IMG/VR virus record: IMGVR_UViG_3300005253_000562
Coordinates: 1 to 47,987 of that record
Length of the DNA stretch: 47,987 nt
Strand: one strand, 5' to 3'
Origin: a virus
Part shown: piece by piece, positions 1 to 47,987 of the stretch
Position numbering within the stretch: the first letter of the stretch is position 1
How the letters are laid out: each line of letters begins with the position of its first letter
Notes under the pieces: model-generated
What the model was told of the DNA's origin: nothing
Databases searched by the model: none
Seen by the model: only the letters and a program-made list of their open reading frames with translations
Position numbers and translations under genes: made by a program

Positions 1-33
1 TCGTCGGCAGCGTCAGATGTGTATAAGAGACAG
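1..33 (+). other. Illumina Nextera read-1 transposase adapter (artefact)
   Basis: The first 33 bases match the Nextera read-1 adapter, including the 19-base mosaic end AGATGTGTATAAGAGACAG at 15-33. This is library sequence, not phage DNA. True phage sequence starts at about 34, so any promoter or leader of the first gene is missing here. Confidence 0.98.
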
Positions 34-44
34 CTGTGTAAGTA

Positions 45-596
45 ATGAATAAGATAACTCAAAAGGAATTTGCTAAGAAATGTGGAATAACTCTTTCGGC
101 ATTAGCAAATTATGAGGAGAGGGGAAAGGTCATTATTACTAAGGATAGAAAGGTTGATGAAAATAAAAATATTAACATTTTTTTTTATAAAAAGCGGTTA
201 GAAATTATTAAGTCAAAAAATGATTCAGGAGAATGGATGAATCTTGACAGAAAAATAAAGAAAGTAGAGCTTGCTAAAAAGACAGTTGATACCAGGATAG
301 CACTTATCAAAGAAGAAAAAATGAGGGGAGAGGTTATCCCTACTGAAATGGTAAAGATTTTATTTGCACAGCATTCCAAGAATACTATTGTTGAATTTGA
401 AAATAGCCTGGACAAGGTCCTAACTATCCTGGCTAAAGAAATCGGAATGAATAATAAAACCATTTCAAAATATCGGGGCATCATTAAAAAAGAAATAAAC
501 ATTGCCGTTGATAGCACCATAAGCAAAACAAAAGAAGATATTATTAATATCATTGAAGAATTTTCAGAAAAAAGGACAAGGGGTGAAAGCAGATAA
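45..596 (+). CDS. Terminase small subunit, Nu1-like
   Basis: Probable DNA-recognition subunit of the packaging motor. Residues 4-30 read as a helix-turn-helix (TQKEFAKKCGITLSALANYE). A charged helical middle with the small-terminase pattern MRGEVIPTEMV follows at about 93-103, then a helical C-terminus. An in-frame TAA at 39-41 bounds the start, so this ATG is likely correct although the upstream DNA is replaced by adapter. It lies just before the large terminase gene, as usual. The assignment rests on the HTH, the central motif, the length (183 aa) and position. Confidence 0.75.
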   Translation: MNKITQKEFAKKCGITLSALANYEERGKVIITKDRKVDENKNINIFFYKKRLEIIKSKNDSGEWMNLDRKIKKVELAKKTVDTRIALIKEEKMRGEVIPTEMVKILFAQHSKNTIVEFENSLDKVLTILAKEIGMNNKTISKYRGIIKKEINIAVDSTISKTKEDIINIIEEFSEKRTRGESR

Positions 597-795
597 AATA
601 CCTTTCAGGTGTTCATATAATAATTTCAGCTGCGATAAGTATGATTCGGCTACTGCTACTTTGATGATTGCCTGTGAAAGATGCGAACATTATAATAATG
701 GTATTCGTGTTCCACCGCCTGAAAAAAACAAGAATTTTTGTAAATGGATAAAAAAAATATGGATAAATGTCATTGGATTATTTAGAAAATCTTAG
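583..795 (+). CDS. Small cysteine-rich protein between terminase genes
   Basis: A 70-residue protein that I do not recognise. I chose the GTG at 583, preceded by the purine-rich AGGACAAGGG, over an upstream TTG at 553 that lies deeper in the small terminase gene. Cysteines in CSYNNFSC and CERC suggest a small zinc-binding fold, followed by a basic, tryptophan-containing C-terminus. It overlaps the small terminase gene by 14 nt and the large terminase gene by 29 nt, so the three are probably translated together. A role in packaging is only inferred from position. Confidence 0.55.
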   Translation: MKADKIPFRCSYNNFSCDKYDSATATLMIACERCEHYNNGIRVPPPEKNKNFCKWIKKIWINVIGLFRKS

Positions 796-2785
796 TGAAA
801 TAATAGAAGCCGGTAGATTTCATCTGTCAACGATAAAGCCGAGTGAATGGACAGAGCAGAATAGGTATATGGATTCCAGCGTTTCGAGGTACAAGGGCAA
901 ATTTAGTTATGATATTACGCCTTATACAAAAGAGATTGTTGATTGTTTAAATCCAAATCATCCGGCCAGGATTGTTGCTGTTAAGAAAGGAGCACAAATT
1001 GGTTTTAGTGTGGGAGTTATTGAATCAGGAATTGGATGGATTATCTCACAGAATCCGGGAAACATATTATTACTCACCGGTCATGCGGACCTGTCAGAGG
1101 AGGCAATAGTCAAGATTGATAATATGATTGACAGTTGTGGCATTAGAAATTTGATAAGATCAAATATTAATAGAGCCAGGAACATGAAAACCGGAGATAC
1201 AAATACAAAAAAGGAATTCCCGGGGGGTATGCTTGTGGCTGGGTCGTCCAATAATCATAAACTTATGCGACAAAGATCAGTCCAATATGGATTCATTGAT
1301 GATTTTGATGCTGCTAAAAAGACAGATAAGTCTTCCGGGTCCACTGCTAAAATGATTGAACAACGCTTTGCTGCTTATTATGATAAGATGAAACTGTTTT
1401 ATATTTCAACTCCTGAACTAAAGGACACATCTAATATTGAGCCACAGTTTTTATTAGGTGATCAACGTAGGTGGCATATTCCCTGTCCTTGCTGCGGTGA
1501 ATTGATTATATTGAATTGGTCTGTTGATATTGATGGAACAGATGGTAAGGAAAAGGGGGGCATTACATGGCGATTAGATAATAATAATAAACTAATAAAC
1601 GGTAGTGTTGGATATATTTGCCAAAAATGTTCCGGTTTCTTTGATGATAGCAAAAAATATGAACTTAATTTAGCAGGCGATTTTTTCCCAACAGCAGAAC
1701 CTTCAGCCCCAGGATATTATTCTTTTCATATTTCCAGCCTATATGCACCGGCAGGCATGTATGATTGGGAGCATTATGTACGTCAATATTTGGAAGCTAA
1801 TCCAATAGGAGGAAATCAGAAAGAAAATCTATATCAAACATTTGTCAATCTTTGCCTTGGTGAACCTTATGAACAGAAAGGGAAAAGCCCGAAAGCTAAT
1901 CAGCTGCAAAAAAATATCCGTAATTATCCTATTAATTCGGTGCCGGAAAAGTTATCCATAAAGGACGGAAATGGTAAAATCGTTTTGATCACCTGTTGCT
2001 GTGATTTAAACGGAACAGTCAATGACGCCAGGCTGGACTATGAAATTGTTGCATGGAGTGAAAGCGGATCGAGCTATAGTATTGATCAGGGAAGCATAGG
2101 AACGTTCATTCCTTTGGAGGGTCAAAAAAAATACAAGGCAGATAGGGAACGATGGACCTATGAACATCACAAATCAAATAGTGTATGGCCAGAGTTTGAT
2201 AAAGTTTTAGATAAAGTATTTTTAACAGATACAAAAAGGAGAATGAAAATATTTATTACCGGTGTTGATACCGGTCATTATACAGCATTGGCATATAATT
2301 ATATTGACGATACCAAATTTCTTGTGATTGGAATAAAAGGAAAAGACACGGAAAAATTCATCAAATTAGGTGTAGATTTGCCTACGTTTAAATTAGCAAA
2401 AGAACGAAGTAAACTTTATCTTGCTGAGGTCAATAATATTAAGGATGATCTTGCTGATAGGATAGAGCTAAGGTGGGACCCTGGGAATGATGACAAACAA
2501 CCTTCAGGGTTTATGAATTTTCCAACCCCTTCAGAAGGCAAATATTTATATAGTAATTTCTTTTCACATTACGAATCAGAACACAGAATAACCGAAAACA
2601 AAGACGGTCAAGGCATTGCCTCTAAATGGGTCAAGAAAAATAGCATTGTTCAAAATCACTTCTTTGACGTAGCTGTTTATAATATGGTAATCAGGGATAT
2701 TTTAGTATATTTGGTGATGAAAGAATTAAAAGTAAAATATTATACCTGGTCTGATTACGTGAATGCTGTGATGGGAAAGAAATAA
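767..2785 (+). CDS. Terminase large subunit, GpA family
   Basis: ATP-driven DNA packaging motor and genome-cutting nuclease. The 672-residue length fits the GpA family. A Walker A-like loop KKGAQIGFS sits at about 73-81 and a Walker B-like FIDDFD at about 176-181. A CPCCGE / CQKC pair forms the zinc-ribbon-like insertion seen in GpA proteins. The C-terminal half (acidic residues in CCCDLNG and GVDTGHY) would be the RNase H-like nuclease. No portal follows: the portal is about 23 kb away, after the tail genes, which is an unusual order. Confidence 0.93.
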   Translation: MSLDYLENLSEIIEAGRFHLSTIKPSEWTEQNRYMDSSVSRYKGKFSYDITPYTKEIVDCLNPNHPARIVAVKKGAQIGFSVGVIESGIGWIISQNPGNILLLTGHADLSEEAIVKIDNMIDSCGIRNLIRSNINRARNMKTGDTNTKKEFPGGMLVAGSSNNHKLMRQRSVQYGFIDDFDAAKKTDKSSGSTAKMIEQRFAAYYDKMKLFYISTPELKDTSNIEPQFLLGDQRRWHIPCPCCGELIILNWSVDIDGTDGKEKGGITWRLDNNNKLINGSVGYICQKCSGFFDDSKKYELNLAGDFFPTAEPSAPGYYSFHISSLYAPAGMYDWEHYVRQYLEANPIGGNQKENLYQTFVNLCLGEPYEQKGKSPKANQLQKNIRNYPINSVPEKLSIKDGNGKIVLITCCCDLNGTVNDARLDYEIVAWSESGSSYSIDQGSIGTFIPLEGQKKYKADRERWTYEHHKSNSVWPEFDKVLDKVFLTDTKRRMKIFITGVDTGHYTALAYNYIDDTKFLVIGIKGKDTEKFIKLGVDLPTFKLAKERSKLYLAEVNNIKDDLADRIELRWDPGNDDKQPSGFMNFPTPSEGKYLYSNFFSHYESEHRITENKDGQGIASKWVKKNSIVQNHFFDVAVYNMVIRDILVYLVMKELKVKYYTWSDYVNAVMGKK

Positions 2786-2807
2786 ATATTAACCAAAACC
2801 AAATTTT

Positions 2808-3059
2808 ATGAAAAACTATTACTTCACATTTGGACAGAATCATTGGAACAGCGATGGAGTCCCAATGAAAAACTTCTGGGTTAGGGTTGTGGCGACAGAT
2901 TATGAGATAGCGAGACAAATCTTTGTGGATAAGTTTACATCTCAAAAGATGGAATCCCCAGATAAGTTTTCTTTCCAATACGAAGAAAAAGACTTTAGTT
3001 CAGAATTCTTCCCTCAGGGAGAATACGCTGTCTTTGAAGAAAAAATAAATATTAACTAA
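2808..3059 (+). CDS. Hypothetical protein
   Basis: An 83-residue acidic protein, rich in aromatic residues, with no motif I can assign. It starts after an A-rich leader without a Shine-Dalgarno, like many small genes in this genome. It separates the terminase genes from the glycosyltransferase cassette. I believe short proteins of this kind are common in Bacteroidota phages, but the function is unknown. Confidence 0.65.
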   Translation: MKNYYFTFGQNHWNSDGVPMKNFWVRVVATDYEIARQIFVDKFTSQKMESPDKFSFQYEEKDFSSEFFPQGEYAVFEEKININ

Positions 3060-3070
3060 AATTTAATCTT

Positions 3071-3099
3071 ATGAAAGCAACTGAATTAAGAATAGGGAA
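3071..3099 (+). repeat. 29-bp direct repeat, left copy (right copy 4647-4675)
   Basis: Positions 3071-3099 and 4647-4675 are identical over 29 bases, both beginning at the ATG of a small gene. They flank the two-domain glycosyltransferase. Recombination between them would delete about 1.58 kb and leave one intact small gene. Confidence 0.85.
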
Positions 3100-3238
3100 T
3101 TATTTTAAAAAGAAAGATAGTCCACATCCTATAGAGGTAGATTCCATAGGTAAAGATGGTATTTCGTTATATAATTGTCTAATGTGTTATGATCATGTAG
3201 ATCCTCCAGTAGAATATTATTTTGATGAGAATGTATGA
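3071..3238 (+). CDS. Truncated copy of the MKATELRIGNY small-protein family
   Basis: A 55-residue ORF. Its first 29 nt (3071-3099) are identical to the start of the 126-aa gene at 4647, and the proteins share MKATELRIGNY. The product stops before the PIPLTEEWLKKFG block that marks the longer member, so this is probably a truncated paralog. Its TGA overlaps an ATG at 3235. The two copies bracket a glycosyltransferase gene, which suggests that gene arrived by duplication or recombination at this repeat. Confidence 0.55.
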   Translation: MKATELRIGNYFKKKDSPHPIEVDSIGKDGISLYNCLMCYDHVDPPVEYYFDENV

Positions 3239-3258
3239 ACTTATGCAGAAATGTGCCA

Positions 3259-4650
3259 ATGAGATATAAACTAAAAGCATTAACGGTAAATGGAGCTTTC
3301 AATAAGATATTTACAAGGAAGCAGACAGATGGCTCTTTAACAATTGTCGGTGATAGAGATTTTCCGCCTGGACAAGCCAGGAGATTAGTAAAAAAGGGTT
3401 TTCTTGAAAGAATAGGTCCGGAAGAATCAGCGATTGTAATTGGGATAGTGATTCCAACTAAAGGTAATAGGCCATATTTTTTAGGTAAGGCAAAATCTTT
3501 AATAGTACGACAAACAGTAAAGCCGAAGTATATTAGAATAGTAAATGATGAAACTTCATTAAATGGTATAGATATAGCTTATCGTTATCATTTGGGATTC
3601 AAGGAATTATTTAATAAAGGATGTAATGTAGTTATTTGTTGGGAGGACGATGATTGGTATGCTGATAATTATATTGAGACCCTAATCGAAAAGTGGCAGA
3701 AAGCTGATCAGCCGGCAATTTATGGCATAGGGCAAAGCATTTATTATCATATAGTTACAAAGCAGTACGCGGTATTTGTCCATAGGAAAAGAGCAAGCAT
3801 GATGGCTACGCTTGTAACCAGGAGCGTACTTAGAAGTGAGTTTGATTATAAATGTTCGTATTTAGATATTGAGTTATGGAAATCAAATCAGGGTAAAACA
3901 TTTGTACCTGATAAGCCTATTTGTGTAGGGATAAAACATGGCTTTACAACAGTGGGGGGTGGAGGACATCAAAAAAAATGGGATAGATATACGATTATCG
4001 ATTCTGATTCTAACAAACTAAAAAATATGGTAGGACAAGATGTTTCTTTTTATAAGCTTATGGCTATTAGGGACAATTATGAGATCACGAAATTAAGCTA
4101 TGGTGGTAAGATTCCTATTGTTTCTGTGATTACCAGGATACATGGAGATAAAAGACCTGAAGGATTTAAGAAAAATCAGCGTTCAATATCTAAGATGAAA
4201 GGTGATTTTGAACAGATATTTATTAAAGATAAAAAAGGAATGGGTTTATATTATGCCAACAGCTCATTTCAGTTAGCATTATCAGAAATAAAAGGTAAAT
4301 GGGTATATCTATTGGATGATGATGATTACCTTGTTGATTATAATATTTTCAATGAAATTAAAGATATTCAAGCGGATGTTATCTTTGTCAAGGCTTGGAT
4401 AGGAATAAGGGGTGGCGGTATTTATCCACAAGACAATGTATGGGGCAAAAGTCCACTAAGGGGGTCCATAGGAGGCGGATGTTTTTTTGTAAGCAAGGAA
4501 ATTTATTTTAAATTTATCCATCATTTTGCCTACGAAAGAATGGGAGATTTTGAATTTATATCCCGGGTATTTGATTCCGGTGCAAAATGTGTATGGCTGG
4601 ATAGGACGATTTCTAAAACATTTAATGTAAGCAGGGGGAGGATAGAATGA
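3259..4650 (+). CDS. Two-domain GT-A glycosyltransferase
   Basis: Probably transfers two sugar units, or has one active and one accessory domain. After a short N-terminal domain come a GT2-like unit with WEDDDWY at about 128-134 and a second unit with LDDDD at about 352-356; acidic clusters like these bind the metal and nucleotide sugar. The first unit is clearly related to the single-domain protein at 9846 (shared IVNDE, DDWY, GIKHG). I chose the ATG at 3259 because the next residues (MRYKLKALTV) match the start of the capsid-region protein at 30336. An ATG at 3235 overlapping the previous stop is the alternative. Confidence 0.8.
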   Translation: MRYKLKALTVNGAFNKIFTRKQTDGSLTIVGDRDFPPGQARRLVKKGFLERIGPEESAIVIGIVIPTKGNRPYFLGKAKSLIVRQTVKPKYIRIVNDETSLNGIDIAYRYHLGFKELFNKGCNVVICWEDDDWYADNYIETLIEKWQKADQPAIYGIGQSIYYHIVTKQYAVFVHRKRASMMATLVTRSVLRSEFDYKCSYLDIELWKSNQGKTFVPDKPICVGIKHGFTTVGGGGHQKKWDRYTIIDSDSNKLKNMVGQDVSFYKLMAIRDNYEITKLSYGGKIPIVSVITRIHGDKRPEGFKKNQRSISKMKGDFEQIFIKDKKGMGLYYANSSFQLALSEIKGKWVYLLDDDDYLVDYNIFNEIKDIQADVIFVKAWIGIRGGGIYPQDNVWGKSPLRGSIGGGCFFVSKEIYFKFIHHFAYERMGDFEFISRVFDSGAKCVWLDRTISKTFNVSRGRIE

Positions 4651-5027
4651 AAGCAACTGAATTAAGAATAGGGAACTATGTTAGCGACGTACACGCTAAT
4701 TGGGATTATTGGGCTGTAAAAACGTTAGGCGAAAAACGCTGTTATTATGGCTCTTTTATGGAAAAATATGAACATTTACAACCAATTCCCCTCACAGAAG
4801 AATGGTTAAAGAAGTTTGGGTTACAGAAAAACGAAAGTGGACATTGGTGTAATTTAGTAGAAAGTTATTATTGCTATATAGAAATAGTGCCTTTTAAGAA
4901 TGGAATATATAGCTTAGGTATTTTAGGACATTATGATGCAAGATTGGGATACACATCAGAAATTAAATACGTCCACCAATTACAAAACTTATACTTCGCA
5001 TTAACCGGAGAAGAATTGCAATCATGA
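4647..5027 (+). CDS. MKATELRIGNY-family small phage protein
   Basis: A 126-residue protein of a family that I recall as frequent in Bacteroidota phages, of unknown function. Family marks are the N-terminus MKATELRIGNYV, the central PIPLTEEWLKKFG and a C-terminal HQLQNLYFALTGEEL block. It overlaps the glycosyltransferase before it by 4 nt and the deacetylase after it by an ATGA junction, so it is coupled into the cassette. It is the intact relative of the truncated ORF at 3071. Confidence 0.75.
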   Translation: MKATELRIGNYVSDVHANWDYWAVKTLGEKRCYYGSFMEKYEHLQPIPLTEEWLKKFGLQKNESGHWCNLVESYYCYIEIVPFKNGIYSLGILGHYDARLGYTSEIKYVHQLQNLYFALTGEELQS

Positions 5028-5617
5028 ATTATTTATTTATTAGTGCCCATACTGACGATGCAGAATTTGGAGCAGGTGCTACAATTTCAAGATTGGTAGA
5101 GGAAGGTAATACCATTAATGTCATTGCATTTTCCTATTGTGGAAATAAAGAATTAAAAGATGAAATGCGTATGTCTTGTAATAAGTTGGGTGTTAATGGT
5201 GTGATACTTGCAATGAATAATAAAGTTAGATTATTTTCCGAAGTTAGACAGGGAATTTTAGAAGTAATGATTGGAATAAAAAAGGACATTGATATTGATA
5301 CAGTATTTACATTTTCCAAACATGACATTCATCAGGACCATAAGGTTATTTATGAGGAAACACTCAGGGCTTTTAAGCATAAAACTATTTATGGGTATAG
5401 CTTCCCTCAAAATTGCTTTTCTTTTTCTTCTGATTCATTTTTTAAAGTAGAAAAAAAGCATTTAGATAACAAGATAAAAGCACTTCAGCAATATAAATCA
5501 CAACGCTATAGGCTATATATGTCGCCGGAATTTATAAAATCCAATGCAATTTATAGGGGCTTGCAGGCGGGATGCAAATATGCTGAATGTTTTGAAGTGA
5601 TAAGACAGATAATATGA
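5024..5617 (+). CDS. PIG-L (LmbE-like) family deacetylase
   Basis: Zinc-dependent N-deacetylase family acting on GlcNAc-type sugars in lipid- or sugar-linked intermediates. The metal site is visible: AHTDDAEFG near the N-terminus (H9, D11, D12) and H100-DIHQDH106. At 197 aa it is a compact member. It is linked by ATGA overlaps to the genes on both sides, inside a run of glycosyltransferases. With the LpxD-like acyltransferase at 8573 it suggests deacetylation of an amino sugar followed by re-acylation; that pairing is inference. Confidence 0.88.
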   Translation: MNYLFISAHTDDAEFGAGATISRLVEEGNTINVIAFSYCGNKELKDEMRMSCNKLGVNGVILAMNNKVRLFSEVRQGILEVMIGIKKDIDIDTVFTFSKHDIHQDHKVIYEETLRAFKHKTIYGYSFPQNCFSFSSDSFFKVEKKHLDNKIKALQQYKSQRYRLYMSPEFIKSNAIYRGLQAGCKYAECFEVIRQII

Positions 5618-6534
5618 TATTATTTCTTTGCGATAACGATTGGGCAAATCACATGCACAATATGGCTAATGCCTTAAGGCTTGCCGGTGTTGATTGTATT
5701 GATGTTAAAACGGTTCCACATACATTTAATTATGAATCGGAAAGTCCAATAAAATTAAGGTCAGAGATAAATTTATTAATTGGAACATCTGATATAATTG
5801 TAGTATTTCATAGTTGTATCAATTCATTTACTTACGTAAGACGACATGCCAGATCATCTGCAAAGATATTTGTTTTTCATACCGGCAATTTTTATCGTAA
5901 AAGATTCTCTTTTTGTAATACGGTCTTTAATTTGAGAGTTCATGGTACCCTGACAAATCATTGCGAATTTTTTAAATTAGGAGCTAAAAATATGCAATAT
6001 GTTGAGAGATGTGTTGATATTAAAGACTCTATGGCATTTAAGCACCAGGTAAATAGTCCTATAAAAATAGCTCATTATCCAAGTAATCCGGAAATAAAAG
6101 GAACTGATCAGATTGTTTCAATGATGGATGAAATAAAAGGAAATTTTGATTTTATTTATTCTAAAGAAATATTGCCTCATTCAGAAAATATGAAAAGAAT
6201 ATCTGATTGCGATGTATATATTGAGCTTTTCAAACCTCAAATTGAAGGCCTCGAATATGGTCATTATGGATATGCGTCTTTAGAGGCAGCCTCTTGTGGC
6301 AAGATTGTTATTACTCAAAATCTCAATAAAGATATTTACGAAAAAATATACGGAGAATGTCCAATGATATTGGTTGCTAATGAAAAGGAATTTAAAGATG
6401 CAATATTAATGGTTTCCAATATTGAAAAGCTGGCTATTAGTAATCTTCAAACTAAAATTTATAAATGGGTTAAAGAAAAACATAGCTATAGGGCAACAGG
6501 TGAACGATTAAAACAAATTCTTTTGGCTAACTAA
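5614..6534 (+). CDS. GT-B glycosyltransferase (GT4-like)
   Basis: Glycosyltransferase of the two-Rossmann-fold GT-B class, 306 aa. The C-terminal half has the donor-binding pattern of GT4 enzymes at about residues 211-229 (EGLEYGHYGYASLEAASCG), with two glutamates about eight apart. The N-terminus MILFLCDNDWANHMHNMANAL fits the acceptor-side fold. Its start overlaps the deacetylase stop (ATGA). Donor and acceptor cannot be told from sequence. Confidence 0.82.
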   Translation: MILFLCDNDWANHMHNMANALRLAGVDCIDVKTVPHTFNYESESPIKLRSEINLLIGTSDIIVVFHSCINSFTYVRRHARSSAKIFVFHTGNFYRKRFSFCNTVFNLRVHGTLTNHCEFFKLGAKNMQYVERCVDIKDSMAFKHQVNSPIKIAHYPSNPEIKGTDQIVSMMDEIKGNFDFIYSKEILPHSENMKRISDCDVYIELFKPQIEGLEYGHYGYASLEAASCGKIVITQNLNKDIYEKIYGECPMILVANEKEFKDAILMVSNIEKLAISNLQTKIYKWVKEKHSYRATGERLKQILLAN

Positions 6535-6545
6535 AACTCAAAATC

Positions 6546-6920
6546 ATGGAAAACAGAGAAATTAAATTTATGGCTTGGGATAAGGAAAAGCAAGTAATAC
6601 TTACCGACCCACTTTGTCCGCCAGGGCACCTAAACATCTTATTAAGAAACGATAGTGATGTTTACGTTTGGATGCAATTCACCGGATTAAAAGATAAGAA
6701 CGGCAAAGAGGTTTATGTTGATTTTATTTACGAAGATGGGTGGGGCATATTGTGGTTAATATTAGATATTGGACTTTATAAATGTGCTTTATGCTACAGA
6801 ATAAAATCTTTGAAAACTGGTAAAATATTTCCAATGAATAGCGAAAGTGTTGAAACATTTTCCTATAAAGGAAACATTTACGAAAATCCTGAATTAATTA
6901 ACAAAACAAGGGATATTTAA
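6546..6920 (+). CDS. YopX-family protein
   Basis: A 124-residue member of the YopX family of phage proteins, function unknown. Typical blocks are REIKFMAWDKEKQ at the N-terminus, MQFTGLKDKNGKEVY in the middle and GNIYENPELI near the end. It begins after an A-rich, SD-less leader (AACTCAAAATCATG) and is not coupled to its neighbours, so it looks like an independent accessory gene dropped into the glycan cassette. Confidence 0.85.
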   Translation: MENREIKFMAWDKEKQVILTDPLCPPGHLNILLRNDSDVYVWMQFTGLKDKNGKEVYVDFIYEDGWGILWLILDIGLYKCALCYRIKSLKTGKIFPMNSESVETFSYKGNIYENPELINKTRDI

Positions 6921-6925
6921 GCAAA

Positions 6926-7537
6926 ATGATAACCGGAATAACTGTTGTCTATAATACTAAAGGCCTTATTGATCGAGTCATAAAATCTGTGAGAAAATTC
7001 TATCCTGAATTGCCTTTGATAATTGTTAACGGATCCACCCCGGGACATAAGTGCGATATTTATTTAAAGTCAAATCCTTATGATAATTGTACTATTTACC
7101 ACATAGGGAGCAATATAGGACATGGAAGGGGACTAAATTATGGTTTTTCAAAGTGTAAAACAAAGCAGGCATTACTTTTTGATAGTGATATTGAGATGAA
7201 AAAGGGAGGTATAATAGAAAAAATGCAGGCAAATCTTAAAGATTCAAGCTATGGCATAGGAGAAATATGCTATACGGATAAGAATGGAAGAAATGTTACT
7301 ATCGGAATACCTTATTTGCATCCTTATTTTATGCTTATAAATAAAATTCAATATCTAAAATATAAGAAATTTATAAAACATGGAGCTCCTTGCATTAAGA
7401 CGATGTTAGATTTATATGAACAAAGTAAAAGCTCTATGCTTATTGAATTTCCGGTCAAAGATTTTATAAAACATGACTATAGAGGTACGAGAAATTTAAA
7501 TCCTCCTGAATTTTTAAAAAATTGGGAAAAATTATGA
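6926..7537 (+). CDS. GT2-family glycosyltransferase
   Basis: A 203-residue GT-A fold protein. It has an N-terminal Rossmann start (ITGITVVYNTKGLIDRVI), GSNIGHGRGLNYG at the nucleotide-binding region and FDSDIEM as the DXD metal-binding motif at about 89-95. It is shorter than cellular GT2 enzymes. Its stop overlaps the ATG of the HNH gene that follows. Confidence 0.8.
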   Translation: MITGITVVYNTKGLIDRVIKSVRKFYPELPLIIVNGSTPGHKCDIYLKSNPYDNCTIYHIGSNIGHGRGLNYGFSKCKTKQALLFDSDIEMKKGGIIEKMQANLKDSSYGIGEICYTDKNGRNVTIGIPYLHPYFMLINKIQYLKYKKFIKHGAPCIKTMLDLYEQSKSSMLIEFPVKDFIKHDYRGTRNLNPPEFLKNWEKL

Positions 7538-8031
7538 TTGAAATAAATATAATATCCCCCAAATATGGAATCCAAATAGTAAAAATTGATGATTCTATTT
7601 ATAGTGTAATTAAAAATCATAAAATATCAATTAAAGCCAATCATAGCAATAAAAAGCATAGGAACAATTTTTATGCAACAATTTGGCTTAATGGAAAACA
7701 TGTGTCTTTACATAGATTTGTTATGTCGGCAAGAAAGGGAGAAATTGTAGATCATAAAGACTGCAATAGTTTAAATAATCAAAAAAATAATTTAAGGAAA
7801 GTAACCAGATCCCAAAATGCAGTAAATCGTCATCATAAAAGAAAATCAACATCTAAATATTATGGCGTTAATTATGACAAAACAAGAAATTTATGGGAAT
7901 GTAAATTAAAAAAAGATCAAGTTAAAATCTGGGTAGGAAGATTTAAAAATGAAGAAGAAGCTGCTTTGGCATATAATAAAAAAGCCATTGAAATACATGG
8001 TCAATTTGCTACACTTAATAAAATACAATAA
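7534..8031 (+). CDS. HNH homing-type endonuclease with AP2 DNA-binding domain
   Basis: A free-standing mobile endonuclease of 165 aa. The HNH core reads LHRFVM, then VDHKDCNSLNNQKNNLR at about 71-87. An AP2 domain (SKYYGVNYDKTRNLWECKL through GRFKNEEEAALAYNKKA) fills about 107-165. This architecture is well known in phages. I chose the ATG at 7534, which overlaps the previous stop (ATGA), over a TTG at 7522. It sits between a glycosyltransferase and a methyltransferase and is unlikely to take part in glycan chemistry. Confidence 0.92.
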   Translation: MIEINIISPKYGIQIVKIDDSIYSVIKNHKISIKANHSNKKHRNNFYATIWLNGKHVSLHRFVMSARKGEIVDHKDCNSLNNQKNNLRKVTRSQNAVNRHHKRKSTSKYYGVNYDKTRNLWECKLKKDQVKIWVGRFKNEEEAALAYNKKAIEIHGQFATLNKIQ

Positions 8032-8576
8032 TGGGACGATATAGAAAAGCAGAATATTACGATAAAGCATTTCAATTAGAGAAATACAACTGCCATTATA
8101 GTGATACCGTCTATTACGAGATGTGGAAAAAGGTAATTAGTTATATTGATCATTCTGATGTTATTTTAGAAATAGGATGCGGGACCGGTCAATTTGCAGA
8201 AATGTTATTTACTCATTTAGATTATCATTCTTATATAGGGATTGATTTTAGTAAAGTTGCTATTCAAAAGGCCATAGAAAGAAATGGCCAACGATTTTTT
8301 TTACATGATGCCAGGAAATCATTTGATTCCAACTATAATACCGTTATATGCTTGGAAACATTAGAGCACATTGATAACGACATTATTGTCCTAAAAAATC
8401 TAAAATCCGGAACTAAATTTATTGGCTCCGTACCAATAGGAAACGATCCTGCTCATGTCCGGGTATTTCTAACCCCGGAAAGTATTATTGAAAGGTATGG
8501 TACATTATTGGATATAGAGGAAATAATTTTGTTTGACGATATTAAAAAACACTTATTTAAAGCCACTGTAAAATGA
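8031..8576 (+). CDS. Class I SAM-dependent methyltransferase
   Basis: A Rossmann-type methyltransferase of 181 aa, probably acting on a sugar or other small acceptor rather than DNA. Motif I is LEIGCGTGQFA at about 46-56; IGIDFS, a likely acidic residue of the SAM pocket, follows at about 73-78, and CLETLEHI fits motif IV/post-IV. No DPPY or PCQ motif is present. It starts on a TAATG overlap with the HNH gene and ends in an ATGA overlap with the acyltransferase. Confidence 0.85.
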   Translation: MGRYRKAEYYDKAFQLEKYNCHYSDTVYYEMWKKVISYIDHSDVILEIGCGTGQFAEMLFTHLDYHSYIGIDFSKVAIQKAIERNGQRFFLHDARKSFDSNYNTVICLETLEHIDNDIIVLKNLKSGTKFIGSVPIGNDPAHVRVFLTPESIIERYGTLLDIEEIILFDDIKKHLFKATVK

Positions 8577-9127
8577 ACCAGGAAATAAATGTACAGCGAT
8601 TAGAATTTGTAATGGAACAGCGTAAAAAATATCCAATGGAATGGAATATTAAAACACTTATTCCTGATTGGGTTACGATAGGAAAAAGAACAGATATACA
8701 TCCGGGTGTATTTTTTTCAGATCAAGGATTTGGATTTCAATGGGATGGAACTGAATATGTTAGAATCCCTCATGTCGGAGAATTATTAATGGAAGATAAG
8801 GTTGAAATATTTTCAGGGACTAATATTGTCAGACCAACATTAAGCGTAACCTTTATAGGAGAGGGTACAAAGATTGATTACAATTGCCATATAGCACATA
8901 ATGTAAAAATTGGTAAGCATTGTCTTATTATAGCCGGTACTATATTGGGTGGAAGTGTTACGATTGGCAATAATTGTTATCTGGGTATTGGATGTATGAT
9001 AAAAAATAAAGTCAAGATAGGCAATAATGTAACCATAGGAATGGGTGCAGTTGTATTAAATGATGTTCCGGATAATTATGTAATGATTGGTAATCCTGCT
9101 AAATTTCTTAGAAACAATGCTAGTTAG
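8573..9127 (+). CDS. LpxD-like left-handed beta-helix acyltransferase
   Basis: A hexapeptide-repeat acyltransferase of 184 aa. From about residue 33 the chain is a run of I-G-x-x-x-x repeats. The segment SDQGFGFQ ... YVRIPHVGE and the CHIAHNVKIG block at about 105-114 closely resemble LpxD, where the His of IAHNV is the catalytic base (here H109). LpxD adds a hydroxyacyl chain to the amino group of UDP-sugar intermediates of lipid A. The N-terminal LpxD domain is missing, so this could acylate a different amino sugar. Its pairing with the PIG-L deacetylase is notable. Confidence 0.85.
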   Translation: MNQEINVQRLEFVMEQRKKYPMEWNIKTLIPDWVTIGKRTDIHPGVFFSDQGFGFQWDGTEYVRIPHVGELLMEDKVEIFSGTNIVRPTLSVTFIGEGTKIDYNCHIAHNVKIGKHCLIIAGTILGGSVTIGNNCYLGIGCMIKNKVKIGNNVTIGMGAVVLNDVPDNYVMIGNPAKFLRNNAS

Positions 9128-9725
9128 TATAATTATTCCATGTAATGAGGACAGGGGCTTTTTGGCTGATACAGTAAAGGCAGCTGAAACGCAAACTTAT
9201 CCACATGTTGAGATTATTGTCAGTAAATCATCTGGTAGTGCAAGCTATAATATTAATGAAGGGATTAAAAAAGCAAAGGGGTATTATATAAAATTATGTG
9301 CAGACGATGATCTTTTAACACCAAATTGCATAGAAAATAGCCTGATAGCTATTGATGGATTTGATTTCATTCATGGAATGGCTATTAATTTCTGGTCAAA
9401 AGGAGGAAAGCAATATTATATACCACCTATCAAGGAGCCAACGCTGCGTGATATGCTTCTAAATAATATCATACATGGCGGTACTGTTATGTATAGAAGG
9501 GATTGTTTTGAAAGGTTTGGCGGGTTTGACGAAACGCTTTGGTGTGGCGAAGAATATGAGTTTAATATGAGATTACTTTCTAAAGGGTGTAAATTAAATT
9601 ATTGTGATTCTTTTTTACAAAGGTATCGGAGACACAAGGGGCAAAAGAGTTTAGGCAATACAGGACGTGAATATCAGGCAAAAAGACAGGTAGAAATTAA
9701 TAAAATCAAAAATAGATTCCGATAA
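9117..9725 (+). CDS. GT2-family glycosyltransferase
   Basis: A GT-A glycosyltransferase of 202 aa from the ATG at 9117, which lies inside the acyltransferase gene (11-nt overlap) and gives the typical start MLVSIIIPCNEDRG. CADDDLL is the metal-binding DXD motif, and GGTVMYRRDCFERFGGFDE with GEEYEFNMRLL are standard GT2 acceptor-side blocks. Small and probably soluble. It is the last gene of the coupled run before a 120-bp gap. Confidence 0.86.
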   Translation: MLVSIIIPCNEDRGFLADTVKAAETQTYPHVEIIVSKSSGSASYNINEGIKKAKGYYIKLCADDDLLTPNCIENSLIAIDGFDFIHGMAINFWSKGGKQYYIPPIKEPTLRDMLLNNIIHGGTVMYRRDCFERFGGFDETLWCGEEYEFNMRLLSKGCKLNYCDSFLQRYRRHKGQKSLGNTGREYQAKRQVEINKIKNRFR

Positions 9726-9813
9726 AGATAAATAATTTGGCAGAATAAGCGTTTTTAAGCGATTTAAAGTTTTATGACACTATACCACTAAAATCCAGAG
9801 AAGATTAAAATTA

Positions 9814-9839
9814 GCCCCTACGGTGTAAGCCAGGGGGGC
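9814..9839 (+). promoter_or_regulatory. GC-rich hairpin in the 120-bp gap before the next GT gene
   Basis: GCCCCT at 9814-9819 can pair with the AGGGG-containing stretch at 9832-9839, closing a 12-nt loop, just upstream of the ATGs at 9846/9849. There is no T-run, so it does not look like a terminator. It may control translation of the next gene. No promoter match was seen in 9726-9845. Confidence 0.35.
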
Positions 9840-9845
9840 AAAATA

Positions 9846-10484
9846 ATGATGAAAGTAGGTATTATAATTCCAGATAGAGGTGATCGTCCTAAATTGCTTG
9901 CCAATAGTATCAGAATGTTAGAAGCACAAACTTTAAAACCGCATTGTATAGCCATAGTAAATGATGAACCAAAATCAGATAAGCCAGATATTACATGGAG
10001 GTATCGTAAAGGATATGATCTTTTAAGGGAAAAAGGGCTTGATATTATTGTATTTTGGGAAAATGATGATTGGTATTCCCCGGATTATCTACGATATATG
10101 ACAGATAAATGGTTAGAACATGACAAACCTGACCTTTTTGGTACAAATCATACTATTTATTACAATATAAAGATAAAAAAGTACTTTGAAATGCTGCACG
10201 ATCAGCGTTCTGCAGCAATGAATACGCTTATAAAACCTGACATGAACTTTGAATGGTGTCCGGATTATGAAACATTTACTGATCTTCATTTATACAGGAC
10301 CTTAAATTATAAAGTATTTAGACCTGATAAATTGTATTCTCTGGGAATAAAGCATGGAATAGGCAAATTAGGAGGTAGAAGCCATATAGATAGGTTATAC
10401 CGGTATAAATTCAAGGATAATGGATTTCTAAAGAAAACCTTAGATCCGGTCAGTTATAATTTTTATTGGAATTATTTTAATTAA
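9846..10484 (+). CDS. GT-A glycosyltransferase, paralog of the 3259 N-terminal unit
   Basis: A 212-residue glycosyltransferase. IIIPDRGDRP, IVNDEP, FWENDDWYSPDY (metal site at about 71-82) and LGIKHGIGKLGG align with the first catalytic unit of the 3259 protein, so the two are paralogs. Two adjacent ATGs (9846 and 9849) are possible starts. It lies after a 120-bp gap with a hairpin, so it may be expressed separately from the coupled block 5024-9725. Confidence 0.8.
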   Translation: MMKVGIIIPDRGDRPKLLANSIRMLEAQTLKPHCIAIVNDEPKSDKPDITWRYRKGYDLLREKGLDIIVFWENDDWYSPDYLRYMTDKWLEHDKPDLFGTNHTIYYNIKIKKYFEMLHDQRSAAMNTLIKPDMNFEWCPDYETFTDLHLYRTLNYKVFRPDKLYSLGIKHGIGKLGGRSHIDRLYRYKFKDNGFLKKTLDPVSYNFYWNYFN

Positions 10485-10495
10485 AATAAGAAGAA

Positions 10496-10729
10496 ATGAA
10501 AAGAATAGAATATATAATATTTGCAATGCTTATCATTACTATAGTTGTTCAAATTCATAATATCATAAAAACTTTCCAAATAGAAAAAATAGCACAAGGC
10601 AATATAGAATTGATGCAAAAAAACCAAGATTCTTTAGAAATATTGATTGAAAGAACCGAAAATATTACAGACAGAGTGAAAAATAAATTAAACAAAACTA
10701 CAATTATTTTAACCACTAAAACTCAATAA
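10496..10729 (+). CDS. Small membrane-anchored coiled-coil protein
   Basis: A 77-residue protein with one N-terminal membrane segment (about 5-24, IEYIIFAMLIITIVVQI). A polar helical stretch with heptad-like spacing follows (EKIAQGNIELMQKNQDSLEIL). Family unknown. It could sit in the inner membrane with its helix in the periplasm or cytoplasm. Confidence 0.6.
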   Translation: MKRIEYIIFAMLIITIVVQIHNIIKTFQIEKIAQGNIELMQKNQDSLEILIERTENITDRVKNKLNKTTIILTTKTQ

Positions 10730-10730
10730 A

Positions 10731-11261
10731 ATGAAAGCACTAATTAAATTTTCGCTTATTAAGGGTAAGATAAAAAGGGGAGATTGGACTGGGCAAACTA
10801 TAAAAACTTATCCAACCATAAATTTCGGTATATGGAGAGATGATGTTTCACCCAAAAATACTGAGTATATTAAGTTTAAAAAGGCAAAACCATTCATGGT
10901 GGCATTAAATATTAAAGTGGGTGATAAAGTAAGGGGAGATTGGAAGGGGTACGAAAATGTGGCAGAAATTAAAAATGATGAAATATTATTAGCTCGCTTT
11001 GGTACTTTTAATGATTTTTTGGATGACGAATGGCATAAGTTGGGAGAGTTGCCAATAGAGAATTTCAAAATACTCGGAGAAGTATCACCAGAAGCTACGT
11101 TTGTAGAGGATGGAAAGGAATATAAAGTAATGGAATGGAAAACAGCAGATGAAGATACAAGAACTCCCAATGAAATGTTGGATGGAATGAAAAAACCCTT
11201 TAAAAAGGGAATAATTCTTTATTACAAAGTTAAATGTCCCTGTTGTGAGACGTTAAAATAA
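10731..11261 (+). CDS. Hypothetical protein
   Basis: A 176-residue protein I do not recognise. It is mixed alpha/beta with KVGDKVRGDWKGY in the middle and a terminal CPCC pair that could bind metal. It starts one base after the previous stop and is followed 10 nt later by the DUF3310 gene. Confidence 0.6.
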   Translation: MKALIKFSLIKGKIKRGDWTGQTIKTYPTINFGIWRDDVSPKNTEYIKFKKAKPFMVALNIKVGDKVRGDWKGYENVAEIKNDEILLARFGTFNDFLDDEWHKLGELPIENFKILGEVSPEATFVEDGKEYKVMEWKTADEDTRTPNEMLDGMKKPFKKGIILYYKVKCPCCETLK

Positions 11262-11271
11262 TTGAAAAATT

Positions 11272-11493
11272 ATGCCTAAAGACAACATAAATCCATCCCA
11301 TTATAAAAAATACCCGATAGAAACCATTGATATGATGGTTTCTATTTGGGGTATTCAGGCAGTAATTAATTTTTGTACATTAACAGCTTTCAAATATCGT
11401 ATGCGTTTAGGACATAAGGATGATATGAAACAGGAATTGGAAAAGGAAAAATGGCATTTGGATAAGGCCGAAGAGCTTAAGAAAAGATTATAA
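11272..11493 (+). CDS. DUF3310 family protein
   Basis: A 73-residue protein with the DUF3310 signature: NPSHYKKYPIETIDMM at about 7-22, then a helical FCTLTAFKYRMRLGHK block and a final charged helix. The family is common in phages and sometimes annotated as nucleotide-kinase-associated, but its activity is not established. It is the last gene before the repeated promoter element of the tail operon. Confidence 0.9.
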   Translation: MPKDNINPSHYKKYPIETIDMMVSIWGIQAVINFCTLTAFKYRMRLGHKDDMKQELEKEKWHLDKAEELKKRL

Positions 11494-11504
11494 CGGAAAA
11501 ATAA

Positions 11505-11561
11505 ACATTTTTTGTACCCAAAAACTTTTTTAATTAAAATAATATGTATTTTTTTGTTGTC
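11505..11561 (+). promoter_or_regulatory. 57-bp repeated late-operon element, copy 1
   Basis: Positions 11505-11544 are identical over 40 bp to 27786-27825, and the next 17 bp match at 13 positions, including TTTTTGTTGTC. The core is an inverted repeat, TTTTTG-TACC-CAAAAA, followed by a TTTTAATTAAAA palindrome. The right end, TTTTTTTG, is one base from the Bacteroidota -7 box TAnnTTTG, but no TTTG lies at the usual upstream distance. It precedes the tail sheath gene by about 50 bp. A regulated late promoter/operator is the likeliest role. Confidence 0.75.
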
Positions 11562-11608
11562 TATTAAACCCAATCACAAAATACCGCTAATTAAAAAATA
11601 ATAGATAT

Positions 11609-13123
11609 ATGGCTTCAGATGCAGTAGGTTCGGAAAGAATATCAAGAATTGTAGGATGGAAAATTGTCAAAGGTGATTTCGCTGAAGATACACCAAATTT
11701 ACCTCAGCGAATTGCAATTTTAGCAGAAGCCAATACTGCAGAACAAGCAACCTTAGATCTTGCTGCAAAAGAAATGACATCTGCACAACAGGGCGGTATT
11801 TCATATGGTTTTGGCTCTCCTATTTATCATATCTTAAGAATTTTATATCCATTAGGTGGCGGTGGAATTGGAGGTATACCTACAGTTGTTTATCCACAAG
11901 CTGTTGCTGCCGGTGCTGCTGCAAAAGTCCTAACCGTTACCCCTGTTGGAACTGCTACAGGAAATGGAACACACACTTTGAAAATTTCAGGACGAAACGG
12001 AATTGATGGATTATTTTATGATATTAATATATTAAAAGATGATACAACCGCAGATATTACAGCTAAAATATCAGATGCAATAAATGCGGTAACAGGCTCT
12101 CCGGTAACAGCAACCAATACAGATTACGAAGCAACACTTACAAGCAAATGGAAAGGATTAACCGCTAATGATATTTCAGTAACCGTTGATACCAATGATA
12201 ATGACTTAGGTATTACCTACGCAGTTGTTTCTATTCAATCTGGCTCAGCAACACCAAGCATTTCTGCTGCATTAGATTTATTTGGTACTAACTGGAATAC
12301 TATTGTAATTAATAGTTATGGAACAGTTACCAGCATATTAGATACCTTAGAAGATTTTAACGGCATTCCCGATCCTAATAACCCTACAGGTAGATATGCA
12401 GGAATTATAATGAAGCCATTTATAGCCCTTACCGGTTCTGTTGCAGATGATCCTTCAAGTGTTACAGATGGTAGAAAAGATGAAGTTACAATAGCTATAT
12501 GTCCGGCTCCCTTAAGTGCCGGATTACCTTTTGAAGCAAGTGCTAATATGTCATTACTATTTGGACGACAGGCACAAGATAACCCACATTTAGACGTAGC
12601 AGGTCGATCTTATGTAGATATGCCTACACCACTCATAATAGGTTCTATGGCTGTTTATGACAATAGAGATGCTATTGTTAAAAAGGGATCTTCTACTGTT
12701 GACCTGGTTAATGAAAAATATCAGATAGAGGATTTTGTTACTACTTATCATCCAGTGGGCGAAACGCCTCCACAATTTAGATATTCAAGGAACCTAATGA
12801 TAGACTTCAATGTTAGATTTGGATATTTTTTACTCGAGCTTATAAATGTTGTAGATCATGCAATAGCAGCAGATGATGATACCGTTTCTGCACAAAATAT
12901 TATTAAGCCTAAACAATGGAAACAAATAATTGATAAATATGCAGAATCCCTTTCAGTTAAGGCATTAATTGTTGATCCTGCATTTATGCAAGATTCTATT
13001 ACCGTTGTAATCAGTACAACTAATCCCGATAGATTAGAAACATTTTTCCGATATAAAAGAAGTGGATTTACAAGGATAGCAAGTACAACCGCAGAAGCCG
13101 GATTTAATTTTGGAACTATTTAA
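11609..13123 (+). CDS. Tail sheath protein, Mu gpL-like
   Basis: The contractile sheath subunit, 504 aa, close to the Mu gpL size. Typical features are an N-terminal arm, a variable surface domain at about residues 100-215, a central block RKDEVTIAICPAPLS and a C-terminal domain with the DRLETFFRYKRSGFTRIA beta region. It is first in the tail operon and followed 9 nt later by the tube gene, as in contractile phages. Confidence 0.9.
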   Translation: MASDAVGSERISRIVGWKIVKGDFAEDTPNLPQRIAILAEANTAEQATLDLAAKEMTSAQQGGISYGFGSPIYHILRILYPLGGGGIGGIPTVVYPQAVAAGAAAKVLTVTPVGTATGNGTHTLKISGRNGIDGLFYDINILKDDTTADITAKISDAINAVTGSPVTATNTDYEATLTSKWKGLTANDISVTVDTNDNDLGITYAVVSIQSGSATPSISAALDLFGTNWNTIVINSYGTVTSILDTLEDFNGIPDPNNPTGRYAGIIMKPFIALTGSVADDPSSVTDGRKDEVTIAICPAPLSAGLPFEASANMSLLFGRQAQDNPHLDVAGRSYVDMPTPLIIGSMAVYDNRDAIVKKGSSTVDLVNEKYQIEDFVTTYHPVGETPPQFRYSRNLMIDFNVRFGYFLLELINVVDHAIAADDDTVSAQNIIKPKQWKQIIDKYAESLSVKALIVDPAFMQDSITVVISTTNPDRLETFFRYKRSGFTRIASTTAEAGFNFGTI

Positions 13124-13132
13124 AATAATACT

Positions 13133-13543
13133 ATGGCAGTAGGAGGAGATATTATAGAAATAACTTTTAATCATCCAACAGTAGGATCAGGTGTCATTTT
13201 ACCAAAGGCAAATGAGGATTCCACTTATGATCTAGGTGGATTTCGTTCTAATGATGATGCTAACATGGTAGCGGGGAATGGAGAAATGATAGATCAAATG
13301 AATCGTGTTAGATGGTTTATTGAACTTGTTATTGCATGGGATATGAATGTAAGGGGTGATTTAGAGAAATTGGTTGAACTTGCCGAGTCTCCAGTTGAGG
13401 CAGAATGGACAATTACTAATATCAATGGAACTGTTTATGGCGGAACGGGTAAGCCCGTAGGAGATATGCAAGGCAATGGTAATGCAGCTACATTTACTTT
13501 GAAAGTATCCGGTGGTAATAAACTAAAAAAGATAGTTGGATAA
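13133..13543 (+). CDS. Tail tube protein
   Basis: A 136-residue beta-rich protein directly after the sheath, the position of the Mu gpM tube protein. It has short strands and a glycine-rich C-terminus (GKPVGDMQGNGNAATFTLKV) resembling the beta-strand close of tube subunits. The assignment is by position, size and composition. Confidence 0.78.
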   Translation: MAVGGDIIEITFNHPTVGSGVILPKANEDSTYDLGGFRSNDDANMVAGNGEMIDQMNRVRWFIELVIAWDMNVRGDLEKLVELAESPVEAEWTITNINGTVYGGTGKPVGDMQGNGNAATFTLKVSGGNKLKKIVG

Positions 13544-13544
13544 T

Positions 13545-13949
13545 ATGAAACAAAAAGTGCAACTTGAACAAGCCGTTGAAGAAATTGATGGCTGGTTAGA
13601 CAGAAAAAAAATATTCCCCTCAGCCCGGGAAGAATTAAAAGATGCAATAGAAATTCTCGTAGAAGCCATTTCTTTGGGTTATTTGTCTTTGAATGACAAA
13701 GGGGAATTTAAACAAGAGCTTTTATTCCCATTAAAAGAAGAACAGGCACTAACTCATCTTGATTATAAGTCGAGATTAAATGATAGAATGTTAGAGCCCC
13801 ATTTAAAAGGAGTAAAAGCAGGCAATGGTGATGCTCGTATAGTTGCTTATCTGGCTTGCCTCACAGGTCAGGCAAAGGGAATAATAAAAGCCCTTGATAC
13901 TGCAGATAGAAAAATTACAAATGCTATCGTAATTTTTTTTGTAAGTTAG
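13545..13949 (+). CDS. Tail assembly chaperone, zero-frame product
   Basis: An acidic helical protein of 134 aa between tube and tape-measure genes, the standard place for the gpG/gpGT-type chaperone. The ATG at 13545 gives MKQKVQLEQAVEEIDGWL. Eight T residues at 13933-13940, read ATT TTT TTT GTA, form a T TTT TTT slippery site ten bases before the TAG. A -1 slip gives a longer product through 14107. The short and long forms are probably both made and coat the tape measure during tail assembly. Confidence 0.82.
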   Translation: MKQKVQLEQAVEEIDGWLDRKKIFPSAREELKDAIEILVEAISLGYLSLNDKGEFKQELLFPLKEEQALTHLDYKSRLNDRMLEPHLKGVKAGNGDARIVAYLACLTGQAKGIIKALDTADRKITNAIVIFFVS

Positions 13950-14110
13950 ATGCAGAATCTATCGACAACATGATCAAATCTGTTGTCAGGGAACACCACT
14001 GGCCTCCGTACATAATCAAAGAGCTTTATTTAGATAACGAAGATTACCAGGGATTAGAATACTGGTATGATGATGTTATAGCAACTATCAAAGATTTAAA
14101 GAAAAGATAA
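13940..14110 (+). CDS. -1 frame extension of the tail assembly chaperone
   Basis: After a -1 slip at the T-run, reading continues TGT AAG TTA GAT GCA through 56 sense codons to the TAA at 14108-14110. The peptide begins CKLDAESIDNMIKSVV and contains HHWPPYIIKELYLDN and YWYDDVIATIKDLKKR. There is no good independent start. The stop shares a base with the tape-measure ATG (TAATG). The fused product would be about 188 aa. Confidence 0.78.
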   Translation, partial: CKLDAESIDNMIKSVVREHHWPPYIIKELYLDNEDYQGLEYWYDDVIATIKDLKKR

Positions 14111-15927
14111 TGGCTTTTAATTTATTTACAAAATTTACGGCAGTTGATAAGTTCTCTAAGGTTACCCGGGTCATGTCAAAAAGTGTTAAATCTTTTGCTG
14201 TAAAAGCAGAGATAGCAGTAGCAAGGGCAGACAGAGCTTTTACAAGGTTAACTTCTCCAATAAGGAGAGTTTCAAGAGCTTTAGGCAGTTTCGGATTAAT
14301 CTTAGGAGCAACGGCAATAATAGGCGTTGTTGGCAATGCTGTAAGCGTTTTTGCAAATTTTGAACAAGCAAATGCGAACCTGGCTTCTGTGATGGCAACA
14401 GCCACAGGTCCCGAATTAATATCATTACAGGCTGATGCTAAACGGCTTGGTGCTATTACAGCCAAGACCGCAACAGAAGTAGTCGGATTACAGGAAGCTT
14501 TTGCACGTCTTGGATTTGAAACTCCCGATATTATAAATATGACCGAAGCAACCATATCGGGCTCAATTGCTATGAGGGGGGAGCTTTCCGATACTGCAGA
14601 ATTGGTTGGTGCAATGATAAAAACATTTGATGACTTTTCTGCAATTGATACACCTGAAATTATAGATCAATTGACGGTTGCTACTCAAAGTTCTGCTTTG
14701 AACTTTGAAAAGTTACAAACCGGACTACCAATAGTAGCTGGAGCAGCGAATGCAGCGGGCGTTCCATTTACAAGATTAGTAGCTTTATTAGGAAAATTAT
14801 CTGATGCAGGAATAGATACCTCCTCCTCTGCAACGGCACTTAGAAATATATTTATAGAAAGTGCAAAACAGGGATTATCTTATTCTCAAATCCTTAGTAA
14901 AATTGAAAAAAATCAGGATAAATTAACTGCAGCAAATGATGAATTTGGCAAAAGGGCAGCCGTATCAGCTGCTATCTTATCAAAAAGCATAAGAGCAACT
15001 GATGAACTTGATGAAAAATTAAGAAGTGCAGCTAAAGGGCATGAGCTTTCAGGAGCAGCTGCATTAGCAGCAACAAAACAACTTAATACTTTACGTGGAG
15101 CAAGTATTCTTCTTAATAGTGCCTGGGAAGGCTGGATTTTATCATTGGAAGATGGAACAGGGGCTTTAGCTAATACTTTAAAAAGAATTACTCAGGTAGC
15201 AACAGAAATGTTAAGTCTGGCAAGTGGGACGGCAAAGGCATCCGATAAATTGAATGAACAGGAAAAAAGAACAAGGGCGCTGGCTCAAAGAGGGATATTT
15301 TGGTTAAAAGTAATAGGAGTTACCATACTTGGATTACTTGCTTTAAAAGCAATATTGGTAACGGCAAGCATTGTTATGGGAACATGGGCGCTGGGAGTGA
15401 AATTAGTAACGGGTGCTACATTGCTTTGGAATGCAGTATTGGCAGCAAATCCAATTGTGCTTATCATTTTAGGAATATTGGCACTAATAGCTGCGATAAC
15501 GTTATTAATTGTATTTTGGGATGAAATTGGCGTTGCCTGGGAGCAACAGTGGCTTTTAATGCGGGTTACTGCCAAACAAGCAATAAATGATATAAAATCT
15601 GCATGGCAAACACTTTTAGGATTATTTGGTGCGGAGGTTGATTTGACACCTGCCTTTAAATTTTCAAAAAAAGAGCAAGCTGCCGCTAGAGCCTTCTTAG
15701 GTGAGGATGATATTAATGTAACTGATGAAAGTGGAAAGCCAGTACCAAAAGCTGCGGTTAATCCTAAAGCAGCAGAACAGGAAGCTTTAACAAAAACAAT
15801 AGAATCTTTTGGTAATGCAAAAATTAATATAGATGTTAATGATCCTAACCAAAGAACCAAAGTAACTTCCGATAGTGATATTGTAGAGATAGCAACGACT
15901 TCTACTTTAGGATTAGTTGGACAATAA
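14110..15927 (+). CDS. Tail tape measure protein (TP901-like core)
   Basis: A 605-residue tail-length and ejection protein. The TP901-type core shows as repeated hydrophobic helices, including AKRLGAITAKTATEVVGLQE and LLGKLSDAGIDTSSSATALR. Two or three long membrane-like segments lie at about 395-480 (IGVTILGLLALKAILVTASI, IVLIILGILALIAAITLLIV), as expected for a protein that enters the host membrane. It is short for the class, implying a fairly short tail. Confidence 0.92.
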   Translation: MAFNLFTKFTAVDKFSKVTRVMSKSVKSFAVKAEIAVARADRAFTRLTSPIRRVSRALGSFGLILGATAIIGVVGNAVSVFANFEQANANLASVMATATGPELISLQADAKRLGAITAKTATEVVGLQEAFARLGFETPDIINMTEATISGSIAMRGELSDTAELVGAMIKTFDDFSAIDTPEIIDQLTVATQSSALNFEKLQTGLPIVAGAANAAGVPFTRLVALLGKLSDAGIDTSSSATALRNIFIESAKQGLSYSQILSKIEKNQDKLTAANDEFGKRAAVSAAILSKSIRATDELDEKLRSAAKGHELSGAAALAATKQLNTLRGASILLNSAWEGWILSLEDGTGALANTLKRITQVATEMLSLASGTAKASDKLNEQEKRTRALAQRGIFWLKVIGVTILGLLALKAILVTASIVMGTWALGVKLVTGATLLWNAVLAANPIVLIILGILALIAAITLLIVFWDEIGVAWEQQWLLMRVTAKQAINDIKSAWQTLLGLFGAEVDLTPAFKFSKKEQAAARAFLGEDDINVTDESGKPVPKAAVNPKAAEQEALTKTIESFGNAKINIDVNDPNQRTKVTSDSDIVEIATTSTLGLVGQ

Positions 15928-15928
15928 T

Positions 15929-16405
15929 ATGGATTTAGAAGTAATAGAATCAGGAAATGGCGGAGATTTAGTCTTAAAAGGAAATGACTTGTCTTTTATA
16001 TTTGGCTTTCAAAATATGCCTTATCTGGCTCTTTTTGGAGGTAATGTAAAAGCTTCCACTCCTGTAGAACGGATCCCAAGCGAACAGGCTTTTGATTGGT
16101 GGGGCAATAGTTTACTTCCTAATAAACCAGAAGTGCAATTTAATTCCTTAACGGAAAGGCTCTTAAATAATATAGCTGTAAATAGTGCCGGACGTTTAGA
16201 GATAGAAAATGTAGTAAAAAAAGATTTGGAATTTATGGATGCTTTTGCTAACGTATCTGTAGATGTTTCTATTGTCTCTACGGACAGAGTTCGTATTTTA
16301 GTTACAATTTTAGAACCGGAAAACTTAGTGGCTAAAGAATTTCAATTTATATGGGATTTTACTAACCAAGAAATAATTACTGATGATAACAATTCCAACA
16401 CTTAG
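15929..16405 (+). CDS. Baseplate protein, Mu gp46-like
   Basis: A wedge-type baseplate protein of 158 aa. I use the ATG at 15929. The blocks GNGGDLVLKGNDLS and DRVRILVTILEP resemble the gp46/GP46 family; in Mu, gp46 sits just before the J-like gp47 gene, as here. It overlaps the next gene by 23 nt. Confidence 0.75.
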   Translation: MDLEVIESGNGGDLVLKGNDLSFIFGFQNMPYLALFGGNVKASTPVERIPSEQAFDWWGNSLLPNKPEVQFNSLTERLLNNIAVNSAGRLEIENVVKKDLEFMDAFANVSVDVSIVSTDRVRILVTILEPENLVAKEFQFIWDFTNQEIITDDNNSNT

Positions 16406-17558
16406 CGAATTATTTGAAGATATTTTAGATGATCTGGAAGCGGAATTTAATATAACTATTCCTGGATTTGGAAAAGTATTTTTAATTGCACTGGCAGCCG
16501 TCCAGGCTGCTAAATTAAAGTTATATTATCTAGCCATTGGAAAGTTACAGAAAAACATATTTATAGATACAGCAGACCCGGAGGCATCCGGTGGCACCTT
16601 GGAACGCTTTGGCAGGATTAAACTAGGCAGAAATCCTTTTGCAGCAACAGCCGGTCAATATGTAGTTGCGGTAACTGGAACAGTAGGAGCTTTAATAGAA
16701 GCCAGTACTACCTTTAAAAGCAATGATGATACGGTTAATCCAGGCAAGTTATTTATTTTAGATAATGAATATACACTTGTTGGTTCTGATAGCATAACAT
16801 TAAGAGCTTTAGAAGCGGGTGTAGATAGTAAATTAGAAGTAGGAGAGGAACTTACAGCTACTATTCCAATAGCAGACGTAGATAAAATAGTTACGGTAAC
16901 CAGCGAAGCCATAGCACCATTGGCAGCAGAAGAAATTGAGGTATATAGAACAGTGGGCTTACAGGCTTATCAATTAGAACCACAAGGGGGTGCCGGTTCT
17001 GATTATATAATTTGGGCTGCCGATGCACAAGGAGTTTTAAGATCATATCCTTTTGCTAAATCGGGAGCTACAAGTGAAGTAGATTTATTTATAGAAGCGA
17101 CAATAGCTGATAGTACAGACGGAAAAGGAACGCCATCGGCCCAATTGCTTGCAGATGTAGAGGATGTTGTTGACTTTGACCCCGATGATACCAGGCCTTT
17201 GGATGAACGAGGTCGAAGGCCACTTACGGAAATAGTCAATTATTTACCGGTAACAATAAAGGAAGTAGATATAGAAATTCAGGAATTTGTAGGCTTGACA
17301 CCTGCCCAGGAGACAAGTATTTTTAATGCTATAAAAGCCGTATTAGATGATATAAGGCCTTTTGTTGCATCTGCAGACGTGTTGGCAAATAAGAATGATA
17401 TTATTGATATAAATAAAGTAATTAGTATAATACTTAATGCAGAACCAGGAAGTATTTTTACAACCGTTGATCTTATGATAGATAGTGGTTCTGTTAACAG
17501 TTTTACTTTTGATTTAGGGAATATTCCTCATCTTAACAGTGTTACATATTATGGATAA
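16383..17558 (+). CDS. Baseplate J-like protein (Mu gp47)
   Basis: A 391-residue baseplate wedge protein. The N-terminus (LFEDILDDLEAEF), the early ASGGTLERFGRIKLGR block, the middle GGAGSDYIIWAADAQGV and the C-terminal helix-strand region fit the Baseplate_J family. It is followed by a homing-type endonuclease gene wedged between it and the gp48-like gene, which normally follows directly. Confidence 0.88.
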   Translation: MITIPTLSELFEDILDDLEAEFNITIPGFGKVFLIALAAVQAAKLKLYYLAIGKLQKNIFIDTADPEASGGTLERFGRIKLGRNPFAATAGQYVVAVTGTVGALIEASTTFKSNDDTVNPGKLFILDNEYTLVGSDSITLRALEAGVDSKLEVGEELTATIPIADVDKIVTVTSEAIAPLAAEEIEVYRTVGLQAYQLEPQGGAGSDYIIWAADAQGVLRSYPFAKSGATSEVDLFIEATIADSTDGKGTPSAQLLADVEDVVDFDPDDTRPLDERGRRPLTEIVNYLPVTIKEVDIEIQEFVGLTPAQETSIFNAIKAVLDDIRPFVASADVLANKNDIIDINKVISIILNAEPGSIFTTVDLMIDSGSVNSFTFDLGNIPHLNSVTYYG

Positions 17559-18105
17559 CCTCAAAGAAATCTGGAAAGACATAAAAGGATACGAAGGCTT
17601 ATATCAGGTATCCGATTTAGGAGAAATTAAATCTTTAGATAGAGTTATTTATTCTAAATTTAGAAGCATTCAAACTTTCAAAGGGCGAATTTTAAGAAAA
17701 CTTATCCATAATAATGGATATGTTAGTATTATGCTATCTAAAAAAGGTATAACTAAAAGATTTATTATTCATAGAATTGTAGCAAAATCCTTCATTCTTA
17801 ATTTGCAAAATAAAAAAGAAGTCAATCATAAAAATTTAATAAAAGGAGATAATAGAGCTGAAAATTTAGAATGGGTTACGCCTAAAGAAAACATGAAACA
17901 TGCTGATAAAAATATTGATTTATATCAAAAAGGGAGTTTGAATAAAAGAAGCAAATCCTGTATTCAAATATCATTAGATGGACTTTTGGTTGGAATGTAT
18001 GGATCAAGAAATGAGGCTTTTAGAAAAACGGGTGTTAATGCAGCTCATATATCTGATGTAATAAGTGGAAATAGAAAAATGGCAGGTGGCTATAAATGGC
18101 AGTAA
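17551..18105 (+). CDS. NUMOD4-HNH homing-type endonuclease
   Basis: A free-standing endonuclease of 184 aa. EIWKDIKGYEGLYQVSDLG at about 5-23 is a NUMOD4 DNA-binding motif. IHRIVAKSF followed by EVNHKNLIKGDNRAENLEWV is the HNH core at about 72-113. SCIQISLDGLLVGMYGSRNE to HISDVISGNRKMAGGYKW is a NUMOD1-like C-terminal module. Its ATG overlaps the stop of the baseplate J gene. It is likely mobile and has no structural role. Confidence 0.93.
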   Translation: MDNLKEIWKDIKGYEGLYQVSDLGEIKSLDRVIYSKFRSIQTFKGRILRKLIHNNGYVSIMLSKKGITKRFIIHRIVAKSFILNLQNKKEVNHKNLIKGDNRAENLEWVTPKENMKHADKNIDLYQKGSLNKRSKSCIQISLDGLLVGMYGSRNEAFRKTGVNAAHISDVISGNRKMAGGYKWQ

Positions 18106-18111
18106 AATAAA

Positions 18112-19689
18112 ATGACAACCTTAACCAAAATAAAGAAATTAGGAAAAACCCTTTATCCAACCGGCAGGGCTTTTAAGATACCATTTGGAGGCGTTTTGGA
18201 TAAATTAAATTCAGCACTTTCAGAAAGTGAACAAAGAGCTTTTGATGATGCTGTTAGTATTTTAGATAGTGCGTTGCCTGATAATGACAACTTTACAACC
18301 GGTGATGCTACGGATTGGGAAAGGCGTTTGGGATTAATAACTAATCCTGCCGTTCCTTTATCGGATAGAAAATTAGCTATTATAAGAAAAATAAGACACC
18401 CGGGAAACATTCCGGCACGTCAAAATTTCTTATATTTGCAGGGGCAACTTCAGGATGCGGGATTTAATGTTTTTGTTTTTGAAAACCGGTTCCCAACTTA
18501 TGCTGATGGTATCCCATGGACTGCACGTTCAGCAGCAGAAGCTAATTCGTGGATAGATGTAACATTTGGAAATGGTTTATTTGTAGCTATATCGGATAAC
18601 GGCGGGAACCAGGTAATGACAAGCCCCAATGGCATTACATGGACTGCACAAGCAGCAGCAGAAGCTAATACTTGGCGGGATGTAACATTTGGAAATGGTT
18701 TATTTGTAGCAGTATCAAGTGATGGCGGGAACCGGGTAATGACAAGTCCTGATGGCATCACGTGGACTGCACGAGTAGCAGCAGAAGCTAATATTTGGCT
18801 ATCCGTAACTTTCGGAAACGGTTTATTTGTAGCGGTATCTCAAGACGGCACATTCCGGGTAATGACAAGTCCTGATGGCATTACATGGACTGCAAGATCA
18901 GCAGCAGAAGCTAATATTTGGCTATCCGTAACTTTCGGAAATGGACTATTTGTTGCTGTATCATTTGATGGCATAAATCAGGTAATGACAAGCCCTGATG
19001 GCATCACGTGGACTGCACAATTAGCAGCAGAAGCTAATATTTGGCGATCCATAACTTTCGGAAATGGATTATTTGTAGCGGTATCTCAAGACGGCACCAA
19101 CCGGGTAATGACTTCTCCGGATGGTATCATATGGACCGCAAGATTAGCAGCAGAAGCTAATTCGTGGATAGATGTAACATTTGGAAATGGTTTATTTGTA
19201 GCTATATCATTTGACGGCACGAACCGGGTAATGACAAGCCCTGATGGCATTACGTGGACTGTAGAATCAGCATCAGAAGCTAATCAATGGCTATCTGTAA
19301 CCTTTGGAAACGATTTATTTGTGGCTGTATCACAAAATGGCACGAACCGGGTAATGACAAGCCCTAATGTCTTTAAAACAAAGACAGCATTTGACGTAGC
19401 CTCATTGGCTGGTACTGATGTAGCTGTTCATGGAGGCATTGAACATGGAGAAATGGAACATATGCAAATAGGTGAGCAGGGAATAACTCTGATAGCTAAT
19501 TTTATTGATGAAGATAAAGATATTGGCTTTGATACCGGAGCAACTTTACGAAGCACCTTTTTTGTGGGGGCTAACCCTGTTGGTGCTTTTGCAAATGTTT
19601 TAAAAGCACGTGAAGATGAATTTAGGCAACTTATTTTAAAAATCAAACCTGTTTCATCGATAGGATTTTTATTTATTAACTTTAATTAA
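18112..19689 (+). CDS. gp48-like baseplate protein with an inserted seven-repeat propeller array
   Basis: A 525-residue protein. Residues 1-127 match the gp48/DUF2313 baseplate-to-fiber connector (LYPTGRAFKIPFGG, DWERRLGLI, IIRKIRHPGNIPARQNF), and the C-terminal about 105 residues resume that fold. Between them are seven tandem 41-aa repeats, each W-T-A-R-x-A-A-E-A-N-x-W then VTFGNGLFVAVS, then VMTSPDGIT. Seven units of this kind suggest a seven-bladed beta-propeller placed on the baseplate, perhaps for receptor or glycan binding. A related array sits in the next gene. Confidence 0.85.
   Translation: MTTLTKIKKLGKTLYPTGRAFKIPFGGVLDKLNSALSESEQRAFDDAVSILDSALPDNDNFTTGDATDWERRLGLITNPAVPLSDRKLAIIRKIRHPGNIPARQNFLYLQGQLQDAGFNVFVFENRFPTYADGIPWTARSAAEANSWIDVTFGNGLFVAISDNGGNQVMTSPNGITWTAQAAAEANTWRDVTFGNGLFVAVSSDGGNRVMTSPDGITWTARVAAEANIWLSVTFGNGLFVAVSQDGTFRVMTSPDGITWTARSAAEANIWLSVTFGNGLFVAVSFDGINQVMTSPDGITWTAQLAAEANIWRSITFGNGLFVAVSQDGTNRVMTSPDGIIWTARLAAEANSWIDVTFGNGLFVAISFDGTNRVMTSPDGITWTVESASEANQWLSVTFGNDLFVAVSQNGTNRVMTSPNVFKTKTAFDVASLAGTDVAVHGGIEHGEMEHMQIGEQGITLIANFIDEDKDIGFDTGATLRSTFFVGANPVGAFANVLKAREDEFRQLILKIKPVSSIGFLFINFN
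18517..19368 (+). repeat. Seven tandem 123-bp repeats encoding propeller-like blades
   Basis: Seven copies of a 123-bp unit (41 codons), the last slightly short. Phrases such as GTAATGACAAGCCCTGATGG recur almost unchanged, so the copies are recent or homogenised by recombination. The array lies inside the coding frame of the gp48-like gene. Confidence 0.93.
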
Positions 19690-19701
19690 AAAACAAAAAC
19701 A

Positions 19702-20808
19702 ATGGCACGAATTTTAAAGAATAAACCAAATGTACAAGCACCAAATAGTGAATTTCCTTTTGGGAGAATCAAGGATGTAGTACCAAGCGTATCACCTGGT
19801 ACGCCTGTTGATGAAGAAGTTTATGGAGATTCTCACCAATTTATGGAAAAAGGTGCTGAATTATTAATTAAAACATTTAATGATTTACCCGAAAGTGCAA
19901 AAAATGGATTTGAGTTTATGGATGTTTTGCTCGAGCTGATCATAAAAAGAATTAATACACAATTTATTGCAGAATCAGCAGCAGAGGCTACTATTTGGCA
20001 ATCCGTAACTTTCGGAAATGGACTATTTGTAGCAGTAGCTACCATTGGCACGAACCGGGTAATGACAAGCCCTGATGGCATCACCTGGACATCAAGATCA
20101 GCAGCAGAGGCTAATATATGGCAATCTGTAACTTTCGGAGATGGATTATTTGTTGCCGTATCTACTGACGGCACCAACAGGGTAATGACATCGCCAGACG
20201 GTGAGACCTGGACGGCACGAGCAGCTTCAACAGCATCCACATGGCAAGCTGTAACCTTCGGAAATGGATTATTTGTAGCTGTTTCAGGGGCTGGATTAGT
20301 AATGACAAGTCCTGATGGCATCACATGGACTGATAGAACAGAAGCAGAAGCGAATAATTGGCAATCCGTAACTTTCGGAAATAGTTTATTTGTAGCAGTA
20401 TCAGTTGATGGCACCAATCGGGTAATGACAAGTCCTGATGGCATCACCTGGACATCAAGATCAGCAGCAGAGGCGAATTTATGGCAAGCCGTAACTTTCG
20501 GAAATGATTTATTTGTAGCAGTATCAAGTGATGGCACCAATCAAGTAATGACAAGTCCTGATGGCATCACCTGGACGGCAAGATCAGAAGCAGAGGCGAA
20601 TTTATGGCAAGCCGTAACTTTCGGAAATGGACTATTTGTAGCAGTATCAGTTGATGGCACCAATCGAGTAATGACAAGTCCTGATGGCATCACCTGGACG
20701 GCAAAATTAGCAGCAGAAGCAAATATTTGGTCAGAAATAACTTATGGAAATGGATTATATATTGCGGTAGCAAATGATGGCACGAACCGGGTAATGCGAG
20801 CTATATAA
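19702..20808 (+). CDS. Tail fiber-like protein with seven-repeat propeller array
   Basis: A 368-residue protein. The first 87 residues look like a short fiber attachment domain (ARILKNKPNVQAPNSEFPFG). The rest is seven repeats of the same W-T-x-R ... VTFGNGLFVAVS ... VMTSPDGIT unit as the previous gene; repeat 3 lacks three residues. The chain ends straight after repeat 7, so strand exchange between the first (FIAESAAEA) and last units could close a seven-bladed ring. A receptor-binding role is likely but inferred. Confidence 0.8.
   Translation: MARILKNKPNVQAPNSEFPFGRIKDVVPSVSPGTPVDEEVYGDSHQFMEKGAELLIKTFNDLPESAKNGFEFMDVLLELIIKRINTQFIAESAAEATIWQSVTFGNGLFVAVATIGTNRVMTSPDGITWTSRSAAEANIWQSVTFGDGLFVAVSTDGTNRVMTSPDGETWTARAASTASTWQAVTFGNGLFVAVSGAGLVMTSPDGITWTDRTEAEANNWQSVTFGNSLFVAVSVDGTNRVMTSPDGITWTSRSAAEANLWQAVTFGNDLFVAVSSDGTNQVMTSPDGITWTARSEAEANLWQAVTFGNGLFVAVSVDGTNRVMTSPDGITWTAKLAAEANIWSEITYGNGLYIAVANDGTNRVMRAI
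19963..20805 (+). repeat. Seven tandem repeats, second propeller-like array
   Basis: Seven repeats of about 123 bp that encode the same blade consensus as 18517-19368, with GTAATGACAAGTCCTGATGG recurring. Unit 3 has a 9-bp deletion. The two arrays lie 594 bp apart in the same orientation and can recombine with each other. Confidence 0.92.
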
Positions 20809-21563
20809 TGGCAATCTTAAATGTAAATACCGATGAAGTAGTCAGATATTCTAATAAGCTTGAAAAGCTACATAGATCGGCTTTTCCTATTGCTATTCGT
20901 GGAACTTTAAATAATGCTGCTTTTGATGTAAAACAAAAGACAATGCCTGTCAGTGCTGAGAAGGAATTTGTAAATAGACAACCTAATTTTTTCAAGGCAA
21001 ATAGCAAGGTTAATATGGCTAAAGGGTTCAATGTTAGGACCATGCAAGCTGAGATTGGCTTTACAACGGACAAATTAAAAGGAAGCAATCAGGCGGTTGA
21101 AGACTTAGAACAACAGGAACATGGAGGAATAATTAAAGGAAGAACATTTATTCCAAACCGAACAGGGGTAAAAGCTGCAACTGCATTTAATAAAAATGTT
21201 AAGAGGACAAATAGGGTAACCAGCATTTTAGCTCAAAAACGAATTAAATTAAGAAAACAAAAGGGCAGTAATTGGGCACAAAGAGCTATAAAAGCATCTA
21301 TAAAGGCAGGAGTAGGCGGTTTGGTACAGGATTGGAAACCAGGAAGGGGAGGACTTGTATGGAGAGTTAAATCAATAAAAAGAATTGGACTTAATATTAG
21401 GTTTGAAAGGGTAGATTTGCTTTATATAAATAAGTCCGGGAATGTAAGAATAAAAACAGCTACAGGTTTTATGAAAAAAGCAACCTTAAAAACCGCTAAA
21501 AAGCTGGAAGGATTTTATATAAAACAAGCTAAAAAGCAGATAGAAAAGGCATTATTAAAATGA
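20808..21563 (+). CDS. Basic structural protein, unknown tail component
   Basis: A 251-residue, strongly basic protein (many K and R in NVKRTNRVTSILAQKRIKLR and the C-terminal KKATLKTAKKLEG region). It starts on a TAATG overlap with the fiber gene and ends on an ATGA overlap with the gpN-like gene, so it belongs to the tail operon. Size and composition recall minor tail or tail-completion proteins, but I see no decisive motif. Confidence 0.6.
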   Translation: MAILNVNTDEVVRYSNKLEKLHRSAFPIAIRGTLNNAAFDVKQKTMPVSAEKEFVNRQPNFFKANSKVNMAKGFNVRTMQAEIGFTTDKLKGSNQAVEDLEQQEHGGIIKGRTFIPNRTGVKAATAFNKNVKRTNRVTSILAQKRIKLRKQKGSNWAQRAIKASIKAGVGGLVQDWKPGRGGLVWRVKSIKRIGLNIRFERVDLLYINKSGNVRIKTATGFMKKATLKTAKKLEGFYIKQAKKQIEKALLK

Positions 21564-22780
21564 GTTGGCTAGATAATATAAAAACTGATTTAGTAATTGA
21601 AACCGGAGACGGTAAGAAATTTACGCCTAACTGGTTAAATGCTTCTAAGGCAAAAGAATATAATATTGCTGAATTTGATTTTCCAGAGATTGCCGGCTCT
21701 TTAATAGATAGAAGGAAACCAAAAGCCAGAAAATATAATCTTGAAATTTATTTTGAAGGAGATGATCATTTAGAGCAATCTAAAGAATTTGAAAAATCAG
21801 CAGATGATCCCAGGGCTTGGACCATATCCCATCCATTCTATGGCAGAATTATAGTACACCCGGTATCTTTAGCTTTTGATAATACCGCGTATAATACTAC
21901 TAAGATCACCGGTATAATAATAGAAACGATAACAGAAGATAATCCCAAGACAACGGTTGCTCCTGCTGAAAAAATAGAAGCCGATAAGGAGGTCCTGGAT
22001 ACTACTTTTGAAGATTCCTTTGCAAATGATGTAATTCCTGATACAGATGATATAAATACTTTGTTAGAAAATATAAAGATTTTTTTTAATACAGGTAAAA
22101 ATATTGCAGCCGAAGCATCTGAAGAATATTTTAATCTTTTCAATGCTGCTAATGCTGCTATATTAAACGCTACAGCGGAACCATTGGCAGCTATAAGGGC
22201 GGCACAAGCCGTTATTAATGCACCGGCGCTTTTTGTACAAAGCGTAAAAGATAGGATAACAGTATTTGTAGAGCAGATAACAAAATTAATTTCCGGGATA
22301 AATGAGATATTAACACCTTCCAATAAAAAGATACATGAAAATAATGTAGGGGTAGCACTATCCGCCATGGCATTGGCAGCATCTAATCCACAGGAGGGAG
22401 ATTACGACAGCAGATCAAAGGTGCTGGAAATAATAGATGAAATAACAATATCTTACAATACTTATTTGGCAGACCTGGATATCCTGCAGACCGATACCGG
22501 GGGCGAAGAGGATAGTTATATTCCTGATGCGAATAGCCTGATAGGATTGAATAACCTAATGAATTTCACATTGTCTAATCTATTTGACATAGCACTGGAG
22601 AGCAAGCAGGAAAGGTCTATTATTTTGGAAGATGATTCAAACATCATTATTTTAGCACACCGGTTTTATGGCTTAGAAGCTGATGATAGCACCATGGATA
22701 GCTTAATGGAAATCAATAATATCGGATTGAATGAAATTTTAAATATCAGAAAAGGAAGAAAAATAATTTATTTAGTATAG
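21560..22780 (+). CDS. Mu gpN-like baseplate/DNA circularization protein with LysM-like end
   Basis: A 406-residue protein. The N-terminus (IETGDGKKFTPNWLNASKAKEYN, then AGSLIDRRKPKARKYNLEIYFEGDDH) fits the DNA_circ_N/gpN family, which is a baseplate component in Mu-type phages. The long helical middle and the last 50 residues (IIILAHRFYGLEADDSTMDS to IRKGRKIIYLV) end like a LysM domain. The gene is complete and its TAG is followed at once by the TnpB element. Confidence 0.75.
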   Translation: MSWLDNIKTDLVIETGDGKKFTPNWLNASKAKEYNIAEFDFPEIAGSLIDRRKPKARKYNLEIYFEGDDHLEQSKEFEKSADDPRAWTISHPFYGRIIVHPVSLAFDNTAYNTTKITGIIIETITEDNPKTTVAPAEKIEADKEVLDTTFEDSFANDVIPDTDDINTLLENIKIFFNTGKNIAAEASEEYFNLFNAANAAILNATAEPLAAIRAAQAVINAPALFVQSVKDRITVFVEQITKLISGINEILTPSNKKIHENNVGVALSAMALAASNPQEGDYDSRSKVLEIIDEITISYNTYLADLDILQTDTGGEEDSYIPDANSLIGLNNLMNFTLSNLFDIALESKQERSIILEDDSNIIILAHRFYGLEADDSTMDSLMEINNIGLNEILNIRKGRKIIYLV

Positions 22781-22800
22781 TGAAATATTTAACATTTATA

Positions 22801-22832
22801 TTTGGTTTTGTTATAATTAATTTATATCTTTG
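22801..22832 (+). promoter_or_regulatory. Bacteroidota-type promoter for tnpB
   Basis: TTTG at 22801-22804, a 20-bp spacer and TATCTTTG at 22825-22832 match the TTTG / TAnnTTTG consensus exactly. The start codon follows only 4 nt after the -7 box, so the mRNA would be leaderless or nearly so. Confidence 0.8.
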
Positions 22833-22836
22833 CGAT

Positions 22837-24018
22837 ATGCTACGTGGATACCGATATAGAATTTATCCTACACAGGAGCAAACAGTGTTTATTAATAAGC
22901 ATTTAGGGTGTGTTCGTTGGTTATATAACTATGCACTTGACAAAAAGATTTCTGCATATCAAAAAGATAAGACGCAGATTAGCAGATTTGATTTACAAGC
23001 AGAATTGCCATCATTAAAAAAGCAAAAAGATACTGAATGGTTGGCAGAAGTAAATGCACAATCATTACAGGCGACTTTGAAAAATTTAGATATGGCATAC
23101 ACCCGATTTTTTAAATATAAAAAAGGATTTCCAAAGTTCAAATCAAAGCATAATAACCGACAATCCTTTCAGATACCAAGTAATAAGCGTGAAATAGATT
23201 GGAACAATCAAACATTAACCATACCTAAAATAAAAGATATTCCAATAGTGTTATCCCGAACTTTTAAGGGACAAATAAAAACAGTAACTATCAGCAAAAC
23301 GCCCACTAATAGATATTTTGCTGGCATATTAGTAGATACTAATATAAAACCCCAAAAGAAAGCAAAGATAAAAGGGGCGACTACGATAGGTATTGATTTG
23401 GGATTAAAACATTTTGCTACATTGAGCAATGGCGAAAAAATTGACAATCCAAGATATTTACGTAATGACTTACAACGATTAAAAGTACTTCAAAGGCGGT
23501 TGAGTAAAAAGGTAAAGGGCAGCAATAACCGTAACAAAGCCCGGCTAAAAGTAGCAATACAATATGAAAGGATAACGAATAAACGCACCGATTTTTTACA
23601 TAAACTCACATATAAATTAACGCATGAGAGCCAAGTGCAGACGATTTGCATTGAGGATTTAGCTGTAAGTAATATGCTTAAAAACCATAAACTTGCACAA
23701 TCAATTTCAGATGTAAGCTGGGGTAAATTCAAAGAATTACTAACTTACAAATGTGATTGGTATGGTAAAAACCTTATTACGATAGGCAGGTTTGAGCCGT
23801 CCAGCAAGTTGTGTTCCTGTGGCGAATTAAATAAAGATTTGACACTTGCAGACAGGACTTGGACTTGCAAGTATTGTGGAACAAAGCATGATAGGGATGT
23901 ACTTGCAGCTAATAATATTAAAAATATGGGTTTGCATCCAAAGAATACAGGGGCGGATAGCTCCAGTGTGCCTGTGGAGTCGCCTGCATTAGCAGGGGCT
24001 ATGAAGCAGGAATGTTAA
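22837..24018 (+). CDS. tnpB: TnpB RNA-guided nuclease (IS605 OrfB family)
   Basis: TnpB is an RNA-guided DNA nuclease that cuts targets matching its omega-RNA guide next to a TAM. The 393-aa protein starts at 22837 (MLRGYRYRIYPTQEQ); the upstream GTG at 22780 would add residues not seen in the family. RuvC residues are intact: D187 in IGIDLGLKHFATL, E273 in IEDLAVSNML and D354 in HDRDVLAANNI. The zinc ribbon has C326, C328, C344 and C347. The 3' end of the gene carries the stem-loops expected of an overlapping omega-RNA. No tnpA is nearby. Confidence 0.95.
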   Translation: MLRGYRYRIYPTQEQTVFINKHLGCVRWLYNYALDKKISAYQKDKTQISRFDLQAELPSLKKQKDTEWLAEVNAQSLQATLKNLDMAYTRFFKYKKGFPKFKSKHNNRQSFQIPSNKREIDWNNQTLTIPKIKDIPIVLSRTFKGQIKTVTISKTPTNRYFAGILVDTNIKPQKKAKIKGATTIGIDLGLKHFATLSNGEKIDNPRYLRNDLQRLKVLQRRLSKKVKGSNNRNKARLKVAIQYERITNKRTDFLHKLTYKLTHESQVQTICIEDLAVSNMLKNHKLAQSISDVSWGKFKELLTYKCDWYGKNLITIGRFEPSSKLCSCGELNKDLTLADRTWTCKYCGTKHDRDVLAANNIKNMGLHPKNTGADSSSVPVESPALAGAMKQEC

Positions 24019-24060
24019 AGCTACCAATAGCTATGACAATGTCAATTTATTTGATATGAT
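23950..24060 (+). ncRNA. Predicted omega-RNA (right-end RNA) overlapping the tnpB 3' end
   Basis: Three short stems stand out: CTCCA/TGGAG (23961-23965 with 23975-23979), CCTGC/GCAGG with an ATTA loop (23983-23996), and AGCTA/TAGCT with a CCAA loop (24019-24032). In this family the guide RNA scaffold overlaps the end of tnpB and the guide is the flanking DNA just beyond the element. Ends are approximate. Confidence 0.55.
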
Positions 24061-25108
24061 ATTAAAGATAAAAAAGAGAAAGTTTGATTTTTTCAATAGC
24101 TTTCAGCTTAACCTAAAGTATGATAGTGTTGCGAGTACATTCTCTTTTAATGCTTATTTTAATCCGGAGAACAAAGATCATAAGGATCTGCTGCATATAG
24201 GACATTTCCATCCTGTTACCGTAGAACATAATGATGAGTTATTAGTAAGTGGCGTTTTGCTTTCAGAAACGTTTAGGCATTCAAGCGTTAAAGAATTAAC
24301 CTCATTAGGCGGGTATTCATTACCCGGTGTTTTAGAAGATTCCCAGATACCAACTTCTATCTATCCTTTACAATCTGATGGGCTTAGTCTCAGAGAGATA
24401 GCACAAAAAATAATACGGCCATTTAATTTAGAGATGGTCATTGATCCTGTTGTTAGAAAAAAAATGAATGCAGTTTATGATACTTCTACTGCTAATGAGT
24501 TACAGCCTATTAAAGCATATCTATCAGAACTTGCATCACAGAAAAATATCATTTTATCACATACACCTGAAGGAAAATTATTATTTACGCAGGCTAATAC
24601 TAAAAAAACTCCAATTATAGATTTTAACATTCCTGAAGGCGGATCTATTCCGGGTACAAGCATGAGCCTTAGTTTTAATGGACAGCGTATGCACAGTCAA
24701 ATAACGGTTTTAAAGCAAGCAGGAATTAGTGGGGGCAATGCAGGAGAAATTACGGTTACTAATCCTTTTGTGCCTTTTACTTTCCGGCCTAAAGTACTTG
24801 TACAAAATTCAGGAGATGATAATGATACCCGGCAAGCTGCAAAAAATGCTTTAGCAAAAGAGCTCCAAAATATAAAACTAAAAATACCTACCGATCGATG
24901 GGAGGTTGATGGGAAAATAATCAAACCTAATAACATTGTATCTGTGATAAATCCTGATATTTTCTTATTTAAAAAAACGAACTGGTTTATAGAATCTATT
25001 AATTTTACCGGGAATGAAAAACGGACAACAGCAGTACTAAACTGTGTCCTACCAGAAGTCTATAATGGAAAAACACCAATAAATATTTTTGAAAATGAAC
25101 TTAGTTAA
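24056..25108 (+). CDS. Mu gpP (gp44)-like baseplate hub protein
   Basis: A 350-residue baseplate hub. The N-terminus MILKIKKRKFDFFNSFQLNLKYDSV and the LEDSQIPTSIYPLQSDGLSLREI block at about 92-115 resemble gp44-type hubs in other Bacteroidota phages. The protein appears intact, so the TnpB insertion upstream has not disrupted it, although it may have changed its leader. Confidence 0.82.
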   Translation: MILKIKKRKFDFFNSFQLNLKYDSVASTFSFNAYFNPENKDHKDLLHIGHFHPVTVEHNDELLVSGVLLSETFRHSSVKELTSLGGYSLPGVLEDSQIPTSIYPLQSDGLSLREIAQKIIRPFNLEMVIDPVVRKKMNAVYDTSTANELQPIKAYLSELASQKNIILSHTPEGKLLFTQANTKKTPIIDFNIPEGGSIPGTSMSLSFNGQRMHSQITVLKQAGISGGNAGEITVTNPFVPFTFRPKVLVQNSGDDNDTRQAAKNALAKELQNIKLKIPTDRWEVDGKIIKPNNIVSVINPDIFLFKKTNWFIESINFTGNEKRTTAVLNCVLPEVYNGKTPINIFENELS

Positions 25109-25622
25109 GATCATATCAACAGAAATAGATGATTTAACTCAACGTGTATCTAAGTTTTTACGTTTTGGGCTTAATGATGTGCAGACAGCCATACAAACTG
25201 CTCCATATGGTATGGATTCAAACCCAATTAAAGGTATGATCGCTGTTTACGGAGCAACATCTGAAAAAGGAAAGCCGGTAATAATAGGATATATCAATAA
25301 AAACCAATTGGCAGATATAGGAGAAGCCAGGATTTTTTCTACTGATGAAAACGGAGTTTTAAAAACATTTATCTGGTTAAAAAATGATGGAATTATCGAA
25401 ATTGGGGGCGATGTTGATAATATGGTAAGATTTTCAGAACTTAAAACTGCCTTTAATGAAATGCAAAGCGATGTTAACACCTTAAAAACTGCTATAAGCG
25501 GATGGACACCAATTCCTAATGATGGAGGAGCAGCCCTTAAAGTAGCTTTAGCTACATGGTTTGCGGCAACCTTAGTAGAAAATATTGATGATTCCAGAAT
25601 TGATCAAATAAAAACATTATGA
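25095..25622 (+). CDS. Baseplate spike/assembly protein, Mu gp45-like
   Basis: A 175-residue protein from the ATG at 25095, overlapping the hub gene by 14 nt. PYGMDSNPIKGMIAVYGATS and ENGVLKTFIWLKNDGIIEIGG (OB-fold and short beta-helix-like strands) fit the gp45/gpV spike family, the membrane-puncturing tip. It lacks an evident HxH iron-binding apex. Confidence 0.78.
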   Translation: MNLVKIISTEIDDLTQRVSKFLRFGLNDVQTAIQTAPYGMDSNPIKGMIAVYGATSEKGKPVIIGYINKNQLADIGEARIFSTDENGVLKTFIWLKNDGIIEIGGDVDNMVRFSELKTAFNEMQSDVNTLKTAISGWTPIPNDGGAALKVALATWFAATLVENIDDSRIDQIKTL

Positions 25623-25717
25623 AATTATTTTTAATAGCATCATTTAGACTAATAAAAGCATTATTTGTGGTACTTTATTTTTTTATAAAGGAAAAAATCT
25701 TTAATATTACAGGATGA
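25619..25717 (+). CDS. 32-residue membrane peptide
   Basis: A very short ORF from the ATG at 25619 to the TGA at 25715-25717. It overlaps the spike-gene stop at its start and the next ATG at its end (ATGA at 25714). The peptide (MKLFLIASFRLIKALFVVLY then FFIKEKIFNITG) is one hydrophobic helix with positive ends. The ATGA overlaps on both sides support real translation. Function unknown. Confidence 0.6.
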   Translation: MKLFLIASFRLIKALFVVLYFFIKEKIFNITG

Positions 25718-26031
25718 TAACTTATGATTCAAGTGATATATTCATTCAAAGTGCAACTACTTTAAAAGCTAAGATAGTTAGGATAGATGCTATCATGGTT
25801 GCCTTAGAAGATACAATGCTGAAAGCTGCCGGAACGGCCAACTTTGATGAATATTTACTTGATGATGGGCAGGTTAGGATTAAAACAATTTATAGAACTA
25901 CAGAAGATGTAATTAAATCTATTAAATCATTAGAAGCCGTAAGGCAAATGTATGTCAACAGGTTAAATGGACGACATATAAGATTAGTTGATGGAAAAAA
26001 CTTTATAGAAAGGAATCATGGTAGGATTTAA
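25714..26031 (+). CDS. Small head-joining protein, possibly gpW-like
   Basis: A 105-residue helical protein just before the portal gene, which it overlaps by 14 nt. ARQMYVNRLNGR-like content (VRQMYVNRLNGRHIRLVDGK) and the position match the gpW-type head-tail joining protein of lambda-like heads. The assignment is mainly positional. Confidence 0.55.
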   Translation: MITYDSSDIFIQSATTLKAKIVRIDAIMVALEDTMLKAAGTANFDEYLLDDGQVRIKTIYRTTEDVIKSIKSLEAVRQMYVNRLNGRHIRLVDGKNFIERNHGRI

Positions 26032-27607
26032 AGATATTTGGAATAATGTAAAAAACAGGTTACCTGTCAATATTTCGTTTGGCAAGGAAAAAATAGTATT
26101 AGCAAGACATTCGGGAGATAATATATCTTATAATAATATCTTTTCCGTTTCTTATGATGGAGACAAAAATCTTGGTGAGATAGGTCCCATTAAAAATTAT
26201 ATTATGGATTATGATGGTCTTAGATTCAGATCATGGCAATCCTATATAGAAAGCGAAATATCTCAAATTGTTTTAAATAAATTCGCCATATGGATAGTAG
26301 GTTCGGGATTAAAGCTCCAGGCAGAACCGGCGAAAAAAGTTCTTGAATCGGAGGGAATAACCCTTGATACAGAGAATTTTAACGATATAGCAGAGGCAAG
26401 ATTTAACGTGTTTGCTAATTCAAAACTAGCGGATTACTCTAATATGGTAAGTTTGAATAGCATAGGAAATACATCTTTTTTAAACTCAATAATAGGTGGG
26501 GACGTTTTAATTGTTTTGAGACTGATAAATAATCAAGTCAAAGTACAATTAATTGATGGAGCACACTTAGTTACACCATTGGGAGACGAAGATTCTAAAG
26601 GCAAGAAAAAGGGCAAAGATAATCGTATTCGTAACGGCATAGAAATATCTCCCAAAGGAGAGCATATTGCCTATTGGGTTAGTACAAAACATTTTAAATT
26701 TGAAAGAATACAAGCAAGGGGGGGTAAATCAGGTTTGAAAATGGCATTTATAGTTTATGGGGGGGAATATAGATTAGATAATGTGCGGGGAATACCGAAA
26801 TTAGCCCCCGTTTTAGAAACATTAAAAAAACTTGAAAGATATAAGGAGGCTACTGTTGGTAGTGCTGAGGAGAGGCAAAAAATAGTTATGCAAATTATAC
26901 ATAAAGAATTCTCAACAGGGGAAAATCCTTTACAGGGACAATTAGCAAAGGCAATTGATTTCGATGCAGTAACAGGTCAAATTCCTACCGATGATGTTGG
27001 CAAGAAACTTGCTGATACCGTTGCAGCTACAACGAATAAATCAACATTTAATATGCCAATAGGTTCAGAATTAAAAGGATTAGAAAGTAAAAATGAACTT
27101 TTTTTCAAAGAATTTTATACAGTTAATATTAATATCGTTTGTGCAGCATTAGGAATACCACCAGAAGTTGCATTAAGCAAATATGATAGTAACTTTTCAG
27201 CTAGCCGGGCAGCTTTAAAGGATTGGGAACATACTATAAATGTACATCGCAAAAGATTTTCAGAACAATTTTATCAACCTATTTATGAATTTTGGCTTGA
27301 GGTTCAAATCTTACAAAACAAGATACAGGCTCCGGGATATTTATTAGCAGATAATGACATGGTGAAAGAATCTTATCAAATTGCCAGATTTATCGGTGCA
27401 AGAGTACCTCATATTGATCCTTTAAAAGAAGTTAATGCAGTAAGGGCAAAGTTAGGAGATTCAGCTAAAGATATTCCATTGACAACGGTAGAACAAGCTA
27501 CGGAGGAATTAAATGGTGGAGATAGCAATTCCAACATCGAACAATATTCTAAGGAACTGGAAAGATCAAAAAAATTAAAGATAGAAACTACTGAACCTTC
27601 AGTCTAA
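26018..27607 (+). CDS. Portal protein, lambda gpB family
   Basis: A 529-residue portal forming the dodecameric DNA gate of the head. Typical lambda-family blocks are the N-terminal YDGLRFRSWQSYIESE, the KFAIWIVGSGLKLQAEP region at about 93-107, and the late FSASRAALKDWEHTI and QFYQPIYEFWLE blocks. The stop overlaps by 4 nt the stop of the minus-strand gene that follows. Confidence 0.92.
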   Translation: MVGFKDIWNNVKNRLPVNISFGKEKIVLARHSGDNISYNNIFSVSYDGDKNLGEIGPIKNYIMDYDGLRFRSWQSYIESEISQIVLNKFAIWIVGSGLKLQAEPAKKVLESEGITLDTENFNDIAEARFNVFANSKLADYSNMVSLNSIGNTSFLNSIIGGDVLIVLRLINNQVKVQLIDGAHLVTPLGDEDSKGKKKGKDNRIRNGIEISPKGEHIAYWVSTKHFKFERIQARGGKSGLKMAFIVYGGEYRLDNVRGIPKLAPVLETLKKLERYKEATVGSAEERQKIVMQIIHKEFSTGENPLQGQLAKAIDFDAVTGQIPTDDVGKKLADTVAATTNKSTFNMPIGSELKGLESKNELFFKEFYTVNINIVCAALGIPPEVALSKYDSNFSASRAALKDWEHTINVHRKRFSEQFYQPIYEFWLEVQILQNKIQAPGYLLADNDMVKESYQIARFIGARVPHIDPLKEVNAVRAKLGDSAKDIPLTTVEQATEELNGGDSNSNIEQYSKELERSKKLKIETTEPSV

Positions 27608-27771
27608 ATCTCATTTTTTTTTAAATATTCCGGTTGAGATTCGCAAAGTTCTCTCAATGCTGGTCTCACCAACGCAGAAAGCGTTATCCCTTTATTTTTT
27701 GCTATTGTTTTTAATAGATCCTTTAATTTTACTGATATTCCTGTGGTTTTGATATATGTTCTATCCAACAT
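27604..27771 (-). CDS. Ribbon-helix-helix-like regulator, the only clear minus-strand gene
   Basis: A 55-residue protein from the ATG at 27771; an earlier ATG at 27789 would lie upstream of the promoter -7 box. The pattern ISVKLKDLLKTIAKNKGITL then SALVRPALREL resembles a beta-strand plus two helices as in CopG/Arc-type DNA-binding proteins. It runs opposite to everything around it, between the portal gene and the head protease gene. Its promoter overlaps the repeated element at 27786-27842, so it may repress itself and the late operons. That regulatory role is inference. Confidence 0.6.
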   Translation of the reverse strand: MLDRTYIKTTGISVKLKDLLKTIAKNKGITLSALVRPALRELCESQPEYLKKNEI

Positions 27772-27775
27772 TTTG

Positions 27776-27803
27776 CAAAGATAATACATTTTTTGTACCC
27801 AAA
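27776..27803 (-). promoter_or_regulatory. Minus-strand promoter of the RHH-like gene
   Basis: On the minus strand TATCTTTG (plus 27776-27783) is a perfect -7 box ending 4 nt before the 27771 start codon. A TTTG (plus 27800-27803) lies 16 bp upstream, a little short for the usual 19-21 bp. That TTTG is one arm of the TTTTTG-N4-CAAAAA inverted repeat. Confidence 0.6.
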
Positions 27804-27842
27804 AACTTTTTTAATTAAAATAATAAATAGATTTTTGTTGTC
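27786..27842 (+). promoter_or_regulatory. 57-bp repeated late-operon element, copy 2
   Basis: The first 40 bp are identical to 11505-11544 and 13 of the next 17 match. The inverted repeat TTTTTG-TACC-CAAAAA lies at 27790-27805. GATTTTTG at 27830-27837 is one base from the -7 consensus. The head protease ATG is at 27845, so a transcript from here would be almost leaderless. The element also overlaps the divergent promoter of the RHH-like gene. Confidence 0.78.
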
Positions 27843-27844
27843 AA

Positions 27845-28819
27845 ATGGCAAAAGAACTTTTACTATATAGTCCTATTTTCGATTTAACAGCTGAAACACT
27901 TATCAATGGAATAGACGAAAATATGGGTGAACCTATAATTATCCGGGCAAATACTCCGGGTGGTGATGTCATGGCTGGTTGGGGAATTATAGCCAAAATG
28001 CAAGAGCATGGTGATATTACCATGAAAATTGATGGTAGTGTTGCTTCAATGGGAACATTCATTGCAATCTTTGCTAATAAAGTGGAAGCATTAGATGTAT
28101 CAAAAATACATTTACATAGAGCTTCTGCGGATGTTGATAATCAGGAAGATCAAGATTTTGTAGATGATGTTAATGCTGATTTAAAGAAAAAGCTTAAAGC
28201 AAAAATTGATGAAGCTAAATTTAAGGAAATAACCGGTGTATCTATTAATCAATTATTTGATGCAGATGAAAACATTACTGTTACGCTTTCTGCAAAACAG
28301 GCAAAGGAAGTTGGATTGGTTGATAAAGTAATAACACTTAAGCCATCAGAAGTAAAGGCATTTCAAGATAAATATTTTAAAATTGCTGCATTAAAAAATG
28401 ATGTGGATGAACCAGTTACACAACCTATTAAAAATAAACCTAAATCCAAAACGATGAGCATCGAAACATTGAAAATCGAAGCATTGAAAGCTGAACACCC
28501 AGACATATTTAAGGAAATTTATGATCAAGGCGTTAATGCCGAAAGGGACCGTGTAGGTGCATGGGCTACATTCCTGGATGTAGATTCTAAAAAAGTGATA
28601 AAAGCAATCAAGGAAGGTGATGATCTTACGGCTACAGCAACGGCAGAACTTACACGCAAAAGCGTTACTGCGAAGGCTTTGAAAAATATAGAAGGTGATG
28701 GTGCAGAAGAAACGGAAACGGAAGAAACTGAAGGGGTTAAAACAGCTAAGGAGAAAAAAATTGAAGCCTTTCAAAAAGAAGTAGATATTAATTTAGGACT
28801 TAATAAAAAATTAACATGA
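27845..28819 (+). CDS. ClpP/S49-type head maturation protease with C-terminal scaffold
   Basis: A 324-residue fusion. Residues 1-185 are a ClpP-fold protease: NTPGGDVMAGW at about 36-46, GSVASMGT with the probable nucleophile S68, and HLHRAS with H91. Residues from about 204 to the end are charged and helical, like a scaffold. An in-frame ATG at 28454 (MSIETLKIEAL) could start a separate scaffold product, as lambda Nu3 does inside C; this is inference. Confidence 0.88.
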   Translation: MAKELLLYSPIFDLTAETLINGIDENMGEPIIIRANTPGGDVMAGWGIIAKMQEHGDITMKIDGSVASMGTFIAIFANKVEALDVSKIHLHRASADVDNQEDQDFVDDVNADLKKKLKAKIDEAKFKEITGVSINQLFDADENITVTLSAKQAKEVGLVDKVITLKPSEVKAFQDKYFKIAALKNDVDEPVTQPIKNKPKSKTMSIETLKIEALKAEHPDIFKEIYDQGVNAERDRVGAWATFLDVDSKKVIKAIKEGDDLTATATAELTRKSVTAKALKNIEGDGAEETETEETEGVKTAKEKKIEAFQKEVDINLGLNKKLT

Positions 28820-29262
28820 GCAAACAAACAGTTAAGGTAAACACCGGCCAACAAGCAATTATAGATACTGATGTATCTAAGATTTTTGTATGGGATAATC
28901 GTTTTGATAATTTTGATTTTAATAACGGTGGATACGATGACGTAAACCCGAAAGGCGGTACGGTAATGGGTCGTATTTCTGCAACTGGAAAAATCAAACC
29001 TCTGCGATCCGATAATTCGGATGGCAGCCAATTCCCCATTGGTATTCTTAATCAGACTAGGGTAATTGCAGCCGGTGAAACGGTAAATGTAGCAGTGTGT
29101 GTAGCAGGAGATGTAGTTGCTGATAAATTAGTATTTGAAAAAACCGGTGATACTCTTGATACGGTTGTATCCGGGAAAAGGCTAAGAGACAGGATTGGTT
29201 CTGATACCGTTGGTATCAAGTTAGTTGGCGGAACAGAACTCACTAAAACCGATAACGATTAA
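28816..29262 (+). CDS. Head decoration protein, lambda gpD-like
   Basis: A 148-residue beta-rich protein between the protease and the major capsid gene, the usual position of the head-stabilising decoration protein. NPKGGTVMGRISATGKIKPL and QFPIGILNQTRVIAAGE fit the HDPD type. It begins with an ATGA overlap. It would form trimers on the outer head surface. Confidence 0.82.
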   Translation: MSKQTVKVNTGQQAIIDTDVSKIFVWDNRFDNFDFNNGGYDDVNPKGGTVMGRISATGKIKPLRSDNSDGSQFPIGILNQTRVIAAGETVNVAVCVAGDVVADKLVFEKTGDTLDTVVSGKRLRDRIGSDTVGIKLVGGTELTKTDND

Positions 29263-29289
29263 TTAACTTAAACTTAAAATAAACACAAA

Positions 29290-30333
29290 ATGGCAGTTAT
29301 AGCAGCATCAGACGCAAGAGCACTTTTTACCAAAATGTTGGTTGACGTATATCGTGAAAAAACTACGCCAACGTCATTTTTACGATCCTTTTTTAAGGTC
29401 GAAGAAACTGCAACAAAAGAACTATCTATTGAAGTTCAACGTGGAACAGAAAAGATTGCAGTGGATGTAGAAAGAGGTACTGAAGGTAATCGTAATCAGT
29501 TCTCCAAAAGTACTGAAAAGATTTTTGTACCACCTTTTTATCGTGAATATTTTGATGCAACCCAACTTGATCTTTATGATAGATTATTCGGATCTACAGA
29601 AATTGATGATGGTATTTTTACTGCCTTCTTAAATCAAGTTGCTGATAAATTGAAAATGTTACAAGATATAATTGAAAGGGCTTATGAGAAGCAATGTTCA
29701 GAAGTATTAGAGACCGGTATTGTACAGCTTACAGCCGGAATAAATATTGACTTCAAAAGAAAGGCAGCCTCTTTGGTGGATAACAGTGGAAGCCCCTGGA
29801 CAGGTGCAAATGATCCATTCGCTCAAATAGCTGCCGGTTGCAAATTCTTAAGACAACAAGGCAAAACAATGGGTAATACCTTTAATATGATTGTTGGAGA
29901 AACCGCATTAGCCGCTTTTTTCAATAATTCTTTTGTAAAAGATACGGCTAATTCCAGGAGAATAGATCATTTATCCATCAGGGAACCACAAAGGGATTCA
30001 GTAGGGGGAACAACCCATGGTGAATTTTCTGCAAACGATTATAATATCAGACTTTGGAGCTATCCAGAATTTTTTGATGATGCAAATGATGTTCAAACTC
30101 CTTATATAAATCCTAAGAAAGCTATTTTGCTTCCTGAAAATCCACGTTTTATATTAGGATTTGCTGCTGTACCTCAACTTCTTACTGGCGGGCAAGGTGT
30201 TAGAAAGGGGGCTTTTCTTGTAGGAGATTACATTGATGAAAGAAAATCAAATCATATATTTGACATTAAGTCTGCAGGGGTAGCAATACCGGTAGGGGTT
30301 GACATGATCTTTACAATGCAGGTAATAGCTTAA
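29290..30333 (+). CDS. Major capsid protein, lambda gpE-like
   Basis: A 347-residue shell protein. Marks of the capsid E family are ELSIEVQRGTEKIAVDVERG, then FVPPFYREYFDA, an extended helix KLKMLQDIIERAYEKQCSE, and a C-terminal RKSNHIFDIKSAGVAIPV. Position and length fit. It is preceded by a long A-rich leader without a Shine-Dalgarno, consistent with strong Bacteroidota-type initiation. Confidence 0.92.
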   Translation: MAVIAASDARALFTKMLVDVYREKTTPTSFLRSFFKVEETATKELSIEVQRGTEKIAVDVERGTEGNRNQFSKSTEKIFVPPFYREYFDATQLDLYDRLFGSTEIDDGIFTAFLNQVADKLKMLQDIIERAYEKQCSEVLETGIVQLTAGINIDFKRKAASLVDNSGSPWTGANDPFAQIAAGCKFLRQQGKTMGNTFNMIVGETALAAFFNNSFVKDTANSRRIDHLSIREPQRDSVGGTTHGEFSANDYNIRLWSYPEFFDDANDVQTPYINPKKAILLPENPRFILGFAAVPQLLTGGQGVRKGAFLVGDYIDERKSNHIFDIKSAGVAIPVGVDMIFTMQVIA

Positions 30334-30335
30334 AT

Positions 30336-30749
30336 ATGAAATATTACAAACTCAAAGCCCTTTCAGTAGGGGCAAAAGGTAATAGGGTATTAATGAAAGA
30401 GGATAATAAAACTTATCCTGAAAATACCTGGGAGGAAAAAAGAGCTGAGGAATTAGTTGGATTGGGATTTTTAACAAGAGTAAAAGAAGATCCTATCAAA
30501 GTAGAGCCGAAAAAGAAAACCGAACCCGAAAAAGAAAAGCCTGAAGATAAAAAAGAACCTTCTATTTTGGATAGCATTGAAGATGCAGGGGGTAAAGAAG
30601 AACCCGAAAATGAAGAAATATCAGAAGGGGATGAAAGAAAGGCTTTATATGAAGAAGCTAAGAAGCTTGCTGAAGAAAAAGGGATAAAAGCTCCTCATCG
30701 TTTGATGGGTATTGCAAAATTAAAAATCTTTATTAACGATAATAAATAA
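30336..30749 (+). CDS. Capsid-operon protein with acidic linker
   Basis: A 137-residue protein. The N-terminal about 50 residues (YYKLKALSVGAKGNRVLM to LVGLGFLTRV) form a small domain also found at the start of the glycosyltransferase at 3259. A highly charged K/E/P linker follows, then a C-terminal helix pair (EEAKKLAEEKGIKAPHRLMG) like a SAP or HeH motif. It lies between the capsid gene and a terminator. Probably a minor head protein. Confidence 0.65.
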   Translation: MKYYKLKALSVGAKGNRVLMKEDNKTYPENTWEEKRAEELVGLGFLTRVKEDPIKVEPKKKTEPEKEKPEDKKEPSILDSIEDAGGKEEPENEEISEGDERKALYEEAKKLAEEKGIKAPHRLMGIAKLKIFINDNK

Positions 30750-30772
30750 TTTTATTGGTTAGTCAATTTCGG

Positions 30773-30801
30773 GGGGAATATTAATAGTATTCCCCTTTTT
30801 T
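30773..30801 (+). terminator. Rho-independent terminator
   Basis: GGGGAATA (30773-30780) and TATTCCCC (30788-30795) form a perfect 8-bp stem with a 7-nt loop, followed by six T residues. It closes the head operon after 30749. The next gene starts only four bases after the T-run, so downstream genes must depend on read-through or on incomplete termination. Confidence 0.92.
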
Positions 30802-30804
30802 ATT

Positions 30805-31182
30805 ATGGGGCTAATAGAACAGGCTAAATCGGACATTAAAGACATTACAAGCAATCCTGATGAATTTGGGGTAAGTATTACCCTTACTGCTCCAACAGGC
30901 GAAATAGCTACTCTAAATGGGCTGCATTCAAAACATCATATGAGTGTGAATACAGACGGAATTATGATAAACAGTAAAAATGCTCATATTTCAGTTTCAG
31001 AAGATTTATTAATAGCACAAAATTATCCGGTCCGGAAAGATGGTGAAGTAAAACTCAATGATCATAAGGTTAGCGTAAAAGATAGTACGGGAATTAGTAA
31101 GAATTATGTAATAAGAGAGGGGTTCCCGGATGAAACTATTGGATTAATAACCTGTATATTAGGAAGCTTTGGGACAAATTAA
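30805..31182 (+). CDS. Head-tail joining protein
   Basis: A 125-residue protein. TAPTGEIATLNGLHSKHH, then SVSEDLLIAQNYPVR and IREGFPDETIGLITCIL, fits a head-tail joining family I recall after the capsid gene in similar Bacteroidota phages, but no named family can be given. It starts immediately after a terminator. Confidence 0.65.
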   Translation: MGLIEQAKSDIKDITSNPDEFGVSITLTAPTGEIATLNGLHSKHHMSVNTDGIMINSKNAHISVSEDLLIAQNYPVRKDGEVKLNDHKVSVKDSTGISKNYVIREGFPDETIGLITCILGSFGTN

Positions 31183-32587
31183 AAACATTATACCGCCTCA
31201 ATTTTTTGAGGTTATCCGTAATAGGATAGCTGAGATACTTGTTGACGAATTAGATTGCCAGGTACTACTTACCTATGATACTGATTTGGAGGCTACGGTT
31301 TATGTAGAGAGGTTTGTTCCTTTTGATAATACTGAAATGAATGCTATTAACGTGTCATTTTCAGGTGGTCCCTATGATAATCAAACTGTAAGGGATGTTG
31401 ATGGTTCTTATTCTTATTTTATAGATGTTTTTACACAAGCCAACACGACTGATGCTGATCGTGGTGATACGTTGGCTAAGTTTAAGCTTCAGAAGCTCTT
31501 AGGTGTCTGCAGGGCTATTATTCAAAATCCTATTTACAAGACGCTTGGATTTCAGCCTCCATTTATAATGAGCCGGCAAATATCAAGTATTGCTATTGCA
31601 CAACCAAGGGAGGGTGAGACATTAAGTGTGGTAATGGGTAGGCTAATTTTAACTATAGTAGCTCCTGAAAACACACAGCTTTTAACCGCAAAGCTAATAA
31701 AGGGTTTTGATACACAAGTTAAATTAGCCTTAACTGATAAAGGATATATTTATTCAGGTGATAATATTCCGATCCCACCGGTAACTGATGGAAAAGTAAC
31801 TGTAAATAATGATGATTTTGGGACCGTTGCAGAGGGTGATACTTTAAATGTACCGGTTGTAAATACCTATGATGAGGAGTTAGGATCTCTAATCATGCAA
31901 AAATGGGTTATCGAAGATCAGCAATATAAAGATACCGATGATGTTATTAAAACCGTTCCTGCAGGAAACCTGATAATATGTACGAAAAATCTACCTGTTG
32001 ATCAACTTACTTGCCAGGAACTTAACGATGGACTTACGCAAAGCCAACGCCAAGTAATACAAAGGATAGAAACTATAAAGACAGGGCAGACCACGAGCTT
32101 TGCAACAGGCGATGATGGGGACAGAGAGGACGGTAGAGCAGTAGATTTCTTTACGTTGAATTGTAACAATTCTTTTGGGAATACAAATAGATTTACTGAT
32201 AAAGACGGATTGCAAGTATATGGTGATAACTATATGATAGACCACCTAACAGGATTGGGATGGTTTTTAATATCATTTGGAAATTTTATTTGGGAAGATG
32301 CAATAGACTTTGCTTTAGCAAATACGAGTGCTGGCTTTAGTGATTGGTTTCTTCCTAATAGAAAACAACACGATAGTTTAGTATATGATGGATTTACAGG
32401 AAATCAATTTCCGTTAGATTACGAACCTATAAATAATTTTTCGGTAGGTATTTCTTTTTTCTGGTCTTCAACGACACTTGCGGGGGATATTCTTCAAGCA
32501 ACACTTTTATTCACTACTTTTGGTAAAACCCAGGTGGCGTTAAAAGCAGGTCTGTCCAGACTAATAATTTGCAGAAAACACTTTTAA
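31169..32587 (+). CDS. Tail-terminator-like protein fused to a DUF1566 (lectin-like) domain
   Basis: A 472-residue fusion, TTG start, overlapping the previous gene by 14 nt. Residues 1-175 resemble a neck or tail-completion protein (YSYFIDVFTQANTTDADRG and later). Residues from about 330 to the end match DUF1566/Lcl, a C-type-lectin-like fold: NYMIDHLTGLGW, DWFLPNRKQHDSL, SFFWSSTTLA and RLIICRKHF. The middle is a beta-rich linker. The lectin-like end may be exposed on the neck and bind a surface glycan. I found no reverse transcriptase nearby, so it is not a recognisable DGR target. Confidence 0.75.
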   Translation: MGQIKNIIPPQFFEVIRNRIAEILVDELDCQVLLTYDTDLEATVYVERFVPFDNTEMNAINVSFSGGPYDNQTVRDVDGSYSYFIDVFTQANTTDADRGDTLAKFKLQKLLGVCRAIIQNPIYKTLGFQPPFIMSRQISSIAIAQPREGETLSVVMGRLILTIVAPENTQLLTAKLIKGFDTQVKLALTDKGYIYSGDNIPIPPVTDGKVTVNNDDFGTVAEGDTLNVPVVNTYDEELGSLIMQKWVIEDQQYKDTDDVIKTVPAGNLIICTKNLPVDQLTCQELNDGLTQSQRQVIQRIETIKTGQTTSFATGDDGDREDGRAVDFFTLNCNNSFGNTNRFTDKDGLQVYGDNYMIDHLTGLGWFLISFGNFIWEDAIDFALANTSAGFSDWFLPNRKQHDSLVYDGFTGNQFPLDYEPINNFSVGISFFWSSTTLAGDILQATLLFTTFGKTQVALKAGLSRLIICRKHF

Positions 32588-32589
32588 CT

Positions 32590-32814
32590 ATGAAGACATA
32601 CAATAAAGACACAGGAATAAAGAGCCATTTAGAGGTTAAAGCAGACTTCTTTAAAGTGGCTAATGTCTTGATGGAGGTACACTATGCACCGACAAAACAA
32701 GACTTGGCAGACGGTAAAAATATTCATTCCCGGATGTATAAATTACCTTTACCGGCAGATGTTGAACAAAAATTACTTAAATTGGCTATCCATAAAGGAG
32801 CCACAATAGTATGA
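32590..32814 (+). CDS. Hypothetical protein
   Basis: A 74-residue protein from the ATG at 32590, preferred over an upstream TTG inside the previous gene. It is a mixed alpha/beta protein without a known motif. The stop overlaps the next ATG (ATGA at 32811). Confidence 0.6.
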   Translation: MKTYNKDTGIKSHLEVKADFFKVANVLMEVHYAPTKQDLADGKNIHSRMYKLPLPADVEQKLLKLAIHKGATIV

Positions 32815-33014
32815 TGAACGGAATAAAGATAAATATTAAAGAATTAATTGCTATTATTGTATTTGTAGCCACAATATCTGGAATGTGGGTTAGGCAGGAA
32901 GTAAAGCAAGGTTATGTTGAAAAGGAAATCAATAGGATAGAAAAAAATATTAACGAAGAATTAACTAAACTTAATGCCCGGGCAGACGATATATATAAGT
33001 TGCTTGCTGATTAG
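32811..33014 (+). CDS. Small membrane protein with coiled coil, possible lysis accessory
   Basis: A 67-residue protein with one membrane segment (about 9-27, IKELIAIIVFVATISGMW) followed by a charged heptad helix (VEKEINRIEKNINEELTKLN). The layout resembles inner-membrane spanins or XhlA-like holin partners. Another ORF overlaps its end in a different frame, as in Rz/Rz1 pairs. The spanin role is only a possibility. Confidence 0.55.
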   Translation: MMNGIKINIKELIAIIVFVATISGMWVRQEVKQGYVEKEINRIEKNINEELTKLNARADDIYKLLAD

Positions 33015-33192
33015 CTTCATTTCAGCAGACAGTATTATTATAGATACTGTCGCTGTTTATACAGCTAATGTTAATAATCAGACAAATTGTAAATATATGC
33101 AGAAACAGAATAAAAAATGCTTAAGAAATCTTGATGTCAAATGGCAAATAATAGAAAAATTAATTAAACAAAAAATAAATAATAAGGAATAA
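32974..33192 (+). CDS. Overlapping small secreted-type protein, possible outer partner
   Basis: A 72-residue ORF that overlaps the previous gene by 41 nt in another frame. It has a hydrophobic N-terminus with an early cysteine (TIYISCLLISFISA) and then a basic, cysteine-containing tail. A canonical lipobox is absent because the residue three before the cysteine is tyrosine. It might be a spanin-like partner, or have no function in lysis. Confidence 0.42.
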   Translation: MPGQTIYISCLLISFISADSIIIDTVAVYTANVNNQTNCKYMQKQNKKCLRNLDVKWQIIEKLIKQKINNKE

Positions 33193-33222
33193 ATTATTAT
33201 CTTTACAAAAAATTAATTAATT

Positions 33223-33417
33223 ATGAAACTATTTGAAGAAAAAGATGGCAGCTTTAGTTGGAGAAAAGGCTTGACTTGCATAGTCGGATTTTGTTTTTTC
33301 TTTAGTGTAGTAATGTTTATTTTGGGATTTCCTGAAATACCTGTTACTTATCAGGCAATTATAACAGGTGTGTTCGGAGCATACTTTTTTAAGGATAAAT
33401 TAAGGACAAATAGTTAA
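33223..33417 (+). CDS. Putative holin (two membrane segments)
   Basis: A 64-residue protein with two hydrophobic segments (about 17-34, LTCIVGFCFFFSVVMFIL, and 41-56), a short loop and a basic C-terminus KDKLRTNS. Size, topology and position before two cell-wall-active genes suit a holin. Its TAA overlaps the ATG of the next small gene. Confidence 0.6.
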   Translation: MKLFEEKDGSFSWRKGLTCIVGFCFFFSVVMFILGFPEIPVTYQAIITGVFGAYFFKDKLRTNS

Positions 33418-33536
33418 TGAAAAAGAGAAAATATCCGTCTTGGATGATAAAAGAATTATTCCAATTACTTATATTTGCAGTTGGAGTAGGATTTGTATTG
33501 ATGTTTATTTTTTGGGTGATATTACAATATTTGTAA
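33417..33536 (+). CDS. 39-residue membrane peptide in the lysis region
   Basis: ATG at 33417 (inside the previous TAA) to TAA at 33534-33536, which overlaps the next ATG. The peptide begins MKKRKYPSWMIKELFQ with a basic N-terminus, followed by one membrane span ending WVILQYL. TAATG junctions on both sides support translation. It may help the holin. Confidence 0.6.
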   Translation: MKKRKYPSWMIKELFQLLIFAVGVGFVLMFIFWVILQYL

Positions 33537-33994
33537 TGGATTACTATATCAAAATAGACCGTTATCTTTATACCACCAGGACTACCATTGGCAGGTTGTA
33601 TCTGCCAAATCAGGATGGTATAGCATCGTTCTGCTATACGCTTGAGGATACGGTACGAGCTTATGGTATTAAGGTCCCGGGAGAAACCGCTCTCCCGGAA
33701 GGGATTTATAGGGTAAATGTAACCAAAAGTAACCGTTTCAAACGATTAATGCCCATACTTTATACAGAGACTAATGGATATGAGATAAAAATGGGTGGAA
33801 TTGGCTTTAAAGGATCGCGGTTTCATGGCGGAAACACCCATAAGGATACCGCCAGCTGCCCTCTGGTAGCTTTTAACTACATAAATGAGACCAGAATACA
33901 GGGAACGGCAGAAAAATCGCTTACAGCCAAGATACAAGAGTATTTATTGAAGGGAAATGTGTTTGTGAAGATCACGAATTTACCGCAGAAATGA
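33536..33994 (+). CDS. DUF5675 family protein, possible peptidoglycan-active enzyme
   Basis: A 152-residue protein from the ATG at 33536 (TAATG junction); an earlier ATG at 33440 lies inside the small membrane-peptide gene. The motif GSRFHGGNTHKDTASCPLVA resembles the His-Gly ... Ser/Thr-x-x-Cys arrangement of L,D-transpeptidase-like folds, so C near residue 121 may be catalytic. No signal peptide. It lies between the putative holin and the lytic transglycosylase, which supports a lysis role; activity is not shown. Confidence 0.72.
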   Translation: MDYYIKIDRYLYTTRTTIGRLYLPNQDGIASFCYTLEDTVRAYGIKVPGETALPEGIYRVNVTKSNRFKRLMPILYTETNGYEIKMGGIGFKGSRFHGGNTHKDTASCPLVAFNYINETRIQGTAEKSLTAKIQEYLLKGNVFVKITNLPQK

Positions 33995-34021
33995 GGATGA
34001 AGGATAACGAAAACAAACTAT

Positions 34022-34570
34022 ATGAATAAGATGACAATTTTAACAGCAATAACAATATTTCTTTTCAGCTCCATTACTCCAACACAGAGTGTAATTAAAA
34101 TGGTTTCAGAAGAAAAAATAAAAAATGATTATAAATTATTCGTTGATGCAATAGGATGGAGAGAATCAGGTAAGGAAAAGTATAAGGCATACAACAAATA
34201 TGGTTATAGGGGTAAATACCAATTTGGTAGGGCTGCTCTAAAAGATATTGGGATAAAGGTTAAATGGAAAGAATTTCGTAATGATACAGCTTTACAGGAA
34301 TACGCCATGTGTGAGTACCTTTTATTAAATAGAAATCGCCTGTCAAGATACATTGATAAATATGAAGGCAAATTTATTAAGGGCATAAGAATAACTGAAT
34401 GTGGAATAATTGCTGGTGCTCATTTAGGCGGAGCAGTTGGTGTAAAAAGATTTTTGTATAGTAATGGTAGAAAAGATAGGAGAGATGCTAATGGAACTAA
34501 GATTAGTGATTATATTAGAGACTTCGGGAATTATCAGGTAAGTTGGAACAAAATTATTACAAACGAATAA
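34022..34570 (+). CDS. Secreted lytic transglycosylase-like endolysin
   Basis: A 182-residue cell-wall hydrolase. A signal peptide covers about 1-23 (MNKMTILTAITIFLFSSITP). The catalytic region IGWRESG with E48 is followed by YGYRGKYQFGRAAL, as in SLT/lysozyme-fold enzymes. The C-terminus keeps the GAHLGGAVGVKRFL helix. With a signal peptide it can be exported by the host Sec system rather than needing a large holin pore. Confidence 0.78.
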   Translation: MNKMTILTAITIFLFSSITPTQSVIKMVSEEKIKNDYKLFVDAIGWRESGKEKYKAYNKYGYRGKYQFGRAALKDIGIKVKWKEFRNDTALQEYAMCEYLLLNRNRLSRYIDKYEGKFIKGIRITECGIIAGAHLGGAVGVKRFLYSNGRKDRRDANGTKISDYIRDFGNYQVSWNKIITNE

Positions 34571-34611
34571 ATTAATGGCAATGGGTATGGATACAGGATT
34601 ACCTAGAATAA

Positions 34612-34776
34612 AACAATCACAAGCAGACGGATTCTCAAAGTTTAGTCAATGAATATCATTTAATAAAACAAAAGAAAAGTAGATTGAGTAGAAGCCAGAG
34701 GGATGCTGTTGAAAATAGGGTCCTATACCTGGTTAAAATGGGTAGGGTTAATATTAAACAATCAAAAACTAAATAA
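34612..34776 (+). pseudogene. Possible degraded small gene
   Basis: Frame open from 34612 to a TAA at 34774-34776 without an ATG near its start. It contains DSQSLVNEYHLIKQKKSRLS and SQRDAVENRVLYLVKMG, which look like a real helical protein. A 25-codon ORF at 34575-34652 in another frame begins MAMGMDTGLPRIKQSQ. A frameshift may have joined or split these. The rest of 34571-34804 holds nothing I recognise. Confidence 0.3.
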
Positions 34777-34804
34777 ATTTTTTAATCATTAAAACATAAA
34801 AATC

Positions 34805-35047
34805 ATGACACGTATCGGAAAAGTTTTAAGAGGCGTAGTAAACGTTGCCAAAAGAATAGCCCTGGGAGGGGGGGATATTATACCTCTCAATTTAACAGCC
34901 AACAGAGCCGCCTCAGAGGGGGGCGAGGGCAAATTTGATTATCTCCGGTTAGCAACCAGTGTAATCATATTGGTGCTCGTGGTGGGCTTCCTATTCGGCA
35001 AGATGACCATGGAGCAACTTCAGAACATATTGGAGCTTCTGAAGTAA
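34805..35047 (+). CDS. Small single-span membrane protein
   Basis: An 80-residue protein. The N-terminus is basic (MTRIGKVLRGVVNVAKRIAL) and a membrane segment lies at about 49-65 (LATSVIILVLVVGFLFG). The gene is richer in G and C than its neighbours (runs such as GGGAGGGGGGG), suggesting a separate origin along with the tRNA region after it. Function unknown. Confidence 0.6.
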   Translation: MTRIGKVLRGVVNVAKRIALGGGDIIPLNLTANRAASEGGEGKFDYLRLATSVIILVLVVGFLFGKMTMEQLQNILELLK

Positions 35048-35059
35048 AATTTACTGGTC

Positions 35060-35136
35060 AGTCTTGTAATTCAGTCGGTTAGAATGCTGTCCTGCTAAGA
35101 CAGAGGTCGCAGGTTCGAGTCCTGCCAGGACTGCCA
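35060..35136 (+). tRNA. tRNA with GCU anticodon and short variable loop
   Basis: A full cloverleaf can be folded: acceptor AGTCTTG (35060-35066) with CAGGACT (35126-35132), one G-U pair; D stem ATTC/GAAT; anticodon stem CTGTC/GACAG with loop CTGCTAA (anticodon GCT at 35094-35096); variable loop of five bases; T stem GCAGG/CCTGC; discriminator G and an encoded CCA. GCU reads AGU/AGC serine codons, but serine tRNAs carry a long variable arm that is missing here. The body resembles Asn/Asp-type tRNAs. Confidence 0.92.
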
Positions 35137-35315
35137 TTGCCCCGCAGGTGAAGTGAGTGGTCTTTTTACTTTGGGCTTCTGAGGTATTTTCAGGCATTCA
35201 TTTCCAGCGGGGACTTAAATAGAGAGGGCGAGCTTAACCAAATCCTAACGCAACGTATAACAACGTACATTCAAGTATTTGATCATCCCGCCCCCTGGAA
35301 ATTCAACGGTCGAAT
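35137..35315. other. Non-coding, structured segment with alternative GC-rich pairings
   Basis: No gene is visible here. CCCCGC (35140-35145) pairs perfectly with GCGGGG (35207-35212). The same right arm, as TTTCCAGCGGGG (35201-35212), can instead pair with CCCCCTGGAAA (35291-35301), so the two structures exclude each other. Such GC-rich complementarity stands out in an AT-rich genome. On the minus strand a -7 box (35319-35326) could start an RNA that folds with the second pairing. Confidence 0.55.
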
Positions 35316-35318
35316 ATG

Positions 35319-35326
35319 CAAAGATA
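35319..35326 (-). promoter_or_regulatory. Possible minus-strand promoter -7 box
   Basis: TATCTTTG on the minus strand is a perfect -7 box, but no TTTG lies 19-21 bp upstream. It would transcribe leftward through the structured region toward the tRNA. Weak without a -33 match. Confidence 0.3.
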
Positions 35327-35329
35327 AAA

Positions 35330-35347
35330 AAACTTTCAATAAAGTTT
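35330..35347. promoter_or_regulatory. Operator-like palindrome
   Basis: AAACTTT-CAAT-AAAGTTT is a perfect 7-bp inverted repeat with a 4-bp centre. Its right arm overlaps the TTTG (-33) of the promoter at 35345-35376 and it lies next to the minus-strand -7 box, so a bound protein could control both directions. Confidence 0.5.
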
Positions 35348-35376
35348 GGATATTAAGAATATTGTTTTTATGTTTG
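35345..35376 (+). promoter_or_regulatory. Bacteroidota-type promoter for the replication region
   Basis: TTTG at 35345-35348, 20-bp spacer, TATGTTTG at 35369-35376: an exact match to the phylum consensus. Transcription would start near 35383 and run through a hairpin-bearing leader into the gene at 35511. Confidence 0.78.
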
Positions 35377-35388
35377 TAATCAACAATT

Positions 35389-35472
35389 AGCGGGAAGCAT
35401 GGATTACACTTTTTGTATTAAGAAAAATTAACCTCACAATTCCCTTGTTTGAGTGCTTATCTGCTTCCCGCT
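35389..35472 (+). promoter_or_regulatory. Leader inverted repeat (long-loop hairpin)
   Basis: AGCGGGAAGCA (35389-35399) and TGCTTCCCGCT (35462-35472) are perfect 11-bp complements with a 62-nt loop. The stem begins a few bases after the predicted transcription start. It could protect the mRNA end or act as an attenuator. The remaining 35473-35510 holds no recognised feature. Confidence 0.6.
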
Positions 35473-35510
35473 TTTAACACAATGATGGGGGTTTTGTGGG
35501 GTCTTTATTT

Positions 35511-35954
35511 ATGGATAAATTAGAACTAAAACACGTAGCCCCCTATTTGCCTTATGGATTGATAGCAATAAATATAGATAATGATGTTAAATATGAAGTA
35601 TCTGTTTATCAAACTGCAAGTTTACAAGGGAAGCTCCCTGTAGATATGTTATTTGGTAGTGTATTGCAGCCAACAGATTTTAAACCAATCCTCCGCCCAT
35701 TATTAGACTTAACAAAAGAGATAGAGCATAATGGAGAGAAGTTTGTGCCCTATAACACTGAAATGCTATCTAATTTTATGTTGTCAGTAAAGGGGATGGA
35801 TTGTCTTTGTGAGTATAATTTCGATATAAGTAATTATACAAATATGCGATATTATATAATTCAAATGCTTATAAAATGGCACTTTGACGTGTTCGGATTA
35901 ATAGAAAAAGGATTGGCTATTGATATGAATACATTAACCACTAAAGATAAATAA
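35511..35954 (+). CDS. Hypothetical protein, first gene of the replication operon
   Basis: A 147-residue protein from the ATG at 35511. Its N-terminus MDKLELKHVAPYLPYGLIAI is of a type I recall at the head of replication regions in Bacteroidota phages. No catalytic motif. It lies about 130 bp downstream of the predicted transcription start. Confidence 0.68.
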   Translation: MDKLELKHVAPYLPYGLIAINIDNDVKYEVSVYQTASLQGKLPVDMLFGSVLQPTDFKPILRPLLDLTKEIEHNGEKFVPYNTEMLSNFMLSVKGMDCLCEYNFDISNYTNMRYYIIQMLIKWHFDVFGLIEKGLAIDMNTLTTKDK

Positions 35955-35956
35955 TC

Positions 35957-36166
35957 ATGATTATAGAAATGACAATGTATGGATGTAAGTGCGATAATTG
36001 CGGAAAACAATGGGAAGATGAAGATATGGGATTTGTTGCATTTACAGATCATAGTGGGATTAAATCATCTTTAGAGGAAGATTATGAATGGCACATAGAA
36101 GATGATAAGCATTATTGTCCTGAATGCTGGAGCTACGATGATGAAGATAATTTAGTCATAAAATAA
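35957..36166 (+). CDS. Small zinc-ribbon-like protein
   Basis: A 69-residue acidic protein with CKCDNC and CPEC, giving a likely four-cysteine zinc site. It is compact and probably DNA-, RNA- or protein-binding. It starts 2 nt after the previous stop. Confidence 0.65.
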   Translation: MIIEMTMYGCKCDNCGKQWEDEDMGFVAFTDHSGIKSSLEEDYEWHIEDDKHYCPECWSYDDEDNLVIK

Positions 36167-36175
36167 AGGTAATAA

Positions 36176-36922
36176 ATGATAGCAGTAGAAACCTGGATAA
36201 CAGTCCATAGGAAATTTAGACAATGGGAATGGTATCAAAATAGTAATATGGTACATCTATTCATTCATTTATTATTGTCTGCTAATCATACAGATAATAA
36301 ATGGCAGGGCAAAATGATTAAAAGGGGACAATTAGCGGTAGGTAGAAAAATGCTAAGTGCTGATACCGGCATATCAGAGCAGTCAATAAGAACCTGTTTT
36401 AATAAATTAAAATTAACCAACGAAATTACTATAAAATCAACCAGCAAATTTAGTATCATAACGATATGTAAATACGATGATTACCAACCAAGAACAAAGG
36501 GTATCAACCAGCAAACTAACCATCAACCAACCAACAATCAACCATCAATTAACCATCAACTAACCACAATCAATAATGATAATAATGATAATAATGATAA
36601 TAATGATAAAGAAGTATATGAGAGCACTGATATTTCCTTTTCTAATTTTTGGAAAGAATATGATAAAAAAGTAGGTTATAAAAAGTGTTTACCTAAATGG
36701 AATAATGGAAGTTTGTCTAAGGAAAAGAAAAAATTAGCCATAGATTACCTACCGGCTTATAAACAGGCGGAGCCAGATAAAATGTTCCGGCAAAATCCAT
36801 TGACATATCTAAATAGTGAGACTTGGAATGATGAAATAATTAAAGAGGAAACCCAACAGGACAGGAACGAAAAGATAGTCAAAAAATATAGAGACCGGGA
36901 AACTGAAAATTCATTAACCTAA
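36176..36922 (+). CDS. Replication initiator-like winged-helix protein
   Basis: A 248-residue protein. The N-terminal about 105 residues (WITVHRKFRQWEWYQ, FIHLLLSANHTDNKWQG, SADTGISEQSIRTCFNKLKL) match the winged-helix domain of phage replication organisers. A Q/N/T-rich linker follows at about 106-140, encoded by repeats that may serve as origin DNA. The C-terminal segment FSNFWKEYDKKVGYKKCLPK resembles the helicase- or loader-contact region of such proteins. It probably binds the origin and recruits the host replisome. Confidence 0.72.
   Translation: MIAVETWITVHRKFRQWEWYQNSNMVHLFIHLLLSANHTDNKWQGKMIKRGQLAVGRKMLSADTGISEQSIRTCFNKLKLTNEITIKSTSKFSIITICKYDDYQPRTKGINQQTNHQPTNNQPSINHQLTTINNDNNDNNDNNDKEVYESTDISFSNFWKEYDKKVGYKKCLPKWNNGSLSKEKKKLAIDYLPAYKQAEPDKMFRQNPLTYLNSETWNDEIIKEETQQDRNEKIVKKYRDRETENSLT
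36518..36610 (+). repeat. Iteron-like repeats and AT-rich array inside the replication gene (candidate origin)
   Basis: AACCATCAA occurs at 36518-36526, 36540-36548 and 36551-36559, spaced 22 and 11 bp, about whole helical turns. It is followed by four 9-bp units AATGATAAT (last ending AAA) at 36575-36610. Direct repeats followed by an AT-rich tract inside the initiator gene recall the lambda origin in gene O. Confidence 0.55.
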
Positions 36923-36933
36923 AAATTGATATT

Positions 36934-37116
36934 ATGAAAAAAAGTAGACATAGATACGTGGTTCTGAAACTCCTTACCACCATAAATGTGTATGGAGTTT
37001 CAGAAAAATTAGGAGGTTGTGCAGGTTATCTACCTGTTTTTCTTACTGAAAAAGAAGCCAAAAAAGTAGCTGGGAAAAAGTTTGATATTATAACAATAAC
37101 TGAACATTATGAATAA
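36934..37116 (+). CDS. Hypothetical protein
   Basis: A 60-residue basic protein with no known motif. It starts after the SD-less leader AAATTGATATTATG and overlaps the next gene by 8 nt. Confidence 0.55.
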   Translation: MKKSRHRYVVLKLLTTINVYGVSEKLGGCAGYLPVFLTEKEAKKVAGKKFDIITITEHYE

Positions 37117-37795
37117 CGAAAGCGAATTAGCAGACACATTACAACACATAGTAACCCTCTGCGGATACTATCCGTTGAACGAAAATGAAATAGATGTCCT
37201 GGTTAAATACATCAACAGAGACGACCCAACTTTGCCTGTATTAAAATTAAAAGAGATGTTTGAATTGGCAATTAATTATAAGCTGGGAATAGAATTGAAG
37301 AACCGGCTAAGTGTCAAGGAATATCTAAGGGTCAAGTATGCTTTGGAAAGAAGGATTAAAGAAAAACAATCATTTTCAGAGATAGAGAAGGAATATAAGC
37401 CCACAAAGGAAGCATTACAGCAACTACATAATGATTTTTTGGAAAATATATATGGCAAGATAGATCAGTTCTTTAAAACTGATATTTATAAAATAACAGA
37501 TTATGGTAACGTAATATACAATTATCTTGAACGTATTGGATTGATCACCTTTTCAAAAGAAGTGCAGGAGAGGTTCCATAAGATGGAAAAGATTACAACA
37601 TCTAAAAATTCAAATGATCCCGTACTAATTAAAACAATCATTGATCAGAGCGACAAACTGACTAAGATGAATTATAAAAAATTCGCCTTGGAGCAATTCC
37701 TCAGAAGTTGTAAACAGGAAAATCGGGACATCATAGGAGAGATAAAGACAAAAGAGAACATGCAGGGGCAAAAACTTTTAAATGACATTAGGTAG
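37109..37795 (+). CDS. Hypothetical helical protein of the replication region
   Basis: A 228-residue, mostly helical, charged protein. No Walker or nuclease motif is visible. Its place between the initiator and the methyltransferase suggests a replication accessory role. It overlaps the methyltransferase gene by 14 nt. Confidence 0.6.
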   Translation: MNNESELADTLQHIVTLCGYYPLNENEIDVLVKYINRDDPTLPVLKLKEMFELAINYKLGIELKNRLSVKEYLRVKYALERRIKEKQSFSEIEKEYKPTKEALQQLHNDFLENIYGKIDQFFKTDIYKITDYGNVIYNYLERIGLITFSKEVQERFHKMEKITTSKNSNDPVLIKTIIDQSDKLTKMNYKKFALEQFLRSCKQENRDIIGEIKTKENMQGQKLLNDIR

Positions 37796-38744
37796 TTTGT
37801 TTTCAGGGATAGGTGGTTTTGAATTAGCAGCTACTTGTGCAGGAATAAAACCACTTTGGAGCAATGAGATAGATTCTTTTTGTTGTAAAGTATTAAGAAA
37901 AAACTTTGACCATGAAATCATTGAAAAAGACATCCGGGAAATCGGAAAGCACAACCTCAAATCAGTTGACATTATTACAGGCGGATTCCCATGCCAACCA
38001 TTTAGTCAGGCAGGCAAAAGGAAAGGGACAAAAGATGACCGTTATCTCTGGTCTGAAATGCTTAGAGTTATCAGAGAGCTTAAACCATCCTACGTCATTG
38101 GCGAAAATGTTGCTGGTCTCCTTAGCATGGAAAATGGCAAAACACTTGAAAACATACTCATTGACTTGGAAAATGAAGGCTATCGGACGGAAATATTTAC
38201 TATTCCAGCTTGTGCCATTGGAGCGTGGCATAGGCGAGATAGAATCTGGATTATTGCCTACAATGGCTCCTGGAACACATGGGGCGGGGATGAGTCCAAG
38301 CAAGCAAAAATGCGAAGACATGAGCCGAGGAAAAATACCAAAACATCAAGTTCTTTTAGTGGACAAAATAATAGTGGAGGAATTTCAAAAAGGAAATTGG
38401 AAGCCACCATTACATTGGAAAATGCTTCCAACGCCACAAGCAAGAGATTGGAAAGGAAAAAGTGGATACAAAAATCAAAGAGATTTGACCAGAGAGGCAA
38501 AAATGCTACCAACCCCAACCACACAAATCGCAAAGAACAATGGAAGCAAAAGTCAAATCAAAAGGAACTCACTACCATTAGATGTGATAGCTGGTGGGAA
38601 GTTGAACCCAACGTGGGTAGAGTGGCTAATGGGATACCCGGAAGGGTGGACAGACTTAAAGGACTCGGAAATGCAATAGTACCACAAGTAGCTTATGAAT
38701 TATTTAAGGTAATTAAGGAATATGATCAATCAATTCATAAATAA
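37782..38744 (+). CDS. DNA (cytosine-5) methyltransferase
   Basis: A 320-residue C5 methyltransferase. All key motifs are present: FSGIGG (7-12, SAM), PCQPFS (70-75, catalytic C71), GENVAG (107-112), RRDR (151-154) and LGNAIVPQ near 295-302. The target-recognition region at about 161-275 is lysine- and asparagine-rich. Much of the gene, from 37906 to 38679, also carries an open frame +1 whose product looks like a methylase-associated protein. It probably protects phage DNA from host restriction; no cognate endonuclease was seen. Confidence 0.9.
   Translation: MTLGSLFSGIGGFELAATCAGIKPLWSNEIDSFCCKVLRKNFDHEIIEKDIREIGKHNLKSVDIITGGFPCQPFSQAGKRKGTKDDRYLWSEMLRVIRELKPSYVIGENVAGLLSMENGKTLENILIDLENEGYRTEIFTIPACAIGAWHRRDRIWIIAYNGSWNTWGGDESKQAKMRRHEPRKNTKTSSSFSGQNNSGGISKRKLEATITLENASNATSKRLERKKWIQKSKRFDQRGKNATNPNHTNRKEQWKQKSNQKELTTIRCDSWWEVEPNVGRVANGIPGRVDRLKGLGNAIVPQVAYELFKVIKEYDQSIHK
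37906..38679 (+). CDS. Overprinted alternative-frame ORF inside the methyltransferase gene
   Basis: A 257-codon ORF entirely inside the methyltransferase gene in the +1 frame. Its second half has LLPTMAPGTHGAG, MLPTPQARDWKGKSG, MLPTPT and KLNPTWVEWLMGYPEGWTDL. These are blocks I recall, from memory, in phage proteins annotated as methylases. The same bases in the main frame encode the C5 methyltransferase end (EPNVGRVANGIPGRVDRL). The start codon is uncertain; MTVISGLKCLEL, further in, is another possibility. It may be translated, or be a remnant of an ancient frame switch. Confidence 0.5.
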   Translation: MTMKSLKKTSGKSESTTSNQLTLLQADSHANHLVRQAKGKGQKMTVISGLKCLELSESLNHPTSLAKMLLVSLAWKMAKHLKTYSLTWKMKAIGRKYLLFQLVPLERGIGEIESGLLPTMAPGTHGAGMSPSKQKCEDMSRGKIPKHQVLLVDKIIVEEFQKGNWKPPLHWKMLPTPQARDWKGKSGYKNQRDLTREAKMLPTPTTQIAKNNGSKSQIKRNSLPLDVIAGGKLNPTWVEWLMGYPEGWTDLKDSEMQ

Positions 38745-39126
38745 GATACACCAGGGCAATTCATTAGACATCTTAAAACAGATTCCCGATAATTCAGTGG
38801 ATACTGTGATCACTTCACCACCCTATTGGCAATTAAGAGATTATGGTTATCCGGACCAGTGGGGATTAGAGCCAACCTATCAGGAATATTTGGAGCATCT
38901 ATGGTACTTAATGGATGAAACTTACCGGATATTAAAACCTACCGGCACCGCATGGATTAATATGGGTGATACCTATTCAAGTAATAGGTGGACAACCCAA
39001 CCAAGTACAACAGGAAGAAGTAGGATTTGTTCAGATGTAGAAACCACTAAAAAAATTAAAGAACCTGATAAGTGTCTTTTATTAATCCCGCACCGATTTG
39101 CCATAGGTTGTATTGATAGGGGTTAG
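38722..39126 (+). CDS. DNA N4/N6 methyltransferase, N-terminal half before an amber codon
   Basis: A 134-residue fragment containing the catalytic motif TSPPYW (31-36) and the following LRDYGYPDQWGLEPTYQEYL, typical of beta-class type II DNA methyltransferases. It stops at TAG 39124-39126, where homologs are expected to carry tryptophan (GWIVRNDIIW); TGG to TAG is a single change. Reading continues in the same frame into the SAM-binding half at 39166-39864. TAG is a normal stop in other genes here, so recoding is unlikely. Confidence 0.75.
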   Translation: MINQFINKIHQGNSLDILKQIPDNSVDTVITSPPYWQLRDYGYPDQWGLEPTYQEYLEHLWYLMDETYRILKPTGTAWINMGDTYSSNRWTTQPSTTGRSRICSDVETTKKIKEPDKCLLLIPHRFAIGCIDRG

Positions 39127-39165
39127 ATTGTTCGTAATGATATTATCTGGGCAAAACGAAATGGA

Positions 39166-39864
39166 ATGCCGGAAAGCTGCCGGGATAGATTTTCTAAAAA
39201 GCATGAATATTTCTTTTTAATGGCTAAACAACAAAAGTATTATTTTGATTTAGACGGAATAAGGGATAAGCACAAACAATTTTCATTAGAGCGTATCAAA
39301 CGTAAATGGAACGGACATAGAGAAAAAGGCAATAGTTATGTAGATATGAAAATTGAAAAAATGTGCAATGAAGCAGGTAAAAACCCTGGTGATGTATCAG
39401 ACTTTTGGGATATAACCACTAAAGGCAGTTCGGAAAAGCATTATGCAAGTTTTAATTTTAAGCTAATAGAGAAACCAATTATTGCCGGTTGTCCGGAATT
39501 TGTGTGTAAAAAGTGTGGAAAACCGAGAGAAAAAATAATTAAAAATACAGATAATATACCTTGGACAGAAAGACAAAGGCCAACTAAAAAAGGAATGGAA
39601 TTAAATGAAACTGGACAACGTAGAGACTTAGGTGGAAATTTTCAAACAGTTAAAAAGGAATTTATAGATTTAACAGATTGTGGATGCAATGCAGGATTTG
39701 AAGGTGGTATCGTGTTCGATCCGTTCTGTGGTGTGGGTACGACATTAATAAGAGCATTACAACTCAGCAGACGCATTATTGGTATTGACGGGTCCAAAGA
39801 ATATTGCAAAATAGCAAGGGAAAAAATATCAGTTGAATTAAATCAGTTGAAACTTGCATATTAA
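39166..39864 (+). CDS. DNA N4/N6 methyltransferase, C-terminal half
   Basis: A 232-residue continuation of the 38722 gene in the same frame, from the first ATG after the amber codon. It has KKHEYFFLMAKQQKYYFDLD, a zinc-type CKKCGKP / CGCN pair, and the SAM-binding motif FDPFCGVGTTLIRALQLSRR near its end. The first half carries SPPY, so each piece has one essential motif. Either the enzyme is dead, or the two pieces assemble, or low-level read-through makes the full protein. Confidence 0.75.
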   Translation: MPESCRDRFSKKHEYFFLMAKQQKYYFDLDGIRDKHKQFSLERIKRKWNGHREKGNSYVDMKIEKMCNEAGKNPGDVSDFWDITTKGSSEKHYASFNFKLIEKPIIAGCPEFVCKKCGKPREKIIKNTDNIPWTERQRPTKKGMELNETGQRRDLGGNFQTVKKEFIDLTDCGCNAGFEGGIVFDPFCGVGTTLIRALQLSRRIIGIDGSKEYCKIAREKISVELNQLKLAY

Positions 39865-39887
39865 ACGAGGGTTTTTTTATTATAAAT

Positions 39888-39919
39888 ACTTGACATTTGT
39901 AAAATGTTTATTATCTTTG
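39888..39919 (+). promoter_or_regulatory. Promoter, first of a near-identical pair
   Basis: ACTTGACATTTGTAAA (39888-39903) is identical to 40181-40196. TATCTTTG at 39912-39919 is a perfect -7 box, with a TTG 19 bp upstream. The ATG of the next gene lies 4 nt after the -7 box, so the mRNA is leaderless or nearly so. Confidence 0.78.
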
Positions 39920-39923
39920 CAAA

Positions 39924-40109
39924 ATGAATGAAAATAAACTACTATCTGTAATACAATTCGCAAAACTGAAAAATCTAAGCAGAACACGTATTTATCAGTT
40001 TATAGAAGCGGAACGCCTAGAGCACGTTTTAATAGCAAATCACTACTTTATAAAATCGGGTACTTCTATCAAAAGAGTCAAGCGATCAGGCAAACAATTT
40101 TCAATTTAA
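39924..40109 (+). CDS. Small helix-turn-helix (excisionase-like) DNA-binding protein
   Basis: A 61-residue protein. LLSVIQFAKLKNLSRTRIYQ followed by FIEAERLEHVLIANHYFI fits the HTH_17/excisionase-type winged helix (MerR-like). It has its own promoter. It probably regulates early genes, or acts as a directionality factor if an integrase exists elsewhere; none was found here. Confidence 0.7.
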   Translation: MNENKLLSVIQFAKLKNLSRTRIYQFIEAERLEHVLIANHYFIKSGTSIKRVKRSGKQFSI

Positions 40110-40180
40110 CATAATTATCCGAGCAATTGGCTAAATTTCGCTGGAAACGGCAAAAATAAATTGAAAATAATCGGCAAAAG

Positions 40181-40213
40181 ACTTGACATTTGTAAATACC
40201 TTGTTTATCTTTG
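40181..40213 (+). promoter_or_regulatory. Promoter, second of a near-identical pair
   Basis: ACTTGACATTTGTAAA (40181-40196) repeats the 39888 element. TATCTTTG at 40206-40213 is 20 bp from its TTG. It drives the gene at 40241 and probably the long run of small genes after it. The rest of 40110-40180 shows nothing else. Confidence 0.78.
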
Positions 40214-40240
40214 TAGTATTGTTAATCAAAAATATTAACC

Positions 40241-40441
40241 ATGGCAACAGAAACTAAAACATTTGTAAAAGTAAAAAAAAGCTATAAATTACAAAGGATG
40301 GCTACTCAATTAGTAACTATAATTTATAGCGAAAAAGATAAAGAAATTAAAAATCGTCTTGAAAAAATAAGTGAAGATTTGGAAGAGATGATTTCCGATG
40401 AGTTGGAAGTCGAAAGAGTAGCTGAATTAGCTCAATTTTAA
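40241..40441 (+). CDS. Small early protein
   Basis: A 66-residue charged helical protein with no recognised family. First gene behind the second promoter of the pair. Possible small DNA- or protein-binding inhibitor. Confidence 0.6.
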   Translation: MATETKTFVKVKKSYKLQRMATQLVTIIYSEKDKEIKNRLEKISEDLEEMISDELEVERVAELAQF

Positions 40442-40460
40442 TTAACTAAAACCAAAAATC

Positions 40461-40781
40461 ATGAAAACAGAAACTAAATATACAAAGGGAGAATGGTATA
40501 GCAAACAGAACACAATTTGGTCAAAGCAAGGAAATTATGCTCAAAAAGTTGCTGTTGCTTCATTAGCAACTTCTGGTAAAATTAAAGAAATAACTAAAAA
40601 TCCTGAAGAAGCGATAGCCAATGCCAAACGAATTGTTCAATGTGTTAATAACTTAGACGCTTTATTGAAAGCATTAAAAACCATAACATTATCAATGAAA
40701 GTTCATCCTGATTGTGAGCCAAATTCTGAATTTGCAGATATGGTATCAATTAGTGAACAGGCAATCAAAACAGCCGAATAA
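40461..40781 (+). CDS. Hypothetical phage protein
   Basis: A 106-residue protein. TKGEWYSKQNTIW and EEAIANAKRIVQCVNNLDAL fit a family I recall as common in phages of many hosts, often annotated only as hypothetical. It starts after the leader TTAACTAAAACCAAAAATC and ends just before the next ATG. Confidence 0.7.
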   Translation: MKTETKYTKGEWYSKQNTIWSKQGNYAQKVAVASLATSGKIKEITKNPEEAIANAKRIVQCVNNLDALLKALKTITLSMKVHPDCEPNSEFADMVSISEQAIKTAE

Positions 40782-41063
40782 ATGAATTTGACAAATAAAC
40801 AACGTAATATCTTTAAAAGAATATGGTTTATTTATGGCAATGGAGGAAGAAAGCATACACCGCTTAATCATAAATTAATTCAGGGTTTTCTTGAACATAA
40901 TGAAGATAGGATGGAAGATTATAGAAATGGATATGATAATTTATTAAAACGCTTTAATAAAAAAATCGCAAAAGAACATGGCGTAACACCTGAATGTTTT
41001 GAAGTTTGCGATTTAATATTAAGCAATAACATTGAACAAGCAATCAAAAAAGCTATTCAATAA
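40782..41063 (+). CDS. Hypothetical protein
   Basis: A 93-residue basic helical protein; no motif recognised. It starts directly after the previous stop. Confidence 0.6.
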   Translation: MNLTNKQRNIFKRIWFIYGNGGRKHTPLNHKLIQGFLEHNEDRMEDYRNGYDNLLKRFNKKIAKEHGVTPECFEVCDLILSNNIEQAIKKAIQ

Positions 41064-41077
41064 CCAAACCCAAAATA

Positions 41078-41428
41078 ATGAAAAAAGCAATTAAAAAAAT
41101 AAAATCAGCCCATCTTAATATTTTGTATAAAAGACTTCAACAGATGCAATTTATTATAAATAAAAAAGAAGAAGAATTTTGTAATGAATATACTATATTT
41201 CGTAAAGGACAATATGTTTGTGTTCGTTATAAAGATAATTCAATTAGAACAGCAATAGCCTTAATAACAGATGTTAATTATAAACATACTGGTTATAAAA
41301 GTGGATTTAATATTGAGGTTCAACCGTATAAAAAAGATTTTAATAGCAGAAAAATTAATCAATATTCATACTGGATAAATCGAGATGATAGTTATAAAGT
41401 AGAAGCAATCAAAAAAGCAACTGAATAA
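41078..41428 (+). CDS. Hypothetical protein
   Basis: A 116-residue, lysine-rich protein with a possible small beta-barrel centre (FRKGQYVCVRYKDNSIRTAI). Leader is A-rich and SD-less. Function unknown. Confidence 0.6.
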   Translation: MKKAIKKIKSAHLNILYKRLQQMQFIINKKEEEFCNEYTIFRKGQYVCVRYKDNSIRTAIALITDVNYKHTGYKSGFNIEVQPYKKDFNSRKINQYSYWINRDDSYKVEAIKKATE

Positions 41429-41441
41429 CAAACCCAAAACC

Positions 41442-41759
41442 ATGGCAACAAAATTAACGAAAAACGTAAAGCGTGAGACGCTTGGTGTTAAAACAAGAGG
41501 CAAGTATCGGGACAGAGCGATTATTGTAACATTGGAGCCGGGCGATATGCTTTCTTTTAGGATTAAAGGAACACAACAAGAGGCAACCGTATCACTTGCC
41601 CATTGTTATCAGTTAGCACAGATAGTTGAAGGTGAAATGCGGTATAAACAAAAGGTGAAAGAATACAAGGAAAAGAAGAAGCTGGGATACAAGCACTTGA
41701 GGCAACCAAAAAAAATAGACTTTCCTTTTAATAAAATATACATTAACGCATTAAAGTAA
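41442..41759 (+). CDS. Hypothetical phage protein
   Basis: A 105-residue basic protein. RDRAIIVTLEPGDMLSFRIK followed by SLAHCYQLAQIV looks like a beta-sheet DNA- or RNA-binding domain with a basic tail. I recall similar small proteins in Bacteroidota phages, without function. Confidence 0.62.
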   Translation: MATKLTKNVKRETLGVKTRGKYRDRAIIVTLEPGDMLSFRIKGTQQEATVSLAHCYQLAQIVEGEMRYKQKVKEYKEKKKLGYKHLRQPKKIDFPFNKIYINALK

Positions 41760-41779
41760 AAAAGTTAAAAATCAAAACA

Positions 41780-42025
41780 ATGAAAGCAGATCCTATAATA
41801 GGCGAATGTGATATTTGCGATAAGGAATTTACGGTTATAGATTCACTCGGTAGTCGTTTTAAAAACGATTGGATAACAGATGAGGGACTTTGTGATAAAT
41901 GTTTTTCTAATATCTGTTCAAATTGTTGTAGAGAAGCAGAGGATGGAGAGAGAATTTGTAATAATTGTCTTTCACTAACTCAAATTAAAAAATCAAAACA
42001 ATGCAAACAAAAAATGCTTACATAG
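41780..42025 (+). CDS. Multi-cysteine zinc-binding protein
   Basis: An 81-residue protein with four CxxC pairs (CDIC, CDKC, CSNC, CNNC), so it probably binds two zinc ions in a treble-clef or RING-like arrangement. It overlaps the next gene by 25 nt. Confidence 0.65.
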   Translation: MKADPIIGECDICDKEFTVIDSLGSRFKNDWITDEGLCDKCFSNICSNCCREAEDGERICNNCLSLTQIKKSKQCKQKMLT

Positions 42026-42228
42026 AATCAGTAAAAAATCTAAAGCATTCTCAAATAAAGAGTTTAGAGCAAAAAATAGAATGGTTGGATGAGACCTGTA
42101 AAGATATAAAAGCTTGCAAAAATCCCGAGTTTATTATTCAACAAATAAGAATTACGCAAAAATCCCTAATGAGTCTTATTGATACTTTAAAAGAGGAAAC
42201 GACAGTCATTGTAAATGCTTATACTTAA
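42001..42228 (+). CDS. Coiled-coil small protein
   Basis: A 75-residue helical protein with heptad-like leucine and isoleucine spacing (KSLEQKIEWLDETCKDI). Function unknown. Confidence 0.58.
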   Translation: MQTKNAYIESVKNLKHSQIKSLEQKIEWLDETCKDIKACKNPEFIIQQIRITQKSLMSLIDTLKEETTVIVNAYT

Positions 42229-42243
42229 CTAAAATCTAAAATC

Positions 42244-42534
42244 ATGAATACACAAATGCAACAAACCTCATTGGATGCCTATGAAGGCATCAAACCTGAA
42301 TTGCCCGGCAGGAAGGAGCGGGTTTTGAATGCTTTAGGTAGTATAGGACCAATGAGCAACGCACAGCTATCCGTAGAATTGGATATACCCATAAACCAGG
42401 TTACCGGCAGGACAAGGGAGCTGGTAAGGGCAGGGCGTGTTTATGCTTATGATAAAGTCCTGGACTTAATCTCTAATTATCCGGTAATCAGGTGGGCAGT
42501 AGTCCCGGCAAACGGACAATTAAAAATATTATGA
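42244..42534 (+). CDS. Winged-helix DNA-binding protein
   Basis: A 96-residue protein. GRKERVLNALGSIGPMSNAQ, LSVELDIPINQVTGRTRELV and a wing (AGRVYAYD) form a clear winged helix. This sequence type is widespread in phages and prophages. It could be an early transcription regulator. Confidence 0.75.
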   Translation: MNTQMQQTSLDAYEGIKPELPGRKERVLNALGSIGPMSNAQLSVELDIPINQVTGRTRELVRAGRVYAYDKVLDLISNYPVIRWAVVPANGQLKIL

Positions 42535-42965
42535 GCACAATTAATCCAATAATAGAATCCCCAAAGCATCCCAAGGCACATCCATTGGAGGTTCCACAAT
42601 ATGTCCTTGATTCACGTCAGGACACACCTCAAAAGTCTGTAATCCCATCAGATGAACAGATTAACAAAGCAAAAGCACCAAAAAGGGCAAAATGTACAAA
42701 TAAAGCCATCAGAAGCTCAAAGATAACTCCTGAGCAATTTAACTCTTTTATTGACCAAAGCTATGGAAATCCAAGTGGCGTTCAAAATCCAGGTATTAAA
42801 CCTCAATATTGGAGGCAATTACGATCAGTTGCCGAAAGAACCATGAAGAAATTGAGATACATACTAAAGTATGTCCCTAAAGAGGAGCAAATTGTACTGA
42901 ATGAACTGATTGAGCTAAAGAAAAAAGAGCTTGAAGTGATTTTTAATTACATTAAACGCAGATAA
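42531..42965 (+). CDS. Hypothetical protein
   Basis: A 144-residue protein from the ATG at 42531, overlapping the previous stop (ATGA). Its first half is proline- and lysine-rich and probably disordered. The second half is helical (ERTMKKLRYILKYVPKEEQI). Function unknown. Confidence 0.6.
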   Translation: MSTINPIIESPKHPKAHPLEVPQYVLDSRQDTPQKSVIPSDEQINKAKAPKRAKCTNKAIRSSKITPEQFNSFIDQSYGNPSGVQNPGIKPQYWRQLRSVAERTMKKLRYILKYVPKEEQIVLNELIELKKKELEVIFNYIKRR

Positions 42966-42966
42966 A

Positions 42967-43365
42967 ATGACACCCAAAAGAATACAACGTAAAAGAACTA
43001 AGGGCTGGAAGATGCCAACTAACACAATTAGCGTAACAAGACCAGGGAAGTGGGGTAATCCCTTTAAGGTTGGGGGTACTATTCTTTATGATAATATCAT
43101 AGAAGAAATAAATACCTCACAACTTGCGGTTGATTATTTTGAGAACGGGATTAAATTTTATGGATCTCCTGTTACTAAAGAACAAATAAAAAAAGAGTTA
43201 AAGGGAAAAAACCTTGCTTGTTGGTGTAAAATTGTAGATAAAAATGATAATTATATGCCTTGTCATGCAGATATTTTATTATCTTTGGCTAATAATTTAA
43301 CATTAAAACAAGTTAAAAATGAAAATATACGTCAAGAAAAATTATTACAAAAAGGGGGAATATAA
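42967..43365 (+). CDS. DUF4326 protein with read-through tail
   Basis: A 132-residue protein. NTISVTRPGKWGNPFKVGG, QIKKELKGKNLACWCK and MPCHADILLSLAN are the DUF4326 signature, whose last block is the normal protein end. Here the frame continues 22 residues beyond ANN into an endonuclease gene. A second CHADILLKIANN end lies about 570 bp later at the end of that endonuclease gene. The domain is complete, so it may still work. Confidence 0.85.
   Translation: MTPKRIQRKRTKGWKMPTNTISVTRPGKWGNPFKVGGTILYDNIIEEINTSQLAVDYFENGIKFYGSPVTKEQIKKELKGKNLACWCKIVDKNDNYMPCHADILLSLANNLTLKQVKNENIRQEKLLQKGGI
43261..43297 (+). repeat. 37-bp imperfect direct repeat around the endonuclease VII gene (second copy 43829-43865)
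   Basis: TGTCATGCAGATATTTTA is identical in both copies (18 bp) and GCTAATAATT ends both. Between them are nine bases, of which four match. Both copies encode the CHADILL..ANN end of a DUF4326 protein. The arrangement fits insertion of the endonuclease gene together with a donor 3' end. Confidence 0.88.
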
Positions 43366-43867
43366 AAGTTATACTCATAAGTGTTGTTCAAAATGTAAAA
43401 AGACTAAACCTATAAATCAATTTACCAAGACAGTAAGCACAACACGCTTGGGGTGGTCATATAGGTCTTGGTGTATAGAATGTAATAAAGAATTCTGTAA
43501 ATATTATGGAAAAAATAATAAAGAAAAACGAAATGAAAGGGGAAGAAAATGGCGAAAAAATAATCCAGAATTAGCTAAATATTATGATAAAAAGGGACGA
43601 TATAAAAAGTTATATGGCTTAACATTAGAACAGGTTGCGAAATTAAAAAATATAAATGATAATGCTTGTTGGATTTGTAATAAGAAGGGAAGATTATTTA
43701 TAGATCATTGCCATAAAACAGGAAAAATTAGAGGAATATTATGTCCAATTTGTAATACCTATTTAGGGAGAATAAAAGATGATATTAATATTATAGAAAA
43801 ATTAAAAAAATATTTATTAAACAACTCGTGTCATGCAGATATTTTACTAAAAATAGCTAATAATTGA
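43319..43867 (+). CDS. Endonuclease VII-like (mobile) nuclease
   Basis: A 182-residue nuclease of the recombination endonuclease VII/His-Me fold group. C117 and C120, the IDHCHKTGKIRG active-site block with D129-H-C-H132, and CPIC (C142, C145) form zinc and catalytic sites. An extra N-terminal zinc ribbon has C23, C26, C52 and C55. Its last 12 residues (CHADILLKIANN) are not nuclease sequence but the end of the neighbouring DUF4326 gene, so the gene is a fusion created by insertion. It could be a homing-type nuclease rather than a T4 gp49 equivalent. Confidence 0.88.
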   Translation: MKIYVKKNYYKKGEYKSYTHKCCSKCKKTKPINQFTKTVSTTRLGWSYRSWCIECNKEFCKYYGKNNKEKRNERGRKWRKNNPELAKYYDKKGRYKKLYGLTLEQVAKLKNINDNACWICNKKGRLFIDHCHKTGKIRGILCPICNTYLGRIKDDINIIEKLKKYLLNNSCHADILLKIANN

Positions 43868-43927
43868 TTGGAATACCTAGCAAATAGTGTTATATTTGAT
43901 AAGGATAGAAAGGCAAAAAAGCATATT

Positions 43928-44083
43928 ATGAAAAAGTTACTTTGTGGATTAGGAATACATGATTTGACTAAAGTGATTTCACAATGGAAAATAAATGATA
44001 CTACATCTGGTGATCACTTAGTTTGTCTTTATTATAAAGAATGTAAGCGATGTGAAAAGAAAAAATATCAACAATATAAATGA
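43928..44083 (+). CDS. Small cysteine-containing protein
   Basis: A 51-residue protein from the ATG at 43928; the preceding 60 bp are open but have no plausible start codon except TTG. MKKLLCGLGIHDLTK and CKRCEKKK recall small phage proteins of the DUF1660 kind. It overlaps the next gene by an ATGA junction. Confidence 0.55.
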   Translation: MKKLLCGLGIHDLTKVISQWKINDTTSGDHLVCLYYKECKRCEKKKYQQYK

Positions 44084-44466
44084 AACTAACATCCAAAGAG
44101 ATCTGTCCGATAACTGTCCGGGATAGGTTGGTAAAAAACTTAGCTGGTCAAGATGTAGCCGTATGCGACATAGTCAAAGCGCTGGAGTGGGCAGAGGCGA
44201 AATGCTTGGAATTGAATGAAAGAAATATTGAATTAAGAAAGGAAGATGATAGGTGGAACCAATATGCTACTCATGCAAAAAATTTAATTAATGCCCTAAA
44301 AGAAGATATAAGGGGGTATAAAAAACTTTGTGTAATGGCTGATGTTCCTAATTTACTTATTGATAATCCAACTACTATTTTTGGCGAAAAATTGACTGAA
44401 GATGATTTAAAATGGGCTAAGAAAAAAGTTGAAGAATATAAAAAAATAACCAATGAGCAAAGCTAA
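44080..44466 (+). CDS. Hypothetical protein
   Basis: A 128-residue helical, charged protein (coiled coil around LELNERNIELRKEDDRW). It overlaps its neighbours on both sides. Function unknown. Confidence 0.6.
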   Translation: MKLTSKEICPITVRDRLVKNLAGQDVAVCDIVKALEWAEAKCLELNERNIELRKEDDRWNQYATHAKNLINALKEDIRGYKKLCVMADVPNLLIDNPTTIFGEKLTEDDLKWAKKKVEEYKKITNEQS

Positions 44467-44851
44467 ACCAACAATGGAAGAACAACTAATTAGTTTCGAG
44501 ACAGCCAGGCTTGCTAAAGAGAAGGGGTTTAATTGGGCTACTTTATATGCCTATGATGGTTCTTTTTCTCCAATGGTTTGTAGCCACTCCAAAACAGTAT
44601 TTAAACTATTAGATTATAATTCTCCATCAGGAGGTAATTATCATTCAGCCCCTACCCAATCCCTGTTACAAAAATGGCTACGGGAAAAAAGGAAAATTTA
44701 TATTTCAATTAAATTAGAAATAGCATATATACCGAGAGGTTGGTATTGTTATATTGATGCAGATAGTTATCGTTTATGGGGGAGCCAGGTTTATAAAACT
44801 TACGAAAAAGCATTAGGAGTGGGGCTTATTAAAGCATTAAAACTGATATGA
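44453..44851 (+). CDS. Hypothetical phage protein (APTQSLLQKWLR type)
   Basis: A 132-residue protein with SFETARLAKEKGF and APTQSLLQKWLREK, blocks that I recall in many Bacteroidetes phage and prophage proteins of unknown function. ATGA overlap at the end. Confidence 0.7.
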   Translation: MSKAKPTMEEQLISFETARLAKEKGFNWATLYAYDGSFSPMVCSHSKTVFKLLDYNSPSGGNYHSAPTQSLLQKWLREKRKIYISIKLEIAYIPRGWYCYIDADSYRLWGSQVYKTYEKALGVGLIKALKLI

Positions 44852-45081
44852 CCAAAACAACAAAACCAATGAAAGCAAAAGAAATAGAAAACGCCATTTT
44901 TTGGGGTGGAATTAATGTTGAAGGCGGTAATTATACGAATAAAGAAAAGATTGAATTAATAAAAGAATATGCCAGACAGAAATGTAAGGAGCAAAGAGAG
45001 ATATGCCAAGAAATATTTGATAATGAGGATTATCTAACAGGAAATGTTTATTTAAATGCACCGAAACCTAAATTTGATTAA
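44848..45081 (+). CDS. Hypothetical protein
   Basis: A 77-residue protein with MKAKEIENAIFWGGI and a charged helix. No known function. Confidence 0.58.
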   Translation: MTKTTKPMKAKEIENAIFWGGINVEGGNYTNKEKIELIKEYARQKCKEQREICQEIFDNEDYLTGNVYLNAPKPKFD

Positions 45082-45094
45082 TCACTAAATAGTT

Positions 45095-45325
45095 ATGCCA
45101 GATAAACCAACAGACAAGAAGCTGACATTTGTGGAATGGATCGCAGAAAGACAAAATATTAATATAGAGCGTGCTAAAAATCTTATTGAATTATATACAG
45201 ATGATATTACTATACTTGGCGGAATACATGATGGAGATTGTATTGGTGAACATGCTATATGTTTTTTATGTGAATTAGAAAAGTGGCTCACTGAATATCA
45301 TAAATATTTCAAACAAAATAAGTGA
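45095..45325 (+). CDS. Hypothetical protein
   Basis: A 76-residue acidic helical protein. The N-terminus (TFVEWIAERQNINIERAKNL) has no assignable function. Its TGA overlaps the next ATG. Confidence 0.58.
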   Translation: MPDKPTDKKLTFVEWIAERQNINIERAKNLIELYTDDITILGGIHDGDCIGEHAICFLCELEKWLTEYHKYFKQNK

Positions 45326-45540
45326 TGGGAATAAAAGTAGAGCATTTTAGGAATACAGGATATGTAGCACAATGTATGGATTGTAATTGGGATACTACAA
45401 TAGATGATAAAGATACCCCCTTGGAAAAAGATGTTAGGAATGCAATCAGAAGGCATATAAGACAAACGGGTCATTCAGTTAATCTTGAAGCAGTATCCGC
45501 TACACACTATAGTAAAACAGGCAAAATGCCACAAAAATAA
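45325..45540 (+). CDS. Small CxxC / HxxxH zinc-type protein
   Basis: A 71-residue protein. CMDC and later HIRQTGH suggest a C2H2-type zinc site. The ATG at 45325 is preferred to a GTG one codon earlier. Confidence 0.6.
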   Translation: MGIKVEHFRNTGYVAQCMDCNWDTTIDDKDTPLEKDVRNAIRRHIRQTGHSVNLEAVSATHYSKTGKMPQK

Positions 45541-45543
45541 GTG

Positions 45544-45882
45544 ATGAAAGCAGTAACCATCAAACAGAAAATTCATATTAATCCTTTGTCAGTAAATAAA
45601 GCCTGGCAAGGTAAAAGATTTAAGACAAAAGCATACAAACAATATGAGAGAGATGTTTTACTTCAATTAAAATGGAGCGTTCAACCATTGCCACCATATA
45701 GGATTGACATTGAATTTGGATTTACGAGTGTATTGTCAGACATAGACAATCCGGTCAAGTGCTTTGTGGACATTCTACAAAAGAAATATGGCATAAATGA
45801 CAAGGATGTCTATGAGATGAACCTGAAAAAGACCATTGTCAAAGATGGTTATATTAAATTTGGTATTTACCACTTAAAATGA
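45544..45882 (+). CDS. RusA-family Holliday junction resolvase
   Basis: A 112-residue endonuclease that resolves four-way DNA junctions. NPLSVNKAWQGKRFKT at the N-terminus and SDIDNPVKCFVDIL with D66, D68 and D76 form the RusA catalytic acidic cluster, followed by GINDKDVYE. It probably clears recombination or replication intermediates before packaging. Confidence 0.9.
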   Translation: MKAVTIKQKIHINPLSVNKAWQGKRFKTKAYKQYERDVLLQLKWSVQPLPPYRIDIEFGFTSVLSDIDNPVKCFVDILQKKYGINDKDVYEMNLKKTIVKDGYIKFGIYHLK

Positions 45883-46229
45883 ATAATAAGTTAATAATAG
45901 CAATTGATTTTGATGGAACAATCGTTGATCATAGATATCCAGATATAGGAGAACCAAAACCTAACGTGGTTAATGTCTTAAAAAGATTGCTTAATGAAGG
46001 TCATACATTAATTATCTGGACATGCAGAGGCGGGTCCGAGCTTATAGCCGTATATGAATGGTTAAAATTAAGGAAGTTGCAAGATATTCTGGTCAATGTA
46101 AATGTGCCATACGAACAAATTAATTTCCAACCATCCCCAAAAATCTATGCAGATATGTATATAGATGACAGAAATCTTGGGGGTATGCCGGAAGATTGGG
46201 AAGAAATATATAAATTAATAAATCAATGA
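45879..46229 (+). CDS. HAD-family phosphatase, BT0820-like
   Basis: A 116-residue hydrolase. AIDFDGTIVD (nucleophile D10, acid D12), IIWTCRGG (motif II) and YADMYIDDRN (motif IV acids) give a complete small HAD core. ATGA junctions on both sides. It may act on nucleotides or sugar phosphates. Confidence 0.88.
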   Translation: MNNKLIIAIDFDGTIVDHRYPDIGEPKPNVVNVLKRLLNEGHTLIIWTCRGGSELIAVYEWLKLRKLQDILVNVNVPYEQINFQPSPKIYADMYIDDRNLGGMPEDWEEIYKLINQ

Positions 46230-47734
46230 AAGCCGGCATATATAATATGGATTGCATGGAAGCTATGGGTCAAATGTCCGACAATAGCATTGATTCAATA
46301 GTAACAGACCCACCTTATGGATTGGAATTTATGGGTAAAGAATGGGATGCCCCTTGGAAAGGTAAGGCAGGAAAATCATTTAATGAAAGTTGTGCAGGTA
46401 AATTGGGTGGGTTTAAAAAACTGCCAAACTATACACGTGGAAATAATGTTAAATGTTTAAATTGTGATAAATGGAGATTTAGTTCTAATCCTTGTAATTG
46501 TGATAATCCAAAATTTCCTAATACCAGACATTTAGCAATGATTGAATATCAAAAATGGTTTAGTCCGATTTGCAAAGAAATGTTAAGGGTGTTAAAACCG
46601 GGTGGGATATTATTATGTTTTGGTGGAACGAGAACAACACATAGGATAACCTGTGCAATAGAAGACGCAGGATTTGAAATAAGGGATATGATTGCGTGGG
46701 TATATGGATCAGGATTTCCGAAAAGTCATAATATTAGCAAATCTATTGATAAGATGAAAGGAAAAACCCCAATTCCTGTAATGGTAAAAGAAATAACAGA
46801 TGCAGATTTATTTAATAAGCGTTCAGAAAAGAAGATGGTTATGAAAAAAACATCAGGAATAGGAAGTGGAAAAACTTTTGCTTTTACAGATGGAAATAAT
46901 AAAGCTGATAAAGAAATAGATATTACCACCCCCGCTACCCCCGAAGCCGAACAGTGGGATGGATGGGGAACTTCTTTAAAACCTGCCTTAGAACCGATAA
47001 CAGTAGCCAGAAAGCCACTATCGGAAAAAACGATAGCAGCTAATGTTTTGAAGTGGGGGACAGGTGGAATAAATATTGATGGATGTAGAATTGAGGGCAA
47101 AGCAAAGAAATGGTCAAAACCAAAAGGAGGTATTTGGAATCCATCAGAAGATAATGGAGCAAAATTAGAGGAAAATTCGCAAGGTCGTTTCCCTGCAAAC
47201 TTTATACACGATGGTAGTCAAATGGTATTGGATTTGTTCCCTGATACAAAGAGTGGATATAATTTAAAACACTATGGGAACAAAAGAGATGGTAAGGCAG
47301 AAAGTGTAATGAAAAACTTTGAGATGCGAGATGGTGGTTTTGGTGATAGTGGTTCGGCAGCCCGATTTTTTTATTGTGCTAAAGCATCAAAAGCAGATAG
47401 GAATGAGGGGCTGGATGGACTTGAAGAAAAACAATATAGCCATGATGGTAGAAATAAAGAAATTAAGAATGCCTTTCAGAGAAATAAAAGCATTGCAAAG
47501 AACAATCATCCAACAGTAAAACCTACTAAGCTAATGCAATACCTTGTTAGATTAGTTACCCCACCAAATGGAACAGTATTAGACCCATTCATGGGCTCTG
47601 GTAGCACAGGCAAGGCATGTAAATTAGAGGGCTTTAATTTCGTTGGTATAGAATTAGATAGTGAATATTTTAAAATAGCCAAACAAAGGCTCAATATTGT
47701 CAAAAGACAGATGGGAAAAATTGACTGGGAATAA
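46226..47734 (+). CDS. DNA N4/N6 methyltransferase
   Basis: A 502-residue site-specific DNA methyltransferase. DPPYGLEFMGKEWDAPWKG (catalytic motif at 28-46), RVLKPGGILLCFGGTRTTHR, GSGFPKSHN and the late HPTVKPTKLMQYLVRL with LDPFMGSGSTGKA (452-464) are typical of beta-class enzymes. Long enough for its own recognition domain in the middle. Probably shields the genome from restriction. Confidence 0.93.
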   Translation: MKAGIYNMDCMEAMGQMSDNSIDSIVTDPPYGLEFMGKEWDAPWKGKAGKSFNESCAGKLGGFKKLPNYTRGNNVKCLNCDKWRFSSNPCNCDNPKFPNTRHLAMIEYQKWFSPICKEMLRVLKPGGILLCFGGTRTTHRITCAIEDAGFEIRDMIAWVYGSGFPKSHNISKSIDKMKGKTPIPVMVKEITDADLFNKRSEKKMVMKKTSGIGSGKTFAFTDGNNKADKEIDITTPATPEAEQWDGWGTSLKPALEPITVARKPLSEKTIAANVLKWGTGGINIDGCRIEGKAKKWSKPKGGIWNPSEDNGAKLEENSQGRFPANFIHDGSQMVLDLFPDTKSGYNLKHYGNKRDGKAESVMKNFEMRDGGFGDSGSAARFFYCAKASKADRNEGLDGLEEKQYSHDGRNKEIKNAFQRNKSIAKNNHPTVKPTKLMQYLVRLVTPPNGTVLDPFMGSGSTGKACKLEGFNFVGIELDSEYFKIAKQRLNIVKRQMGKIDWE

Positions 47735-47766
47735 ATCAATTAAAATTAACCCTTAAACTTAAAACC

Positions 47767-47952
47767 ATGAGAATATTGAAGTACATTCAACTACTAATAA
47801 TAGTTTTAATTATAGTTGGAGAAATAAAATGTATTTACAAAGCAGTAAATTGTAATTGGGATCCAATCGGTAAGGCAGAGGTTATTTATACAGTAGCAGC
47901 TTTTACCGGGCTGGGATCAATTGTTGGATGGTTTGACATTGAAGATAAATAA
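47767..47952 (+). CDS. Small two-segment membrane protein
   Basis: A 61-residue protein with two hydrophobic stretches (about 7-20 and 40-54) and one cysteine pair (CIYKAVNC). It is the last gene before the window end; 47953-47987 holds only a TA repeat and a partial -7-like TTTG. Confidence 0.58.
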   Translation: MRILKYIQLLIIVLIIVGEIKCIYKAVNCNWDPIGKAEVIYTVAAFTGLGSIVGWFDIEDK

Positions 47953-47987
47953 TATATATATATTAAAAGTTTGCAGGTACTGTGAAG

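Follow-up and report, generated by a model that had tools for sequence, protein, structure and literature searches.

How does a phage whose tail and head genes lie in separate modules come to carry the same short element ahead of both, and what is the role of the small gene that diverges from one of the two copies? The question arises in a linear IMG/VR record of 47,987 nucleotides (IMGVR_UViG_3300005253_000562; its full length is referred to as the window), which represents a phage with a contractile tail and a gpA-type terminase as judged by a Pfam scan. With a probability of roughly 0.7, and on the strength of sequence comparisons alone, we hypothesize that one ribbon-helix-helix (RHH) protein activates the tail sheath and head protease operons together from two operators. 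The group of phages that carries this putative switch is a large one of uncultivated viruses of Bacteroidetes bacteria, and late-gene control in tailed Bacteroidetes phages is little described.

The two copies of the 57-bp element (11505-11561 and 27786-27842, plus strand) are identical at 53 of 57 positions, including an exact run of 40 bp. The repeat, described in a first-pass annotation, is real: when the window was resampled 20 times under a first-order Markov model, the longest exact repeats reached 15-18 bp. The window contains no third copy, and nothing else in it matches the 32-bp core with 3 mismatches or fewer. Copy 1, comprising a putative operator and late promoter, precedes the tail sheath gene, the first of the tail module (11609-13123, plus strand; phrog_165, E 3.7e-76). 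Copy 2 precedes the head maturation protease gene (27845-28819, plus strand; phrog_94, E 2.7e-17), the first of a head module that also contains the major head protein gene (29290-30333, plus strand; phrog_29, E 1e-36), and these profile matches bear out the annotation's assignment of the sheath and protease genes. As had also been stated, each copy contains the inverted repeat TTTTTG-N4-CAAAAA and a terminal near -7 box. The repeat, in both cases TTTTTG-TACC-CAAAAA (11509-11524 and 27790-27805, without strand), is a candidate operator whose frame is unsettled in the window lineage, and the boxes, compared with the consensus TAnnTTTG, read TTTTTTTG in the sheath-operon promoter (11549-11556, plus strand) and GATTTTTG in the protease-operon promoter (27830-27837, plus strand).

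Between the convergent portal gene (26018-27607, plus strand; phrog_21, E 2e-52) and the divergent protease gene lies a lone minus-strand gene (27604-27771) encoding a protein of 55 aa, an arrangement shared with the relatives described below. It is preceded, 4 nt before the ATG, by a perfect -7 box TATCTTTG (27776-27783, minus strand), which falls within a longer 61-aa ORF and thus indicates that the 55-aa start at 27771 is correct. In F. psychrophilum, the -7 box TAnnTTTG was mapped to positions -12 to -5 (PMC9723704), and given this placement the transcript of the 55-aa gene would be leaderless. The claim that copy 2 contains the promoter of this gene holds in part: the expected -33 region is inside the copy, but the -7 box is just outside, with the copy beginning next to it. 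In copy 1 the minus-strand -7 box is lost and no divergent gene is present.

Two strong early-type promoters elsewhere in the window, at 39901-39926 and 40206-40213 (CTTGACATTTGTAAA then TATCTTTG), precede small genes at 39924 (HTH_17-like) and 40241; the former is 88% like the promoter of the 55-aa gene over 26 nt, and a palindrome within it, ACATTTGTAAAATGT, may be an operator for another regulator. An OrfB/TnpB-type gene of an IS605-like element (22780-24018) lies inside the tail module and has its own TTTG-N20-TATCTTTG promoter directly before the ATG. Furthermore, the window contains two arrays of imperfect 123-bp tandem repeats inside neighbouring tail-module genes (18490-20844), a cassette encoding glycosyltransferase, methyltransferase and hexapeptide acyltransferase functions that separates the terminase from the sheath (3235-10484), and three adjoining ORFs (37782-39864), each matching part of DNA methyltransferases and possibly representing one broken or split gene. 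The contig opens with TCGTCGGCAGCGTCAGATGTGTATAAGAGACAG (1-33), which we take to be an Illumina Nextera adapter; as a library artefact, it implies that the left contig end is not a natural genome end.

The divergent gene encodes an Arc/CopG-type RHH protein. Its product matches phrog_582 ('Arc-like repressor', E 9e-4), and a profile built from the window protein and eleven relatives retrieved the RHH protein ORF56 (PDB 2k9i, E 1e-4); Pfam RHH_5 matches were obtained for only 3 of 21 family members, every one weak. An AlphaFold2 model (pLDDT 83) has an extended N-terminus and helices at residues 14-27 and 31-45, although strand pairing is impossible in it as it is a monomer. Foldseek matches of this model include ORF56, CopG and Arc among the best (TM 0.56-0.68, E > 0.1), which on their own would be weak evidence for so short a chain. 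The features expected of the Arc/CopG/MetJ superfamily, an N-terminal strand with two helices and a relation to known RHH families, are present, and the further one that alternate strand residues read bases is met by the covariation reported below, which is statistical and not structural. The RHH-like identity proposed in the first-pass annotation is therefore upheld by the phrog_582 match and by alignment with RHH proteins at the same locus in relatives, found in 58 records in all. In several records (G011, L113, L129, L156, L165, L179, L181 and L185) tandem double RHH domains occupy the same place before the protease. A role as the antitoxin of a toxin-antitoxin system was rejected because no adjoining toxin gene in one operon is present. 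As regards a lysogeny repressor, the search of the window for tyrosine and serine recombinases came up empty, and 5 of 16 records carry a tyrosine recombinase; lifestyle was not used as evidence.

An exact or near-exact DNA search for the element in viral contigs recovered the closest relatives only. The element is present before the sheath gene of G001/L002 (sheath 89% identical), where in L002 a minus-strand gene starts just upstream of it, and before the protease of L039/G025 and L068 (RHH protein 71-74% identical). The first-pass annotation would have been refuted by absence of the element from close relatives that keep the RHH gene; L039/G025 and L068 give the opposite outcome. The copies before the sheath gene of G001 and before the protease gene of L068, on different contigs, are identical to each other at 56 of 57 positions, yet match the window copies at just 32-34 of 57 (ungapped), which suggests that both sites change together.

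The wider family was recognised by comparing the regions upstream of sheath and protease in protein-level relatives. Scans for the sheath, the protease and the head protein, which relied on head-protein and sheath alignments because that of the protease was too diverse, yielded 43 related records with both upstream regions, 33 RHH-bearing and 10 RHH-less; these records are metagenomic and partial. All 33 keep a divergent RHH gene at the protease and most have a matching site before the sheath gene. Local alignment of the two upstream regions in the RHH-bearing records gave a mean score of 33.6, compared with 12.1 under random pairing (5000 permutations, sd 1.0, maximum 16.7), and a record's own partner was the best-matching region in 27 of 33. 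Paired sites are thus alike within a phage and unlike between phages. In the majority of phages the operator is a palindrome whose arms are 7 bp apart, as in GTCCC-N7-GGGAC (G003), GCATC-N7-GATGC (G009), TTCCA-N7-TGGAA (G012), TTCCT-N7-AGGAA (G031), TTCCG-N7-CGGAA (G030) and CTGTA-N7-TACAG (G036); G014/G016, p19872, p20045, p24520b, G026 and G048 do not fit this form. When seven contigs were scanned with their own operators (on one strand, which for palindromes covers both), matches lay before sheath and protease only, apart from an extra one in G015 at 10013 inside the sheath gene.

The presence of the RHH gene follows gene order. In all 33 RHH-bearing records the sheath gene lies 13-20 kb ahead of the protease gene, with tail genes before the portal, whereas 8 of the 10 RHH-less records have the opposite order, with the protease 4-10 kb ahead of the sheath (Fisher 3e-7, indicative only as the records are related). 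An RHH gene divergent to the protease accordingly occurs in 33/33 sheath-first RHH-bearing records and 0/8 protease-first records, meaning that the regulator occurs where tail and head genes sit in separated modules. G005 and G049 are sheath-first without an RHH gene. G005 contains a common 35-bp block (TATTTTTTCATTGGTAAATAACCCATAAAAAAAAC) upstream of both sheath and protease; no RHH gene was found in its 39.5-kb record despite the block at both sites, which is perhaps the site of another regulator.

The operators hold a constant position relative to the late promoters. Measured from the operator centre, a -7-like box (TA, two bases, TTT and then mostly G or A) has its end at +44 on both sides, with z about 5 over 33 protease-side regions and again over 21 sheath-side regions, and the sheath-side result is independent of the start-codon window. 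A T-tract at +12 to +16 from the centre corresponds to the -33 region, and if the -7 box is taken to end at -5, the operator centre falls near -49. Late promoters, whose start sites are predicted, usually match 5 of 6 box positions at +44; in equal windows the perfect TAnnTTTG occurs in 10/54 late but 19/33 RHH promoters (Fisher 3e-4). On the RHH side the distance from operator to -7 box is variable (15-35), and the operator is expected to cover the -33 region of the RHH promoter, assuming usual promoter spacing. Such a geometry is suggestive of a protein that activates the late promoters and represses its own gene, both of which are inferences. The window lineage deviates: its operator is AT-rich and permits two overlapping inverted repeats (TTTTTG-N4-CAAAAA and ACA-N5-TGT), its palindrome is weak, and the spacing from operator to box is 40 in the window and 39 in L068 and G001, versus 44 in most relatives. 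The clearest evidence consequently comes from the relatives, and the exact operator of the window remains uncertain.

If the RHH protein reads these sites, its DNA-contacting residues would be expected to follow their bases. Operators were inferred for each RHH genome from DNA alone (six-base arms with a 7-bp spacer, 44-58 bp before the protease ATG) and compared, over 28 non-redundant genomes, with the strand residues. Half-site base h4 covaries with residue b of the strand (MI 1.00 vs null 0.40, p 2e-4), as does h5 with residue c (MI 1.29 vs null 0.84, p 4e-4), h4 and h5 being the two innermost bases of each half-site; no covariation was detected in these 28 genomes for b-h5, c-h4 or the next residue d. 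Among all 239 column-by-base tests, b-h4 and c-h5 rank 1st and 3rd, and the 2nd is held by the neighbouring residue a, which itself covaries with b. The signals persist (p 5e-5 and 0.002) when the comparison is confined to 27 genomes whose RHH proteins are less than 60% identical, and c-h5 is retained within b=Arg genomes (p 3.5e-4). A scan of 56 DNA positions places the maxima for b at L5 and R5 and those for c at L6 and R6, with a flat spacer. Covariation with both arms and not with the spacer is strong statistical evidence that the RHH protein reads both operators, although the statistics include no explicit model of shared ancestry. The position-limited search seems to mis-pick a few sites (p12940, G051, G006), which should weaken and not create covariation. 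The residue-base pairs are chemically sensible: Arg/Lys goes with C, Glu with G and Asn with T, opposite which the other strand has G, C and A, respectively. In the window lineage, residues a/b/c are Tyr (or Phe)/Lys/Thr. According to PMC3325190 (citing Knight and Sauer, 1989), residues of the N-terminal beta-strand determine the DNA specificity of RHH proteins, and the covariation agrees with this established role.

Taken together, these observations support the two-site layout, its conservation, its fixed geometry and operator recognition by RHH residues, within the limits of comparative statistics. In the proposed mechanism, the 55-aa protein would be a dedicated regulator of both virion-structure operons, made on the opposite strand from a host-type promoter with a perfect TAnnTTTG box. 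A dimer or pair of dimers would insert its beta-ribbon into the palindromic operator, for which no binding data exist, at the two places per genome ahead of the sheath and protease genes. In most relatives the centre of the bound protein would lie some 49 bp ahead of the predicted late start, immediately before the -33 region and a -7 box that is often off consensus, and from there the protein would most likely activate the two late promoters simultaneously. The operator at the protease copy additionally overlaps the RHH promoter in its -33 region, and binding should shut the RHH gene off. The two-operon late switch with a self-regulating protein that the first-pass annotation had envisaged is hence supported by the paired sites and the residue-base covariation; activation rather than repression, late timing and autorepression are all inferred.

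An unlikely reading, albeit one still to be reckoned with, is that the RHH protein keeps its own gene and the two late operons repressed until late infection, the role suggested for SvtR of SIRV1. Repressors make up most of the RHH proteins characterised so far (PMC3325190), which is a point against activation; SvtR represses its own promoter and binds a structural-gene promoter (PMC5569661), and 10 of 54 late -7 boxes are perfect. However, the operator lies upstream of the late core at a fixed +44 in phages with unrelated operators, a constancy expected for contact with RNA polymerase and needless for blocking, and the RHH genes have better -7 boxes than the late operons. That an RHH protein is capable of combining activation with autorepression is indicated by AmrZ (PMC3325190).

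The remaining readings deny the RHH protein its part in late control. Another phage or host protein could use the late-promoter operators, with the RHH protein merely autoregulating at the protease copy. The absence of any binding experiment leaves room for this, as do the two sheath-first records without an RHH gene, one of which (G005) still has the common block; but the sheath site copies the protease site within each phage and changes alongside it, and the site bases track RHH residues, which makes such a protein very improbable. Scarcely tenable is the view that the repeats serve as intrinsic terminators, or that they have no regulatory function and are merely left over from duplication or gene conversion. 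A GC-rich palindrome is followed by a T-run in G003, G006, G009 and G030, and identity extends well past the palindrome in G006 (93-95 bp), G036 and G053. In contrast, no T-run directly follows the palindrome in G007, G011, G012 and G015, the window repeat has a single G-C pair per arm, and terminators would not covary with two RHH residues or hold a -7 box at +44. In G011 and G052 it is mainly the arms that are alike, so the similarity is not kept by long-tract recombination. Activation of both operons by the RHH protein remains our preferred reading.

Beyond this, the chances seem to us evenly balanced that each phage has a private lock-and-key, in which one RHH activator and its two operators shift specificity together by lineage under a simple residue-base code, possibly insulating co-infecting relatives. 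The code proposed from the alignments would, for residue c, relate Arg/Lys to C, Thr/Pro to A, Asn to T, and Glu or Tyr to G. If such a lock-and-key exists, co-infecting relatives would possibly be unable to switch each other's late genes. Since protein and sites changed in step, recognition rules might be read from the sequences: about thirty natural regulator-operator pairs, several of them apart by one or two contact residues, would constitute a natural data set for RHH-DNA recognition, on how specificity shifts while both targets follow and on whether co-infecting phages are insulated. No match to one well-conserved RHH member was found in a collection of 50,697 phages with a single 59-aa tblastn query, which distant members could escape. 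The cultured relatives Flavobacterium phage FCOV-F19 and Cellulophaga phage phiSM have the order portal-protease-head-sheath and no annotated divergent gene before the protease. Our literature search found no paper on this RHH system, nor on late promoters of Flavobacterium phages in connection with the sheath. If confirmed, the protein would be, to our knowledge, without precedent among tailed phages as an RHH activator of late genes, a tiny RHH protein in the role of the P2 zinc finger and of Mu C.

The closest parallels in layout are these two phage activators. As in the present group, P2 Ogr is a small phage protein acting at a dyad-symmetric site upstream of several late promoters, and P2 has separate head and tail operons, one of which begins with sheath genes (PMC3931495, PMC5694545). 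Unlike the RHH protein, Ogr is a C4 zinc finger whose gene is not at a late promoter, and it serves four late promoters, PP, PO, PV and PF, which carry TGT-N12-ACA (PMC3931495, PMC5694545). Membership of the Ogr/Delta family was rejected, as the finger CX2CX22CX4C (PMC3931495) is absent and the 55-aa protein has one cysteine; nor is the P2 site matched by the operators found here (TTCCx-N7, GTCCC-N7, AT-rich and others). P2-like phages have a common site motif, whereas that of the present group varies from phage to phage.

The C protein of Mu belongs to the Mor/C family and is not an RHH protein; neither Pfam nor PHROGs gave a Mor/C match for the window protein and 20 relatives. Like the putative RHH activator, a single C protein serves several late operons from sites just upstream of -35, at promoters with a non-consensus -10 (PMC4461284). 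In Mu, four late promoters (Plys, PI, PP and Pmom) are involved, a 6T stretch being noted in some (PMC4461284), and the C gene is not divergent to a late operon. Reading the window as a Mu-like phage was dropped in view of its gpA-type terminase.

Arc and Mnt of P22 work in the immunity region and not on head or tail operons. They share with the protein described here the RHH fold and specificity set by N-terminal beta-strand residues, as does AmrZ of Pseudomonas, a host protein that activates, represses and autorepresses (PMC3325190). The nearest RHH precedent is SvtR of SIRV1, likewise a small viral RHH protein at its own and a structural-gene promoter; it differs in being a repressor of an archaeal virus with archaeal transcription machinery, with four sites, the strongest about 80 nt upstream of the promoter elements (PMC5569661). 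The operator position in the present group argues for activation of the late promoters rather than SvtR-type repression. The layout itself is known from P2 Ogr and Mu C; what is new is a regulator from another family.
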